Positions 1 to 49,376 of a DNA stretch of 49,376 nucleotides are shown here, one piece after another. The notes under the pieces were generated by a model, which was given only the letters and a program-made list of their open reading frames with translations, searched no databases and was not told the DNA's origin. How positions within the stretch are numbered: position 1 is the stretch's first letter; every line of letters begins with the position of its first letter. A program made the position numbers and the translations under genes. This stretch comes from Nitrospirota bacterium (GTDB lineage: Bacteria > Nitrospirota > Nitrospiria > Nitrospirales > Nitrospiraceae). The stretch lies in the NCBI GenBank assembly GCA_016200355.1, contig JACQEY010000099.1:1-49376 (forward strand), in the 5' to 3' direction.

Positions 1-1
1 C

Positions 2-88
2 GCCGATCTCCTCTTCGATACCATCTGCTTCGGTTGCACCGACATAAACCGGCCTCTCATCGACGACATGGCGGGTAGCGGAGAGTGA
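2..88 (+). CDS. C-terminal fragment of an unidentified protein
   Basis: The second forward frame is open from the left edge and ends in TGA at 86-88, giving about 28 residues with a natural-looking composition (contains DLLFDTICFGCTD). It could be the tail of a gene that begins outside the window. The fragment is too short to name, and it could be a chance open frame. It is followed by a gene-free stretch. Confidence 0.35.
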   Translation, partial: ADLLFDTICFGCTDINRPLIDDMAGSGE

Positions 89-397
89 GGATGTTGAAAA
101 ATGGAGCGGGGAGCGGCCAGGTGCCCTTCTTGCTCGCAGAACGCGCACGATAAGAATGTGCTCGTTCGATGCGCGCAGGAAAGGGCAGCCTTGGCCACTC
201 CTTTTAAAGAGATATAGGGAATTGGAAAGGCCTCGCTCGACGATCCCAGTTGGACCGGCATAGGTGCCTCACGGATGATGGAAAGACCGGTAATTGGTGC
301 CGACTGGCTTGACGTTCCATGACCTACTCGCTATATTCACAATCGAGCTGCTGCCGCAGTCTAGGCTGGTCCTCTCACGTATTTCCTCCCTCTTTCC
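89..397. other. Gene-free stretch holding a family B repeat
   Basis: No convincing gene lies here. It contains the family B intergenic repeat at about 132-196 and a GATGTTGAAAAA word near 98 that resembles the edge of the family A elements. No clear promoter for the downstream Rieske gene was identified. Confidence 0.5.
132..196 (+). repeat. Family B intergenic repeat, copy 1
   Basis: About 63 bp centred on CGCGCACGAT...GCTCGT.CGATG.GCG..GGAAAGGG matches, with scattered substitutions, the reverse complement of 12254-12317. Both copies are intergenic. The core contains an imperfect inverted repeat (CGCGCACGAT against a downstream CGATGCGCG). Nothing coding is apparent in either copy. It is probably a dispersed, structured non-coding repeat. 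Confidence 0.6.
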
Positions 398-1486
398 ATG
401 AATAGCGACCTCATCACCGAGATCAAGCCCTCCAGAAGCGCGCCACTGTTTGGCTTTTGGTATCCTGCTTGTCTGAGCAGTGAACTCGCTCCCGGCAGCC
501 TGAAAGGGACCGTCCTGTTAGGCCTCCCGATCCTCGTCTGCAAAACATCACAGGGTGCGGTCGCAGCCATGCGTGATATTTGTCCCCATCGCGGGATGCC
601 GCTGTCCTTCGGCAAAATGGAAGGCGACTGTGTCGAATGTGCCTACCATGGTTGGCAGTTCGACCAGGGAGGCCGTTGCCGGGGAATCCCTGCTCTGGTC
701 GAAAATTCTTCCATTCAAGTCGACAAAATCGGCATCACCACCTACGCCTGCCGCGAACGGGACGGCTACGTATGGGTGTTCGTTTCTGACCCTCAACAAC
801 CGAATCAGACAATCCCGGACGTGCCGCCGCTGCCGCTCCCCTCGTCTCCCTATCGAATGATTCACATTTCGACGCTGTTGGATTGCACCATCGACGACGG
901 CATCGTCGGTTTGATGGACCCGGCTCACGGCCCCTTTGTGCATCAAAGCTCCTGGTGGCGCACGAAGGCAAGCATCCATGAAAAGGCCAAGACTTTTGAA
1001 CCGATTCCCAACGGCTTCCGCATGGTGCCACACGCCCCCTCAACGAACAGCGGACCGTACAAGCTCCTGAACCTGTTTTATGGCGGGCCGCTGACGACGA
1101 CCATCGACTTTGTGCTGCCCAACCAGCGATTCGAGTTCGTCCAGTGCGGATCGCTTTTCGTGTCTAGCCGCGCCACGGTCACGCCGATCGGCGAACAGCA
1201 ATGCCGCATCGACTTTGCCGCAGCCTGGAACTGTCTCAGCTGGGTTCCATTTTCCAAGACCCTCTTTCGATATTTCGCCAACATTTTTATGACGCAGGAT
1301 CGAGAGGCAATGGAACGCCAGGCGGTAGGCTTACGCTATAAGCCTGCCTTGATGCTCATCGACGACGCCGATACGCCGGCCAAGTGGTACTACAAGTTGA
1401 AAGCTGCGCACCTCGCATCGGCGCAAACCGGACAGCCCCTCGACCATCCGCTCAAAGAACGGGTCACGCTTCACTGGAAGAGTTAA
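398..1486 (+). CDS. Rieske [2Fe-2S] aromatic ring-hydroxylating-type oxygenase
   Basis: A 362-residue Rieske-type oxygenase alpha subunit. The iron-sulfur ligands are visible as CPHRG (Cys62, His64) and CxYHGW (Cys81, His84). The mononuclear iron site is probably Asp174, His177 and His182 in DPAHGPFVH. This layout is that of phenylpropionate dioxygenase-like and Rieske (2Fe-2S) demethylase-like enzymes, which use a separate reductase and O2 to hydroxylate or demethylate a substrate. The substrate cannot be read from the sequence. No reductase or ferredoxin gene is adjacent, so electrons must come from elsewhere. The start at 398 puts the Rieske domain at the usual distance from the N-terminus, but no strong Shine-Dalgarno sequence precedes it. 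The gene converges on the antiporter gene. Confidence 0.88.
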   Translation: MNSDLITEIKPSRSAPLFGFWYPACLSSELAPGSLKGTVLLGLPILVCKTSQGAVAAMRDICPHRGMPLSFGKMEGDCVECAYHGWQFDQGGRCRGIPALVENSSIQVDKIGITTYACRERDGYVWVFVSDPQQPNQTIPDVPPLPLPSSPYRMIHISTLLDCTIDDGIVGLMDPAHGPFVHQSSWWRTKASIHEKAKTFEPIPNGFRMVPHAPSTNSGPYKLLNLFYGGPLTTTIDFVLPNQRFEFVQCGSLFVSSRATVTPIGEQQCRIDFAAAWNCLSWVPFSKTLFRYFANIFMTQDREAMERQAVGLRYKPALMLIDDADTPAKWYYKLKAAHLASAQTGQPLDHPLKERVTLHWKS

Positions 1487-1517
1487 CAGCGAGACGGGCG
1501 GGAAAAGCGCGACTGGT

Positions 1518-1602
1518 GAAGCAGGCTGAAGGCTGAAGTGTTCGGATCTCCGACCTCTGGCCTTCGGCCTTCAGCCTGCATCCCTTCAGCCTTCGAATCA
1601 CG
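1518..1602. repeat. Inverted repeat of the word GGCTGAAGGCTGAAG
   Basis: Between two convergent stop codons, GCAGGCTGAAGGCTGAAG is followed after a short spacer by GCCTTCGGCCTTCAGCCTGC and a second CCTTCAGCCTTCG. This forms an imperfect hairpin made of an iterated short word. There is no T-run of terminator type. It could end transcription from both sides or stabilise 3' ends. It belongs with the word-based inverted repeats described in the findings. Confidence 0.6.
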
Positions 1603-1626
1603 CTTGTCGCGCGCCCCACTCATTTC

Positions 1627-3636
1627 TCACCCATTCTCACCCATCTGCACTAAGAGATCCATCGCCTGCCGAATCTGAACGCGCGTACCGATTAACACCA
1701 CAATATCGCCCGCTATCAACCGAGTCTGCTCCGACGGATTTGCTTGCGTCACCCCATCACGCGTCCAGGCAATCACCGAAGCACCAGTGCGTGGACGGAG
1801 ATCGATCTCGGCCAACGTCTTCCCCTGCGCGGGCGAATCGTCATCAATGCGGCAGGTTTCGACTGCTGCGTCGGCCAAGGTTCCGCCACGAAGATGATGT
1901 GCAAGCTCCGGCAATTCGCTGCGACGAAGCAAGGCGTACCCTTCACCGCGAATCTGTTTGGCCTTTTCTGTCACAAAATGCTGCGGCATTTTATAGGTGT
2001 GAAGCACTAGAGAAAAAATCTCGATCGAGGTTTCAAATTCTTCCGGCACCACATCATCCGCGCCGAGTTGGTGCAGCTCCTCCAATTCGCGCAGATAGCG
2101 AGTCCGCACGACAATATGAAGTTTGGGGTTGAGTCCCTTGGCAACCTGCACTGCTCTCCTGGTGATAAACGGATCAGAAATGGCGACCACCAACACCTTC
2201 GCATCCTCGATCCTCATGTGCCGCAGCACATTCGGATTCGTGCCATCGCCATAATAGACGGGCACCCCGTGTTCCGCCTCGCGGCTGACAGTATCGCCGT
2301 CGAGATCCAACGCGAGATACGGGATCTCCGTCTCGCCGAGGACACGGGCGAGATTCCTTCCGTTCAACCCATACCCCACAATAATGACGTGATCCTTCAC
2401 CCGAATCTGCTTTCCTTCGGTCTGCAGGACATGCGCGGTGGTGCGACTAGGCAGCCAATGACGCAGCCGCTGCCACGCTTCCACGCGGCGGGCCAGATGC
2501 GGCGACCACTGCATGAGAAAGGGCGTCACGATCATGGAGAGTACCGAGACTGCGAGAAAGACCTGATACGGATCGCCCCGTAAGAAGCCGCCCTCCTGCC
2601 CTTGCTGAGCCAACAAGAAACTGAACTCTCCGACCTGGGCTAGGGCGATGCCCACCATAATCGCCGAACGGAGAGGGATCTCCGCCAACAAGACCGCGCC
2701 GGCCCCGGCGACAAACTTCACCAACAGAACCGCCACGAGAAGTCCGGCCACCGGCAACGGATGCGTGAATAACACTCGCCAGTCCATGAGGACGCCGATC
2801 GACACGAAGAAGAGACTGTTGAAACTGTCGCGAAACGGCAGCACTTCGGCCATGGCTTGATGGCTGTACTCCGATTCAGAAATGACCAGCCCGGCGATGA
2901 ACGCGCCCAACGCTAACGAGAGTCCGCCGAGTGAGCTGAGCCACGCGATGCCGAGACAGGACACGATGATCGTCAGCAAGAACAGTTCGCGGCTGCGGCT
3001 GCGAACGATATGTCCCAATATCTTGGGGACCAGATACCAGGCGCCTGCAATGACGAGCGCGACGACAAGGATCGACTCCCCCAAGGTGAGCAGGATCGCC
3101 AGCCCGCTTCCATCCGATTGGCCGCCAAGAATCGGCGTCAACAGCATCATGGGTACGACGGCCAAATCCTGAAAGACGAGAATGCCGATCGTGGCCCGGC
3201 CATGGATCGAGTCGCTGTCCCCCCGTTCGGCCAAGGTCTTCAGCACGATCGCCGTGCTGCTCAGGGAGAAGAGAAATCCCCAAAACACCCCTTGCTGCCA
3301 AGACAGTCCGACGAGCATCGCCCCGAGCCACGCGATCAACAGCACGCCGCCGACCTGGATCGGCGCGGCCAAAAACAGGAGGCGGCGCATGGAGACTAAA
3401 TGCACTAACGAGAATTCGATGCCGATGGTGAAAAGAAGCAGCACGATCCCGATCTCCGCCAACGCTTGGACCGTGCCGATGTCCGAGATGAGATTCAGCC
3501 CATAGGGTCCGATGAGCGCGCCGGCAACCAAGAATCCTGCGATCGAGGGAAGCCGGAACTGGTGGAATACGAAGACGACGGCGATCGACGCCGTAAAGAT
3601 CACAAGCAGATTTGCAAGCACGCCGTAGTCAGTCAT
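1627..3636 (-). CDS. CPA2-family monovalent cation/H+ antiporter with RCK domains (KefB/YbaL type)
   Basis: A 669-residue inner-membrane antiporter. Residues about 1-390 are a run of 12-13 hydrophobic helices of the Na+/H+ exchanger fold, including the acidic helix FIAGLVISESEYS. A TrkA-N (RCK-N) Rossmann domain starts near residue 415 (HVIIVGYGLNGRNLARVLG), and a TrkA-C domain occupies about 580-665 with the typical ending of such proteins. The family exchanges K+ or Na+ for H+ and is gated by nucleotides or thiols bound at RCK-N. It stands alone and points away from the secreted protein gene at 4025. It lacks a recognisable KefF/KefG partner, so glutathione-gated K+ efflux is not implied. 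Confidence 0.92.
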   Translation of the reverse strand: MTDYGVLANLLVIFTASIAVVFVFHQFRLPSIAGFLVAGALIGPYGLNLISDIGTVQALAEIGIVLLLFTIGIEFSLVHLVSMRRLLFLAAPIQVGGVLLIAWLGAMLVGLSWQQGVFWGFLFSLSSTAIVLKTLAERGDSDSIHGRATIGILVFQDLAVVPMMLLTPILGGQSDGSGLAILLTLGESILVVALVIAGAWYLVPKILGHIVRSRSRELFLLTIIVSCLGIAWLSSLGGLSLALGAFIAGLVISESEYSHQAMAEVLPFRDSFNSLFFVSIGVLMDWRVLFTHPLPVAGLLVAVLLVKFVAGAGAVLLAEIPLRSAIMVGIALAQVGEFSFLLAQQGQEGGFLRGDPYQVFLAVSVLSMIVTPFLMQWSPHLARRVEAWQRLRHWLPSRTTAHVLQTEGKQIRVKDHVIIVGYGLNGRNLARVLGETEIPYLALDLDGDTVSREAEHGVPVYYGDGTNPNVLRHMRIEDAKVLVVAISDPFITRRAVQVAKGLNPKLHIVVRTRYLRELEELHQLGADDVVPEEFETSIEIFSLVLHTYKMPQHFVTEKAKQIRGEGYALLRRSELPELAHHLRGGTLADAAVETCRIDDDSPAQGKTLAEIDLRPRTGASVIAWTRDGVTQANPSEQTRLIAGDIVVLIGTRVQIRQAMDLLVQMGENG

Positions 3637-4024
3637 GACGGAAATTAGTCAGACATGAGGAATGAGAGGCCACGCGAGGATGATCCCTCGAACGGTTCAC
3701 TCCTCACATGTCACGGGTTCAAGGCGGAGAATACCCCAGCAACGAGGAGGGAACAAGGCAAAGCTGCTTGTTCAATGGAACCCAATCTCGTCTTGCCGAA
3801 TTTAGAAGGCGAACATCCTGAATCGACCGAGCCATTGATCTCGGATAATCAGCCAGCTGAGCCACCTGGCCAGCCCCCCGTCGGTAGCAAGTCCCCCCTC
3901 GAAAGATGAATAGACAGCCTTGGCTCTGGCAGAATAGCTTGTGAGCACCATCGGTGAGTATACTGAAGAAAGGCGAACGACGATGCAAACCCGGTCTGTT
4001 CCACCGTCTCAAGGGAGGTGCTCT
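3637..4024. other. Divergent intergenic region
   Basis: This 388-bp gap separates the divergent antiporter and small secreted protein genes and must contain promoters for both. No convincing -35/-10 pair, repeat or small gene was found. The open frames crossing it show no family resemblance. Confidence 0.4.
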
Positions 4025-4597
4025 ATGCAACCCGCCCATGTGCTTGTGATTGCCGCAACATTTCTCACCCTGTCCTCAACGTCGGCATTTGCCGGTACGA
4101 CGATTGCCTCCGATCCGTTCCTGATGCGGGAATGCCCCCAAGCCGATGGGAGCGCCCTCTACACCAACAAGGATGTGCCGGGCTGCAAGCTGATGACGCT
4201 GAAAGAACTGTCGGTCGTGCCCTCGCTGGACAACATGCCAACCTATCGCCCCACCGTGGCTGCGGCTCCTCACTATGATATTCCACCGTACGTCGACCGC
4301 CGTCAGACCGGTATGACCGGCGGGGGACAAACCGCTCCAGATTGGGCCAAAGATTGGCATGCCAGCATCACTTCGTCTGGGTCCGTTCAAGCTGAAATCT
4401 TTTCAAAATATGGAGAATGGCTGAATCTCAACGAGAAAACTCGAGGCGGGTTCTTCTACGGGACAGACCCTTCATATGGAGGAGATCTTTCTGGAAGAAA
4501 TCAGCGGGGTGCAAGCTATTCGTTCTACGACAATGCGCGTTTCATGACTCTATCGAGAATCTTTGGACGTGGATTTGTGCCGATCGGTTGTCCGTAG
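4025..4597 (+). CDS. Small secreted protein of unknown function
   Basis: A 190-residue protein whose ATG at 4025 follows a strong AAGGGAGGTG ribosome binding site at 4010-4019. This choice yields a clean signal peptide (MQPAHVLVIAATFLTLSSTS...AFA). A longer in-frame start at 3941 would lack both signals. The mature protein has Cys-containing segments (MRECPQADGS, DVPGCKLMTL), a Pro/Thr-rich middle and a Gly/Tyr-rich tail ending IGCP. I recognise no domain. A short N-terminal DUF4124-like segment is conceivable but unsupported. It is followed by a strong terminator and appears monocistronic. Confidence 0.75.
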   Translation: MQPAHVLVIAATFLTLSSTSAFAGTTIASDPFLMRECPQADGSALYTNKDVPGCKLMTLKELSVVPSLDNMPTYRPTVAAAPHYDIPPYVDRRQTGMTGGGQTAPDWAKDWHASITSSGSVQAEIFSKYGEWLNLNEKTRGGFFYGTDPSYGGDLSGRNQRGASYSFYDNARFMTLSRIFGRGFVPIGCP

Positions 4598-4623
4598 CAA
4601 ATTAGATCGGTGCAAGAGACTAA

Positions 4624-4666
4624 AGGGCGCCAGGCTATTTGAAGGGCCTGGCGCCCTTCATTTTTT
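4624..4666 (+). terminator. Rho-independent terminator
   Basis: A perfect 12-bp stem (AGGGCGCCAGGC with GCCTGGCGCCCT) and a 10-base loop are followed by CA and a run of six T at 4661-4666. It ends the transcript of the secreted protein gene. The T-run overlaps the stop codon of the convergent epimerase gene (4658-4660). Confidence 0.9.
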
Positions 4667-5689
4667 GTAGAACTCCCGATACCATTGCACGAAATGCGGG
4701 ATTCCTTCCTCAATCGGCGTGGCGGGTTTGAAGCCAACGTCCCGCGTCAAATCCTCGACATCCGCATAGGTTGCCGGCACGTCGCCTGGCTGAATCGGCA
4801 ACAGATTCTTCACCGCTTTCTTTCCTAGCGTCTGCTCCAATACTTCGATAAAGCGCAGCAGTTCGACTGGCTGATGATTACCGATATTGTAGATCCGGGC
4901 CGGCGCTGAACTGGTTCCAGGATCCGGTCTGTCACCGGACCAGCCTTGGTTCGGCATGGCCGGGCGATCGAGGGTTCGGATTACTCCTTCGACGATGTCA
5001 TCGACATAGGTAAAGTCCCGGCGCATCTTTCCGTGATTGTAGACCTCGATCGGTTTCCCCTCCAGAATCGCCTTGGTAAAAATGAACAGCGCCATGTCAG
5101 GCCTTCCCCAAGGCCCATAGACCGTAAAAAACCGCAACCCCGTGCAGGGAATCCGATAAAGATGCGCATAACAATGGGCCATGAGTTCATTGGCCTTCTT
5201 ACTGGCCGCATAGAGAGAGACCGGATGATCGACATTGTCATGAATCGAAAACGGCATCTGGGTATTGCCGCCGTAGACAGAACTCGAAGAGGCATAGACG
5301 AGGTGCTCGACCTTCGCCTTCCGGCAGCCTTCCAATATGTTCAGAAACCCTTCGATGTTGCTGTCCGTATAGGCATGCGGGTTCACCAGCGAATAGCGCA
5401 CACCAGCTTGGGCTGCCAGATGCACTACGCGCCGGATCGGTTGCTTCGCGAACAGCTTCTTCATCCCGGCCCGATTGGCCAGATCGAGCTTCGTGAATGA
5501 AAACGACTTGAACGGCTTGAGCTTCGCCAACCTCGCCTTCTTCAGTCGCACGTCGTAGTAGTCGTTGACGTTGTCGAGTCCGATCACCCGCTCGCCCCGC
5601 TCCAGCAACCTGGTTGCGGTATGAAAGCCGATGAATCCGGCGACACCGGTGACGAGAATCGGATCTTGCCGCGTTTTACGTGCCGTCAT
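4658..5689 (-). CDS. NAD-dependent sugar-nucleotide epimerase, probably UDP-glucuronate 4-epimerase
   Basis: A 343-residue extended short-chain dehydrogenase. The NAD-binding glycine motif is GVAGFIG near residue 15. The catalytic triad region shows SSSSVYGG followed by YAASKK, and the segment [18 protein letters not shown] is characteristic of UDP-glucuronate 4-epimerases (CapI/Gla group). The family interconverts UDP-glucuronate and UDP-galacturonate for cell-surface polysaccharides. No other polysaccharide gene is adjacent. Related UDP-glucose 4-epimerase or dTDP-glucose dehydratase activity is less likely given the RPDMAL motif. The stop codon lies in the T-tract of the facing terminator. 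Confidence 0.88.
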
Positions 5690-5705
5690 AGTGGTCCTTG
5701 TCGAT

Positions 5706-7349
5706 TCAGCGAAATGGTGTGGTGCGGCGGCTATCGGCTTTCATAAATGGAGGATCACCGTGGTCAAGCCGGTAGAGCGACAGAGGCATTAGGGCTTCTC
5801 CCGTCTTCATCGATTCCATCACCCCGTCGGTCGTGCGACGAAACAGATCCAACGCATGCCCGTAATGATACCCGCATCCGTTCTTGGCGAGAAGATCTTT
5901 GAGAGTTTCAGGCGGTTCCCAGTGGGCCGTCAGCAGCGCTGTGCGCGCGGGATTCCGTCGGCTGAACATGAAGGAAAGATGGTCCGGATACCAATCTGCG
6001 CCGCCGGTGGCATAGGACACAAACAGCTTGGCCTGTGCCGCCGCACAGACATCGGCAAGATACGCATTCGTGAGATAGCCGTTTTCTCCCACATCGAGCC
6101 ATTTCCCAGGATGAGACAGGGGCGCGTAGGCCGCATGGCCACGGACTTCGAGCAGTTGTTGTTGCGAGGCGAACACCAGCGGGATCGGCCCATGCTGCTG
6201 CACGAGTGACTGGATCACTCCGTCCTTGAGCGCGGACCTTCCGCTATTCGTCGGCCCGCTGTCCGCATGCACAAGCACATTGTAGCCGCGATCGGCAATG
6301 AGATAGCAGTTGCGCGGCATCTCCAGATCGCAGGGATCTTCGCCGTAGAACGGCACGGAATACACGGCCCCTCCTTCGAAGGCCCAGCTTTCTCCATGCG
6401 CCAATTCAATCACGCAGCCGAATCCCAGTTCTCGCAAGAGCGACAGATAGTCGTAAGAGAGCGTGCGCCGATTCCTTCGGCTCGGCACGATGATCGGCGT
6501 ATCCTTGGGCAGGTGCAAGAGCGTGCGCGGATCCACATGATCGTCGTGATCATGGGTCAAGAAGACGGCAGCCGGTTTGGGCAACAGCGATCCCCAGAGC
6601 GACGGGATGGAGGATTCCGCAAACCAGGGGAGCAGCCAGGGATCGAACCACAGCGCTTGGTCACGCTGCCGATAGAGCAACGCAGCATGACCAAGATGGA
6701 CCGTGTCTTGATCTTGCAGGGTCTCGAACCAGCGGGACCTGACGGAGGAGGTGCTCGAGCTGACCAAGCACTCATGCTGGTACAGGGACTCGATCAATCG
6801 CGTGAGCACGCGCGTTTCATCTCGCCCCGAAGCCGCCACCACCGTGTTGATTTCGTCGGCCTGATGCGTCCCGTCCAAAAACCCCAGTAACTTTCCCACC
6901 AGCGGTCCCATCTGTCGCTGATCGAACCCGGTCGGAATCGCCTGCCGTTTCACGGAATGAAAGATCCGGAGCCCGCCGTTGATGACCGTGGCGGATTTGG
7001 TGGAATCGGTCGGAAATTCCCATTGAAACGTACCGTCCGGCCTCCGCCCACAACGAATGTGCTGCTGCAGATAGGGGCGGGCGCTGATCACCTCCGCATA
7101 GGCATCTTCCAATCGCCGTTGACGATCGGGGTCGTCGAGCGGGGCTCGCTTGGAAAAGACATCGCTGATGGCAGTATCGATTGCGCTGGAGAGGAGGCCG
7201 TGAGCTTCATGGAGACTTGCGACGACTTCAGGCGCCACCCCTGCAACAAAGGGAAAAGGCCCGGGAGGGTTCGCACTCTCCAATTGAACCCAGGCCCAGG
7301 GTGCTAGGCTGAGATACTGTTTTTTCGGCAGACTGTCCCAGATATTCAT
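5706..7349 (-). CDS. MBL-fold metallo-hydrolase with long N-terminal extension
   Basis: A protein of about 547 residues. The metallo-beta-lactamase signature THDHDDHVD lies near residue 265, followed by further metal-binding and core motifs (VLVHADSG). The first 200 or so residues are not typical of MBL enzymes and include a possible winged-helix-like or PqqD-like stretch ([18 protein letters not shown]). The ATG at 7349 is preferred over an upstream TTG at 7355. Neither has a Shine-Dalgarno sequence, and the upstream bases belong to an inverted repeat. The gene follows the VOC gene in the same direction and may be co-transcribed. The substrate is unknown; UlaG-like or TqaA-like hydrolysis is possible. 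Confidence 0.8.
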
Positions 7350-7355
7350 AACCAA

Positions 7356-7456
7356 TGAGGGGTGAGGGGTAAGGGGTAAGGGGATGTCAGCATCAGACTT
7401 GTGACGGTTTTTCCCTGCATTTCACACCTTACCCCTTACTCCTTACCCTTCACCCA
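7356..7456. repeat. Inverted repeat of the word GGGGTAAGG
   Basis: GAGGGGTGAGGGGTAAGGGGTAAGGGG at about 7356-7382 pairs with CCTTACCCCTTACTCCTTACCCTTCACCC at about 7427-7455. One arm touches the start codon of the MBL gene. The other contains the stop codon and the last codons of the VOC gene (VKGKE). Both genes read leftward, so the element forms their intercistronic junction. Confidence 0.65.
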
Positions 7457-7882
7457 TTGAAGTCGGCTGATCGAAGGTTCGAAAAGGGCTTGAATGACAT
7501 TCCCGTCGGGATCGGAAAAGTAAAAGGAATAACTGCCGTCGCGATGCTGCTTCGGTAGTTTCACGACCTGTCCCCCCAATTCAAGCAGACGCGGTTCAAC
7601 TTCCCGATACATCCGGTCGACTGCCTCAGGGCTTTCAAGGATCACACCGATGTGATCCAATAATTGCCCCGTCAAGGGCTTATACGAGGCGAGCTCGGAC
7701 GCCGGAATCTGGTGTAAGGCGAAATTATCCGATCCGGAGCTGAAATATACATTGTCGAGGTCGGGCTCCCACACCACCTTCATCCCCAGCAACTGTTCAT
7801 AGAACGAGCGAGAACGGGCAAGGTTCGTGGCGCGTAGCGCCACATGGCGTAATCCTCGATGGAGCGAAGCACTCATAGTCAT
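7436..7882 (-). CDS. VOC superfamily (glyoxalase/bleomycin-resistance-like) protein
   Basis: About 148 residues. The two beta-alpha-beta-beta-beta modules of the vicinal oxygen chelate fold are recognisable: HRGLRHVALRATNLARSRSF at the start, then DHIGVILES in the middle and YSFYFSDPDGNVIQALF near the end. Candidate metal ligands are His in LRHVA, Gln/His in LHQIP and Asp/Glu in the second module. The ATG at 7882 (or 7876, which is better spaced from GGGG) is chosen over an upstream non-ATG start because the fold begins immediately after it. The exact reaction cannot be told. It is adjacent to and co-directional with the MBL hydrolase, an arrangement reminiscent of glyoxalase I/II partners, though this is only suggestive. 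Confidence 0.82.
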   Translation of the reverse strand: MTMSASLHRGLRHVALRATNLARSRSFYEQLLGMKVVWEPDLDNVYFSSGSDNFALHQIPASELASYKPLTGQLLDHIGVILESPEAVDRMYREVEPRLLELGGQVVKLPKQHRDGSYSFYFSDPDGNVIQALFEPSISRLQWVKGKE

Positions 7883-7938
7883 CCCCAATTGAATTCGTAT
7901 AGTAGGGAGAGAGCCCAGTTCCGTCAATTAAAAACCCT

Positions 7939-8064
7939 AGCAGGATGCTGAAAAAGGCCGCCAGCATCGTTCTCGCATCGTTCAGACCCTCAACGTACCC
8001 AGAGGGTACGCCTCGGCCCTTCACTCGCTGCGGCCTTGCTGGACGGCCATTTTGAGCACCCTGC
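7939..8064. repeat. Family A palindromic element, copy A1
   Basis: The element has terminal inverted repeats (GCAGGATGCTGAAAAAGGCC at one end, TTTTGAGCACCCTGC at the other) and a central small palindrome (CGTACCC..AGGGTACG). It lies in the 402-bp gap between the VOC and hemD genes. The same architecture recurs at 10335, 17037, 36198 and 42348. Open frames crossing it are repeat-derived and not genes. The remainder of this gap holds nothing else I can identify. Confidence 0.85.
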
Positions 8065-8284
8065 GGGAGACTTTTACTGTTTGCGCCACATTTGCGAACC
8101 ATTGAAGCTCTCGCGTGCCCACAGAGTTTTCACGCTGGTTGCCAGGATATAGAGTCAAGCCGGACTCGCTTCAATCATGCCGACAACTGCGCTTCCTCTC
8201 TGGCTAATTATGGTACGATACCCACGCCCACGATCTTGAAGAAACAGTCCACTTTGGCGTTTTACTTTTTCCTTCGAAGACCTC

Positions 8285-9121
8285 ATGGCTACCGTCGGGT
8301 TCAATGGCCTCACCGTCGCCTCGTTTGAGTCTCGCATGGCGGTGGAGATCGCTCGACTCATCGAGCGCCATGGGGGAAAGCCTCTTGTCACTCCTGCCCT
8401 CCGCGAGATTCCGCTCGATGACAATTCCGCGGCACTGAAGTTTGGGGTTAGGCTCATGACCGAACGGATCGATCTTCTCGTTCTTCTGACCGGCGTCGGC
8501 ACAACCGCGCTGTTCGATCTCCTCAAAACGCGCTACTCCTGGCCGTCGATTGTGGAAGCCCTCAAACAGACGGCCATCGTTGCTCGAGGGCCCAAGCCGG
8601 TCGCAGCCCTCAAGGCCTTCAACCTCCAACCGACGCTGATAGTGCCTGAACCGAACACCTGGGTAGAGGTCGTATCCACGCTCGACGAGTACCGTCCCGT
8701 CAAGGGGCTCCGGGTCGCCGTGCAAGAATATGGTATGTCCAATCCGGATCTCTTGGAAGCCCTCAGACAACGTGGCGCAGAGGTCTTTCCCGTGCCCATT
8801 TACCGTTGGGCGCTCCCGGAAGACACAGGCCCGTTGAAGAAAGTACTCGGCGAGATCAACGCGGGAAACATTGCGGTGATGCTGATCACCAATGCCGCGC
8901 AGATCGATCATGTCATGCAGTTACTCGAACAGGAAGGTACCGCCGCGCAGTTCAAAGAGGCTTGCAGAAAGATGGTCGTCGCATCCATCGGCCCCACCGC
9001 CAGCGAACGCCTGCGCCACTACGATCTCCCCATCGACTTCGAACCCTCCCACCCGAAGATGGGCGTCTTGGTCAAAGAAACCAGCGAGCAGACTCACGCG
9101 CTGCTGCGCGCCAAACGCTGA
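8285..9121 (+). CDS. hemD: Uroporphyrinogen-III synthase
   Basis: A 278-residue protein of the HemD fold, with two similar alpha/beta domains linked by a hinge. Recognisable elements are GLTVASFESRMAVEIARLIERHGG at the N-terminus, the threonine-rich LTGVGTTALFDLL near residue 60, and ITNAAQIDHVMQL plus VASIGPTASERL in the second half. The enzyme closes and isomerises hydroxymethylbilane to uroporphyrinogen III for heme, siroheme and other tetrapyrroles. The gene is not next to hemC or other heme genes here. The ATG at 8285 begins the first domain directly. Upstream is the family A1 repeat. Confidence 0.9.
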   Translation: MATVGFNGLTVASFESRMAVEIARLIERHGGKPLVTPALREIPLDDNSAALKFGVRLMTERIDLLVLLTGVGTTALFDLLKTRYSWPSIVEALKQTAIVARGPKPVAALKAFNLQPTLIVPEPNTWVEVVSTLDEYRPVKGLRVAVQEYGMSNPDLLEALRQRGAEVFPVPIYRWALPEDTGPLKKVLGEINAGNIAVMLITNAAQIDHVMQLLEQEGTAAQFKEACRKMVVASIGPTASERLRHYDLPIDFEPSHPKMGVLVKETSEQTHALLRAKR

Positions 9122-9221
9122 GTGCTGAACGGAAACTCCGCTGCATTCCCTTCTCCGATTCCTTGAAATTCATGTCCGGCGCAGTCTCATACACACCGAG
9201 AACGAAGCGGGTTGGCCCCGG

Positions 9222-9237
9222 GGCGGAAAATTCCGCC
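9222..9237. other. Short palindrome between convergent genes
   Basis: GGCGGAAAATTCCGCC is a perfect 16-bp palindrome in the 147-bp gap between the convergent hemD and alcohol dehydrogenase genes. It has no T-run. It could act in 3'-end formation, or it may be incidental. Confidence 0.35.
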
Positions 9238-9268
9238 TTAGATCTCTGTTCACTTTTCTCTGGAATAG

Positions 9269-10273
9269 TTACGACAAAATGAGCACACCGGCTCCCGAAT
9301 AGCGTCCGGCTTTCAATTCTTGCAACGCGCGGTTGGCATCGGCGAGGGGGAACGACAGGGTGTGGGGCTTGATGGGAATCGCAGCCGCCTCGCGCAGGAG
9401 ATCGAGGCCGTCCTGCTTCGTATTGGCTGTGACGCTTCGAATGACTCTCTCTCCAAAGACCTCGCGATCGTAATCGAGCGAGGGAATCGGCGTCATATGA
9501 ATTCCTGCAAGGGCAAGCGTACCGCCTCGTTCCAATGCACGCAAGGCCGGCGGGACCAATTCCCCGGCCGGTGCAAAGATGATCGAGCCGTGGAGCTTGT
9601 CCGGCGGCTCGTCGGTTGCCCCTCCCACCCATGAAGCGCCCAATTCACGTGCGAGACGTTGATGCTCCGATTTCAACGAGCTGACATAGACCTGACAGCC
9701 CCAATGACGAGCAATCTGAATGGCAATGTGAGCCGATGCACCAAACCCGTAGAGACCGAGCCGTTGACCTGGCTGGATTCCACTCAAACGCAAGGCGCGG
9801 TAGCCGATGATCCCGGCACAGAGGAGAGGGGCCGCTTCTTCATCACTGAAGACCGGTGGGATCGGATAGGCAAAGGCTGCCGGGACGAGCGCATACTCTG
9901 CATACCCGCCATTCACCTGATAGCCGGTAAACCTGGCGCTCTCGCACAAGTTCTCGCGTCCGCTCGTGCAAAATTCGCAGACGCCGCACGTATGCTGCAG
10001 CCAGGCGATGCCGACTCGTTCACCGACCGTCCGTTCACTCACGTCCGCGCCGACCTGACTCACGATCCCGACGGCCTGGTGGCCGGGAATGAGCGGAAGC
10101 GTGGGATCAGTCAGCTCGCCTTCGATGACGTGAAGATCCGTCCGGCAGATCCCGCAGACGGCGATGCGAACCAAGACCTCTCCGGGACCTGGCTCTGGTA
10201 TTGGAAGTTCGCGAAGCTGCAGCGGCGAAGTTCCCACATCCGCCGTGCGCGACAACACCATCGCCTTCATCAT
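9269..10273 (-). CDS. Zinc-dependent alcohol dehydrogenase family protein
   Basis: A 334-residue medium-chain dehydrogenase. The catalytic zinc ligands are Cys in [10 protein letters not shown], His in GHQAVG and Cys in APLLCAGI. The four structural-zinc cysteines are in [15 protein letters not shown]. The NAD(P)-binding region begins at [20 protein letters not shown]. This pattern places it with AdhA/AdhP-like alcohol dehydrogenases, which oxidise primary alcohols or reduce aldehydes. The substrate cannot be specified. It stands alone, convergent with hemD, with the A2 element upstream. Confidence 0.88.
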
Positions 10274-10334
10274 TGATCACTTTCAGAAGATTGGGCCGAT
10301 GACGAACAACAACGCGCTAGCAGTCCAAGACCAC

Positions 10335-10461
10335 GCAGGATGCTCAAAAAGGCCGTCCAGCAAGGCCGCAGCGAGTGAAGGCCCGAGGCGTACCCTCGGG
10401 GTACGTTGAGGGGCTGAACGATGCGAGAACGACACTGGCGGGCTTTTTCAGCATCCTGCTA
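10335..10461. repeat. Family A palindromic element, copy A2
   Basis: GCAGGATGCTCAAAAAGGCCGTCCAGC at the left pairs with GGCGGGCTTTTTCAGCATCCTGC at the right, and a central GTACCCTCGGGGTAC palindrome separates them. Its right edge, read on the minus strand as TAGCAGGATGCTGAAAAAG, supplies the TAG stop codon (10459-10461) of the YceI gene. Confidence 0.88.
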
Positions 10462-11070
10462 GGGTTTAGCCTTGATACATTCTATATCGAGTCGTATCTG
10501 GACCTCGTCGCCGACGACGAGCCCGCCACTATCCAAGGTCTTGTTCCAGATCATACCGAAATCTTTGCGGTTGAACTTCCCCTCTGCGTTGAAGCCGGCC
10601 CTGGTATTGCCCCAGGGATCCTTCGTCGCCCCGTTATAATGGCCCACGAGGGTGACTTCCTTGGTCACCCCGCGTAGCGTGAAGTCTCCTACCGCCGTAA
10701 AGCCCTCTGCGGTTTTCTTATAGTTCTTCAGCTTGTAGATCATTGTCGGAAAATGTTCCACATCGAGAAAATCGGCATTCCGTATGTGGGCATCACGTTT
10801 TTCGTGATTCGTATTTACCGACACGGCCTTGATCGTGGCCTCAATGGCCGTCGCGGTACCAGCTTCGGCATCCATGTCGATAAACCCGGTATAGTCCGTG
10901 AACCGGCCCGTGGTCTTTGACACGACCATGTGCGTGACGCGAAACTCGATCGTCGAATGCTCAGGGTCCACGTTCCAACGAGCTGGTTCAGCATGAGCCA
11001 CCAGTGGGAGCCAGGCCATCACTCCGAGCAGCAAGAGCACGAACCAACCCTGCCTTCTCTTCTTCAGCAT
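10459..11070 (-). CDS. YceI-family periplasmic lipid-binding-like protein
   Basis: 203 residues. The ATG at 11070 has the ribosome binding site GGGAGGAG about 5 bases upstream and gives a signal peptide (MLKKRRQGWFVLLLLGVMAW...AHA). The mature part starts ARWNVDPEHSTIEFRVTHM and continues through the YceI lipocalin-like beta-barrel motifs (DFLDVEHFPTMIYK, GDFTLRGVTKEVTL, FGMIWNKTLDSGG). YceI proteins bind isoprenoid or other lipidic molecules in the periplasm; the ligand here is unknown. The stop codon coincides with the edge of the family A2 element. The upstream TonB-like gene lies 52 bp away in the same direction. Confidence 0.92.
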   Translation of the reverse strand: MLKKRRQGWFVLLLLGVMAWLPLVAHAEPARWNVDPEHSTIEFRVTHMVVSKTTGRFTDYTGFIDMDAEAGTATAIEATIKAVSVNTNHEKRDAHIRNADFLDVEHFPTMIYKLKNYKKTAEGFTAVGDFTLRGVTKEVTLVGHYNGATKDPWGNTRAGFNAEGKFNRKDFGMIWNKTLDSGGLVVGDEVQIRLDIECIKAKP

Positions 11071-11122
11071 GAATGACTCCTCCCGGTTAACTAATTGCGG
11101 ACGGACTAGAATGGATTGCGGT

Positions 11123-12118
11123 CTACCTCTTCGAAGGCTGGCCCGATGCATCAGGCTTGCTGGTTGACCGACTCCCGACTGACTGCACTTCGCGAGACCG
11201 CCCTCGGCTTCCGGTTCGCATCCGAACATGCACGTCCACCACACCCTCTTCCAGCTCACTGGGGAACGGCAGGAACGGTTGGGCATTGATCACCGCATAA
11301 ATTCCGGCTTCGTCGATCTCGCGGGCGCCGGAGCCTTTCTCAATCTCGATCAGCTGGGCGCGGCCGTTGGGAAACATCTTGAAACGGACCTTCACCGTTT
11401 CGCTGCTTGAGGCACGCCGGACTCCACGGATCTGTCGGGCCCAACTCCGGCTGATGAGGTGGCTCACATGTTGCCAGTAGGCCTTCCCCTCCCCTGGGGA
11501 GGCAAACGGGACGAGATCTTCTTCTGCTAAGGCGCCGGTCGAGACCGGTTCCACGGCCGGTTGTATTTCATCCAAGATGACATCCCCGCTCTGCGACTCA
11601 TCCGGACGAACGGGCGGTAACTCACTATTCTCTTTGGCCGGCTCCAACGGATCCATGGTCACATACACGATCCGACGCATGAACGGTTCGAGTGTGTCCT
11701 GGCGGGATCGAGAAAATGTCACTTGCACTCGCGCCGCTCTGTGTGGCACGGAGGTTCGACTCATGAGGATCGGTTCAAGCGTGACCGTCCCCTTTAACAC
11801 CATCGACTCTGCGTCCAGCTCAAGCGTGACTGTTTGGGCCTGAAACACAATAGACTCACAAGTCGCCACTACCGGCGTCGTGCCCGCTGTCACGCCTCCA
11901 AGAACAATCGTCAGCGTGACAGGCTTGCCGGTTTGCGGATCTCCCATCGACTCCGATTGGCTCAACTCGAACTGCGCCCACCGCTTCGTGGGGCTGGACG
12001 AGGGTGTCGTCTGTGGCGATGATGCGGAATGCGCTGGTGCGATGAGGCCGGGACAGAATAACGCCACACAACATATCCCCGCCAGCAGCACAAGATCTCG
12101 GTGGTGTAGCGTCTTCAT
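11123..12118 (-). CDS. TonB/TolA C-terminal domain secreted protein
   Basis: About 331 residues. The ATG at 12118 is preferred over 12127 because an AGG motif then lies at a usable distance. The signal peptide is MKTLHHRDLVLLAGICCVAL...AHS. The middle contains beta-rich repeats of unknown type (VTLTIVLGG, VTLELDAESMVLKGTVTLEP). Residues about 220-310 form a TonB C-terminal-like domain (ISRSWARQIRGVRR, VKVRFKMFPNGRAQLIEIEKGSG, INAQPFLPFPSEL). Unlike classical TonB it has a cleavable signal rather than a clear anchoring helix with a Pro-rich spanning region, so energy transduction is not assured. No ExbB/ExbD or receptor gene is nearby. Confidence 0.75.
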   Translation of the reverse strand: MKTLHHRDLVLLAGICCVALFCPGLIAPAHSASSPQTTPSSSPTKRWAQFELSQSESMGDPQTGKPVTLTIVLGGVTAGTTPVVATCESIVFQAQTVTLELDAESMVLKGTVTLEPILMSRTSVPHRAARVQVTFSRSRQDTLEPFMRRIVYVTMDPLEPAKENSELPPVRPDESQSGDVILDEIQPAVEPVSTGALAEEDLVPFASPGEGKAYWQHVSHLISRSWARQIRGVRRASSSETVKVRFKMFPNGRAQLIEIEKGSGAREIDEAGIYAVINAQPFLPFPSELEEGVVDVHVRMRTGSRGRSREVQSVGSRSTSKPDASGQPSKR

Positions 12119-12253
12119 CGGTCGCATCCTACCGATCTCGCAGACCCTGGCGCAACCCGTTTTTTCCTGTAGCCCTCATTATGTATGACGGTTCGTCGAG
12201 AAATCGCGAAGGCGCCAAGCGAGACGGGCGCATGGAGCTGCGAGGCGGGGCTT

Positions 12254-12317
12254 GCCACGCCTACCCTTTCCTTCGCACATCGGACGAGCGCGTTCCGATC
12301 GTGCGCGTTTCGCAAGC
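12254..12317 (-). repeat. Family B intergenic repeat, copy 2
   Basis: The reverse complement matches 132-196: CGCGCACGAT.GGAACGCGCTCGTCCGATGTGCG.AGGAAAGGG. Both copies are intergenic and about 64 bp long. Confidence 0.6.
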
Positions 12318-12485
12318 ACGGGACATCAACAGGCCGACATCTCCCTTGCTTTTCCGTGAGCAAAAGACCGGCATGGACGTCGCTCCTGTCACATTCTTCC
12401 AGTTCCTGAACCACTTACACAGATTCAATGGCATAGTATTTTTCTCTCCGGATAGGGAACTGCCGCATGAGAAGGTTCAATTCTC

Positions 12486-12513
12486 TTGACAGAGAACGCA
12501 TTTGTACTAGTCT
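12486..12513 (+). promoter_or_regulatory. Candidate sigma-70 promoter for the DUF3015 gene
   Basis: TTGACA (12486-12491, perfect -35) is followed after 16 bp by TAGTCT (12508-12513), a weak -10 with the key T, A and final T. It lies about 45 bp upstream of the DUF3015 start codon, a suitable distance. Confidence 0.45.
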
Positions 12514-12559
12514 GAGTCGTATACGGATCAATAGTTGGTTTTTCAACGAAGGAGGATTT

Positions 12560-13099
12560 ATGTTTCAACGAACAGTATTTATCCTGATCGCCTGTTCCTT
12601 ATTGGCATTGCAGGCTACCGGCGTAGGGGCGGCTGGGAACCCGGACAATGGTCCTGGATGTGGCCTGGGAAAGCTCGCCTGGATGGATTATGGGGGCCAA
12701 AAACAAATTGCGCCCCAGGTTATGATGGCAACGACGAACGGCACCTTCGGCAGCCAAACCTTCGGGATCTCCTCCGGCACGTCAGGTTGTGCCAACGACG
12801 GCATGATTATGAAGAACAAGCACATCAATATGGCGAGCCGCAGTTTTGAGAGCCTGGCAGAAGAAATGGCACAGGGGCGGGGCGAGCATCTTGCCTCCCT
12901 GGCAACGTTACTGGGAGTCCCAGAGGAAGCCCAGCCGGAATTTTTTGCACTGGTTCAAGAGAAATATACTATCTTAGTCGGATCCGACGACACGACTGCG
13001 GTGACGATGCTGCAGGCGCTTCAGTCGGCCATGGCCGAACGTCCTGCCCTGGCCAAGGTGTCCTTTGTCAACGAGGATCTGCAGAAGGCGCTTCGATAA
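12560..13099 (+). CDS. DUF3015 secreted protein, paralogue 1
   Basis: 179 residues. A GAAGGAGG ribosome binding site sits 6 bases before the ATG at 12560. The signal peptide (MFQRTVFILIACSLLALQAT...GA) is followed by the DUF3015 signature: GPGCGLGKLAWMDYG, IAPQVMMATTNGT, SSGTSGCANDG, then a C-terminal module with AQGRGEHLASLATLLGVP. Two cysteines (GPGCG and TSGCAND) are conserved in all three paralogues of this window and could form a periplasmic disulfide. The function of the family is unknown. The other copies are at 21177-21683 and 21782-22293. The gene is transcribed alone. Confidence 0.9.
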   Translation: MFQRTVFILIACSLLALQATGVGAAGNPDNGPGCGLGKLAWMDYGGQKQIAPQVMMATTNGTFGSQTFGISSGTSGCANDGMIMKNKHINMASRSFESLAEEMAQGRGEHLASLATLLGVPEEAQPEFFALVQEKYTILVGSDDTTAVTMLQALQSAMAERPALAKVSFVNEDLQKALR

Positions 13100-13320
13100 C
13101 GAAGGGAAAACAACGGGGCCCTTCTCCAATACTCATTCTTTCGTTCTCTTTGGATATTCCCGCTGGGGATTTGGCTCGTCTTCGTGGGTGAGAGTATGCA
13201 CGCATACCAATTGATCTGAGGCAGCCAGCGCAATCCCTTCGATCTTATTGAGAGAGTGGCTATCAACGATGGGCGTAGAGGCTGGGGGTTCCGAAGGGGT
13301 GCCTCCTTCGTGGGAATCCT

Positions 13321-13342
13321 CCAAGGGGGCTTGCCCCCTTGG
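13321..13342. other. Strong GC hairpin without a T-run
   Basis: CCAAGGGGGC, two loop bases, GCCCCCTTGG, extended by flanking CCT/AGG pairs. The stem is perfect over 10 bp. It lies in non-coding DNA upstream of tdh. With no T-run it is not a standard terminator. Role unknown. Confidence 0.5.
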
Positions 13343-13440
13343 GAGGAGTGGGCGAGGCAGGTTTCAGAGCCGAGCCTACGACGGAAGGGAGGCCTACGTG
13401 AAACAGTATGTTGACCGACCAAGCGGCGATCCCGCAATTG

Positions 13441-13475
13441 CAGCAGGGCCGCTCATGAATAATGTGGGCTAAGGG
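13441..13475 (+). repeat. Family C repeat fragment
   Basis: CAGCAGGGCCGCTCATGAATAATGTGGGCTAA closely matches one arm of the palindromic element at 34239-34352 (CAGCAGAAGCGCTCATGAATAATGCGGGCTAG). Only one arm is present here. It lies just before tdh. Confidence 0.6.
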
Positions 13476-13510
13476 TAGGCGGGATCGAGCCCGTAGTATA
13501 CAATGAGCCC

Positions 13511-14545
13511 ATGCGTGCGCTCGTCAAGACATCGGTACAGCCAGGGTTGACCGCCACCGACAGGCCGGATCCGAAACCGGGCTCCACCGATGCGATCGTC
13601 CGCGTCACTGCCACCTCTCTCTGCGGGACGGATGCCCATATTTACAATTGGGATCCCTGGGCGCACAGCCGCATCCACCCGCCGCGCATCATTGGCCATG
13701 AAATGTGCGGCGAGGTCGTGGAAGTCGGCTCGGATGTCACGCTCGTCAAGGTGGGCGATTACATCGCCGCCGAGTCGCACATCACATGTGGTCAATGCTT
13801 CCAATGCCGCACCGGACAAGCGCATGTGTGCAAGCATTACCGCATCCTCGGCGTCGATCGCGACGGGTCGTTTGCGGAATACGTCGCGTTGCCTGAAGCT
13901 GTGCTCTGGAAGACTTCGCCCACCCTTCCACCCGAACTCGCCTGCCTCCAAGAACCGCTCGGCAACGCCGTTGATGCCGCCTTAGTCGAAGACCTCACGG
14001 GACAGACAGTCTTGATCACCGGCTGTGGTCCGACTGGCCTGTTCGCGGCCGCCGTCGCACGAACGGCCGGCGCTGCCGTGATCATTGCCACGGATGTCAG
14101 TGCATACCGTCTGGATCTTGCCAAACAAGTCGGCGCCGATCACCTGCTCGACGCCAAGACCGAGACGGCGGACCGGATCGCTGCCGCCATTCGCGAGATC
14201 ACCGCTGGCGAAGGCGTCGACGCCTCGCTCGAAATGTCGGGGAATCCTGCGGCACTGCATCAAGCCTTCAATGCCGTAAAGAACGGCGGACGCGTGACAC
14301 TCTTCGGCATTCCGACCGGTCCGATCAATTGCGATCTCGCAAATGAAATTATCTTTAAGGGGATTCGCGTCTACGGCATTACAGGCCGCCGACTCTTCAA
14401 AACCTGGTACCGCTTAACCGGTCTCTTCCAGGCCGGACTCAATATCAAGCCGGTGATCACCCATACATTTCCCATGAAAGACTTCGCCCAGGGATTCGAG
14501 TTGATCAATTCAGGCCAATGCGGGAAGGTAGTCTTGATTCCGTAA
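13511..14545 (+). CDS. tdh: L-threonine 3-dehydrogenase
   Basis: 344 residues, the usual Tdh length. It is a medium-chain zinc dehydrogenase with the catalytic site SLCGTDAHIYNWDPW, diagnostic of threonine dehydrogenases, then GHEMCGEVVEVG. The structural-zinc cysteines are in CGQCFQCRTGQAHVC. The NAD-binding motif is GCGPTGLFAAAVA. It oxidises threonine to 2-amino-3-ketobutyrate, which the next gene's product cleaves. The gene starts at the ATG at 13511. It is separated from kbl by an 84-bp gap filled with a TGAGTGCTGAG-type inverted repeat, and the two are likely co-transcribed. Confidence 0.94.
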   Translation: MRALVKTSVQPGLTATDRPDPKPGSTDAIVRVTATSLCGTDAHIYNWDPWAHSRIHPPRIIGHEMCGEVVEVGSDVTLVKVGDYIAAESHITCGQCFQCRTGQAHVCKHYRILGVDRDGSFAEYVALPEAVLWKTSPTLPPELACLQEPLGNAVDAALVEDLTGQTVLITGCGPTGLFAAAVARTAGAAVIIATDVSAYRLDLAKQVGADHLLDAKTETADRIAAAIREITAGEGVDASLEMSGNPAALHQAFNAVKNGGRVTLFGIPTGPINCDLANEIIFKGIRVYGITGRRLFKTWYRLTGLFQAGLNIKPVITHTFPMKDFAQGFELINSGQCGKVVLIP

Positions 14546-14549
14546 CCAT

Positions 14550-14622
14550 AGTGCTGAGAGATGAGTGCTGAGAACCGAGCCCGCTGATCACCCAAGTCTC
14601 AGCACTCAGCACTCGGTCCTAA
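14550..14622. repeat. Inverted repeat of the word AGTGCTGAG in the tdh-kbl gap
   Basis: TAGTGCTGAGAGATGAGTGCTGAGAAC pairs with GTCTCAGCACTCAGCACTCGG across a short spacer. It fills the intercistronic gap. The kbl start codon follows about 10 bases after it with no Shine-Dalgarno sequence. Related copies lie at 39709-39798 and 43142-43170. Confidence 0.7.
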
Positions 14623-14629
14623 TAGTCCC

Positions 14630-15820
14630 ATGGCCTACGACTCATTCAAAAAAACTGTTTCTGAGCGGCTCGCTGAAATCCGCGCGGCAGGCCTCTACAA
14701 ATCTGAGCGGCAGATTCTCGGTCCGCAGGGAGCCGAGATTCGCGTGGCGCAGGGTGAAGTCCTCAATCTCTGCGCCAACAACTATCTGGGGCTCGCCAAC
14801 CACCCTGACATCAGACAAGCCGCAATCGCCGGACTGCAAGAACATGGCTACGGCATGGCCTCAGTCCGGTTCATCTGCGGCACGCAGGATCTCCACATAC
14901 AACTTGAACAAGCAATCAGCGCCTTCCTGGGCACCGAGGACACGATCCTCTATAGTTCCTGCTTCGACGCCAACGGCGGACTCTTTGAGGTGCTCCTCGG
15001 CGAGCAAGACGTCGTCATCAGCGACGCCTTAAACCATGCCAGCCTGATCGACGGCATCCGGCTCTGCAAGGCCACCAGGCTCCGCTACGCGCACTCCGAT
15101 ATGGAAGACCTGGAAGCCAAGCTGCGCGACGCGACATCCTATCGCCTGCGCCTGATCGCGACGGACGGAGTCTTCTCCATGGACGGCGATCTCGCGAAAC
15201 TCGATCGGATCGTTGAGCTGGCGGAGAGATATGATGCCGCGGTGATCGTGGACGACAGTCACGCGACCGGCGTGCTCGGGCGCAACGGGCGCGGCACGCC
15301 GGACCATTTCGGCGTCGCCGACCGAATCGAGATCGTCACCAGCACGCTGGGCAAGACCTTGGGCGGCGCGACGGGCGGGTTTACGTCCGGACGAAGGGAG
15401 ATCGTCGAGCTGTTGCGGCAGCGGTCGCGGCCCTATTTGTTTTCAAATTCACTGCCCCCGGTCATCGCCGCAGCGGCTCGGCGAGCCGTGGTCCTCGTGG
15501 CCCAAGGCGACCAATTACGGGCCAGGCTACGCGAGAACGCGACGTTCTTCCGCGCGCAACTCACTGCCCTCGGATTCCGGCTCGTTCCCGGCGAGCATCC
15601 CATTATCCCGATCATGTTGGGTGACGCCTCACTCGCCACCAGGATGGCAGAGCGGCTTCTGGAGGAAGGGATCTATGTCGTGGGGTTCAGTTACCCGGTT
15701 GTGCCGGAAGGCCAGGCGCGAATTCGCGTCCAGATGTCGGCAGCCCACACCCGCGAACAGCTTGAGCGAGCCAGCGCCGCCTTTGCCACAGTCGGCCGGG
15801 AACTGGGCGTCATCCGATAA
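14630..15820 (+). CDS. kbl: Glycine C-acetyltransferase (2-amino-3-ketobutyrate CoA ligase)
   Basis: 396 residues, the family length. An alpha-oxoamine synthase of PLP fold type I, with [12 protein letters not shown] near residue 50, [17 protein letters not shown], the cofactor-binding [10 protein letters not shown], and the Schiff-base lysine in [13 protein letters not shown]. With CoA it cleaves 2-amino-3-ketobutyrate to glycine and acetyl-CoA. Adjacency to tdh separates it from the otherwise similar BioF and HemA/SPT relatives. The ATG at 14630 is set by alignment to the family N-terminus; no Shine-Dalgarno sequence is visible, and an inverted repeat lies immediately upstream. Confidence 0.94.
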
Positions 15821-15825
15821 AAACG

Positions 15826-15929
15826 TTTATTTGGTCTGTCTGGTCTATTTGGTTTATCTGGTTTTTCTGGTTTTTCCCGTTTACAACCAAACAAACCAGA
15901 CCAACCAGATGAACAAAACAAACCGGGCT
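15826..15929. repeat. Family D long inverted repeat (GGTTTGTCTGG words), copy D1
   Basis: TTTATTTGGTCTGTCTGGTCTATTTGGTTTATCTGG is followed by a complementary arm of CCAAACAAACCAGACCAACCAGATGAACAAAACAAACC. It sits between the convergent stops of kbl and mlaA and begins 5 bp after the kbl stop. The predicted hairpin is long and could terminate or protect both transcripts. Copies D2 (17079-17160) and D3 (47818-47908) use the same words. Confidence 0.75.
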
Positions 15930-15932
15930 TCG

Positions 15933-16808
15933 CTATTCCCGGACTGCCTGACCACGCTTCTGTAGATAGGCGTTGCGGACGGCGGTATAGAGATCCAGCG
16001 TTGCTTCCTCGACTCCTTGATACTTTTGGAGATTCCGCGACCGTTCATTGACGATCTCTCCCACGCGTGACCCTAACTGGATGATGCTCGTCGTCATCCG
16101 GTTCTTGTGGGCGATCACGGAAGGGACGCCGTCGACTTCAATGATCGGCGCCACAAGCCAGTTGATCGGATTGAGAAACACGTCACCGACATATCCTGCA
16201 AAATCCCGAACGGTGAAGGGCGGGAGGAACGGCAACACGAGGTAGGGGCCTGGTTTCACGCCATAGAATCCAAGCGTCTGCCCTAAGTCTTCTTCCGGCG
16301 TAACCAGATCGACTTTTGTCGCAAGATCGAAGAACCCGGCCAATCCGACCGTGCTATTGATCAGAAACCGTCCTACTTCAATGCCTGCGCCTTTGAGCTT
16401 ACCCTGAAACACATTATTCAAAAATCGTGGGGCGAACCGGAGATTGGAAAAAATGTTGCTGACACCGACTTGAACGACGTCGGGCAAGATAAAATCATAT
16501 CCCTTCGCTACGGGCTTGAGCACAAATCGATCGACCTGACGGTTGAATTCGAAGACGCTGGTGTTCATCGGTTCCCAGGGATCGTACTCCTCACCGGCCC
16601 CCTCATCGGCCTTGGCAAAGGGATCGAGCAGTTCATCCGGTGGCGTCTCTGGCTGCGACGAAGGAGCCGGCGCCGGAGTCTGGTCTGCGACTGGTCTCGC
16701 GTCGCTCAACCCCGGCGGCTGTGCCGTACCGGTTTTCCCTGCACAGCCAGTGACAAGTATCACCGCAACGCCCAACAGACAGAACGCCAGCAGACGAAAG
16801 GAAGTCAT
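15933..16808 (-). CDS. mlaA: MlaA (VacJ) family outer-membrane lipoprotein
   Basis: 291 residues. The ATG at 16808 has AAGGAGG 8 bases upstream and yields a lipoprotein signal with lipobox LVTGC (Cys22). After a Pro-rich linker comes the MlaA domain: YDPWEPMNTSVFEFNRQVDRFVLKPVAKGY, RFLINSTVGLAGFFDLA, EEDLGQTLGFYGVKPGPYLVLPFLPP, RDFAGYVGD. MlaA removes phospholipids from the outer leaflet of the outer membrane and passes them to MlaC. No other mla gene is in the window. The gene converges on kbl through the D1 hairpin. Confidence 0.92.
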   Translation of the reverse strand: MTSFRLLAFCLLGVAVILVTGCAGKTGTAQPPGLSDARPVADQTPAPAPSSQPETPPDELLDPFAKADEGAGEEYDPWEPMNTSVFEFNRQVDRFVLKPVAKGYDFILPDVVQVGVSNIFSNLRFAPRFLNNVFQGKLKGAGIEVGRFLINSTVGLAGFFDLATKVDLVTPEEDLGQTLGFYGVKPGPYLVLPFLPPFTVRDFAGYVGDVFLNPINWLVAPIIEVDGVPSVIAHKNRMTTSIIQLGSRVGEIVNERSRNLQKYQGVEEATLDLYTAVRNAYLQKRGQAVRE

Positions 16809-17036
16809 CACCCCGGCCTCCTTAACAACCCACAGGTTCATGAAAACGTCTACTTCACACCGGCAAGTCGCTCCTCTGAGCAGGCTCTCGGAGCCAGCCG
16901 ACGCGCACTGTACCAAATGCCGAGGCAATCTCCAACCACTTCTTATGAAATTTTTCCGTGAGCGCGACTTGTCTGCCCTAATCTCGGTCTGTCGGCCCAC
17001 TTCCTCAAGTCTTACCTATCTCAGTCGAGTACGGAC

Positions 17037-17189
17037 TAGCAGGCTGCTCAAAATGGCCGTCCAGCAAAAGAAAACCGTTATTTGGTTTATTTGGTTTGTC
17101 TCGTTTGTTTGGTTAAACAAAACCAACGAGATGAACAAAACAAACCAGATGAACCAGACAGGCTGGCGGACTTTTTCAGCAGCCTACTA
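17037..17189. repeat. Composite repeat: family A element (A3) with a family D hairpin in its centre (D2)
   Basis: The outer parts are the two halves of a family A element (GCAGGCTGCTCAAAATGGCCGTCCAGC and GGCTGGCGGACTTTTTCAGCAGCCTACTA). The usual A centre is replaced at about 17079-17160 by a family D hairpin (TTATTTGGTTTATTTGGTTTG..., with AAACAAAACCAACGAG...CAGATGAACCAG). On the minus strand the right edge reads TAGTAGGCTGCTGAAAAAG, and its first TAG (17187-17189) is the stop codon of the alpha/beta hydrolase. The rest of the 378-bp gap 16809-17186 holds no gene. Confidence 0.85.
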
Positions 17190-17948
17190 AGATCGGATGG
17201 CGGTTTGAACAAACTCTACCCATCGTCGGAAATAGGCCGCGCCCCCGATTTGGTAGGTGTTATTGTGGTCGGCGCCTTCAATGACATAGAAGGATTTGGG
17301 AGGCTTGGCCGCCTCGAAGACCTGCCGGCCCAATTCGAGAGGGATAATGTCGTCTTTGTCGCCGTGAATGATCAACTTCGGGAGCGAGAGCTGCGGAAGG
17401 CGATCGATCAATGCGAAATCTGCCCCGAGCAGCCAATGGACCGGCAATCCTCCGTAATGAAACTTGGCCACCGCGCCGATCGACGGAAACGACGATTCGA
17501 GAATCAGCCCCACAGCAAGCTTCTGCGCGGCAACTTCTCCGGCAACCGCCGCGCCAAGCGAGCGTCCGAATAGAACGATGCGCTCAGGACGGATCATTCT
17601 GGTTCGCGTTAGATAATCGTGCGCCCCCAACGCATCCTGATAGAGCCCCTCCTCCGACGGCCGCCCCTGGCTCCGACCATAGCCGCGATAATCGAACAGA
17701 AACACCGACAGTCCGATGCGGTACAGTTCACGCAGATTCTCCAGCCGGTTGATAATGTTCCCGGCGTTGCCGTGGCACCAGAGTATGACCGGACGATCTG
17801 CCTGCGCCTCAACATACCAACCGAACAACCGCGCCCCATCAGCAGCCTGAAACCACACCTCTTCCAGCGGCAAGCCACTGAGCCGAGCCCAGTCCCGATC
17901 TTGCCAAGGCTCGGGATGATAGACAAAGAATTGGTCGAGGATGCCCAT
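17187..17948 (-). CDS. Alpha/beta hydrolase (ABHD13/Bem46-like)
   Basis: 253 residues. The fold shows the oxyanion region WCHGNAGNIINR, the DYRGYGRSQG motif, the nucleophile elbow GRSLGAA (Ser), the acid in HGDKDDIIP and the catalytic His in GADHNNTY. This arrangement is that of the ABHD13/Bem46 group of serine hydrolases. The substrate is unknown. The N-terminus (MGILDQFFVYHPEPW) has no signal peptide. It lies 26 bp downstream of the outer-membrane barrel gene in the same direction and is probably co-transcribed. The stop codon is the outer TAG of the A3 element. Confidence 0.88.
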   Translation of the reverse strand: MGILDQFFVYHPEPWQDRDWARLSGLPLEEVWFQAADGARLFGWYVEAQADRPVILWCHGNAGNIINRLENLRELYRIGLSVFLFDYRGYGRSQGRPSEEGLYQDALGAHDYLTRTRMIRPERIVLFGRSLGAAVAGEVAAQKLAVGLILESSFPSIGAVAKFHYGGLPVHWLLGADFALIDRLPQLSLPKLIIHGDKDDIIPLELGRQVFEAAKPPKSFYVIEGADHNNTYQIGGAAYFRRWVEFVQTAIRS

Positions 17949-17974
17949 CGTGCCTTACTTTGGAGAACGACGAC

Positions 17975-18625
17975 CTAGAAACGGAGCCCGACGCCAAACA
18001 AAACATACTGGGAGCGAAAATCCAGCGCGAGCTGCTTCCAGTGATAGTTGGCCGAGAAGTACTTGTACTCGCTGAACAGAAATACCTTTTCGGTCAGATT
18101 GCCCTGCACTCCGCCAAAGAATTGGGAGCCGAATGCCCATGAACCTTCAAAGTCCCGATCCGAACGACCTGGAATGTCGGCATGGGTGAGTACTCCACTC
18201 GAATAACCACCTCCGACACCGATATAAGGGACAAACGTATTCCCTGGGTAGCGAAGAGTCAGATTCACCATCGAACTGAAGACCCAGAGGTTTGTACTGG
18301 GAATGGACCCGGTGCGCGCCGACGAAAATGTGATCTCACTCCCGTGGCCAGACGACTCCAGTCCGATCCCGACGATGTTTCCCAAAGAGTGCGGGAACAC
18401 CGCGGCCTTAATGCCGGCTCCAACCCCATTGGAAATCTTGATGTCCGAGGGGTTGCCGCCCTGGGCAAAGAGGCCTTGATCTGATGGAAATGCACCCAGT
18501 GCGTACAGGCCAACATCTACATCGGCGATCTCAGCGGCTGAAGCCAGGCCGACTGGCATGAATACAATCATGAGGGCAAGCGACAACGAGAAGAAAACCG
18601 GAAGTGCCAATCGGAATGGCCACAT
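17975..18625 (-). CDS. Outer-membrane beta-barrel protein of the OmpA/OmpW-like 8-strand type
   Basis: 216 residues. The signal peptide runs to about residue 30 (FFSLSLALMIVFMPVG...ASA). The mature part alternates hydrophobic and polar residues in beta-strand fashion, with VNLTLRYPGNTFVPYIGVGGGYSSG typical of small outer-membrane barrels, and ends YVLFGVGLRF. The terminal phenylalanine is the usual BAM recognition signal. Function is unknown; such proteins are often annotated as outer membrane beta-barrel proteins or porin-family proteins. A terminator separates it from the TRL gene upstream, so its own promoter should lie within 18626-18665. Confidence 0.8.
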   Translation of the reverse strand: MWPFRLALPVFFSLSLALMIVFMPVGLASAAEIADVDVGLYALGAFPSDQGLFAQGGNPSDIKISNGVGAGIKAAVFPHSLGNIVGIGLESSGHGSEITFSSARTGSIPSTNLWVFSSMVNLTLRYPGNTFVPYIGVGGGYSSGVLTHADIPGRSDRDFEGSWAFGSQFFGGVQGNLTEKVFLFSEYKYFSANYHWKQLALDFRSQYVLFGVGLRF

Positions 18626-18665
18626 CTCGAGCCTACCCTACGCGCATTGGTCAGCAGCGCCGACC

Positions 18666-18704
18666 AAAATAAAAGGGCCTCTGGGACTTCCGCCCCAAAG
18701 GCCC
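18666..18704 (-). terminator. Rho-independent terminator of the TRL-like gene
   Basis: On the minus strand, an 11-bp stem (GGGCCTTTGGG with CCCAGAGGCCC, one mismatch) is followed by TTTTATTTT. It lies 24 bp after the stop codon at 18728. Confidence 0.85.
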
Positions 18705-18727
18705 CTTCGATTGCGAACGTTCGAGAA

Positions 18728-19057
18728 TCAGTTGCCCTTGACGATCGTGCACCATTCGCCCCAGATCCCCAAGATACTCTTGGCGGAGTGGTCCACTGAC
18801 GTAACTTTCGTGATTCCACCATTGGCTTTGGCCGCCATGACACTAGCATCACCCTGGGCAACCGCCCCCAAGATCGTCGTACCGCAGGCTTTCCCCTCTT
18901 TGGTCGTAGCGGTTTCAGCCGTGGCTATGTTACCGTACTTCGTCTCGTTGAACGTTGTGCCAGCCATCGGTGAGGCGACGATCGGCGCGCAGTTCGCCAG
19001 GCTAAGCGCTGCCGCTGTAATTCCTACGAGTGTCAAAGCAACTTTTATCTGTTTCAT
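18728..19057 (-). CDS. TRL-like family small exported protein
   Basis: 109 residues. AAGGAGG lies a few bases before the ATG. The exported N-terminus MKQIKVALTLVGITAAALSL is followed by ANCAP. The Cys could be a lipid anchor, but Asn at -1 is unusual for a lipobox. The rest matches the TRL-like family: GKACGTTILGAVAQGDASVMAAKANGGITKVTSVDHSA, with a conserved small-residue-rich pattern. The function of the family is unknown. The gene is flanked by a near-consensus promoter and a strong terminator, so it is a well-expressed single-gene unit. Confidence 0.85.
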   Translation of the reverse strand: MKQIKVALTLVGITAAALSLANCAPIVASPMAGTTFNETKYGNIATAETATTKEGKACGTTILGAVAQGDASVMAAKANGGITKVTSVDHSAKSILGIWGEWCTIVKGN

Positions 19058-19142
19058 GAGTCCTCCTTGTGATGGTTATAGTGCGGAGCTTGCTACAGAG
19101 AACTGAGTATCCATCCCAGCAACTAGTAGTACTATGGGCGCG

Positions 19143-19170
19143 AGTATATATAGTATTGAAAACATGTCAA
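19143..19170 (-). promoter_or_regulatory. Near-consensus sigma-70 promoter for the TRL-like gene
   Basis: On the minus strand, TTGACA (19165-19170) is followed after 16 bp by TATACT (19143-19148). The match is 6/6 and 5/6. The expected leader is about 75-80 bases to the ATG at 19057, long enough to hold a regulatory structure, although none was seen. Confidence 0.75.
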
Positions 19171-19210
19171 CAATAAAATCACGACTTCTGAGACGACTAC
19201 GTCGAGACGC

Positions 19211-21118
19211 TCAGAAGAACGCCTGCATACTGAAGACTACATCATTATCGTGATCGCGATGGTTATACTCCAGCCTGAGCGCCCAGTTTTGGCTTAACGT
19301 ATAGCGCTGGCCCACGAACCATCGAAAGTCGTCTGACTTATCCCCTAAGGCATAGCGCAGATATGTGCCAGATGCCATCAGTTTCCATCGGTCGGTAAGA
19401 TCTGCCAACAGGCCGACCGTTCCACCACCGCCGATTCGATGCCGCTCTTCATAGGCCTTGCTATAGTTTGCCTCCCCCTCCATAAACGCAAAAAACACCT
19501 CCCGCTTTAACCAGTGGCTTTCAGCCGCTACGCCGATTCCTCCGTTCATTACGCCATTGCTGCAGAGTTGACAGCCGTTGTGCTTGATTGTGTTCATGCC
19601 GATATTGATCTTCCACGAGGGTGCGTGAAAGACTGAGTCAATCGGTGAGAGGGACAAGACGTTGGCAAGTGTCGCCCGTTCAATCCTTGTCTGATCAGCC
19701 CGATTGTAATGTCTGGCAGTGATGGACGCGATTTCAATCTGCGCATCCGGCGTATATCCAACCTCTCGATCGAGCAGATCATGATAACCGGCCCGAACTG
19801 TGACTTCCTCAAAGGTATCGTTGTTCCGCCAACCGGCTCCCACCGCGGCGCGGGACGTCTTGTGCCCCAACTCCGGTTGTTTCGCAAAAGGCACCACCTT
19901 GAACTCTTCAGATAGAATCCTGAGTTGGCTCCGAGCTGTCAGGACTGCCCGGTTACGCTCTTTCCATTCAGGCGGCGGGGAATCAGTTGTTTCGGTCCGA
20001 TACCGGAGGTAGTCCGACGCAAGATCGAGCAGAAATGCCTGCTTCGTAAGGCCCAATTGGACAAAAGCGGGTGTGGTGAGTTCGCTAAGATCTTGCGTGA
20101 TCCGATGCGCCAGTTCTCGTTCACTTGCCGGCAAAGATTCACGTTTCCGCCGGATCACGTTGCTGCGGGAGGGCCGATAGGCAATGCTGGAAACCAGCCC
20201 TGGTTTCGATGTAATCAACCGGACTGTGTCTGCAGGAACGGTCCACAAAAGAAACTCGTCGGTGAGATGGAGGGTGGGATCGGCATATTCGAGAAGCGCC
20301 AGGAGATGATAGGAGCAGTTCTCTTTGAAGAAGAAATAGTCAAAGGAGGCATTCCCCATTTCCCACGAATGCATCAGCAACCGCCTGACCTGGTGCTCTG
20401 TGAAATTGAGGCGATATTCCCAAATATCTCGATTTTCGAAGTCTCGATACTCCTGTACCTTCAAGTAGTAGGGATACGTCGAGAAGTATCCGCTGTACCC
20501 GCCGAAAATGCCACGGATCGGATAGGCTATTCCGGCGTCAGGAGGTACGTACGCAGCATAATTGATCGTCTGCGCCAGAATTTTAGTCTGTTCGGTCTGG
20601 TCCTTCTGATCAATCCGAAGAAACGTATGACCGAACATGGAGGCGGGATTGTTCAAGTAGGCAGAGGGGAAAATGAGCGTGATCGAGTGGGCCTCGAAGT
20701 CATTGAACCAGCGGTCAAACCGTTCGCATGCCATATTCGGCAAACGGGAATCGTCGAATTGCAACCGTTCCCGCAACCAGTGGTACCGGGCGATAAAGGC
20801 GCATTGAGCCGGCTGCCTCGACCGCCCAACGAGTTCCTCGGAGAAGAATTGTTTCAGCGTCGCGTCGAGTTCCGCCTGTGGGTCAGTTTTCCCAGCGGGC
20901 GACATGAAAAATCCCGGGTCGTCCTGCTCACTAGTGTGTCCCCCAAGCAGATTCTCTCGGTAATGGAGCAGCAGATGCCACTCCCGTTCACTGGCGAGTT
21001 TGGCCTGCAGACCCTTGTTGATCAGTTCGACAAGATAGACATTCTCGGGAGGCTCACCAGCACCAACCGACGAGGCTGAGGCGAAAAGCAGAAAGGATAG
21101 CAGCAGAGCGATGTACAA
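19211..21118 (-). CDS. DUF4105 (Lnb-like) exported protein with C-terminal barrel
   Basis: About 635 residues from a TTG at 21118. This start gives a signal peptide (YIALLLSFLLFASASSVGA). Longer in-frame starts up to 21262 would read through a terminator hairpin and overlap the preceding DUF3015 gene by 86 bp. Residues about 20-330 form the DUF4105 region, related to the Lnb N-terminal papain-like fold, with candidate catalytic residues His in SMFGHTFLRID and Cys in ENCSYHLLALLEY. The C-terminal part (YNRADQTRIERATL, YLRYALGDKSDDFRWFVGQRY) is strand-rich and ends in FF, as outer-membrane barrels do. The family function is not established. No Shine-Dalgarno sequence supports the TTG, so the start remains uncertain. 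Confidence 0.8.
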   Translation of the reverse strand: MYIALLLSFLLFASASSVGAGEPPENVYLVELINKGLQAKLASEREWHLLLHYRENLLGGHTSEQDDPGFFMSPAGKTDPQAELDATLKQFFSEELVGRSRQPAQCAFIARYHWLRERLQFDDSRLPNMACERFDRWFNDFEAHSITLIFPSAYLNNPASMFGHTFLRIDQKDQTEQTKILAQTINYAAYVPPDAGIAYPIRGIFGGYSGYFSTYPYYLKVQEYRDFENRDIWEYRLNFTEHQVRRLLMHSWEMGNASFDYFFFKENCSYHLLALLEYADPTLHLTDEFLLWTVPADTVRLITSKPGLVSSIAYRPSRSNVIRRKRESLPASERELAHRITQDLSELTTPAFVQLGLTKQAFLLDLASDYLRYRTETTDSPPPEWKERNRAVLTARSQLRILSEEFKVVPFAKQPELGHKTSRAAVGAGWRNNDTFEEVTVRAGYHDLLDREVGYTPDAQIEIASITARHYNRADQTRIERATLANVLSLSPIDSVFHAPSWKINIGMNTIKHNGCQLCSNGVMNGGIGVAAESHWLKREVFFAFMEGEANYSKAYEERHRIGGGGTVGLLADLTDRWKLMASGTYLRYALGDKSDDFRWFVGQRYTLSQNWALRLEYNHRDHDNDVVFSMQAFF

Positions 21119-21128
21119 GCGGGGAGCC

Positions 21129-21169
21129 AGAAAGACACAGGGCTTCGACCTTATGATCGAAGCCCTGTG
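21129..21169 (-). terminator. Terminator hairpin after the DUF3015 paralogue 2 gene
   Basis: A perfect 13-bp stem (CACAGGGCTTCGA with TCGAAGCCCTGTG) and an 8-base loop are followed on the minus strand by TCTTTCT. The stem lies 7 bp past the stop at 21177. The T-run is short, so some read-through into the DUF4105 gene is likely. Confidence 0.75.
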
Positions 21170-21176
21170 CTGGTGG

Positions 21177-21683
21177 TTAGCGAGTTGAAACTTGGGCAAG
21201 GACTGGGTGCGAGGCAATTGCGTCATTGATCGCTTTGACCATCGCGACTGGTGAAGCTTCACCCTTACGGATAAGGGCGGTGTACTGATTCTGGGTCATG
21301 GCAAAAAACTCGCCTTGGTGGTTGGCAGGTACTCCCATAAGAGTAGCTAGTGAGGCCAGATGCTCGCCTCGACCCTGTGCCATATTTTGGGAAAGATTCT
21401 CGAAGTTGGCCGCAGTGAAAACAGCAGCTTTGTGCTCAGCCATTATCTTCCCATCATTTGTGCAACCTGATGTCCCGGAACTGATGGCAAATGTATTCAT
21501 GCCTGTACCATTGGTCGTCGCCATCATCACCTGAGGCGCGATATTCTTTTGGTGTGTGTTATCAGCCCATAATAACTTTCCTAAGCCACAACCGGGTCCT
21601 GTGTCAGGATTGGTAGCCATTGCGAGACCTGCCTGCATGCAAAAGAGCACCCCGACCGATAACATGATCACTTTTTTCGACAT
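21177..21683 (-). CDS. DUF3015 secreted protein, paralogue 2
   Basis: 168 residues. GGAGGAGG lies just upstream of the ATG at 21683. The signal peptide is MSKKVIMLSVGVLFCMQAG...AMA. Family motifs are GPGCGLGKLLWADNTHQKN, IAPQVMMATTNGTGMNTF, SSGTSGCTNDGKIMAEHK, and the C-terminal AQGRGEHLASLATLMGVP followed by FFAMTQNQYTALIRKGEA. It is more similar to paralogue 3 at 21782-22293 than to the copy at 12560, which suggests a local tandem duplication. A promoter candidate is at 21743-21771 and a terminator follows. Confidence 0.92.
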   Translation of the reverse strand: MSKKVIMLSVGVLFCMQAGLAMATNPDTGPGCGLGKLLWADNTHQKNIAPQVMMATTNGTGMNTFAISSGTSGCTNDGKIMAEHKAAVFTAANFENLSQNMAQGRGEHLASLATLMGVPANHQGEFFAMTQNQYTALIRKGEASPVAMVKAINDAIASHPVLAQVSTR

Positions 21684-21742
21684 AAATCCTCCTCCGTAAT
21701 ATGAGTGGATAGCACCCTGTTGTGTAAAAATGCAACTTTTGC

Positions 21743-21771
21743 AGTATAGCTGAACCAGAACATTCTGTTGA
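21743..21771 (-). promoter_or_regulatory. Candidate sigma-70 promoter for DUF3015 paralogue 2
   Basis: On the minus strand, TCAACA (21766-21771, 4/6) and TATACT (21743-21748, 5/6) are separated by 17 bp. The start codon is about 60 bp downstream. Confidence 0.5.
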
Positions 21772-21781
21772 GAAAAATTAC

Positions 21782-22293
21782 TTATGGCCTCTCCGCGATG
21801 CCGGCAAGCACTGGACCTCTGACCACCGTCTCTTGGATTGCCTTGATAACTGCGAGCGGAGAATTTTCACCTCTCTCTATCAAGGTTTGATACCGATCCT
21901 GTACCAGAGAAAAAATGCCGGCTGATGTTCAACGGGGACGCCCATCATTGTCGCGAGTGACGCAAGATGTTCGCCCTGCCCCCGCGCCATATCCTGAGAG
22001 AGACTTTCAAACGTCGAGGCGACAAACACCTCGGCCTTGTGTTCGGCCATCACGGTTCCATCATTTGTACACCCCGAAAGACCGAAGCTGATGCCGACAG
22101 TATTAAATAACGTTCCGTTGGTAGTGGCCATCATCACTTGCGGCGCGATGTTTTTCGGATGTTTGTAATCCGCCCATGCGAGTGTGCCCAAGCCGCACCC
22201 AGGGCCTGTATCTGAATTCTTTGCGGCAAACACAGCGCCTGTATGGATACAGACAAATGCCATGCCCAGTAGCAGGCACATCATGATTCGCAT
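21782..22293 (-). pseudogene. DUF3015 secreted protein, paralogue 3, frameshifted
   Basis: From the ATG at 22293 (GGGGGAG upstream) the frame encodes a signal peptide and the DUF3015 motifs (GPGCGLGTLAWADYKH, SFGLSGCTNDG, ARGQGEHLASLATMMGVP). It then turns into FLWYRIGIKP and stops at 21880. If one T is added to the TTTTTT run near 21914, the frame continues as FFSLVQDRYQTLIERGENSP...VLAGIAERP and stops at 21782-21784, matching the C-terminus of paralogue 2 nearly residue for residue. A single-base deletion in a homopolymer is therefore evident, either a true mutation or a sequencing error. The T6 tract is not a good -1 slippery heptamer (it is preceded by A), so programmed frameshifting is unlikely. 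Confidence 0.88.
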
Positions 22294-22447
22294 TTCAATG
22301 CTCCCCCTCTCGAAAATGATTGGGTGCGTTTTTTCTAATTTCCTTCAATTGCAACAGAATATAGCAAGCAAAATATAGCGCGTCGAGTGGCGGTATAACG
22401 TATTTCTTCACCTCAAAATTTCAAGAGATCAAGTCCGGCCAGTTTCA

Positions 22448-23005
22448 CTAGAACCGTGACACATGAAAACGATCGAGAACCTTATCCGAAAAATCTAACG
22501 GGTCCGGTGAATCCGCTATAAACTCCTGTAACTGACGTATCGCATTGCCTTGCTCAGATTCTGGCACCCTCAACGTTACCAATAGACTCGCGAGATATTC
22601 TCCATGCCCAACGGCCAAATTTTGTTGAATCTCTGAATAACCTATGAGCGTGAGATTCCTCGCTGTCTTAATTCGTGCCACCTGCTCTCTTTGTTCACGG
22701 GAAGCCTTCCTCGGATTCAGCACGACGTGATAGTGATGTTTCAGGAGGAGATTTTGGTCTTCATATCCCTCCTTCTTAAAGATCAGAAAAGTATTCGGTG
22801 TTCGTTCAATTGTTACATCCAGAAGCGGGGTCTCGCCGAGAGGTATGGAACCCATGAGGAAAACCTCTGCACCGGGAGGATCTGATGTAATCTTTACTTT
22901 CTGGCCCAGTCCCCCGTTGCTATCCATGAAGACTACTTTCGTACAACCCGTAAAGACGATTCCCATGACAGCCAGCCACATTACGCCTCTCATTCTTCTC
23001 ATCAT
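22448..23005 (-). CDS. PEGA-domain lipoprotein with a DUF3015-like C-terminal module
   Basis: 185 residues. The ATG at 23005 follows GGAAGG by 6 bases. The lipoprotein signal ends MGIVFTGC. A PEGA-type beta-sandwich follows (VKITSDPPGAEVFLMGSIPLGETPL, then a strand pattern up to FKKEGYEDQ), typical of surface or periplasmic proteins. The C-terminal half contains IQQNLAVGHGEYLASLLVTLRVPESEQ, which resembles the DUF3015 module FESL.QDMA.G.GEHLASLATLMGVP in the neighbouring genes. It lies directly upstream of, and reads towards, the DUF3015 pair. Function is unknown; the shared module suggests a common partner or process. Confidence 0.82.
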   Translation of the reverse strand: MMRRMRGVMWLAVMGIVFTGCTKVVFMDSNGGLGQKVKITSDPPGAEVFLMGSIPLGETPLLDVTIERTPNTFLIFKKEGYEDQNLLLKHHYHVVLNPRKASREQREQVARIKTARNLTLIGYSEIQQNLAVGHGEYLASLLVTLRVPESEQGNAIRQLQEFIADSPDPLDFSDKVLDRFHVSRF

Positions 23006-23360
23006 TTTTTTCCTTCCTTCTGAAGGAACTTCAAAAATGCGTGATTGCATGCGGTTAACAGCATTATGTATGGGTCACCGAATTGTCAACGTCCTCCCAT
23101 CAACTGTGAGTCTCGCTGTATCCTGCTCTTCATGCTCCCCGGTCATCCACGAACAACAGCGTCAAGTATATAATGTTGGGCACCATCCCTCCCCTTGTGA
23201 ATAACACGACTACCCCTCTTGTTCCTTGCGCTTTTAATTGGTGCCCTCCTACAATACGCCTCCCTACGAGGCTTCTATGCCCTTTTCGGTTCGTCCCTAC
23301 CACGCTTCCCCGTGCAATCAATGCATCTTTGACCCCATCGTGAAGAAGAAACCTGAGAAC
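23006..23360. other. Divergent intergenic region
   Basis: This 355-bp gap lies between the divergent PEGA and FlgO-like genes. It must hold two promoters. No repeat or convincing small gene was seen. The upstream extension of the FlgO-like reading frame across 23238-23360 is not supported, because the lipoprotein signal begins only at about residue 45. Confidence 0.4.
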
Positions 23361-24254
23361 ATGATGGAGCACCGCCGCTACAAGTATGTCGTGAGGCTCA
23401 TGGCCGGTCTTGTGCTGGCAAGTATTCTAAGCGGATGTTCGATCGGCATGGCGCTCAGTGGGCATAAGGATCCCAATCTGCAGAGCCTGCATGTTGGCTC
23501 GACCAAGGGAGAGGTGGAACTGGAATTGGGTCAGCCTACAGAGTCACACCCGGCCAGTTATGGCGCGCGGACTGATATTTACGAGTACGAAGTCAATAAT
23601 GAACCCAGTCCAGCTCGGGCTGCTCTGTATCTACTCTATGACGTGCTGACGATTGGGATCGCTGAGGTCATCTTCACTCCGGCAGAACTGATGATTGGTG
23701 AGAAGAAACGTCTCCCTATCTACTATGGAGTAGATGGACGTGTGGCAGGAATCAATGAGACTGCTCCAGAGATGCCGGTGACGCCTTCTGAGCTAAGGCC
23801 TCAGGTAGTTAATCTCGGACCTATGCAGGCACAGTTCAAAGACCTGGCAGACCAGCTTTCAATTGGCATGAAGGGGCATCATATTTCTCGGCTTGCCATC
23901 TTACCTCTGGCTGACGCTGCCCAGAATGTGAACACACCCCTTGGTAACTATCTGACAGACAAGCTTACGAACCAAGTCTACCTGACCTCCTCGACGAAGG
24001 TCATCGAACGCTCACAGTTGCAAAAGGTCATGGATGAACAACATTTATCTTTGAGGGTCATGTTCGATGATGCATCGGTAAAGAGAATTGGAGGTCTTCT
24101 CGGTGTTGATGCGGTCATTATGGGTACGTATGCGGAGATGGGTCTGGATTCTATAGAAGTGAACGTCAGAAGCGTGGCGGTAGAGACGGCAGAAGTTGTT
24201 GGAGTAGGAACAATTCTAATTCCCAGAGCTTCAGTTGAGAAATTAATACGATGA
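23361..24254 (+). CDS. Lipoprotein with a BamE/SmpA-like segment and a FlgO-like domain
   Basis: 297 residues from the ATG at 23361, giving a lipoprotein signal with lipobox ILSGC. Residues about 30-75 (LHVGSTKGEVELELGQPTE...DIYEYEV) resemble the SmpA/BamE repeat that often precedes outer-membrane assembly lipoproteins. Residues about 155-290 match the FlgO domain: FKDLADQLSIGM, RLAILPLAD, NTPLGNYLTDKLTNQVY, KVIERSQLQKVMDEQ, VDAVIMGTYAEMG. FlgO is an outer-membrane flagellar-associated protein, but related domains occur in non-flagellar CsgG-like proteins. No flagellar gene is in the window. Its stop overlaps the next start (ATGA). Confidence 0.82.
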   Translation: MMEHRRYKYVVRLMAGLVLASILSGCSIGMALSGHKDPNLQSLHVGSTKGEVELELGQPTESHPASYGARTDIYEYEVNNEPSPARAALYLLYDVLTIGIAEVIFTPAELMIGEKKRLPIYYGVDGRVAGINETAPEMPVTPSELRPQVVNLGPMQAQFKDLADQLSIGMKGHHISRLAILPLADAAQNVNTPLGNYLTDKLTNQVYLTSSTKVIERSQLQKVMDEQHLSLRVMFDDASVKRIGGLLGVDAVIMGTYAEMGLDSIEVNVRSVAVETAEVVGVGTILIPRASVEKLIR

Positions 24255-24574
24255 ACAGCAGCTTACGTGACAAACGGTTTCGCCGCAAGAACCCCCGTGC
24301 CAGCATTCCTGAAACGGCCTTCCCTGAGCCATACCTGCTCACCGACACCGAGAACACGATCATCGACGGCATCCTGGAACCGCTCAATACGCGCGGGCTA
24401 ACATCGCATCAGTCAATGGACCTCCCCTACTTTCACAAACACTGCCATAAGGGTCATCCTGAAGCAGAGACCGGAGGCGTTTGTTCTGATCGTCAAATGA
24501 CCTATTCTCCTTGGAGTGTCGACCAAGATCACGCGCTGCCCGAATGCCAACGCATTGCCATAGTTTTTTGCTGA
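24251..24574 (+). CDS. Small hypothetical protein coupled to the FlgO-like gene
   Basis: 107 residues. The ATG at 24251 overlaps the preceding stop as ATGA, the usual sign of translational coupling. The N-terminal half (NSSLRDKRFRRKNPRASIPE) is basic and has no signal. The middle contains a His/Cys-rich stretch (YFHKHCHKGH) of the sort that could bind metal. I recognise no family. Composition after residue 50 looks less protein-like, so the gene could be decayed or shorter. It might be an artefact of the overlap alone. Confidence 0.35.
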   Translation: MNSSLRDKRFRRKNPRASIPETAFPEPYLLTDTENTIIDGILEPLNTRGLTSHQSMDLPYFHKHCHKGHPEAETGGVCSDRQMTYSPWSVDQDHALPECQRIAIVFC

Positions 24575-24623
24575 TCAGGCTGTCCTCTCGATCACGATCA
24601 GGCTGCTTCTCTCTAGGCTCTTG

Positions 24624-25202
24624 TCAGTATTTGGTCTCTCCCGCCAGTGCCAAGAGTTGATCGCTGGTCCATTGTCTGACCACTTGGCAATCGCGATCGA
24701 GGAGCGTGACGCTCCCATCCTGGCCCTTTTCCGCCTCCGCGAGCAGGGCCCCGGTCTCGTCGATCAAACGATAGCCCATCGAATTCGTTTCGATGGTGGC
24801 GCGCCGTTCGACGATTCCGTTCCGCTCATAGGTCACCGTCGTGCCTCGATCACTCTCGACCATCGTCACGGTGACCCCGCCCAACTGGACGGCGCGGGTC
24901 GCTCCGTCGCCTCCCGCATTGGTGGCCTTGACGGGATTGCTCCCGCTCCAGAACTGAATGGAGTTGAAGATAAAGGCGTCGATTAGCGCTGAGAACATGT
25001 ACACCGGAATGATGATCATGCCGAAGAAGACGAACTCCTTCATCCACTTCTCGTTCACTTCGCTGCTGCCTTTGATGTTGCTGTTCCAGTGATAGACACT
25101 TCTGGTCAGATTGAACGGTCCGTAACAGGCCGTCGTGACCGTCAGGAAGCTTCCCACAACTATCGCCGTGACGATCCTCTTTATCAGTGTCTTTCCCTTC
25201 AT
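24624..25202 (-). CDS. DUF3332 exported/membrane protein
   Basis: 192 residues. The N-terminus MKGKTLIKRIVTAIVVGSFLTVTTACYGPF looks like a lipoprotein-type signal, and the conserved DUF3332 block follows (CYGPFNLTRSVYHWN, NEKWMKEFVFFGMIIIPVY, SALIDAFIFNSIQFW), including a second hydrophobic segment. The C-terminal half is polar beta-rich (GVTVTMVESDRGTTVTYE). Function is unknown. Its ATG overlaps the stop codon of the phosphodiesterase gene (ATGA), so the two are transcriptionally and probably translationally coupled. Confidence 0.85.
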   Translation of the reverse strand: MKGKTLIKRIVTAIVVGSFLTVTTACYGPFNLTRSVYHWNSNIKGSSEVNEKWMKEFVFFGMIIIPVYMFSALIDAFIFNSIQFWSGSNPVKATNAGGDGATRAVQLGGVTVTMVESDRGTTVTYERNGIVERRATIETNSMGYRLIDETGALLAEAEKGQDGSVTLLDRDCQVVRQWTSDQLLALAGETKY

Positions 25203-25755
25203 GTCGTTTCTCCTTTTTTCTTGGGCAAGTTCACGCCCGTGGATCTGTTTCGACGATTCACATTGTCGCTCAAGCGGATCAGTTTGGGTAGGACATTTTC
25301 CTTCCGAATGGTCAGAACCCCGATCCCACGTGGGAGTGAGAACCGCTTAGGGCCGGCGGAGCCAGGATTAAAGAGCAGCGTCTTGCTGAACCATTCGGCC
25401 TTTGGCTGATGCGTATGACCAAAGATGCAGAGATCCGGCTGTTCGCGCTCAAGAAAGGCTCGCCCGTCCTTTGTGAGCTTCCCGCCTTCGTACAGGATAT
25501 GACGGATGGCGATGCGGCGGCCTGCCAGTTCGATCACGGCCTCGGACGGAAATCCGCACTGTTCATCATCGACGTTACCGGAGACGGCAGTGACCGGAAC
25601 GATCTGCTCCAGCTGTTCGATCACAGTCCGATCGCCAATGTCCCAAGCTGGAGAACGTAAACGACGCCTCGGAAGTGTCGCCGGATGGCTGGGTCGAACA
25701 GGCCGTGGGTGTCGGCAATGACACCGATGCGCAATCCGCGTGACGTTCGACTCAT
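25199..25755 (-). pseudogene. YfcE/MJ0936-type metallophosphoesterase, frameshifted
   Basis: From the ATG at 25755 the frame encodes SRGLRIGVIADTHGLFDPAI, the start of the metallophosphoesterase fold (D-x-H), and reaches YVLQLGTLAIGL before a stop. Shifting one base at the GGG run near 25642-25644 restores VLQLGDIGD, then SGNVDDE, FGHTHQP and LFNPGSAG, ending at 25199. The two pieces together make a normal single-domain phosphodiesterase of about 185 residues. A one-base deletion in a G-run is the simplest explanation. The gene is ATGA-coupled to DUF3332 downstream. Whether it is truly broken depends on read-level verification. Confidence 0.88.
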
Positions 25756-25927
25756 AGCCCACTCTACCCATCTGATATTGAACGCTGCAAGTTGAGGCCA
25801 TCGCCACAAGCACGATTCCCGTTCCACTGGCCTCCCGCATTTTCGCTTCTTCACATTGCAGATGATTGCATGAGGTCGAATCGAGTATCATTGGAGGCAC
25901 AAGCGGGCCAACGAAGGAGGTGCGAAA

Positions 25928-26074
25928 ATGACCTTTACACGGATTACGATTAACCCCAAACAGATGGGGGGAGTCCCCTGCATTCGTGGTTTGCGCATTC
26001 CTGTATCAACCGTGATCGGCATGATCGCGGACGGCACCCCCTGGCACCTCTCTCATGAAGTTTCTCGTGGATAA
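25928..26074 (+). pseudogene. DUF433 antitoxin, internally deleted
   Basis: The ATG at 25928 has AAGGAGG upstream. The 48-residue frame begins with a canonical DUF433 N-terminus (ITINPKQMGGVPCIRGLRIP, then VIGMIADGT) and then ends with [13 protein letters not shown]433 proteins usually have about 70-80 residues. Read one frame over, the bases just before the toxin start encode PLAPLS followed by TGA overlapping the toxin ATG, which looks like the original C-terminus. The middle (roughly 25 codons, including the second DNA-binding half) therefore appears to be deleted with loss of frame. A non-functional antitoxin beside an intact toxin-like gene is expected. Confidence 0.8.
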
Positions 26075-26441
26075 CGCCTTGTCGCCGCTCGTGGCGAATG
26101 GGTTGCGTCAGGCGGGGCACGATGCGGCCCATGTGCGTGATTACGGAATGCACCTGGCGGATGACGAGGACATTCTTGCGCGAGCTGCCGGTGAAGACCG
26201 TATCGTTATCTCCGCCGACACAGATTTCGGCACCCTCCTCGCGCTCAGAGAAACATCAAGACCTTCTGTGATTCTTTTTAGGAGAGCCTCTCAACGGCGT
26301 CCCGACGCTCAAGTGACCCTCTTGATTGCCAACCTGCCAGGAATATCGGAGGCCCTCGAACAAGGCAGCGTTGTGGTGTTTGAAGACACGCGAGTCCGCG
26401 TTCGTCCTTTGCCGATCGGTCGGCCAGAATCGCTTCGCTAA
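26055..26441 (+). CDS. DUF5615 PIN-like toxin-type protein
   Basis: 128 residues. The PIN-like fold acidic residues are visible: [11 protein letters not shown] (Asp6), [14 protein letters not shown] and [16 protein letters not shown]5615 proteins are PIN-domain relatives found next to DUF433 antitoxins and are presumed ribonucleases. The ATG lies within the truncated antitoxin frame (overlap of 20 bp), with the former antitoxin stop TGA overlapping as ATGA. The toxin frame looks intact. Whether it is expressed or toxic without its partner cannot be told from sequence. Confidence 0.85.
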
Positions 26442-26445
26442 TTGA

Positions 26446-27561
26446 TCAGAGCCCGGCCTGTACCTGTTTCCAATCGAACATAAACGGCTCCGGCAATTTC
26501 TTCGGCAAGGCGGCAAGCTCCGCTTTCAATCGTTCGGCTCTGGCGGCGCTCATCGGATGCGTGGAGAGCCACTCCATCCGACCTTGATCCTTCTCCGAGA
26601 GCCGTTCGAAAAACGTGATCATGCCGGAGGGATCGATCCTTGCCCGCTGGAGCAACTGCAATCCCTTCAGATCGGCCTCGGTCTCCTGCTCCCTGCCAAA
26701 CTTGAGGGTGAACAACTCAACCCCGAGTTGTTTCATCATCCCGACGAGGCCCTGTTGATTGCCGAACACAATGGCCGCCACCGCCATCAGCCCAAGATTT
26801 TTCACGATCCGTTCAAGCCCATGCCGCTGCAGCACGTGGTTCAATTCATGGCTCAGCACTCCCGCCACTTCTTCGCCGCTTTCCGCTTTTTTCATGAGCC
26901 CGGTGAACACCACCACATACCCACCAGGCAGCGCGAAGGCATTGATGACGTCGCTCTTCACCACGGTTACTTCGAACTTATAGGGATTATCCGGAATCTG
27001 CGCGGTCATACGTTGGGTCATCTCTCCCAGCGCTGCGACCGCGGGACCCTCTTTCATCACTTCCTGATGGCTGAGAAAGTCCCGATAGGCTGATTCGCCC
27101 AACTTTTGTTCCCACTCCACCGGAATCCGGCTCACGGCAATCTCAACCAACAGGTCTGACCCAAACCAGAGTCCCAAAACGGTGGACAGGACCACCCCCA
27201 CGACTAGGCTCCAGACGAGCCGGCCCCGGTGGCGCACCTGGCGCACCTGCTCCGCAGCCTGTGCAAAGGAGTGACTCAAATGATCCGGCGCCGCTTGGCG
27301 GAAGGCGCGGATCGTATCAGGGTTCTTTAGGTAGAGCGTCCGTTCCCCTTTTGGCCCGACCCATTTCACGACAAGCTGGTCGTGGTCGAGTCCGCCCGCC
27401 GAGACGGTGAGAGTTGAAAAAGGAACGGATTCCGGCTCGCTATCGGCAGTATCAGATGTAAAAGTAACAGTGAGTCCATGCTCCTCGACTTGAACAAGAC
27501 AAGGTGCGCCGGCGGCGGGAAACTCGTCACCGAAACAGAGGGCGTTGGGGGGTGAAGCCAT
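26446..27561 (-). CDS. M48-family zinc metallopeptidase (membrane-anchored)
   Basis: About 371 residues from the ATG at 27561. The zinc-binding HExxH is in LSHELNHVLQRHG, with the third ligand Glu in FGREQETEADLKGLQLL. An N-terminal soluble region of about 125 residues precedes a transmembrane helix (RLVWSLVVGVVLSTVLGLWFG), so the protease domain lies on the far side of the membrane. The family includes HtpX, Oma1 and BepA-type proteases that act on misfolded membrane or outer-membrane proteins. An upstream TTG at 27576 is possible but unsupported. No Shine-Dalgarno sequence is seen; an inverted repeat lies directly upstream. Confidence 0.88.
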   Translation of the reverse strand: MASPPNALCFGDEFPAAGAPCLVQVEEHGLTVTFTSDTADSEPESVPFSTLTVSAGGLDHDQLVVKWVGPKGERTLYLKNPDTIRAFRQAAPDHLSHSFAQAAEQVRQVRHRGRLVWSLVVGVVLSTVLGLWFGSDLLVEIAVSRIPVEWEQKLGESAYRDFLSHQEVMKEGPAVAALGEMTQRMTAQIPDNPYKFEVTVVKSDVINAFALPGGYVVVFTGLMKKAESGEEVAGVLSHELNHVLQRHGLERIVKNLGLMAVAAIVFGNQQGLVGMMKQLGVELFTLKFGREQETEADLKGLQLLQRARIDPSGMITFFERLSEKDQGRMEWLSTHPMSAARAERLKAELAALPKKLPEPFMFDWKQVQAGL

Positions 27562-27565
27562 GGTA

Positions 27566-27669
27566 GCGAGAGTCAATAGTCAGTGGTCATTGGTAATGAA
27601 AAATCTCGCCATTGAGTATGACTTTCGTGATCTATCCAGTGACCAATGACAAATGACCGTTGACTCACC
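27566..27669. repeat. Inverted repeat of the word AGTCATTGGTCA between AIM24-like and M48 genes
   Basis: AGTCAATAGTCAGTGGTCATTGGT at about 27571-27594 pairs imperfectly with CCAGTGACCAATGACAAATGACCGTTGACT at about 27636-27665. It occupies the whole gap between the two leftward genes and touches the M48 start region. Confidence 0.65.
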
Positions 27670-27670
27670 A

Positions 27671-28354
27671 TCACTCGGAAACTGGAATAAATTGCCGTAT
27701 CCACGCTCCAAAACTGCCTGGGTTCCGGCTTTGAATGTAGACGAGTCCTGGCCCTCGGAACCGGCAGACAAATCCTTCGCCTGAGGTGAAACTGGCAACC
27801 CAGCCGGAGGTAGCTTTTTCGATGTTGTACGAGGTCGTGGAAGACCAGGCCACGAGGTGGCTATTGTCCACGATATATTCCTGATTGGGCTTCAACTCGA
27901 TCTTGTGAATGGCCCCGAAGCTGTTCAGCACAAGCATTCCCTTCCCGCTGATATTCAGAATGAAGAAACCTTCTCCGCCCAGCAGTCCACGGCTCAGACC
28001 CTGCATTTTGTTTTCGATGACGATCCCGTCGGCGCCGGCGAGGAAGCCGTCTTTCTGCACCATGTAGTCGTTCACACCATCGAGTTCCAAGATGACAATT
28101 TCGCCAGGCACCGTCGGAGCCAGCAATGCTTCGCCAGGACCTCGGCTGGCACGGAGCGTCTGGAAAAAGAACTTCTCCCCCGTCAGAAACTTCCGCGACA
28201 AGGCTCCAAGAAAGCCGCCTTCCATCTTGCTTTCAATGTCGATGGTCGGTGAGCACGCCACCATCGCGCCCGACTCGGCTTTGATGTTTTCACCAGCCGC
28301 CAATTCTACCCGCACCATCGGAAACGCACCTGGATATAAGACTTCACTTTTCAT
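27671..28354 (-). CDS. AIM24/TIGR00266 family protein
   Basis: 227 residues. The protein begins VLYPGAFPMVRVELAAGENIKAESGAMVACS and is built from repeated beta-hairpins rich in Gly (GGFLGALSRKFLTGEKFFFQ, GGEGFFILNISGKGMLVLNSFG), as in the TIGR00266/AIM24 family of double-stranded beta-helix proteins. Bacterial members have no agreed function; the yeast homologue is mitochondrial. The ATG at 28354 has GGAGG about 11 bases upstream. It is followed by the M48 protease gene after an inverted repeat; the two may be co-transcribed. Confidence 0.88.
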   Translation of the reverse strand: MKSEVLYPGAFPMVRVELAAGENIKAESGAMVACSPTIDIESKMEGGFLGALSRKFLTGEKFFFQTLRASRGPGEALLAPTVPGEIVILELDGVNDYMVQKDGFLAGADGIVIENKMQGLSRGLLGGEGFFILNISGKGMLVLNSFGAIHKIELKPNQEYIVDNSHLVAWSSTTSYNIEKATSGWVASFTSGEGFVCRFRGPGLVYIQSRNPGSFGAWIRQFIPVSE

Positions 28355-28387
28355 GTCGTCACGTCCTCCATCTATTCATGCTAGTTC

Positions 28388-29869
28388 TCATACCACCCAT
28401 CCATAGGCTCTGCGGCTCGGCTCCGGTCCTTCTTCCAGATAGCTCATTCTGAGTTGCCCCAGAACGTCTTGCTGCAATTCATTCCGCTTCGCCTTGGCAT
28501 CGACGCCAAACACACGCGCCGCGTTCAGTCCGAAGATCCGTTCCTTCACCTGGCGCGTGAGCGGCTGGTACCGATGCTGCTCGATCAGCTGATCCGGAAT
28601 CTGGAATCGTCGAAAGGCTTCGATCTGCCATTGCGGCGAACCATACCAAATCGAGTCTGTCCCCCAGAGCACATGATCGGCACCGAACGCGTCGATGATC
28701 TGCCCAAGTACATGCGCGCAGACCTCCGGATGTGTCGTAACGAGTTGCGCAAAGGTCGAGCCGAGCTCCATGTAGATATTCTTGACTCCAGGCTGCGCCT
28801 GCTTCATGCGGCAGAACTCGGTGGTCCAGGGAATTTCTCTTGTTTTAGCAAACACCGTATCTACCATCGAGGCGCTCTTGAGCCCCGAGTGATAGACCAG
28901 GAAATCGATGTCCGGAAAATCTCTTGCGGCTTTGATCAAATCCTTGGGGTGGTTGTAGTCAGGCACCGGCCCAAGGGGAAGTCCTTTGTGGACACAGACA
29001 CGCTTCACGTTGAGCTTGCGAGCCTGTTCCAACATCGGATAGGCAATCCGCTCATCGTCCATCCACCAGCCACGATCGAATCCCTTCGGACAAGAGCCGG
29101 TGTAACACTTCCACGCATCGACTTTGAGTGTCTCCGCCTGCATCGCCATGAAATCCAAATCGGCCGCCCCCAGTTGGGGCGTGGCTAATCCATGCGCGAG
29201 CATTCGCTGGGACTGCGCAAGGCGATTGATTTCGTCACGTATGTGCGCCATCTCGTTCGGCGGCACGACTGCTTCTTGCGGATAGGGTCCCGGCGGGGAG
29301 CTGATGAGGCCGATGGTGGTCTCGCTGTCGAGAAACACTTCCTTCACAAAGTTTTTCCACGAAAGATCGTCGATAGTGCCTCGATCGCCCGCAAGCTTCG
29401 GATTGAGTCCTGACTCCCGTATCCACCGTCTGAGCGACAGCAGCCCCTGTTTGGACACGGCACCCTTTCGATTGTTTTCCGCATCGGTCTGATCGAAGTG
29501 CGAGCTGACGTAGTGCGTCTGCACGTCGAAGATGAAGTAAGGCACGCCCTGCTGCTCGGCAAAGGCTGCTGTTTCAAACAGTTCGATCCCTCCAACATCA
29601 AAGAACTTCCCAAAGATCGAGTTCATGGCCAGTAACGCGGCTGCCATCCCGCCAGTCGTCTTGAGAAAGTCTCGACGGGTAAGCCCTCGTCGAGTTGCAG
29701 TCTGTTCCACAAGCGCGGCGGCAAGCTGTTCAACACGAGCCTGAGCTACGGTCTGACTAAAGGGGTCGAATTCTTCGTTCGACACGATCTGCGTCGGAAT
29801 AGTGGATTGAAATGTGGGCCCTTTCCTCGCCGAGGGAAGGTGTGGAAATGGTGCTGGTGAGGACGCCAT
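28388..29869 (-). CDS. Amidohydrolase-2 family protein with Tat signal
   Basis: About 493 residues from the ATG at 29869. A twin-arginine motif TRRDFLKTTGG starts near residue 60 and precedes a hydrophobic stretch (MAAALLAMNSIFG), so export through Tat is likely despite the long n-region. The remainder is the amidohydrolase-2 TIM barrel: YFIFDVQTHYVS, VKRVCVHKGLPLGP, DFLVYHSGLKSA, and the C-terminal GADHVLWGTDSIWYG. Candidate metal ligands are the His residues of HKG and HSG and the Asp of GTDS. The usual N-terminal HxH is replaced by QTHYVSSHF. Substrate unknown. Likely its own transcription unit. Confidence 0.85.
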   Translation of the reverse strand: MASSPAPFPHLPSARKGPTFQSTIPTQIVSNEEFDPFSQTVAQARVEQLAAALVEQTATRRGLTRRDFLKTTGGMAAALLAMNSIFGKFFDVGGIELFETAAFAEQQGVPYFIFDVQTHYVSSHFDQTDAENNRKGAVSKQGLLSLRRWIRESGLNPKLAGDRGTIDDLSWKNFVKEVFLDSETTIGLISSPPGPYPQEAVVPPNEMAHIRDEINRLAQSQRMLAHGLATPQLGAADLDFMAMQAETLKVDAWKCYTGSCPKGFDRGWWMDDERIAYPMLEQARKLNVKRVCVHKGLPLGPVPDYNHPKDLIKAARDFPDIDFLVYHSGLKSASMVDTVFAKTREIPWTTEFCRMKQAQPGVKNIYMELGSTFAQLVTTHPEVCAHVLGQIIDAFGADHVLWGTDSIWYGSPQWQIEAFRRFQIPDQLIEQHRYQPLTRQVKERIFGLNAARVFGVDAKAKRNELQQDVLGQLRMSYLEEGPEPSRRAYGWVV

Positions 29870-29989
29870 GGTGTCTATTCTCGTGAACGGTGTGCGGTGA
29901 TTCTGTGGAATACGGTTGGCAGTGTCAAGCAACCAGAACGGACGAAGGAGTCGGAAGTTTTTGACTGCGGAAGGGAGGGAACCGGTGGA

Positions 29990-32900
29990 TTACTTAGACC
30001 GGGGCGTGGGCACGGAACGGCTGCTCTCGGGCACGACCGTTTGAGTCTTGGGAATTGTTGCGACGACATCGCGCCGAGAATCACCTTCTTGATCTTTACC
30101 GTCCTGCCCGACACTATACATCACACCCTTTTGCTGATCGACCAGCATAGGAAGACCAGTAAAGGGATCGTAGTAGGCCTGTCCTGCCTTTGCGAGGCGC
30201 GTGACCACATTTCCATCTTGCGCCCCCTGTCTGATCCAGACTTGCAGGCTCGCCAGCCGAAGCCGTGCATCCGTCTCCACCGTTCGCCCAACATAGGGAT
30301 CCCATGAAGGCAGCGGCTCGATTCCGATGATGTGCTCAATCGGATTCGCCACATAGTCCACTGCGCTGACAGCGGGAGTCCGAATGAAACTGGATGGTTT
30401 CGGCAAGTTGGTATAACGCCCTTCCGCCATCGCTTTGCTCGCCGCCTCGTAATAGTCGGCATAGGCATTGGATCGCTGCTGCACGGGAAGAGGCATTGCC
30501 GCCGCCAGAGAAACATACAGAGGACGCTCGTCGGTCTTGTCGTTCTTCAGGCTCTTCGTCACAGCCTTCGTCGCCCACACAAGATGGCTCTGCATCGGCC
30601 ATCGGAGTGACAACTCAACTTGATCCAGAGGGCGAACGATCTTGCCAAGTCGACCAATCGCTGTCTCATCGAGGTCCTGACGGGTCAAGAGCCCGGATGC
30701 GATTGCGGTATTGTCCTGCACTGCCGTCACTGCCAGCATCTTCACCATCAACGTCTTCGACTGTCCTAACACCGTGCGCCAGAACCTCATATCGTTCTCA
30801 AGCCGTCCGAGACCTGGGTTGAGATCCTGCGCAAACCCTTCTGCCAGGTATAATCGATGGGCCAGCAAAATATGGGCACAGTTCGGACTCAGGATTTGCC
30901 CGTAGCCTGCATCTTCAAACAACATCGACAGCCCCTGTTGGTAACGCTTGAGGGCGAGCGATTCTTGAGCCACCCATGATCGTACCGATGCGGCCTGCGG
31001 CTTCAACTGCGCCACCGGGTCGGCACTGGAGAACCATCCACTGACCACGTTGGCAGAGGCCCCTGTCGTTGTCCCTTTCCCCTCATCACCGAGCATGCAA
31101 GCATCCGCAGCTTGATGATCGCCGCTTTCTATTTTGCGTTCGTAACCAACTTGGAGCGGATCCTGGTTTTCAAGAGCGTCGAAGCCGAGCAGCAAGAAAT
31201 ACCCGTTTTTTGTTGAAGCGGTGAGTACCTGTGGAGAACTCGCTGTCAGGTTTTGATAGACCGGCGATGGGGGAGCTTCCATCACCATCCAAGCCACTCC
31301 AACCGCCCCGATGCCGACTGCAACCAGCACAACGCAGAAGAGCCCTAACCCCACACACAACAACACAATCGATCGCGTCGTCGAAAAACAAGACCCGATA
31401 AACGAGGAGATGCCAATGCGAACCCGCGCCACTCTGGCGGCAAAGCGACGACGCGGTCTTGGCGACGTCACATGGTCCCGTGTAGAAACTTGGCTTTTCT
31501 CTCCTGTCGAGTCAAAAAGAACATCAACCGCCGATGCAGCGACCGAGAACGCGGGTTCTAGCTTCAAGTGTGTAGCTTCAACGTCGGAATCCTGCCGCGT
31601 CGCGGAAGGCGGTGGGGGAGTATCCACAAACGTGATCGATTCACTCGCCCGAACCCATTCCGGTTTCGTATCTTCCTGAAGAACAACCTGTTCCACAACG
31701 GGGACTACCGCTTCAACGACAGGAGCTGTCACCTCCGGGAGGGCCGACTCCCATCCACCATTACGCGATAGCTCGGCGACCGTTATAGAAGGTTCCTCAA
31801 CCAGCGGTAACGGAACCGCTGGAACGACTGGTGTCTCCCCCTTTTCCTTGTCCCAATTTCGCTTCTTTTCAGACGGACGATGTGGCTGAACCTCGACTTC
31901 GCCGGTGCTCCAACGTGACAATGTATCCATCGCGGCGGGAGATGCCGACGGCGCATCGCTTGGCGCTGCGAAGAGCGGAGGAGCCACAGCGGACTGGAAC
32001 AGTGTGATGGGTTTTTCATGGTGCTCTGTAGAAACCGGTGCAGGTGCAGCTGATACTTCCGAGAGCACCGCTGGAGGCGAAGGCTCCGGAGCAGAGGCTT
32101 CCGGAACTTGCGCCTCGGACTGCGGATCCATAAAAGAGGAAATTGAAACTGGTTCGGGTTCACGAGCGGGCTCGACCGGTTCCGGCAGGAGCGGCATCGG
32201 AAGATCTGCCCTGAAGGAGCTTGGGGTATCACCCGAGACGGTCAGTGGCTCCTCTAGCTGCAGGAGTTCTTCCGAGAAAAAAGCCGTAGTTGGCTGTGGC
32301 ACATCTGACTCTCTGATCGCAGTTACTTCTGCAATCGACCCACTCACTTCGCTCGGTATCGAAGGATGAGCCGATGGCAACGGCTCAGGGTCGCTGAATG
32401 AAATGGGCGGTTCGGAGGTTGGTGTAGATGTAATGGATGGAGAGCAAACCTCTGGGTCCGGCACGGATTCTGGTTGAACTGACTCTAATTCTCTCGCATC
32501 CTGTAAGCTTGTACCCGACGTGGAGAGTGAGTCAGGCGAACTCGATGATAAAGTTCCTGCGGCAAACTTCCATGCGCCGTCGAAGACGGTGTTCCATGAG
32601 AATGGGGCCCTGGGCGTGGAATCAGCGGAGTACAAAGGCGAGACTTCGGGCTCTGGGAGTACCGCAGGAATCACTGACGGCTCTGCCGCAAAGATCGACT
32701 CACTAGGCTCTGTCAAGTCCGGCACAGGAACGGGATTCGACAACTGATCTGATACAGATTCAAGCTGCGTGGTAGCGGGCGGGGCAAGAACCGATTCATC
32801 GCCCAACAGCGGCGCTCCCTCCGACTGAGCTAACGGGGCTGTTTCCTCAATCCTGATAGTGGAGTTCTCTATCTGCTCCCAGGGCATGGGAGCAGGTAAT

Positions 32901-33964
32901 CCCGGCGATCCAACGGAAGAAACGCTGATTTTCTCAACATCCCCCGTGTGCTCCTCTGAAGAACTAGTGGTATGCCCCTCCTCCACAAAGGGCGAACGTT
33001 CGGCGATCGGATTCCCCATCGTATCATGACGATGTCCAGTCAACTGAAACGGCGGCTCGGCCAATACCGACTGAGCCACTCCCTGGCTGAGGCAATTGGC
33101 CTCCTGGATTGGCCCCGTAGATTCGGACGATGGAACTTCCAATTCCTGTCGAGCCAAACCGACCGGCGCCGGGCCTATCAAAATATCCGGAACGCCGAGC
33201 GATTCGACGACGGGATTCGACGAAGTGGGTGGCGGAGTTTCCTGATTCGGGAGAGCCTCATCGAACTGTTCCCACGGCATCACTTCAGAACACCTAGCTT
33301 CTTCAGTGGTGGCGAAGGTTTCGCTCTGGGGATGTGCGGCATCGACTTCCGGTGACGTCACATCGGCAGGAGCCACCGGCTGGGACACAAGTAACGCGCC
33401 TGTTTGTATGTCAAATTGAGAGGCAAACTGAAAGGCTACAGGGCTTGCCGGAGCAAGCTCTCTTACCTTGGCGTAGAGCTGAGAGGGTTTCGTGGGATTC
33501 TCAGAGTCTGTATCCTCGATAAGAATGCCGATGGCCTTGCCCAATTCGTCCACCGCAGCCATGGCATCCCCCTTTTCCTCATACACATGTGCCAAAAGCT
33601 CGAGGAACGGGACACAACGTGGTCCGGCAACCAAGTATTCGCGCAGCAAGGATTCGGCCAGCCATAAATCTTGTCGCCCGATCGCTTCATTGGCGAGGGA
33701 CTCAAATGCTTGCCGAGCCGTGACAAGGCTGCCTAGTCGTAGATGTAGCGTGGCAAAGAGCCGTCGGGCTTCCGTGTTGTGAGGATCAAGTGAGAGCAGC
33801 TCTTTCAATGCAGCGGACGACCGGCCGTACTTGCCGGCGTTCATGTGGGTGATGGCTTCTTCGAGAAGCGCACTCTTCTTGCTGTAGCCGACCACACCCC
33901 GGTTATGTACTCGGGAGGAGGTCTTTTTGATAGCTTTTTGAGGGAGTTTCTTGTCGGTCCGCAC
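29990..33964 (-). CDS. Giant TPR / low-complexity linker / single-helix membrane protein
   Basis: 1324 residues. Residues about 30-190 contain TPR-like helical repeats (EEAITHMNAGKYGRSSAALK, TEARRLFATLHLRLGSLVTA). Residues about 200-860 are a Pro/Ser/Glu-rich disordered linker in which the motif MPWEQ(F/I) occurs twice. One transmembrane helix lies near residues 870-895 (SIVLLCVGLGLFCVVLVAVG). The last 430 or so residues form a probably periplasmic region, with helical segments and a C-terminal PFTGLPMLVDQQKGVMYSVG, and have no domain I can name. The N-terminus has no signal peptide, so the TPR part should be cytoplasmic. It is divergent from the secretin gene. Confidence 0.78.
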   Translation of the reverse strand: MRTDKKLPQKAIKKTSSRVHNRGVVGYSKKSALLEEAITHMNAGKYGRSSAALKELLSLDPHNTEARRLFATLHLRLGSLVTARQAFESLANEAIGRQDLWLAESLLREYLVAGPRCVPFLELLAHVYEEKGDAMAAVDELGKAIGILIEDTDSENPTKPSQLYAKVRELAPASPVAFQFASQFDIQTGALLVSQPVAPADVTSPEVDAAHPQSETFATTEEARCSEVMPWEQFDEALPNQETPPPTSSNPVVESLGVPDILIGPAPVGLARQELEVPSSESTGPIQEANCLSQGVAQSVLAEPPFQLTGHRHDTMGNPIAERSPFVEEGHTTSSSEEHTGDVEKISVSSVGSPGLPAPMPWEQIENSTIRIEETAPLAQSEGAPLLGDESVLAPPATTQLESVSDQLSNPVPVPDLTEPSESIFAAEPSVIPAVLPEPEVSPLYSADSTPRAPFSWNTVFDGAWKFAAGTLSSSSPDSLSTSGTSLQDARELESVQPESVPDPEVCSPSITSTPTSEPPISFSDPEPLPSAHPSIPSEVSGSIAEVTAIRESDVPQPTTAFFSEELLQLEEPLTVSGDTPSSFRADLPMPLLPEPVEPAREPEPVSISSFMDPQSEAQVPEASAPEPSPPAVLSEVSAAPAPVSTEHHEKPITLFQSAVAPPLFAAPSDAPSASPAAMDTLSRWSTGEVEVQPHRPSEKKRNWDKEKGETPVVPAVPLPLVEEPSITVAELSRNGGWESALPEVTAPVVEAVVPVVEQVVLQEDTKPEWVRASESITFVDTPPPPSATRQDSDVEATHLKLEPAFSVAASAVDVLFDSTGEKSQVSTRDHVTSPRPRRRFAARVARVRIGISSFIGSCFSTTRSIVLLCVGLGLFCVVLVAVGIGAVGVAWMVMEAPPSPVYQNLTASSPQVLTASTKNGYFLLLGFDALENQDPLQVGYERKIESGDHQAADACMLGDEGKGTTTGASANVVSGWFSSADPVAQLKPQAASVRSWVAQESLALKRYQQGLSMLFEDAGYGQILSPNCAHILLAHRLYLAEGFAQDLNPGLGRLENDMRFWRTVLGQSKTLMVKMLAVTAVQDNTAIASGLLTRQDLDETAIGRLGKIVRPLDQVELSLRWPMQSHLVWATKAVTKSLKNDKTDERPLYVSLAAAMPLPVQQRSNAYADYYEAASKAMAEGRYTNLPKPSSFIRTPAVSAVDYVANPIEHIIGIEPLPSWDPYVGRTVETDARLRLASLQVWIRQGAQDGNVVTRLAKAGQAYYDPFTGLPMLVDQQKGVMYSVGQDGKDQEGDSRRDVVATIPKTQTVVPESSRSVPTPRSK

Positions 33965-34561
33965 GCTACAACCTTAGCAGATCATCGAAAGATGCGAAGT
34001 AGCTTCCCTGGCCACCTTGCACCAGTTTTCGCTTCCGTTCAGTTTCCCACGATCTTGCGGGGAGGCAAACTGGACCGAGATATGCAATCCTAGTGCCATT
34101 ATGGTCTTTACAGTGAATATGGATGTCTTTGATTATTTAAGGTGTTAGGGGTGACTTCTTCTTTCTTTTCCTCGATCCTTTTCAAAAATGAACAAGCTCG
34201 TCAAGAATCACCGTCGAGAGAGCCTTCTCTCGGAGCGGCTAGCCCGCATTATTCATTCAGACCGGAAGTCTTCGCCACTTGCCTCTGGCCCCATGCCTCT
34301 CGCCCAAACATCGGCGATTGCAGCAGAAGCGCTCATGAATAATGCGGGCTAGATAGGATTTCGAGCAAACCAAGCGGCAAGTCCGACCGTCTAATCGAGA
34401 AAATCTGATGCTACTCGACAATTGCCGTAGCAACTCTCATGCATCAAACACGCTGGTTGGTTGTGCCAATGACGAGCCTTATGGTACCGTTCTTTGTTCC
34501 ACGTTCTCATTTTCATGATCGAGCTGGTCCGGGGGATGACCAGTCTTTCCACATACATCGT
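33965..34561. other. Divergent gene-free region holding a family C palindrome
   Basis: The nearly 600-bp gap lies between the divergent giant-TPR and secretin genes. The palindromic element at 34239-34352 is its only recognisable content. I did not identify promoters with confidence. Confidence 0.5.
34239..34352. repeat. Family C palindromic element with perfect 18-bp ends
   Basis: CTAGCCCGCATTATTCAT (34239-34256) and ATGAATAATGCGGGCTAG (34335-34352) are exact reverse complements. The 114-bp unit has the look of a small miniature inverted-repeat element. One arm recurs at 13441-13475, and an internal segment with a degenerate arm recurs at 36568-36638. Confidence 0.85.
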
Positions 34562-36163
34562 ATGGGAATAATGGATTTTTTTTCTTTCGGACAATTGAGC
34601 TGGATCAGACAGGCCGCTCTCGTCTGTCTACTGGCAGTGCTGAGTGGATTTCTGCTTCCTATTACCCTACGGGCTGAATCCGGAGGAAACGCCGCCGGAC
34701 GCGTCTCCCTCGACTTCAACGATGTCGAACTCTCTGTTTTTGTTCGATTCATCAGCGAGTTAACCGGCAAGAACTTTGTCTTGGACGATGTCGTCAAGAA
34801 GGCCGGAGGAAAAATCAGTGTGTACTCTCCTACCAAGGTCACGCACGCCCAAGCGTATAGCATGTTCGTGGCAGCGCTCGAAGTCAGTCATCTGGCTGTC
34901 GTCACGAAAGGGAATGTCCATCAAATCGTGGCGATGGGGGAGCTTCCTCCGGAACGAGGGGCTTTCGTCTACAAACTCAAACACGCCAATGCGACCGATC
35001 TTGCGGCCATCCTAACCAACCTCGTCGCCCGATCTCAGACCGTGGCACAGACGGCGCCTGGCACACGACCACTATTTAGGCCCTTGAGTGAATTCGAAGC
35101 CCCCGTCCAAGTCTTTGCGGACAAGGCTACAAATTCGATCATCATCAGTTCGACAAAAAGCGCCTACACCAGGTTGCAGTCCGTCATTCGAGATTTGGAT
35201 ACACGTCGGAATCAGGTCTTTGTCGAAGCCGTCATCTTGGAGGTGGAGGTTGATCGGCTCAGACAGATCGGGAGCGACCCTATTCAGGTAATAGGTGCGG
35301 GCAAGAATGGTCAACTGCAAGGAATCGCTGGACTCAATGTCGCACCAGAAAACTTGGCAACCATCGCGCAGTCCATTATTGGGGGCACTGCAACTGGAGG
35401 AGCGGTGTCGGCCCTCAACACGATCAACGTCCGCGCATTCTTACAACTGCTGCTGAGCCTTACGGACACGAATGTCCTGTCGACCCCCCAAGTGCTCGCC
35501 GCAGATAACCAAAAGGCCAAGATCGTCGTGGGTGAAAATCGTCCCTTCCCCACAGGTCAGGCCCAGGGAATCACGGGAGGAACCCTTGTCACGATCGAGC
35601 GAAAAGATGTCGGCGTCACACTGGAATTCACTCCACAGGTTCTGGAGAACGACTTGATCCGATTAGAAATCAAGCAGGAGATTACCGCCATAGCGGAGGC
35701 TGTGGCGCAAACGATCGGGAGCGGGACGGCCAGCATCCCGGTTGGACCCACCACGACCAAACGGTCGATGGAGACAACCGCCATCGCGAAAGATCAACAG
35801 ACCATCGTCGTCGGCGGGCTCGTGCGGGATAACATCACCATCAACGAGCGAAAAGTTCCGCTCTTGGGCGATATCCCGTTCTTGGGATGGCTGTTCAAAT
35901 TCCAAAGCCGACAGATCGTGAAACTCAACCTGCTCGTATTCCTGACTCCAACCCTCGTCAGGGATGAGGCAGACATGGTGGAGTTGAAAGCCCGCAAATC
36001 AGCGGAATTGGGGACACTGCAGCGCGAAACTCGGATTGAGGAACCCACAAGGCTCAAGCAAGAAGTCTTAGAAAAACTCGACCGCCAGGATGGAACTCCT
36101 CGCACCCTTCCGAATACCGTGGATCCATCCGCTCCGCTCCAGCCACCAGTGCAACCTGAGTAA
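34562..36163 (+). CDS. Secretin of the GspD/PilQ type
   Basis: About 533 residues from the ATG at 34562, preferred over 34439 because the hydrophobic export segment (IRQAALVCLLAVLSGFLLPI) then lies near the N-terminus. Residues about 40-230 hold N-domains (VSLDFNDVELSVFVRFISE, RGAFVYKLKHANATDLAAIL, NSIIISSTKSAYTRLQSVI). The C-terminal part is the secretin channel: LSLTDTNVLSTPQVLAADN, VPLLGDIPFLGWLFK and LNLLVFLTPTLVRD. Secretins form outer-membrane rings for type II secretion, type IV pili or phage extrusion. No other secretion gene is adjacent, so the system cannot be assigned. It is divergent from the giant TPR protein. Confidence 0.9.
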   Translation: MGIMDFFSFGQLSWIRQAALVCLLAVLSGFLLPITLRAESGGNAAGRVSLDFNDVELSVFVRFISELTGKNFVLDDVVKKAGGKISVYSPTKVTHAQAYSMFVAALEVSHLAVVTKGNVHQIVAMGELPPERGAFVYKLKHANATDLAAILTNLVARSQTVAQTAPGTRPLFRPLSEFEAPVQVFADKATNSIIISSTKSAYTRLQSVIRDLDTRRNQVFVEAVILEVEVDRLRQIGSDPIQVIGAGKNGQLQGIAGLNVAPENLATIAQSIIGGTATGGAVSALNTINVRAFLQLLLSLTDTNVLSTPQVLAADNQKAKIVVGENRPFPTGQAQGITGGTLVTIERKDVGVTLEFTPQVLENDLIRLEIKQEITAIAEAVAQTIGSGTASIPVGPTTTKRSMETTAIAKDQQTIVVGGLVRDNITINERKVPLLGDIPFLGWLFKFQSRQIVKLNLLVFLTPTLVRDEADMVELKARKSAELGTLQRETRIEEPTRLKQEVLEKLDRQDGTPRTLPNTVDPSAPLQPPVQPE

Positions 36164-36197
36164 TCTCTGCTCATGAGCATCGGCAATCGCTGCATTA

Positions 36198-36454
36198 GCA
36201 GGATGCTGGAAAAGTCGCCTTTCTCACCCTCCCAACCCTGGCACGCCGAGACGCGCCTATTCCCATGCATCGTTCTCACTTCGCTCAGAATCTCAACGTA
36301 TGGGGGCGAGCCTCTCGGATATCGGAATCACTGGGGGGGATTTTCCGTTCGCCAAGATCAATTCAAAGGGCGAACGGCACACACGAAGTGCGGTACGTAC
36401 CTCCCGCCTCTTTGCTCGCTGCGGCCTTGCTGGACGGAATTTTGAGCATCCTAC
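36198..36454. repeat. Family A palindromic element, copy A4 (expanded centre)
   Basis: It begins GCAGGATGCTGGAAAAGTCG and ends CGGCCTTGCTGGACGGAATTTTGAGCATCCTA. The ends match the other A copies, but the interior is about 130 bp longer, including GCGAGCCTCTCGG and CGTACCTCCC. It lies 34 bp after the secretin stop codon. Confidence 0.75.
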
Positions 36455-36567
36455 GTGATGTTCTCCTGTTGTCCCAGACGTGCGGGCCATTGAGTTTCCA
36501 CCGTGCCACAATAGTTTTTCCGCAAACTCCTAGTGGCATGAGAGAAGACATTCTTTCCAGTCACCCT

Positions 36568-36638
36568 AGTCTCTGGCCCTTTGCCTCTCGCCAGATTAAC
36601 TGTGGCAGACGCGCTCATGAAATATTCGGATTAAGGTA
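36568..36638 (+). repeat. Family C repeat, degenerate copy
   Basis: TCTGGCCCTTTGCCTCTCGCC...GGCAGACGCGCTCATGAAATATTCGGATTAA matches the internal part and right arm of the element at 34239-34352 with substitutions. It lies upstream of tRNA-His on the other strand. Confidence 0.6.
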
Positions 36639-36702
36639 GCGTGAACCACCTGAAGTCAACGAATCAACCGAATACCTGTAAAGTTTGGTTGGCCAGAGGG
36701 TA

Positions 36703-36780
36703 TGGGGTGAGTGACGGGTTTCGAACCCGCGACCTCCGGATCCACAATCCGGCGCTCTAACCAGCTGAGCTACACCCACC
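36703..36780 (-). tRNA. tRNA-His (GTG anticodon)
   Basis: The reverse strand folds into a full cloverleaf. The acceptor GTGGGTG pairs with CACTCAC, and an extra G at -1, typical of tRNA-His, faces C73. The D-arm is GCTCAGCTGGTTAGAGC. The anticodon stem CCGGA/TCCGG closes the loop TTGTGGA with anticodon GTG. The T-arm contains GGTTCGAACCC. The CCA end is encoded at 36703-36705. Confidence 0.96.
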
Positions 36781-36806
36781 ATCCCAAGGATGCGCGGAGA
36801 GCGGGG

Positions 36807-36836
36807 ATCTTAACAAAGTGAAGAATGCTGCCGCAA
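36807..36836 (-). promoter_or_regulatory. Candidate promoter for tRNA-His
   Basis: On the minus strand, TTGCGG (36831-36836) and TAAGAT (36807-36812) are separated by 18 bp, with the tRNA 5' end 27 bp downstream. The -10 matches at 4 of 6 positions and the -35 at 3. Weak but well placed. Confidence 0.35.
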
Positions 36837-36844
36837 CCGATGGA

Positions 36845-36935
36845 GTAGCCATTGGCCATGGGTCATTCGTCAATGGAGGAGAATAGCCTCTTCAAGTGTT
36901 AGCGATCGACTGTTGACCATTGACGGCTGACTCTC
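36845..36935. repeat. Inverted repeat of CAATGG/CCATTG words after pyrF
   Basis: CCATTGGCCATGGGTCATTCGTCAATGG and GTTGACCATTGACGGCTGACTC form a short word-based inverted repeat between the pyrF stop and the tRNA-His promoter. It uses the same kind of word as 27566-27669. Confidence 0.5.
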
Positions 36936-36936
36936 T

Positions 36937-37650
36937 TCAGCCCCTGGCATCAAAGGCCGCCTGCATTTCCGTAAGAATTGTGGCGGCGGCGGCGGCGGGA
37001 TCTGAAGCATCTCTGATGGGTCTGCCGACCACCAAATAATCGGCCCCCGCCGAAATCGCCTGGGTCGGCGTGGTCGCCCTGGCGTGATCATCGACGCCTT
37101 TGCCCGCAGGCCGTACGCCTGGTGTAACGATCAGAAATCGCGGACCGACCTTAGGGCGGAGGATGGCCGGCTCTTCGCCCGAGGCTACCACCCCATCACA
37201 GCCTACCTCGGACGCCAACAAGGCGCGAGCCGTGACCAAGTCCTGGACGCTCCGCTGAATCCCCATATCGCGGAGATCCTGGCTATCGAAGTTGGTCAGC
37301 ACCGTCACCGCCAACAGTTTCAGAGTAGACTTTCCACGGCCTTGGACGGCTGCGGCCAGCGCTTTCCGATTTGCATGGACCGTTAAGAACTCTACGCCCA
37401 TTGCCGCAACCCGCGCAGTGGCCCGACGAACGGTCTCTTCGATATCGAGAAACTTGAGATCCAGAAACACCCGCTTGCCTCGCGTGATCAGACGTTGGAC
37501 CATCTCAGGTCCAGCGGCGGTGTACAATTCGAGTCCAACCTTCACAAATACGATCTGATCCTGTACGCGATCGAGAAGCCGGTCGGCTTCATCGCGAGAG
37601 GGCACATCGAGGGCCAAGATTAAGCGGTCACGAGCACTGATGGTTGACAC
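36937..37650 (-). CDS. pyrF: Orotidine-5'-phosphate decarboxylase
   Basis: 237 residues. A TIM-barrel OMP decarboxylase with LILALDVPSRDEAD at the start, VKVGLELYTAAGPE, and the catalytic FLDLKFLDIEETV (D-x-K-x-x-D, here Asp, Lys, Asp). Most homologues have His at the Leu position (DLKFHDI). The C-terminal motifs are IVTPGVRP and the phosphate-binding ADYLVVGRPI. It makes UMP, the last step of pyrimidine synthesis. The gene is divergent from rpsT. The codon after the alanine-rich AAAAAT segment lies in a long GCC/GCG-rich run. Confidence 0.95.
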   Translation of the reverse strand: MSTISARDRLILALDVPSRDEADRLLDRVQDQIVFVKVGLELYTAAGPEMVQRLITRGKRVFLDLKFLDIEETVRRATARVAAMGVEFLTVHANRKALAAAVQGRGKSTLKLLAVTVLTNFDSQDLRDMGIQRSVQDLVTARALLASEVGCDGVVASGEEPAILRPKVGPRFLIVTPGVRPAGKGVDDHARATTPTQAISAGADYLVVGRPIRDASDPAAAAATILTEMQAAFDARG

Positions 37651-37679
37651 AGGCTTGTCCTTTTGAAAAATGGCTTGCC

Positions 37680-37709
37680 TTGACGCCTCAGAGAACCGTG
37701 TGGTACAAG
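37680..37709 (+). promoter_or_regulatory. Candidate promoter for rpsT
   Basis: TTGACG (37680-37685, 5/6) and TACAAG (37704-37709, 4/6) with an 18-bp spacer lie 28 bp upstream of the S20 start codon. Plausible but not strong. Confidence 0.4.
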
Positions 37710-37736
37710 TGCACTCTTTTTTTAGAGGAGTCTACT

Positions 37737-38015
37737 ATGCCGGTTGTACATAAATCCACGATTCGCCGAGCCCGCCAAGCCGTCAAGCGCCACGACCGTA
37801 ACCGTGCGACGCTGGGTGCCCTCAAGAGCCTGGTCAAGAAAGTCCAAGCGGCCGTGGCCGAGAAGAAGGCTGAGGATGCGAAGGTATCCCTGCGCCAAGC
37901 TACATCGGCCCTCGGCAAGGCTGTGACGAAGGGTGTGATGAAACCGAACACGGCCTCGCGCCGAATTGCTCGCCTCACGCTCCACGTCAACTCCTTATCT
38001 GCTTCCCGCGCGTAA
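37737..38015 (+). CDS. rpsT: 30S ribosomal protein S20
   Basis: 92 residues, Lys/Arg/Ala-rich helical protein. TAGAGGAG precedes the ATG at 37737. The N-terminus (MPVVHKSTIRRARQAVKRHDRNRA) and the C-terminal GVMKPNTASRRIARLTLHVN are typical of S20, which binds 16S rRNA in the 30S subunit. A longer in-frame start at 37644 would add unrelated residues. Its 3' end overlaps the 3' end of holA on the other strand by 29 bp. Confidence 0.95.
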   Translation: MPVVHKSTIRRARQAVKRHDRNRATLGALKSLVKKVQAAVAEKKAEDAKVSLRQATSALGKAVTKGVMKPNTASRRIARLTLHVNSLSASRA

Positions 38016-39105
38016 TCGTTCGCACGTTCGAGATGGTTCTCGCTCTAACCGGTTGCGGCAGCTCGGTGCCACGACCCGGTGACGAGGAGGGACGTACGTT
38101 GACCTGTGCACGGGCACATAACCGCAACAACACGTCTTCAAGAATTCGGGCAGGACGTCCGCCGCTTCCACCCTTCAGCTTGGCATCGGCATCTAAAAAT
38201 AACCGAAGCGCCTCATGCAAGTGGACGTCGGGAAACTGATCGAGAAACGCCCGCACCTTGTAGGGATCCATGCGCAAAATCCGAGCGGCCTCCCCCTCAC
38301 GGCCCCCTTGCCGGGCGATTTCCTTAACCTTCCACAGTCTCCGATATTGCCAGGCCAGTGAGCCGAGAATTCTCAGTGGAGCCTCGCCCGCTTCCAGGTT
38401 CCTGGCCAAGATCGCCAACACCCGCCCGTGGTCTTTGCCGCCGATCGCCACCGTCAAATCAAACACCGACGCGCCAGGTTCCGTTCCGCGCAACGTCGAC
38501 ACATCGTCGGCGGTGACAACCTGACCCGGCGAGACATACGCAGCCAGCTTTTCCAGTTCACGCCGAACTGAGTAGAGCGAGCCACCGCAGGCCTCTTTGA
38601 GTAAATCAATCGCTTCGTCGTTGAGCCGAACCCCGACCCGTTCAGCATCCTGTCTGAGCCAAGGAAGCCACTGCGCCTCTCGGAGAGGAGAACAATCGAC
38701 CGTCACCGAGACCTTTGCCAGAGCCTGGGTGAACTTGAGTCGTCCGTCAAGCTTCGGTGCGACGAAGATCACAGACGTGGAGTCATTCGGCTCCTTCAAA
38801 TAGGGAAGAATCGCGTCGCACTCCCGGGCTGGAAGTTTATCGGCCGCTTTCACCACCACCACTCGTCGAGCTGCAAATACGGCTACTTCCGAAGCACAGG
38901 TGACAATCTCTCTCCCACTCACATCATCTCCATAGAACAGATCACAATTGAAGTCGCTCGCACCTTCTCCCAATAACGCGGATTTCAGCGCACCCAGAGC
39001 CATATCGCGCAGCAAATCTTCCTCGCCGACCACCGCATACAGCGGCGTGACCGTTCCTTGCGCAAGCTGCGCATTGAGCTGGGCATGAGAAATGGCTGAG
39101 GCCAT
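37987..39105 (-). CDS. holA: DNA polymerase III delta subunit
   Basis: 372 residues. The delta fold is recognisable: PLYAVVGEEDLLRDMALGAL at the N-terminus, ARRVVVVKAADKL, ADDVSTLRGTEPGASVFDLTVAIGG in the middle and the helical collar LAWQYRRLWKVKEIARQGG at about residue 255. The subunit opens the beta sliding clamp in the clamp-loader complex. The C-terminal 30 residues (NVRPSSSPGRGTELPQ...) are basic, Ser/Pro-rich and probably disordered. It follows leuS and lptE in the same direction, the usual order, and overlaps rpsT convergently. Confidence 0.94.
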   Translation of the reverse strand: MASAISHAQLNAQLAQGTVTPLYAVVGEEDLLRDMALGALKSALLGEGASDFNCDLFYGDDVSGREIVTCASEVAVFAARRVVVVKAADKLPARECDAILPYLKEPNDSTSVIFVAPKLDGRLKFTQALAKVSVTVDCSPLREAQWLPWLRQDAERVGVRLNDEAIDLLKEACGGSLYSVRRELEKLAAYVSPGQVVTADDVSTLRGTEPGASVFDLTVAIGGKDHGRVLAILARNLEAGEAPLRILGSLAWQYRRLWKVKEIARQGGREGEAARILRMDPYKVRAFLDQFPDVHLHEALRLFLDADAKLKGGSGGRPARILEDVLLRLCARAQVNVRPSSSPGRGTELPQPVRARTISNVRTITRGKQIRS

Positions 39106-39118
39106 AGTGAATATCTGC

Positions 39119-39790
39119 CTATTTGATGGTGCTGTCCGCGTTGTCCGATACTGGATGAGCGGAGGGATTTGCCAACTGTCCTGATTCCAACTGAAGCAGA
39201 AAGCGGGAAGCCAAATCCTCGGCGATGAAACGGCCGGCTTGTTCTAAGGCCCGGTTCTGCAGGACACGGTTAAATTGCAGATCGGGCGTCACGTAGAACT
39301 CCGAAATGCCTTTCGCTGTTTGTGCCCACACGAGACGTTGCGTCCTGGCCTCCTGCACCTTGATAATCACCATAACCTCTGCACGGCTTTCGACCGTGAT
39401 GGTCTGGCTGAAACTGAGCGTGGGAAGCGTCACTGAGAGGATTTGCCCCGACAGCACAAGATCGGCTGCCTCAGACTCTGAAACGACCTGAGCCCCGCTG
39501 CCGGATGAAAATTCATGGCGCAGATAGTTGGTGTAGCGGGTTTCCAAGTTCGGCTCAAAGCTTTTGTTTTCCAACGTCTGGACAATCAACCGCGGTGGCG
39601 GCGACGTCGGAGAAGAAGTCACTGCCGGCCCCCCGATCGTAGGCCCAGCTCCCTCCACACGAAATTGATAACCACAGCCGCCCGGTAGGGCTAAGAACAG
39701 ACACAGTGCTGAGACCTGCGTGCTGAGAATGAAAAGGTGGTACACCCTTTCGTTCCGAATCGCACCATTCCTGGTCTCAGGTCTCAGCAC
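39119..39790 (-). CDS. lptE: LPS-assembly lipoprotein LptE
   Basis: Up to 223 residues. The lipobox is LALPGGC, then the LptE fold: LIVQTLENKSFEPNLETRYTNYLRHEF, ADLVLSGQILSVTLPTLSFS, VMVIIKVQEARTQRLVW, EQAGRFIAEDLASRFLLQL. LptE plugs LptD at the outer membrane in LPS transport. The start could be the ATG at 39790 or, more conventionally for a lipoprotein signal, the GTG at 39745 (VYHLFILSTQVSALCLFLALPGGC). Neither has a good ribosome binding site. Parts of the signal region (LSTQVSAL) are encoded by an arm of the AGTGCTGAG inverted repeat. It lies between leuS and holA. Confidence 0.9.
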   Translation of the reverse strand: MLRPETRNGAIRNERVYHLFILSTQVSALCLFLALPGGCGYQFRVEGAGPTIGGPAVTSSPTSPPPRLIVQTLENKSFEPNLETRYTNYLRHEFSSGSGAQVVSESEAADLVLSGQILSVTLPTLSFSQTITVESRAEVMVIIKVQEARTQRLVWAQTAKGISEFYVTPDLQFNRVLQNRALEQAGRFIAEDLASRFLLQLESGQLANPSAHPVSDNADSTIK

Positions 39791-39798
39791 TCAGCACT
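39709..39798. repeat. Inverted repeat of AGTGCTGAG words overlapping the lptE start
   Basis: AGTGCTGAGACCTGCGTGCTGAGA at about 39710-39732 pairs with GGTCTCAGGTCTCAGCACTCAGCACTT at about 39773-39798. It spans the leuS-lptE junction. The outer arm covers the candidate ATG of lptE, and the inner arm encodes part of its signal peptide. Confidence 0.75.
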
Positions 39799-39801
39799 TC
39801 C

Positions 39802-42237
39802 TTAGACGACAAAATTTATTAGCTTTTTCTCCACATAGATCACTTTTTTTGGCTCTTTGCCCTGCAACCACTCCGTGATCTGCGTACGAGCCAGCACTTC
39901 GACCTGCGTGCGAGTGGCATCGGCTCCCATGTCGAGTTTGGCCCGCAACCTTCCATTCACTTGGATCGGGATGGTCAATCGATCGCTGACTGTCAACACA
40001 GGATCAAAGATCGGCCAAGGATGCTGAGAGATGCTCGGCTGGTGACCCAGCACCTCCCACAATTCTTCCGCCAGATGGGGCGCGAAGGGCGCCAGAAGAA
40101 GAATAAATGGCTCAAGCAAGGCCCGGGAACGCTGCTCGGCCTTCGTCATCTCGTTCGTAAAGACCATCATCTGGGAGATTGCGGTATTGAACCGCAATCC
40201 TTCGATATCCTCGGTCACCTTCTTGATCGTCTGGTGGAGCAACCGCTGATGTTCGAGAGTAGGAACCGTCTCTACCACGGCACTCGCGAGTCGGCCCTCT
40301 TCATTCACCATGAGCCGCCAGACCCGTTCGAGAAACCGCGTGACCCCTTCCACGCCCCTCGTACTCCAGGGCTTCACAGCCTCCAGCGGACCCATGAACA
40401 TTTCATAGAGCCGGACCGCATCGGCCCCGAACTGGTCCATCATCTCGTCGGGATTCACGACGTTTCCACGGGATTTCGACATCTTCTGGTTGTCTTCACC
40501 CAGCACAATCCCCTGATGCACCAGTTTCTTGAACGGCTCCGGTGTACTGACTATTCCAATGTCGTATAGAACTTTGTGCCAAAACCGCGCATAGAGCAAA
40601 TGCAGCACGGCATGTTCGCTGCCGCCGATATAGAGATCCACCGGCATCCAATAGCGCTCCTGTTCCGGATCGACGAGCTGGCCCTGATTCTTCGGATCAA
40701 TAAATCGCAGATAATACCAGCAGGAGCCGGCCCACTGAGGCATCGTGTTGGTTTCACGACGAGCCGGCACGCCACTGATCGGGTCGGTGATCGTCAGCCA
40801 GTCGGTTAAATTCGCGAGTGGGCTTTCGCCGTTCCCGGACGGTTTGAAGTTGTTGGTCTCCGGCAACAATATCGGTAGTTGCTCTTCTGGAAGCGGAAGG
40901 GCATGGCCATCAACCCACACAATCGGAAAGGGTTCGCCCCAATACCGCTGACGAGCAAACAGCCAGTCCCGCAACTTGTAGTTCACTGCCTTGCGGCCCT
41001 TGCCCTGCGATTCTAACCAAGCCGTGATTTTCGGAATCGCGTCACCCGGTGTCAGCCCATCGATGGTAAAGCTTCTGTCCGGCGTCGTGGAATTGACGAC
41101 GGTCCCCTTGTCGGTCGTAATGAACGCCTCCTGTTCAACCTGCCCACCCGCGATTACTTCGCGGATCGGCAAGGCATAGGTCTTCGCAAAGGCCCAGTCC
41201 CGCTCATCGTGCGCAGGCACAGCCATAATGGCCCCAGTCCCGTAACCCATCAACACATAATCGGCAATCCAAATAGGCAGCGGTTCCTTGTTCACCGGAT
41301 TCACCGCATAGCCGCCGGTGAAGACTCCGGTCTTTTCCTTTTCGAGTTCCTGCCGTTGGAGATCGCTTTTTCTTGCCGCCGCCTCGCGATAGGCGGTGAC
41401 CTCGATGCGACGGTCGGCAGTCGTGACAACCGCCACTAACGGATGCTCCGGCGCCAGCACCATATAGGTCGCACCGAACAAGGTATCGGGCCTCGTCGTA
41501 AAGATCCGAACCATGCCGGAGGCGGCGGCCAGATCGAACTCGACTTCCGCGCCGATCGATCGGCCGATCCAATTCTTCTGCATCTCCAACGTGCTGGCCG
41601 GCCATTCGACCAGCTTCAAGTCTTCGAGTAGCCGATCGGCATAAGCCGTGATCTTCAACACCCATTGGCGCATCGGCTTGCGCACCACATCGAACCCGCC
41701 GACCTCGCTCTTCCCATCGATAATTTCTTCATTGGCGAGCACCGTCCCCAGAGCAGGGCACCAGTTCACCGGTACTTCCGCCACGTAGGCCAGTCCTCGC
41801 TCGAACAGTTTCAAGAAGATCCACTGCGTCCAGCGATAATAATCGGGGTCAATCGTGCTGATCTCACGTTCCCAGTCGTAGGACAGACCGACACGTTTCA
41901 TCTGGCGCTTGAAGGTCGCGATGTTCTGGGCTGTCGTGATGGCAGGATGGACTCCCGTCTTCATGGCGTATTGCTCAGCGGGCAGCCCGAACGCGTCCCA
42001 CCCCATTGGATGCAGCACATTGAAGCCCCTCATACGTTTGTAGCGGGACACGATGTCGGTGGCGGTGTATCCCTCAAGATGGCCGACGTGGAGGCCTGAG
42101 CCTGATGGATAGGGGAACATGTCGAGGCAGTAGAACTTCGGCTTGCTCTGGTCGTCAGCGACGCGGAAGGTCCGGTGCTGCTCCCAATAGGCCTGCCACT
42201 TCACTTCGAGGGCGTGATGATCGTAGGTCTTGCTCAT
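39802..42237 (-). CDS. leuS: Leucyl-tRNA synthetase
   Basis: 811 residues, the family length. Class I signatures: HVGH in [19 protein letters not shown] near residue 50, and KMSKS in [16 protein letters not shown] near 580. The editing (CP1) domain is present with [20 protein letters not shown] and [21 protein letters not shown]. The C-terminal anticodon-binding and Leu-specific domains follow. It charges tRNA-Leu. It opens the leuS-lptE-holA operon. The ATG at 42237 starts [19 protein letters not shown], as usual. Confidence 0.97.
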
Positions 42238-42347
42238 ACTGGCACTGAGTCTCTCTCGTCTCGAAAAAGTCGATGGACTCTAACATAGACCAGTGGGAGC
42301 AACAAGAATCGACGAAGGAGGGGTTCATATGAGACAGGAGCACATCA

Positions 42348-42476
42348 CGTAGGATGCTCAAAATGGCCGTCCAGCAAGGCCGCAGCGAGCGAAGACCGGA
42401 AGCGTACCCTCTGGGGTACGTTGAGGATCTGAGCGAAGCGAGAACGCCGCTGGCGGACGTTTTCAGCATCCTGCTA
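42348..42476. repeat. Family A palindromic element, copy A5
   Basis: It begins TAGGATGCTCAAAATGGCCGTCCAGC, ends CGCTGGCGGACGTTTTCAGCATCCTGCTA and contains the central GTACCCTCTGGGGTAC palindrome. On the minus strand its right edge TAGCAGGATGCTGAAAAC supplies the stop codon of the HAD phosphatase gene (42474-42476). Confidence 0.88.
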
Positions 42477-43172
42477 AATCGCAGGCCGCCCGTTGAGGAG
42501 TGAAGAGAAACCGGTGACTGAGACGAACTGGGCGAGCGGGGTGGGAGGCAGTTGAGAACTCGACTTGGCGCTATGAATGAGATGGGCGACGCCGAATTGT
42601 TTTGCCGCTATCAGACAGCCTTCGTCATCATCCATGTAGAGAGTCCTGGTCGGGTCGAATCCCAGTAGTCGCGCACAGCTGGGCCAATACTCCGGACGCA
42701 TTTTTAGATACCCCACTTCAAACGCATTCACGATGCGATCCACATGCCGATCGAGCCCGGTCTTGGCGACTTTCACCGACACACCCGCCTCGTGCGCGTT
42801 CGTGACAATCGTCACACGCTTCCCGAGCAGGTGAAGGTAGCGCAAGAAATCTTCTGCTCCCGGCAGGAACCCGATCATGTGATCCAACTCACGATGCAAC
42901 GCCACAACATCGATTCCCACTCGCTGCGTCCAATAATTCAGATCGGTCCAGGCCAATTCACGCTCCACCGAGCTGTACATCGCCATCAGCGTGTTGCGGG
43001 ACTCTTCGAGCTGTAGACCATGGAGCGCGGCGTAACGACGGGGCAATTCCTCTTCGAAAAAGAAATTGTCGAAATGGCGGTCGAGCAACGTCCCGTCCAT
43101 ATCGAGCAGGACATCGTCGATCTCGTTCCAATTGAGGAAGTGCTGAGGACTGAGTGCTGAGTGCTGGATCAT
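42474..43172 (-). CDS. HAD-superfamily phosphatase of the YrfG (GMP/IMP nucleotidase) type
   Basis: 232 residues. Motif I is LLDMDGTLLDRHFDNFFFEEELP, motif II VTIVTNAH, and the motif III/IV region is YLKMRPEYW...LYMDDDEGCL. The DNFF/FEE pattern and spacing match YrfG, which dephosphorylates GMP and IMP; other small phosphates are possible. The start at 43172 is needed to include the family N-terminus (NWNEIDDVLL), but the first dozen residues (MIQHSALSPQHF) are encoded by an AGTGCTGAG-type repeat arm and have no ribosome binding site. Its stop codon is the edge of the family A5 element. Confidence 0.88.
   Translation of the reverse strand: MIQHSALSPQHFLNWNEIDDVLLDMDGTLLDRHFDNFFFEEELPRRYAALHGLQLEESRNTLMAMYSSVERELAWTDLNYWTQRVGIDVVALHRELDHMIGFLPGAEDFLRYLHLLGKRVTIVTNAHEAGVSVKVAKTGLDRHVDRIVNAFEVGYLKMRPEYWPSCARLLGFDPTRTLYMDDDEGCLIAAKQFGVAHLIHSAKSSSQLPPTPLAQFVSVTGFSSLLNGRPAI
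43142..43170. repeat. AGTGCTGAG-type repeat, half element, within the HAD gene start
   Basis: TGCTGAGGACTGAGTGCTGAGTGCTGG is the same iterated word as 14550-14622 and 39709-39798. Only one arm is clear. Translated on the minus strand it gives QHSALSPQHF, the N-terminus of the HAD phosphatase. Confidence 0.65.
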
Positions 43173-43258
43173 TGGGAAAGTATATCGGAGGCCGGCCGAG
43201 AAGACGAGCTGGTTGTGTTTGCCAAAATTCTTATGTTACGGTCGAGACACGATTCCCC

Positions 43259-44643
43259 ATGCCACGCACCAAGAAAACTCCCACACTGACAGCACCAGTA
43301 CCGTCAGCAACAACGGCTGGCCCACCTATTGTGGCCATTATCGGCCGCCCCAACGTCGGTAAGTCGACGCTCTTTAATCGCATGCTCGGTAAACGAACGG
43401 CCATCGTGGACGACGTTCCAGGTGTCACCCGGGATCGTAACTACGCCGATGCGATCTATCGGAATCGGCCATTCCGCCTGGTGGATACGGGAGGCCTGGA
43501 CCCTTCAGCCTCTGAAGGCATGCTGGCCCTTATCAAACGTCAATCGGAACTCGCCATTGCGGAAGCGGACATATTGATCTTGCTGATGGACGGCCGGACC
43601 GGGCTAACGACCCCGGACCAGGAAGTGGTCCGTCTCTTGCGCGGAGCGCCGAAGCCGTTGTTTGTCGTGATAAACAAGATCGACACGCCCAAAGTCGAAA
43701 CGCTCGTGGCGGATTTCTATCAATTGGGTATCGATACGCTCTATCCGATCTCTGCGGAACATGGCATCGGTGTCTCCGAACTCCTGGATGCCATCTATCC
43801 GCTCCTCCCGGACCCAGAGGAGAACCCTGAGCAGACGACAATGCCCCGCATTGCTGTCGTGGGACGGCCGAATGGCCGAATGTCGGCAAGTCCACGCTGG
43901 TGAATGCCGTGCTCGAAGAGGACCGAGTGGTGGTCAGCGATGTGCCGGGAACTACCAGGGACTCGATCGATTCGATTGCCCTCCACCAAGGACAGCGGTA
44001 TCTCTTCACCGATACTGCCGGTATTCGCCGGCGCGGAAAGATCGACCGGGGGATCGAAGGCTATAGCGTAGTTCGATCGCACTTGGCCATCGGCCGATCC
44101 GACCTCGGGATCTTGCTACTCGATTCCGTAGAAGGCGTGACCGAGCAGGATACCAAGATCGCGGGGATCATCATCAAGCAAGGACGGGCCTGCTTCCTGC
44201 TGGTGAATAAATGGGATCTTCGGGAAGGCGATAGCCAGGCCCGGCAAGAGGTTGAACTGGAACTGCGGCGGCGCTTTCCCTTTCTGACCTGGGCACCGGT
44301 CCTCTTCGCATCCGCAGCTCATCCCAATTCACTTGGCCAGCTCTTTCCTACTATTGACAGAGTATTCACGGCTTTTTCAAAACGAATCCCGACGGGAGCG
44401 TTGAACAAGTTCCTCCAGGAGATCCTCGCCACCCATCCCCTCCCAGTGCGCAAAGGCAAACCGACGAAGATCACCAAATCTGCCTTCATGACCCAGGTCG
44501 CGACACAACCGCCCGTCTTTGCATTGTTTGTCGGCCACCCGGACAATATCACGTCCGCCTACCTCCGCTTTCTCGAGAACCAACTCCGCGACGAATATGG
44601 ATTCGAGGGAACCCCGATTCGCATGCTGGTTCGCAAGAAATAG
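43259..44643 (+). pseudogene. der: GTPase Der (EngA), split by an 8-bp tandem duplication
   Basis: Der carries two GTPase domains and a KH-like domain and is required for 50S ribosome assembly. From the ATG at 43259 the first domain is intact: GRPNVGKSTLFNRML, DDVPGVTRDR, VDTGGLD, NKID. The second begins MPRIAVVGRPN at about residue 198, then breaks because GCCGAATG occurs twice in tandem (43867-43874 and 43875-43882). Removing one copy restores GRPNVGKSTLVNAV and a continuous protein of about 458 residues with DVPGTTRDS, DTAGIRRRG and NKWDL, ending at 44643. An essential gene with a broken second P-loop is unexpected, so a sequence error or mixed population is likely. Confidence 0.93.
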
Positions 44644-44892
44644 CTGGTTCAACTTCCGCCACTCCGACACCGTCTTTGTACACAACCTAGCCCAAGGTGT
44701 CTCGTTGTGATCGGTATTCGTGGGATAATCGCGCTTTCTACACCTGTCGCTTCGGTGCAACTCTTGCACAGACCGAAGACCATTCCCCTGATAAGGACAC
44801 GCGTGCCGCAACCATCTCCACAGAGCCAAGCCAACTCCTCGCAGAATGCTGTCTCCACAACAAAGGAGACAGCTACGCACGGAACGTGTGCG

Positions 44893-45324
44893 ATGCCACA
44901 GCCTCTCCTCTCTTCTCCCGACTCGGGCATGATCGTGTTTTCCTCATCCGCTCGCATCTTGCACATGAATGGACCGGCCCGTGCACTGATGGCGTTGTTC
45001 GGTACATCCCATGAGCGCTGGCCGCAGATGGCGCCCGAATCCATGCCGTCCATCCTCACGGAGTTCTGTTATGACGTGCTGGCACAGCTCCGACGTCGAA
45101 TCGAGGCACAAGACTGGGCACAATTCGAAATGCGCCGCATCTGTCACATGGTCACACCTTCCCTCCTGCTCACGGGGTTCGGAGTGCCAAATTCAGCTGA
45201 CCGCGAGATCCGGATCATCCTGACCCTCGACCCACTGCCCTCCACTCCTTGCACATCCACAGATTCGCAGCACCACTACACGCCGACCGATGTACAGGTT
45301 CCTGGCAATAGCTCAATATTGTAG
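44893..45324 (+). CDS. PAS-like sensory protein
   Basis: About 143 residues from the ATG at 44893. The frame extends upstream to 44707, but the conserved part starts here and no ribosome binding site decides the start; AAAGGAG lies about 26 bases upstream. The first 45 residues (GMIVFSSSARILHMNGPARALMALFG) resemble the start of a PAS fold. A helical middle follows (LAQLRRRIEAQDWAQFEMRR), then strands (LLLTGFGVPN, REIRIILTLDPLP). No output domain follows before the stop. It could be a standalone PAS regulator or a fragment of one. It lies between der and a secreted duplicated-domain protein. Confidence 0.55.
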   Translation: MPQPLLSSPDSGMIVFSSSARILHMNGPARALMALFGTSHERWPQMAPESMPSILTEFCYDVLAQLRRRIEAQDWAQFEMRRICHMVTPSLLLTGFGVPNSADREIRIILTLDPLPSTPCTSTDSQHHYTPTDVQVPGNSSIL

Positions 45325-45468
45325 GGGCATCGTTTTCCAAATCACTGCTGTGGCAGCTTTCGCCTTGACTCCTCGAATGCATCATGCTATTCGCACAGGC
45401 CGATGCGTCATTCCATCCATACAAAGACCTATCCCCCTGCGGCTCATGACAACCCGCAAGCCTTCGGA

Positions 45469-46305
45469 ATGCGCGACTCATTTTCTCGCAGGCTGCGGCG
45501 AGGTGCGATTGAACTTCTTTGCGCCGGGGCGGTCACCCTCAGCCTCCTGGGGTCAGTTTGTGCCGAAGAGCCACCGGCGCCGATAGAAACGCTCTCACCC
45601 CAAATCACTGACACCCCTGGTCCCACTCCTGCCACCCGTGCCCCAGTCACAATTGATCCCTTCATACAGTTACGGGGATCGGTGTGGCGGACCAAGGCCG
45701 GGATCGTCTTTCTCAAGACCCCAATCGGACTGCTGACTCTCACCTCCAAAACAACGTTGAAGGATCTTAAGGCCTCACAGGAAGTACACTTTTGGGTGCA
45801 TGAGCGCCATTCCGTCATCGAGATCCGAAAGAGGGCCGATGGATCGTTAGTCCATCGCTACCTCAACGGGCCACTGACGTTCGGGACCGATGAGCCAAGA
45901 ACATTACGCTGGTGGGGGCCTGACGGTGACCAGACTGTCCAAGTCGGCACACAGGAAGAACGCCTCGCCAACTATAACGAGGGAGATCCACTGACTGTCG
46001 AAGTCGATGACACGAACACCATCAGCGGGGTGCATGATTTACAGTACGACCTGCAAGTCAGCCAGACCCCGCCGGTCGGCACCGACGTGCAGCTCCTCCT
46101 CTCGGGAACCGTGTCCAAGCTCAAATCCAACTTCGTCTTTGTCCGCACCCCCATCGGCCTAGTCATGATCAACTCGAAAATCGGGGTCCCTCGTGTGAAG
46201 GTGGGACAACCGCTGACGTTGCATATCGACCATGAGCGTGTGACCGTCACGTCTCCATCTGCTGAGACTCCGGTTCCACGACGCAGCCTCTCGAACATCC
46301 GCTAA
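45469..46305 (+). CDS. Secreted protein with a duplicated beta domain
   Basis: About 278 residues from the ATG at 45469, giving a signal sequence (MRDSFSRRLRRGAIELLCAG...CAEE). Two copies of a small beta-module are seen: LRGSVWRTKAGIVFLKTPIG near residue 66 and LSGTVSKLKSNFVFVRTPIG near 217, each followed by a (T/N)SKxxxxxLK- or VK-type strand and an H(E/D)xx turn. The copies align over about 50 residues, so the protein arose by internal duplication. I do not recognise a named domain. The promoter for the downstream sigma gene begins after its stop. Confidence 0.75.
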   Translation: MRDSFSRRLRRGAIELLCAGAVTLSLLGSVCAEEPPAPIETLSPQITDTPGPTPATRAPVTIDPFIQLRGSVWRTKAGIVFLKTPIGLLTLTSKTTLKDLKASQEVHFWVHERHSVIEIRKRADGSLVHRYLNGPLTFGTDEPRTLRWWGPDGDQTVQVGTQEERLANYNEGDPLTVEVDDTNTISGVHDLQYDLQVSQTPPVGTDVQLLLSGTVSKLKSNFVFVRTPIGLVMINSKIGVPRVKVGQPLTLHIDHERVTVTSPSAETPVPRRSLSNIR

Positions 46306-46330
46306 CCCAGGCCATTACTTACAGCAGCCC

Positions 46331-46367
46331 TGACCACCGCTGGGGAGCTGTTTCAGCATCCTGCCAG
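46331..46367. repeat. Family A half element
   Basis: GCTGGGGAGCTGTTTCAGCATCCTGCC matches the right end of family A elements. The left half is missing or decayed. It lies just upstream of the sigma-factor promoter. Confidence 0.6.
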
Positions 46368-46373
46368 GTGTGC

Positions 46374-46402
46374 TTGACAGGTCTCAACCAAGCCCCTAGA
46401 CT
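46374..46402 (+). promoter_or_regulatory. Sigma-70-type promoter for the sigma-factor operon
   Basis: TTGACA (46374-46379, 6/6) and TAGACT (46397-46402, 4/6) with a 17-bp spacer. The first in-frame ATG of the sigma gene (46414) lies only 12 bp beyond the -10, so the transcript would be nearly leaderless unless translation starts at 46453. Confidence 0.65.
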
Positions 46403-46413
46403 CCGCCCCAATC

Positions 46414-47031
46414 ATGCGCGCCACTGCTCCCAAGCCTCCCCAACGCCCAGCCATGCAAGAGCCTGACGAGTTTGATAAGCTGTACCGAGACCATGTCGAT
46501 CTGATTTATCGTTACGCGCATCGCCTGTGCGGAGAAACGGAGTCGGCAAAGGATCTTGTTCAAGAAACCTTTCTCAACGCCTACCAAGGACTCAAAGATT
46601 TTCGAGGCGAAGCCAAGGTTTCTACCTGGCTGTACACCATCGCCTCACGGGCCTGCATACGGATGCGTCGCAAGCGCAAAGGACAACCAGAACACGAGTT
46701 GTCGATCGAGGAATTCGTGCCCACCTCCGAGGGAGAATTTCGCCTCCAAATCCCGATGGACGGGCTCAGTCCCGAAGAGGCACTGCAGAACAAGGAACTC
46801 AGGCAGGCCCTCGACCAGGCGATCGAGAAACTGCCTCAAAAGTATCGGATGGCTCTAGTGCTCCGCGATATGGAAGGGTTGAGTGCCAAAGAAGTGGGGG
46901 CCATCATGGGTTTGAACGAGCGAGCCGTAAAATCGCGACTGCACCGAGCACGCTTGTTTGTGCGGCGAGAACTCAGCGCCCGCGGCATCACCCACCACGG
47001 TGACCACAAGTCTGGAGGCTTGCGCTCATGA
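46414..47031 (+). CDS. ECF-type RNA polymerase sigma factor
   Basis: 205 residues (or 192 from the ATG at 46453). Region 2 reads DLIYRYAHRLCGETESAKDLVQETFLNAYQGLKDF, followed by the WLYTIASRA helix. Region 4 reads LPQKYRMALVLRDMEGLSAKEVGAIMGLNERAVKSRLHRAR. These are the two domains of group 4 (extracytoplasmic function) sigma factors. It directs a small regulon in response to a signal held by the anti-sigma gene that overlaps its stop (ATGA at 47028). Upstream is a consensus-like promoter, so it does not obviously autoregulate. Confidence 0.93.
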   Translation: MRATAPKPPQRPAMQEPDEFDKLYRDHVDLIYRYAHRLCGETESAKDLVQETFLNAYQGLKDFRGEAKVSTWLYTIASRACIRMRRKRKGQPEHELSIEEFVPTSEGEFRLQIPMDGLSPEEALQNKELRQALDQAIEKLPQKYRMALVLRDMEGLSAKEVGAIMGLNERAVKSRLHRARLFVRRELSARGITHHGDHKSGGLRS

Positions 47032-47333
47032 CCAAGAAAAAGACGGCATTGCCGAAGAAACGGTCCGGGCCATCGTCTCCCCGCCATACCCATGGCCAAG
47101 GCCATTGCGTGGATCTGCTCCGGCAGTTGTCTGCCTATATCGACGACGAACTCCCCTCAGACATTTGCCGGGAAATACGCCGGCATCTGGGAACCTGCCC
47201 GAATTGCGAAATCTTCATCGCCTCCCTCCAGCACACCGTCACGCTCTGCCAACATCATCCTGTCCCACCGTTGAACTCGGCCGACCGGGCGAACATGCGC
47301 CGCGCGATTCTCGACGGGGCCAACGCACGGTGA
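47028..47333 (+). CDS. Zinc-binding anti-sigma factor (zf-HC2 type)
   Basis: 101 residues. The start overlaps the sigma gene's stop (ATGA). The anti-sigma helix CVDLLRQLSAYIDDELP is followed by the zinc site RRHLGTCPNCEIF (His-x3-Cys-x2-Cys). ZAS-type anti-sigmas hold ECF sigma factors until a redox or other signal releases them. No transmembrane helix is present, so this is a soluble, cytoplasmic member. Its stop overlaps the cupredoxin start (GTGA). Confidence 0.9.
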   Translation: MTKKKTALPKKRSGPSSPRHTHGQGHCVDLLRQLSAYIDDELPSDICREIRRHLGTCPNCEIFIASLQHTVTLCQHHPVPPLNSADRANMRRAILDGANAR

Positions 47334-47791
47334 AGAGGTCTATCGGGTTCATATGTCTGGCCCTACTACTCACAACTCCCACAAGAAGCCTGTCCGACAT
47401 TGGCCTTTCTACGGTCACGAACGGCAATGTTGAACAGACTCCTCGCGCACTCCCAGCCGAGGCCGAGGTGGAATCGGTCACCGTAGAGATCCGCGCTCGG
47501 ATGTTCACTCCACAGCACATCCACTTACATCATGATCGCAAGACCGTGCTACGGTTCCGCAGCTACGACACGGAACTCCATACTGTGGTCGCCAAGGAGC
47601 TCTTCCTCAGCGCCGACCTCAACGTGGGGGGCAACGGAGCCACGGAGTTCGGTCCAGACGGACTCAAGCGGGTGATCATCCCGGCTGAGGGCCTGATTGA
47701 GTTTCAATTCACACCGGCACGTACCGGAACCTTCTCTTACCTGTGCGACATGCCAGGTCACAACATGCAGGCCCTAATCGTGGTCGAATAG
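47330..47791 (+). CDS. Exported cupredoxin-like copper protein
   Basis: 153 residues from the GTG at 47330, which overlaps the anti-sigma stop as GTGA. The signal peptide is VKRSIGFICLALLLTTPTRSLS. The cupredoxin domain follows, with candidate copper ligands His in DTELHTVVAK, Cys and His in SYLCDMPGHNM, and Met there. In most blue copper proteins the Cys-His-Met loop is Cys-x4-His-x(3-4)-Met; here His and Met are separated by a single residue, so the site may be altered. Co-expression with the sigma and anti-sigma genes suggests it takes part in their signal or is one of their outputs. Confidence 0.88.
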   Translation: MKRSIGFICLALLLTTPTRSLSDIGLSTVTNGNVEQTPRALPAEAEVESVTVEIRARMFTPQHIHLHHDRKTVLRFRSYDTELHTVVAKELFLSADLNVGGNGATEFGPDGLKRVIIPAEGLIEFQFTPARTGTFSYLCDMPGHNMQALIVVE

Positions 47792-47810
47792 CCAGTAGAG
47801 AGAGCGTCCT

Positions 47811-47945
47811 CTTCGTGTAGGTTTGTCTGGTTCATCTGGCTTGTTCAGTTCGTCGAGTTGGTCCTGTTCAACCAAACAAACGAGACAGACCAAACAAATC
47901 AAATAACAGTCTTCTTACGCTGGCGGACTTTTTCAGCATCCTGCG
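47811..47945. repeat. Composite repeat: family D hairpin (D3) with a family A half
   Basis: GGTTTGTCTGGTTCATCTGGCTTGTTCAG at 47819-47847 pairs with ACCAAACAAACGAGACAGACCAAACAAATC at about 47870-47899. Then ACGCTGGCGGACTTTTTCAGCATCCTGC, the right half of a family A element, closes the composite. It lies between the cupredoxin gene and the next gene. Confidence 0.72.
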
Positions 47946-48022
47946 AGCCTATTTCAGGTCCTCAAAGCTGCGTGGTACAGTACCGACTTCTTCTCGTCCC
48001 TTATATTAGGAGCCTGTCCGAC

Positions 48023-49376
48023 ATGATGCGCCTGCAGATTCTCCAGCGTGGCCGATTCACGATCTTATTCCTCACCGGAATCCTGTCGATTGTCACTGCG
48101 ATGACCCTAATCGAGACCTCCTCGGCATCAGCCGCTGCAGCTGTGAAGAAGTCGAAGCAGGCTGTCACCTCTGCTGAGGCGACGGCTCAGCGTTATGCCG
48201 AAGCAATGGGAGCGGGAAACAAGGTGGGCGTCGGCCAGCTCGACTTCGCCTGCCAATATCCCGTCGTGGCCGCAGCCCCCCATGGCATCAAAACCTATCC
48301 AGCCGACTCCGACCTCGTCTACGACTCCTGCTGGAAGCGACTGCGAGAATCCCATGCCTCCACCCTCATCAGAAGCGATGTCGGCATGGAGGTCTTGTGG
48401 CCGAGTAATGGCGAACTGGTCTTTTTCAGTGAAGACGTGAACCGCTATCCCGCCTCGTCCTTCGTAACCGACTCGTTGGGTGTGAAACCACCGGGAACCG
48501 GATTCCATACTCGCATTATCGGCAGCGTGCCGCTCCCTTCTGCCTCGTTCCGCCTTCGACCGAATGGCCCAATTGTGGCGGTGCCGACGACCTTAGTGAA
48601 ATTGTCCATCAGTTACCAGGATCCCCTCACAGCCCCGTTGACCTACGCGGCTGGTTCGGTCAAGTGGACGACGACCATTAAGCGGACCAGACGCGCGCTG
48701 AAAGACATCACCACCCAGTGGGTTGTCCTCTCCGGGCTAAAAAAACACGGATTCGCAGGCGACACAGCAGTCGTGAACCTTCCCGTCACCAGCGGCTCCA
48801 TATTCGGCAGCGGCGCGCAGGAACAGATTCCTTTTGCCACAGAAACCAGCCATGCCCTGCCAGACTCGCTGGTCTGGTGGGGACCGACGGATAGCCCGGG
48901 GCTCTTGACTTCTGCTGCAGCTCGCACCGCCACCTTTCCCGAACTGCGTGACCGCGTGGCCATGTTGAACCGTGTGCTCATCATCGATCCCAATCAGGTT
49001 GACGCCCTCATGGTACTGAGTCAACACCTCTATGCCGTCATCCTGCGCGAGGCCATCCCCTTCCACAAACTCACAGTGAATGATCCGGCACTTGCCTTGG
49101 TCGTGAACGAGCATTTTTGGAACATCTATGCCCAAACAGTACGCATGGACCTGTCGTTGGGGATGGAGATGGGTGGGTTCGACAAGCCGACGACCGCCGA
49201 CTACCTGTACCGCATGCTCTCAGCGATGCAAACCTTGGCCGTTGTGCGGCCCGAAAACCTTGAAAACCAATTTCGGTTAGGTGTCGCCTATCGATGGAAT
49301 AACGATCAAGGACGAGCGATTGCAACCCATCAATCTTTGGTCAAAGCCATCCCGGCCGAGCAAAAAGCCGGCAGGG
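48023..49376 (+). CDS. Large secreted protein with TPR-like C-terminal part (incomplete)
   Basis: Open from the ATG at 48023 to the window edge, 451 codons without a stop. AGGAG lies 10 bases upstream. The N-terminus (LQILQRGRFTILFLTGILSIVTAM...SASA) looks like a signal peptide. The middle contains beta-rich stretches (SGSIFGSGAQEQIPFATETSHA) and no domain I recognise. From about residue 320 it becomes helical, with EALQ-free TPR-like units (LENQFRLGVAYRWNNDQGRAIATHQSLVKAIPAEQKA). The gene continues beyond the window, so its full function cannot be judged. Confidence 0.8.
   Translation, partial: MMRLQILQRGRFTILFLTGILSIVTAMTLIETSSASAAAAVKKSKQAVTSAEATAQRYAEAMGAGNKVGVGQLDFACQYPVVAAAPHGIKTYPADSDLVYDSCWKRLRESHASTLIRSDVGMEVLWPSNGELVFFSEDVNRYPASSFVTDSLGVKPPGTGFHTRIIGSVPLPSASFRLRPNGPIVAVPTTLVKLSISYQDPLTAPLTYAAGSVKWTTTIKRTRRALKDITTQWVVLSGLKKHGFAGDTAVVNLPVTSGSIFGSGAQEQIPFATETSHALPDSLVWWGPTDSPGLLTSAAARTATFPELRDRVAMLNRVLIIDPNQVDALMVLSQHLYAVILREAIPFHKLTVNDPALALVVNEHFWNIYAQTVRMDLSLGMEMGGFDKPTTADYLYRMLSAMQTLAVVRPENLENQFRLGVAYRWNNDQGRAIATHQSLVKAIPAEQKAGR

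Follow-up and report, generated by a model that had tools for sequence, protein, structure and literature searches.

Background

Overlap of a dispersed repeat with a TAG stop codon has already been published for the GTAG-tagged REPs, palindromic elements of 20–40 bp, often Y1-linked, which lie near gene 3' ends and whose TAG at one end often acts as the stop of the adjoining ORF (PMC3733652). For those REPs of E. coli whose hairpin lies within 15 nt of a stop, a regulatory effect has been reported (PMC12306157). The IS-derived MITEs, represented by RUP (with IS630-Spn1), Correia/NEMIS and MITEAba12, are short, multi-copy, non-coding and mostly intergenic, and exhibit TIRs matching those of an IS; docking at stop codons does not figure in the parts of PMC2229807 and PMC6382973 that describe them. 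Finally, IS5 itself (family NF033581) duplicates YTAR (Py-T-A-Pu in E. coli), mostly CTAG, according to PMC5493358, where the ISfinder counts (n=24) comprise CTAG 15, CTAA 3, TTAG 3 and three others with 1 each, and where one legend also names ctgg.

Here we analyse family A, a group of palindromic elements from a window of 49,376 nt (the whole stretch of DNA studied, from a Nitrospirota bacterium related to Nitrospira). Family A resembles the above-mentioned MITEs in its short, multi-copy, non-coding and mostly intergenic copies with IS-matching TIRs, but 32–42% of its A-ends, depending on the data set, adjoin a stop codon. With the GTAG-tagged REPs it shares the palindromic structure and the TAG at gene 3' ends, while its elements are about 125–200 bp long, YTAG-flanked and IS5-like; with the E. 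coli REPs it shares the close proximity of hairpin and stop. The TIRs and the YTAR spectrum, including CTGG, are common to family A and the IS5-family IS, from which it differs by the lack of a transposase and by an interior made up of a long palindrome. Family A is very probably a MITE family, i.e. non-autonomous and non-coding, with the TIRs of IS5-family (NCBIfam transpos_IS5_4) transposons. Elements of this kind are ordinary and already known; the present example is unusually clear.

Results and discussion

An earlier note had described at least five elements in the window, three of them abutting stop codons of unrelated genes. The five it listed were all recovered at, or a few bases off, the positions it gave (Table 1), and the pattern TAGCAGGATGCTGAAAA has 9 matches in the window with up to 3 mismatches, to arms of both kinds, against 0.09 expected. 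The analysis of ORFs and Pfam domains identified the three TAG triplets as true stops of minus-strand YceI, alpha/beta hydrolase and HAD genes, which indeed belong to different families and are adjoined by the conserved element end without any linker. The central GTACCC/GGGTAC palindrome, described as common to all five elements, is present in the three that begin at 7938, 10336 and 42350 and absent from the copies at 17040 and 36196. The copy at 17040 starts with TAGTAGG. The secretin gene (34439–36163) ends about 31 nt before element 4.

Table 1. Family A elements and adjoining genes in the window
Feature	Position	Strand	Remarks
Element 1	7938..8063	+	CTAG flank; away from any called gene stop
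Element 2, short tail	10317..10335	.	Ends in outer CTAGCAG; read from sequence
Element 2, hairpin core	10336..10458	-	A-end CAGGATGCTGAAAAAG right after YceI stop; B-end at 10336
YceI gene, TAG stop	10459..10461	-	Last three bases of CTAG target
YceI-family gene	10459..11286	-	PF04264, E 3.3e-45
Element 3	17040..17186	-	Tail-less; flanks CTAG (17036-17039) and CTAA (17187-17190); interior TTTGGTT-type repeats
Alpha/beta hydrolase, TAG stop	17187..17189	-	ORF + Pfam
Alpha/beta hydrolase gene	17187..17948	-	PF12146, PF00561
Element 4, full unit	36195..36533	+	TTAG; core 36199-36453; 76-nt tail with C-end; CTAG 36530-36533
Element 5, hairpin core	42350..42473	-	Sequence + fold
HAD gene, TAG stop	42474..42476	-	ORF + Pfam
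HAD hydrolase gene	42474..43172	-	PF00702
Truncated copy	46306..46366	-	A-end alone, CTGG flank
Degenerate copy	47800..47946	-	TCG-flanked A-end; B-end not clearly recognisable; approximate left boundary

Family A is dispersed in many copies: the genome of the window contains 265 half-sites CAGGATGCTSAAAA with at most one mismatch (0 for the reversed-pattern control) and 92 matches to the A-arm pattern, a second genome (G157) contains 98 such matches, and at least one is present in 162 of the 175 genomes of the family Nitrospiraceae searched. The core is a hairpin of mostly 122–126 bp (120 of the 186 elements from the own genome and the named relatives, a set that leaves out elements without a B-end at 90–340 nt). 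The unit is often longer than first described: in 124 of 259 copies, roughly half, a tail closed by another inward-facing end, the C-end, was recognised behind the core, and it measures 75–78 nt in 104 of these 124. In 184 of 259 elements the outer 9-mer is the same in both arms, compared to a mean of 145 and a maximum of 155 after shuffling, which fits subfamilies with matched ends and structural selection equally well; a G/G mismatch of the arms at position 10 carries no information, because the search pattern itself fixed a G there. An Rfam RNA identity of the family was rejected, as the only match in the window at gathering scores is one tRNA.

The C-end CTAGCAGGCTGCGGAAAAAC, found in its exact form e.g. 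in the L021 copy, corresponds, CTAG target included, to the ends of IS copies of about 1.32 kb retrieved via PF05598: L169 matches at either end and L166 on its left, while the right end of L166 differs by one flank base. The transposases of these two IS match transpos_IS5_4 above the cut-off (NF033581, E 1.4e-83 and 1.4e-79), so that the TIRs of family A are also those of an autonomous member of the IS5 family. The ends of a further IS, L186 (transposase E 3.8e-70), are A-like; one begins directly at the TAG of an ORF of 371 aa, and the other lies at the contig edge. Like family A, the IS5-family IS copies of the genus have YTAG flanks, and IS5_4 matches occur in 15 of its 32 genomes (5 above the cut-off). 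Pairing of ends over 600–4000 bp in the first 162 sequences, a comparison of the ends alone, revealed no obvious autonomous copy, and neither the own genome (92.6% complete) nor G157 has a match to IS5_4, DUF772 or Y1. A cognate transposase is not strictly required of an old MITE; its absence from two genomes with so many A-arm matches makes the mobility look historical.

The flanks of 81 A-ends of the own genome, among the matches listed, are CTAG 23, TTAG 19, CTGG 8 and CTAA 5, the rest being scattered. Among the 124 units with both ends recognised, 27 are flanked by CTAG on both sides. The non-palindromic flank pairs fit a 4-bp duplication in 11 cases (CTAA/TTAG 7, TTAG/CTAA 4) and contradict it in 2 (CTAA/CTAA 1, TTAG/TTAG 1; Fisher p 0.03). 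Because there are also 16 mixed pairs (TTAG/CTAG 6, CTAG/TTAG 5, CTAA/CTAG 4, CTAG/CTAA 1), and numerous further pairs are degenerate, the duplication may be anything from 2 to 4 bp long.

The overlap with stop codons extends far beyond the window and far above chance. Among the matches listed, 24 of 63 paired-end copies of the own genome (100 of the 265 half-site places, plus the window) start exactly at a gene stop, as do 33 of 79 elements in G157 (retrieved with an exact 15-nt A-end) and 39 of 123 in the named relatives (retrieved with an exact 25-nt A-arm), the last set not being independent, since it may hold orthologous copies. Every other offset listed for genes facing the A-end, in all three data sets, is occupied by 1–3 elements. 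TGA accounts for 0 of the 63 stops at offset 0 in the own and named sets and for 1 of 33 in G157. The choice of target alone under-predicts this overlap, which speaks against transposition as the whole explanation: stops make up 10% (own) and 16% (G157) of YTAR sites but 38% and 42% of A-ends, i.e. a 2.6- to 3.7-fold use above the target-matched null, which shrinks when nearby sites are taken for comparison. This excess suggests that selection or site preference adds to the choice of target. A strong preference of the A-end for stops, initially suggested by 24 A-ends versus 5 C-side stops (offsets 75–77) in the own genome, was withdrawn; it was largely due to demanding an intact A-end and not an intact tail, and with both ends required the counts are 8 vs 5 (p 0.58) in the own genome, 13 vs 4 (p 0.049) in G157 and 18 vs 7 in the named relatives.

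Comparison of orthologous loci revealed that the stop is native. Fifteen HAD orthologs, our own included, share the C-terminus; a family A-like end is present in 7 and absent from 8, and these 8 terminate at the same codon (TAG in 7, TAA in 1); L204–L213 (other C-terminus), L214–L215 (incomplete) and L216 (second G136 fragment, with a family A-like end) were left out. The 23 hydrolase loci without family A (L270–L271, which are cut, left out) end with TAG in 17, TAA in 4 and TGA in 2 cases. The hydrolase TAG is adjoined by the A-end in the own genome and G153 and by an element in the opposite orientation in G152, whereas in G145 and G149 the locus contains another MITE family. The latter yields a clean 4-bp duplication at the hydrolase stop: CAATC-CTAG-CCCGCGCTC in L249 versus CAATC-CTAG-element-CTAG-CCCGCGCTC in L273. 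For family A, the comparison yielded no clean pair of an empty and a filled site showing both duplications (the right edge at the HAD locus is without TA), which, along with the missing transposase in the own genome and G157, counts against the MITE/IS5 explanation. At the YceI stop the A-end lies directly 3' and in the same orientation in 21 of 25 orthologous loci (L241, which has no anchor, is out; L222, cut 55 nt past the anchor start, is scored as a carrier), while, of the 18 loci in which both arms were found, 8 have an interior unlike the usual core. In one of the 21 loci with the A-end (L234) the stop is TGA, another point against the MITE/IS5 explanation. Taken together, TAG in element-free orthologs, both orientations and another MITE at one stop, and a complete IS at another indicate that the stop serves as the insertion target and outlasts the insertion, rather than being brought in by the element. 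The suggestion that the elements target stop codons therefore holds in effect; strictly, the target is YTAR/CTAG, which contains TAG, and an insertion precisely at a gene's end can thus leave that gene intact.

We propose a past mobilisation of family A in trans by an IS5-family transposase, which would open a YTAR tetranucleotide, best CTAG, and duplicate it. In coding-dense genomes, intragenic insertions would be lost by selection. A safe YTAR would be one in which the terminal base of the last sense codon precedes a TAG or TAA stop; of the two target copies that result from the duplication, the 5' one would still serve as the stop, so that the gene would remain undamaged. Such stops would therefore be lasting safe landing sites, reused by more than one family of elements. 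The remaining excess at stops may arise because a useful 3' hairpin is retained or because the site is preferred.

The former possibility leads to the principal alternative, which shares the transposon origin with the MITE/IS5 explanation and ascribes the enrichment to selection: stop-adjacent copies may have been kept as a domesticated 3'-end module, acting as a bidirectional terminator, a block to 3' exonucleases or a modulator of translation. This proposition is tentative. Stops are over-used relative to YTAR sites up to 100 nt downstream in the own genome (elements 24 vs 12, sites 53 vs 106, p 3e-4) and in both genomes combined (57 vs 27, 129 vs 175, p 4e-5), but the excess is not significant in G157 alone (p 0.06), and protection of stop flanks from decay inflates survival. 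The single orientation of the A-end at YceI, despite differing interiors, argues for domestication, while the orientation bias in general shrinks when both ends are required. Copies are fewest in divergent intergenic regions, with 18 of the 158 for which both neighbouring genes were called, and in E. coli, REPs no more than 15 nt away from a stop influence translation (PMC12306157). A terminator role is plausible: the AAAAAG..CTTTTT base places an A-tract and a T-tract around the hairpin, hence a stable hairpin followed by a U-tract on both strands, and the five window hairpins fold as RNA at -54 to -99 kcal/mol (no shuffle control; element 2 at -61 on its strand). On the other hand, the inner stem is far longer than that of a usual terminator, and a simple terminator scan with a loop limit of 8 nt listed none of these hairpins. 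A broader reading, according to which TAG and TAA stops are renewable docking sites for all YTAR-targeting elements and the adjacent hairpin is then domesticated as the gene 3' end, seems rather unlikely; it builds on YceI, where the stop-side arm appears to persist across the genus and the interior to have been replaced in a fair share of the species.

A REP-type repeat mobilised by a REP-associated Y1 transposase, with the TAG provided by the tetranucleotide tag, is very improbable. A one-sided tetranucleotide does precede the hairpin, and 117 of the 172 genomes from the Nitrospiraceae contain Y1 genes, but the tag is YTAG rather than GTAG (2 of 81 A-ends, among the matches listed), the hairpin is not of 20–40 bp, no Y1 gene was matched in the own genome or G157, none of 11 Y1-gene stretches from the genus carries family A ends, and these ends match a DDE IS instead. 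That the element inserts in or beyond genes and itself ends the reading frame, as the TAG at its edge might suggest, is most improbable given the native stops of element-free HAD and hydrolase orthologs, the two loci compared; this version of the earlier note's proposal falls by the refuting condition which the note itself had named (orthologs terminating at the identical codon in the absence of an element), while the overlap itself stands. An artefact of our home-made codon-score dynamic-programming gene caller (called coding fraction 0.76–0.78, probably low) or mere chance is negligible in view of the single-offset spike in three data sets and the Pfam support for the three window genes.

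Conclusions

The abrupt 3' boundary common to unrelated genes is best explained by a target that contains TAG, which makes the stop a harmless landing site where insertions survive. This logic should extend to any CTAG/YTAR-targeting element, across genomes. As a repeat family that spans the Nitrospiraceae, family A is relevant to annotation and to studies of gene 3' ends in nitrifiers. If stops do act as docking sites with subsequent domestication, stop-adjacent MITEs would constitute a genus-wide, exchangeable 3'-end module.

Structure and distribution of family A

All five family A palindromic repeats claimed by the earlier note are present in the window as described, and three of them do adjoin TAG stops; Pfam searches bear out the identity of the genes concerned (YceI, alpha/beta hydrolase and HAD). 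The central GTACCC palindrome ascribed to all five was found in three and is absent from the remaining two. The pattern TAGCAGGATGCTGAAAA has 9 matches in the window at ≤3 mismatches (0.09 expected), and the window's own genome contains 265 half-sites (≤1 mismatch; reversed-pattern control, 0). Within the same family, 162 of 175 genomes contain the 25-nt arm (≤2 mismatches), and an exact scan of named genomes gave at least 109 stretches, the 80 titles among the matches listed being all Nitrospira, Nitrospiraceae, Nitrospirae or Nitrospirota.

We term A-end the arm adjoining the stop in the window cases, CAGGATGCTGAAAAAGTCCGCCAGC, and B-end the opposite arm, CAGGATGCTCAAAAAGGCCGTCCAGC (read inward). 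The core measures 122–126 nt in 120 of 186 elements, and many copies carry outside the B-end a tail closing with a further inward-facing terminus, the C-end (best form: CTAGCAGGCTGCGGAAAAAC). A C-end could be identified for 124 of 259 elements, with a tail of 75–78 nt in 104 of these 124. In 81 own-genome copies the bases before the A-end are T (88%), A (77%) and G (78%); a complete TAG precedes the A-end in 46 of the 81, and the B-end in only 4 of 65. The five window cores folded as RNA, on both strands, give −54 to −99 kcal/mol, as raw energies without a shuffle control. Two interior classes are listed in the table; the TTTGGTTTGTCTCGTT-type class is common to unrelated loci, while that starting TTCTCACCCGCCCAACCC is found in longer elements and adjoins both arms in some copies.

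Sequence features in the window and their counterparts at other loci
Position	Feature	Also at loci
17050-17170	interior of TTTGGTTTGTCTCGTT-type palindromic repeats	HAD orthologs L191, L196, L197, L201-L203
36199-36453	interior starting TTCTCACCCGCCCAACCC	L004, L005, L008, L015, L043
48008-48030	end resembling the GARCCTGTCYGACATTG family, TTAG before, near 48010	

Among the open-licence PMC titles listed on Nitrospira MITEs or REPs, or on MITEs or IS with stop codon, CTAG or YTAR (Py-T-A-Pu), none names family A. GTAG-type REPs (PMC3733652) were rejected as its identity, since family A lacks those of their defining features that were examined; in PMC12306157 Nitrospira appears once, in a table row for N. 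moscoviensis.

Related IS5-type transposons

Among the DUF772 transposase loci of the genus, L166 and L169 are IS of ~1.32 kb, the ends of which match the family A C-end and the proteins of which exceed by far the cut-off of the IS5-family model NF033581. A further IS5_4 IS, L186, has A-like ends, one starting precisely at the TAG that terminates a 371-aa ORF and the second lying at the contig edge. Plus-strand CTAG or TTAG flanks the readable outer IS ends (L166, L168, L169, L171, L173, L180, L181, L185, L186); the remaining end pair, L357, looks spurious. According to PMC5493358, the IS5 duplication is Py-T-A-Pu, mostly CTAG, in agreement with the family A flank spectrum. Since a profile search of the own genome gave no match to NF033581, PF05598 or PF01797, its family A population looks old and orphaned.

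Frequency at stop codons

With stop positions from our own gene caller, the A-end lies exactly at a stop in 24/63 own and 39/123 named-genome elements (186 paired elements; other listed offsets, 1–3), and in 33/79 in G157, a second, near-complete genome. The stop is TAG or TAA in 63/63 of the former cases and TGA in 1/33 in G157. Stops make up 53 of 520 YTAR sites in the own loci and 76 of 467 in G157, so that choosing targets among stops and intergenic sites would give an overlap of 10% and 16%, respectively, against the 38% and 42% seen. The excess shrinks when the comparison is limited to YTAR sites lying ≤100 nt downstream of genes (p = 3e-4 in the own genome, 0.06 in G157 and 4e-5 for the two pooled). 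Part of it is expected, because the flank within a stop codon cannot decay. An orientation bias of elements at stops, apparent at first, proved largely an ascertainment effect.

Orthologous loci

The A-end follows the YceI stop directly, in the same orientation, in 21 of 25 loci (18 TAG, 2 TAA, 1 TGA). Where both arms were found (18 loci), the core has its usual length of ~125 nt in 10 and is longer (153–328 nt) in 8; in the longer elements (about 8/18) the interior mostly departs from that core, with arms and flanks kept. Candidate explanations of this interior exchange are gene conversion, repeated insertion and palindrome slippage. L235 and L236 have arms and flanks in common but not interiors, and among the YceI 3' ends of the genus (L217-L242) some combine arms from different subfamilies (L225, L230, L242). 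At one further locus, L226 (G148), a second MITE-like family, CCCGCATGATTCATGAACA...TGTCATGAATCATGAGGG, preceded by TTAG and followed by CTAG, stands between the TAG stop and the family A element; a similar end lies just after the HAD TAG stop in G143 (L195).

Fifteen HAD orthologs share the same C-terminus: a family A-like end, in some degenerate, follows TAG in 7, and in the 8 without it the same codon is TAG (7) or TAA (1). At the hydrolase locus the own genome and G153 carry family A at the TAG, and G152 carries it in reverse orientation at the same TAG; in G158, G159 and G160, YTAG and CTAG enclose a piece of 7 nt. A different MITE family occupies this site in G145 and G149, and L273 compared with L249 reveals its clean CTAG duplication. 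The 23 hydrolase loci without family A end in TAG (17), TAA (4) or TGA (2). The 7-nt pieces read CCGCCTG, CAGGCTG and CAGCCTG (L255, L261, L274), that of L261 being the expected remnant of a palindrome deletion between CTGCT direct repeats at the palindrome ends. Ends of the form GARCCTGTCYGACATTG mark a third MITE-like family, which two genomes (L253, L273) carry at the TAG stop of the hydrolase.

Origin of the association

Comparison of the HAD, hydrolase and YceI orthologs indicates that the stop is older than the element at the loci compared and that the hydrolase TAG has served more than once as an insertion site. Insertion with YTAR duplication at stops is the best-supported reading and very probably correct, but it does not fully account for the stop excess or for the long persistence at YceI. 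The main addition to it would be retention of the element as a 3'-end hairpin, which we consider possible, if rather unlikely. If, as the insertion reading holds, the element inserts at (N)TAG with duplication of YTAR, the upstream gene would keep its stop, and therefore such stop sites would be neutral and would stay usable for further insertion.
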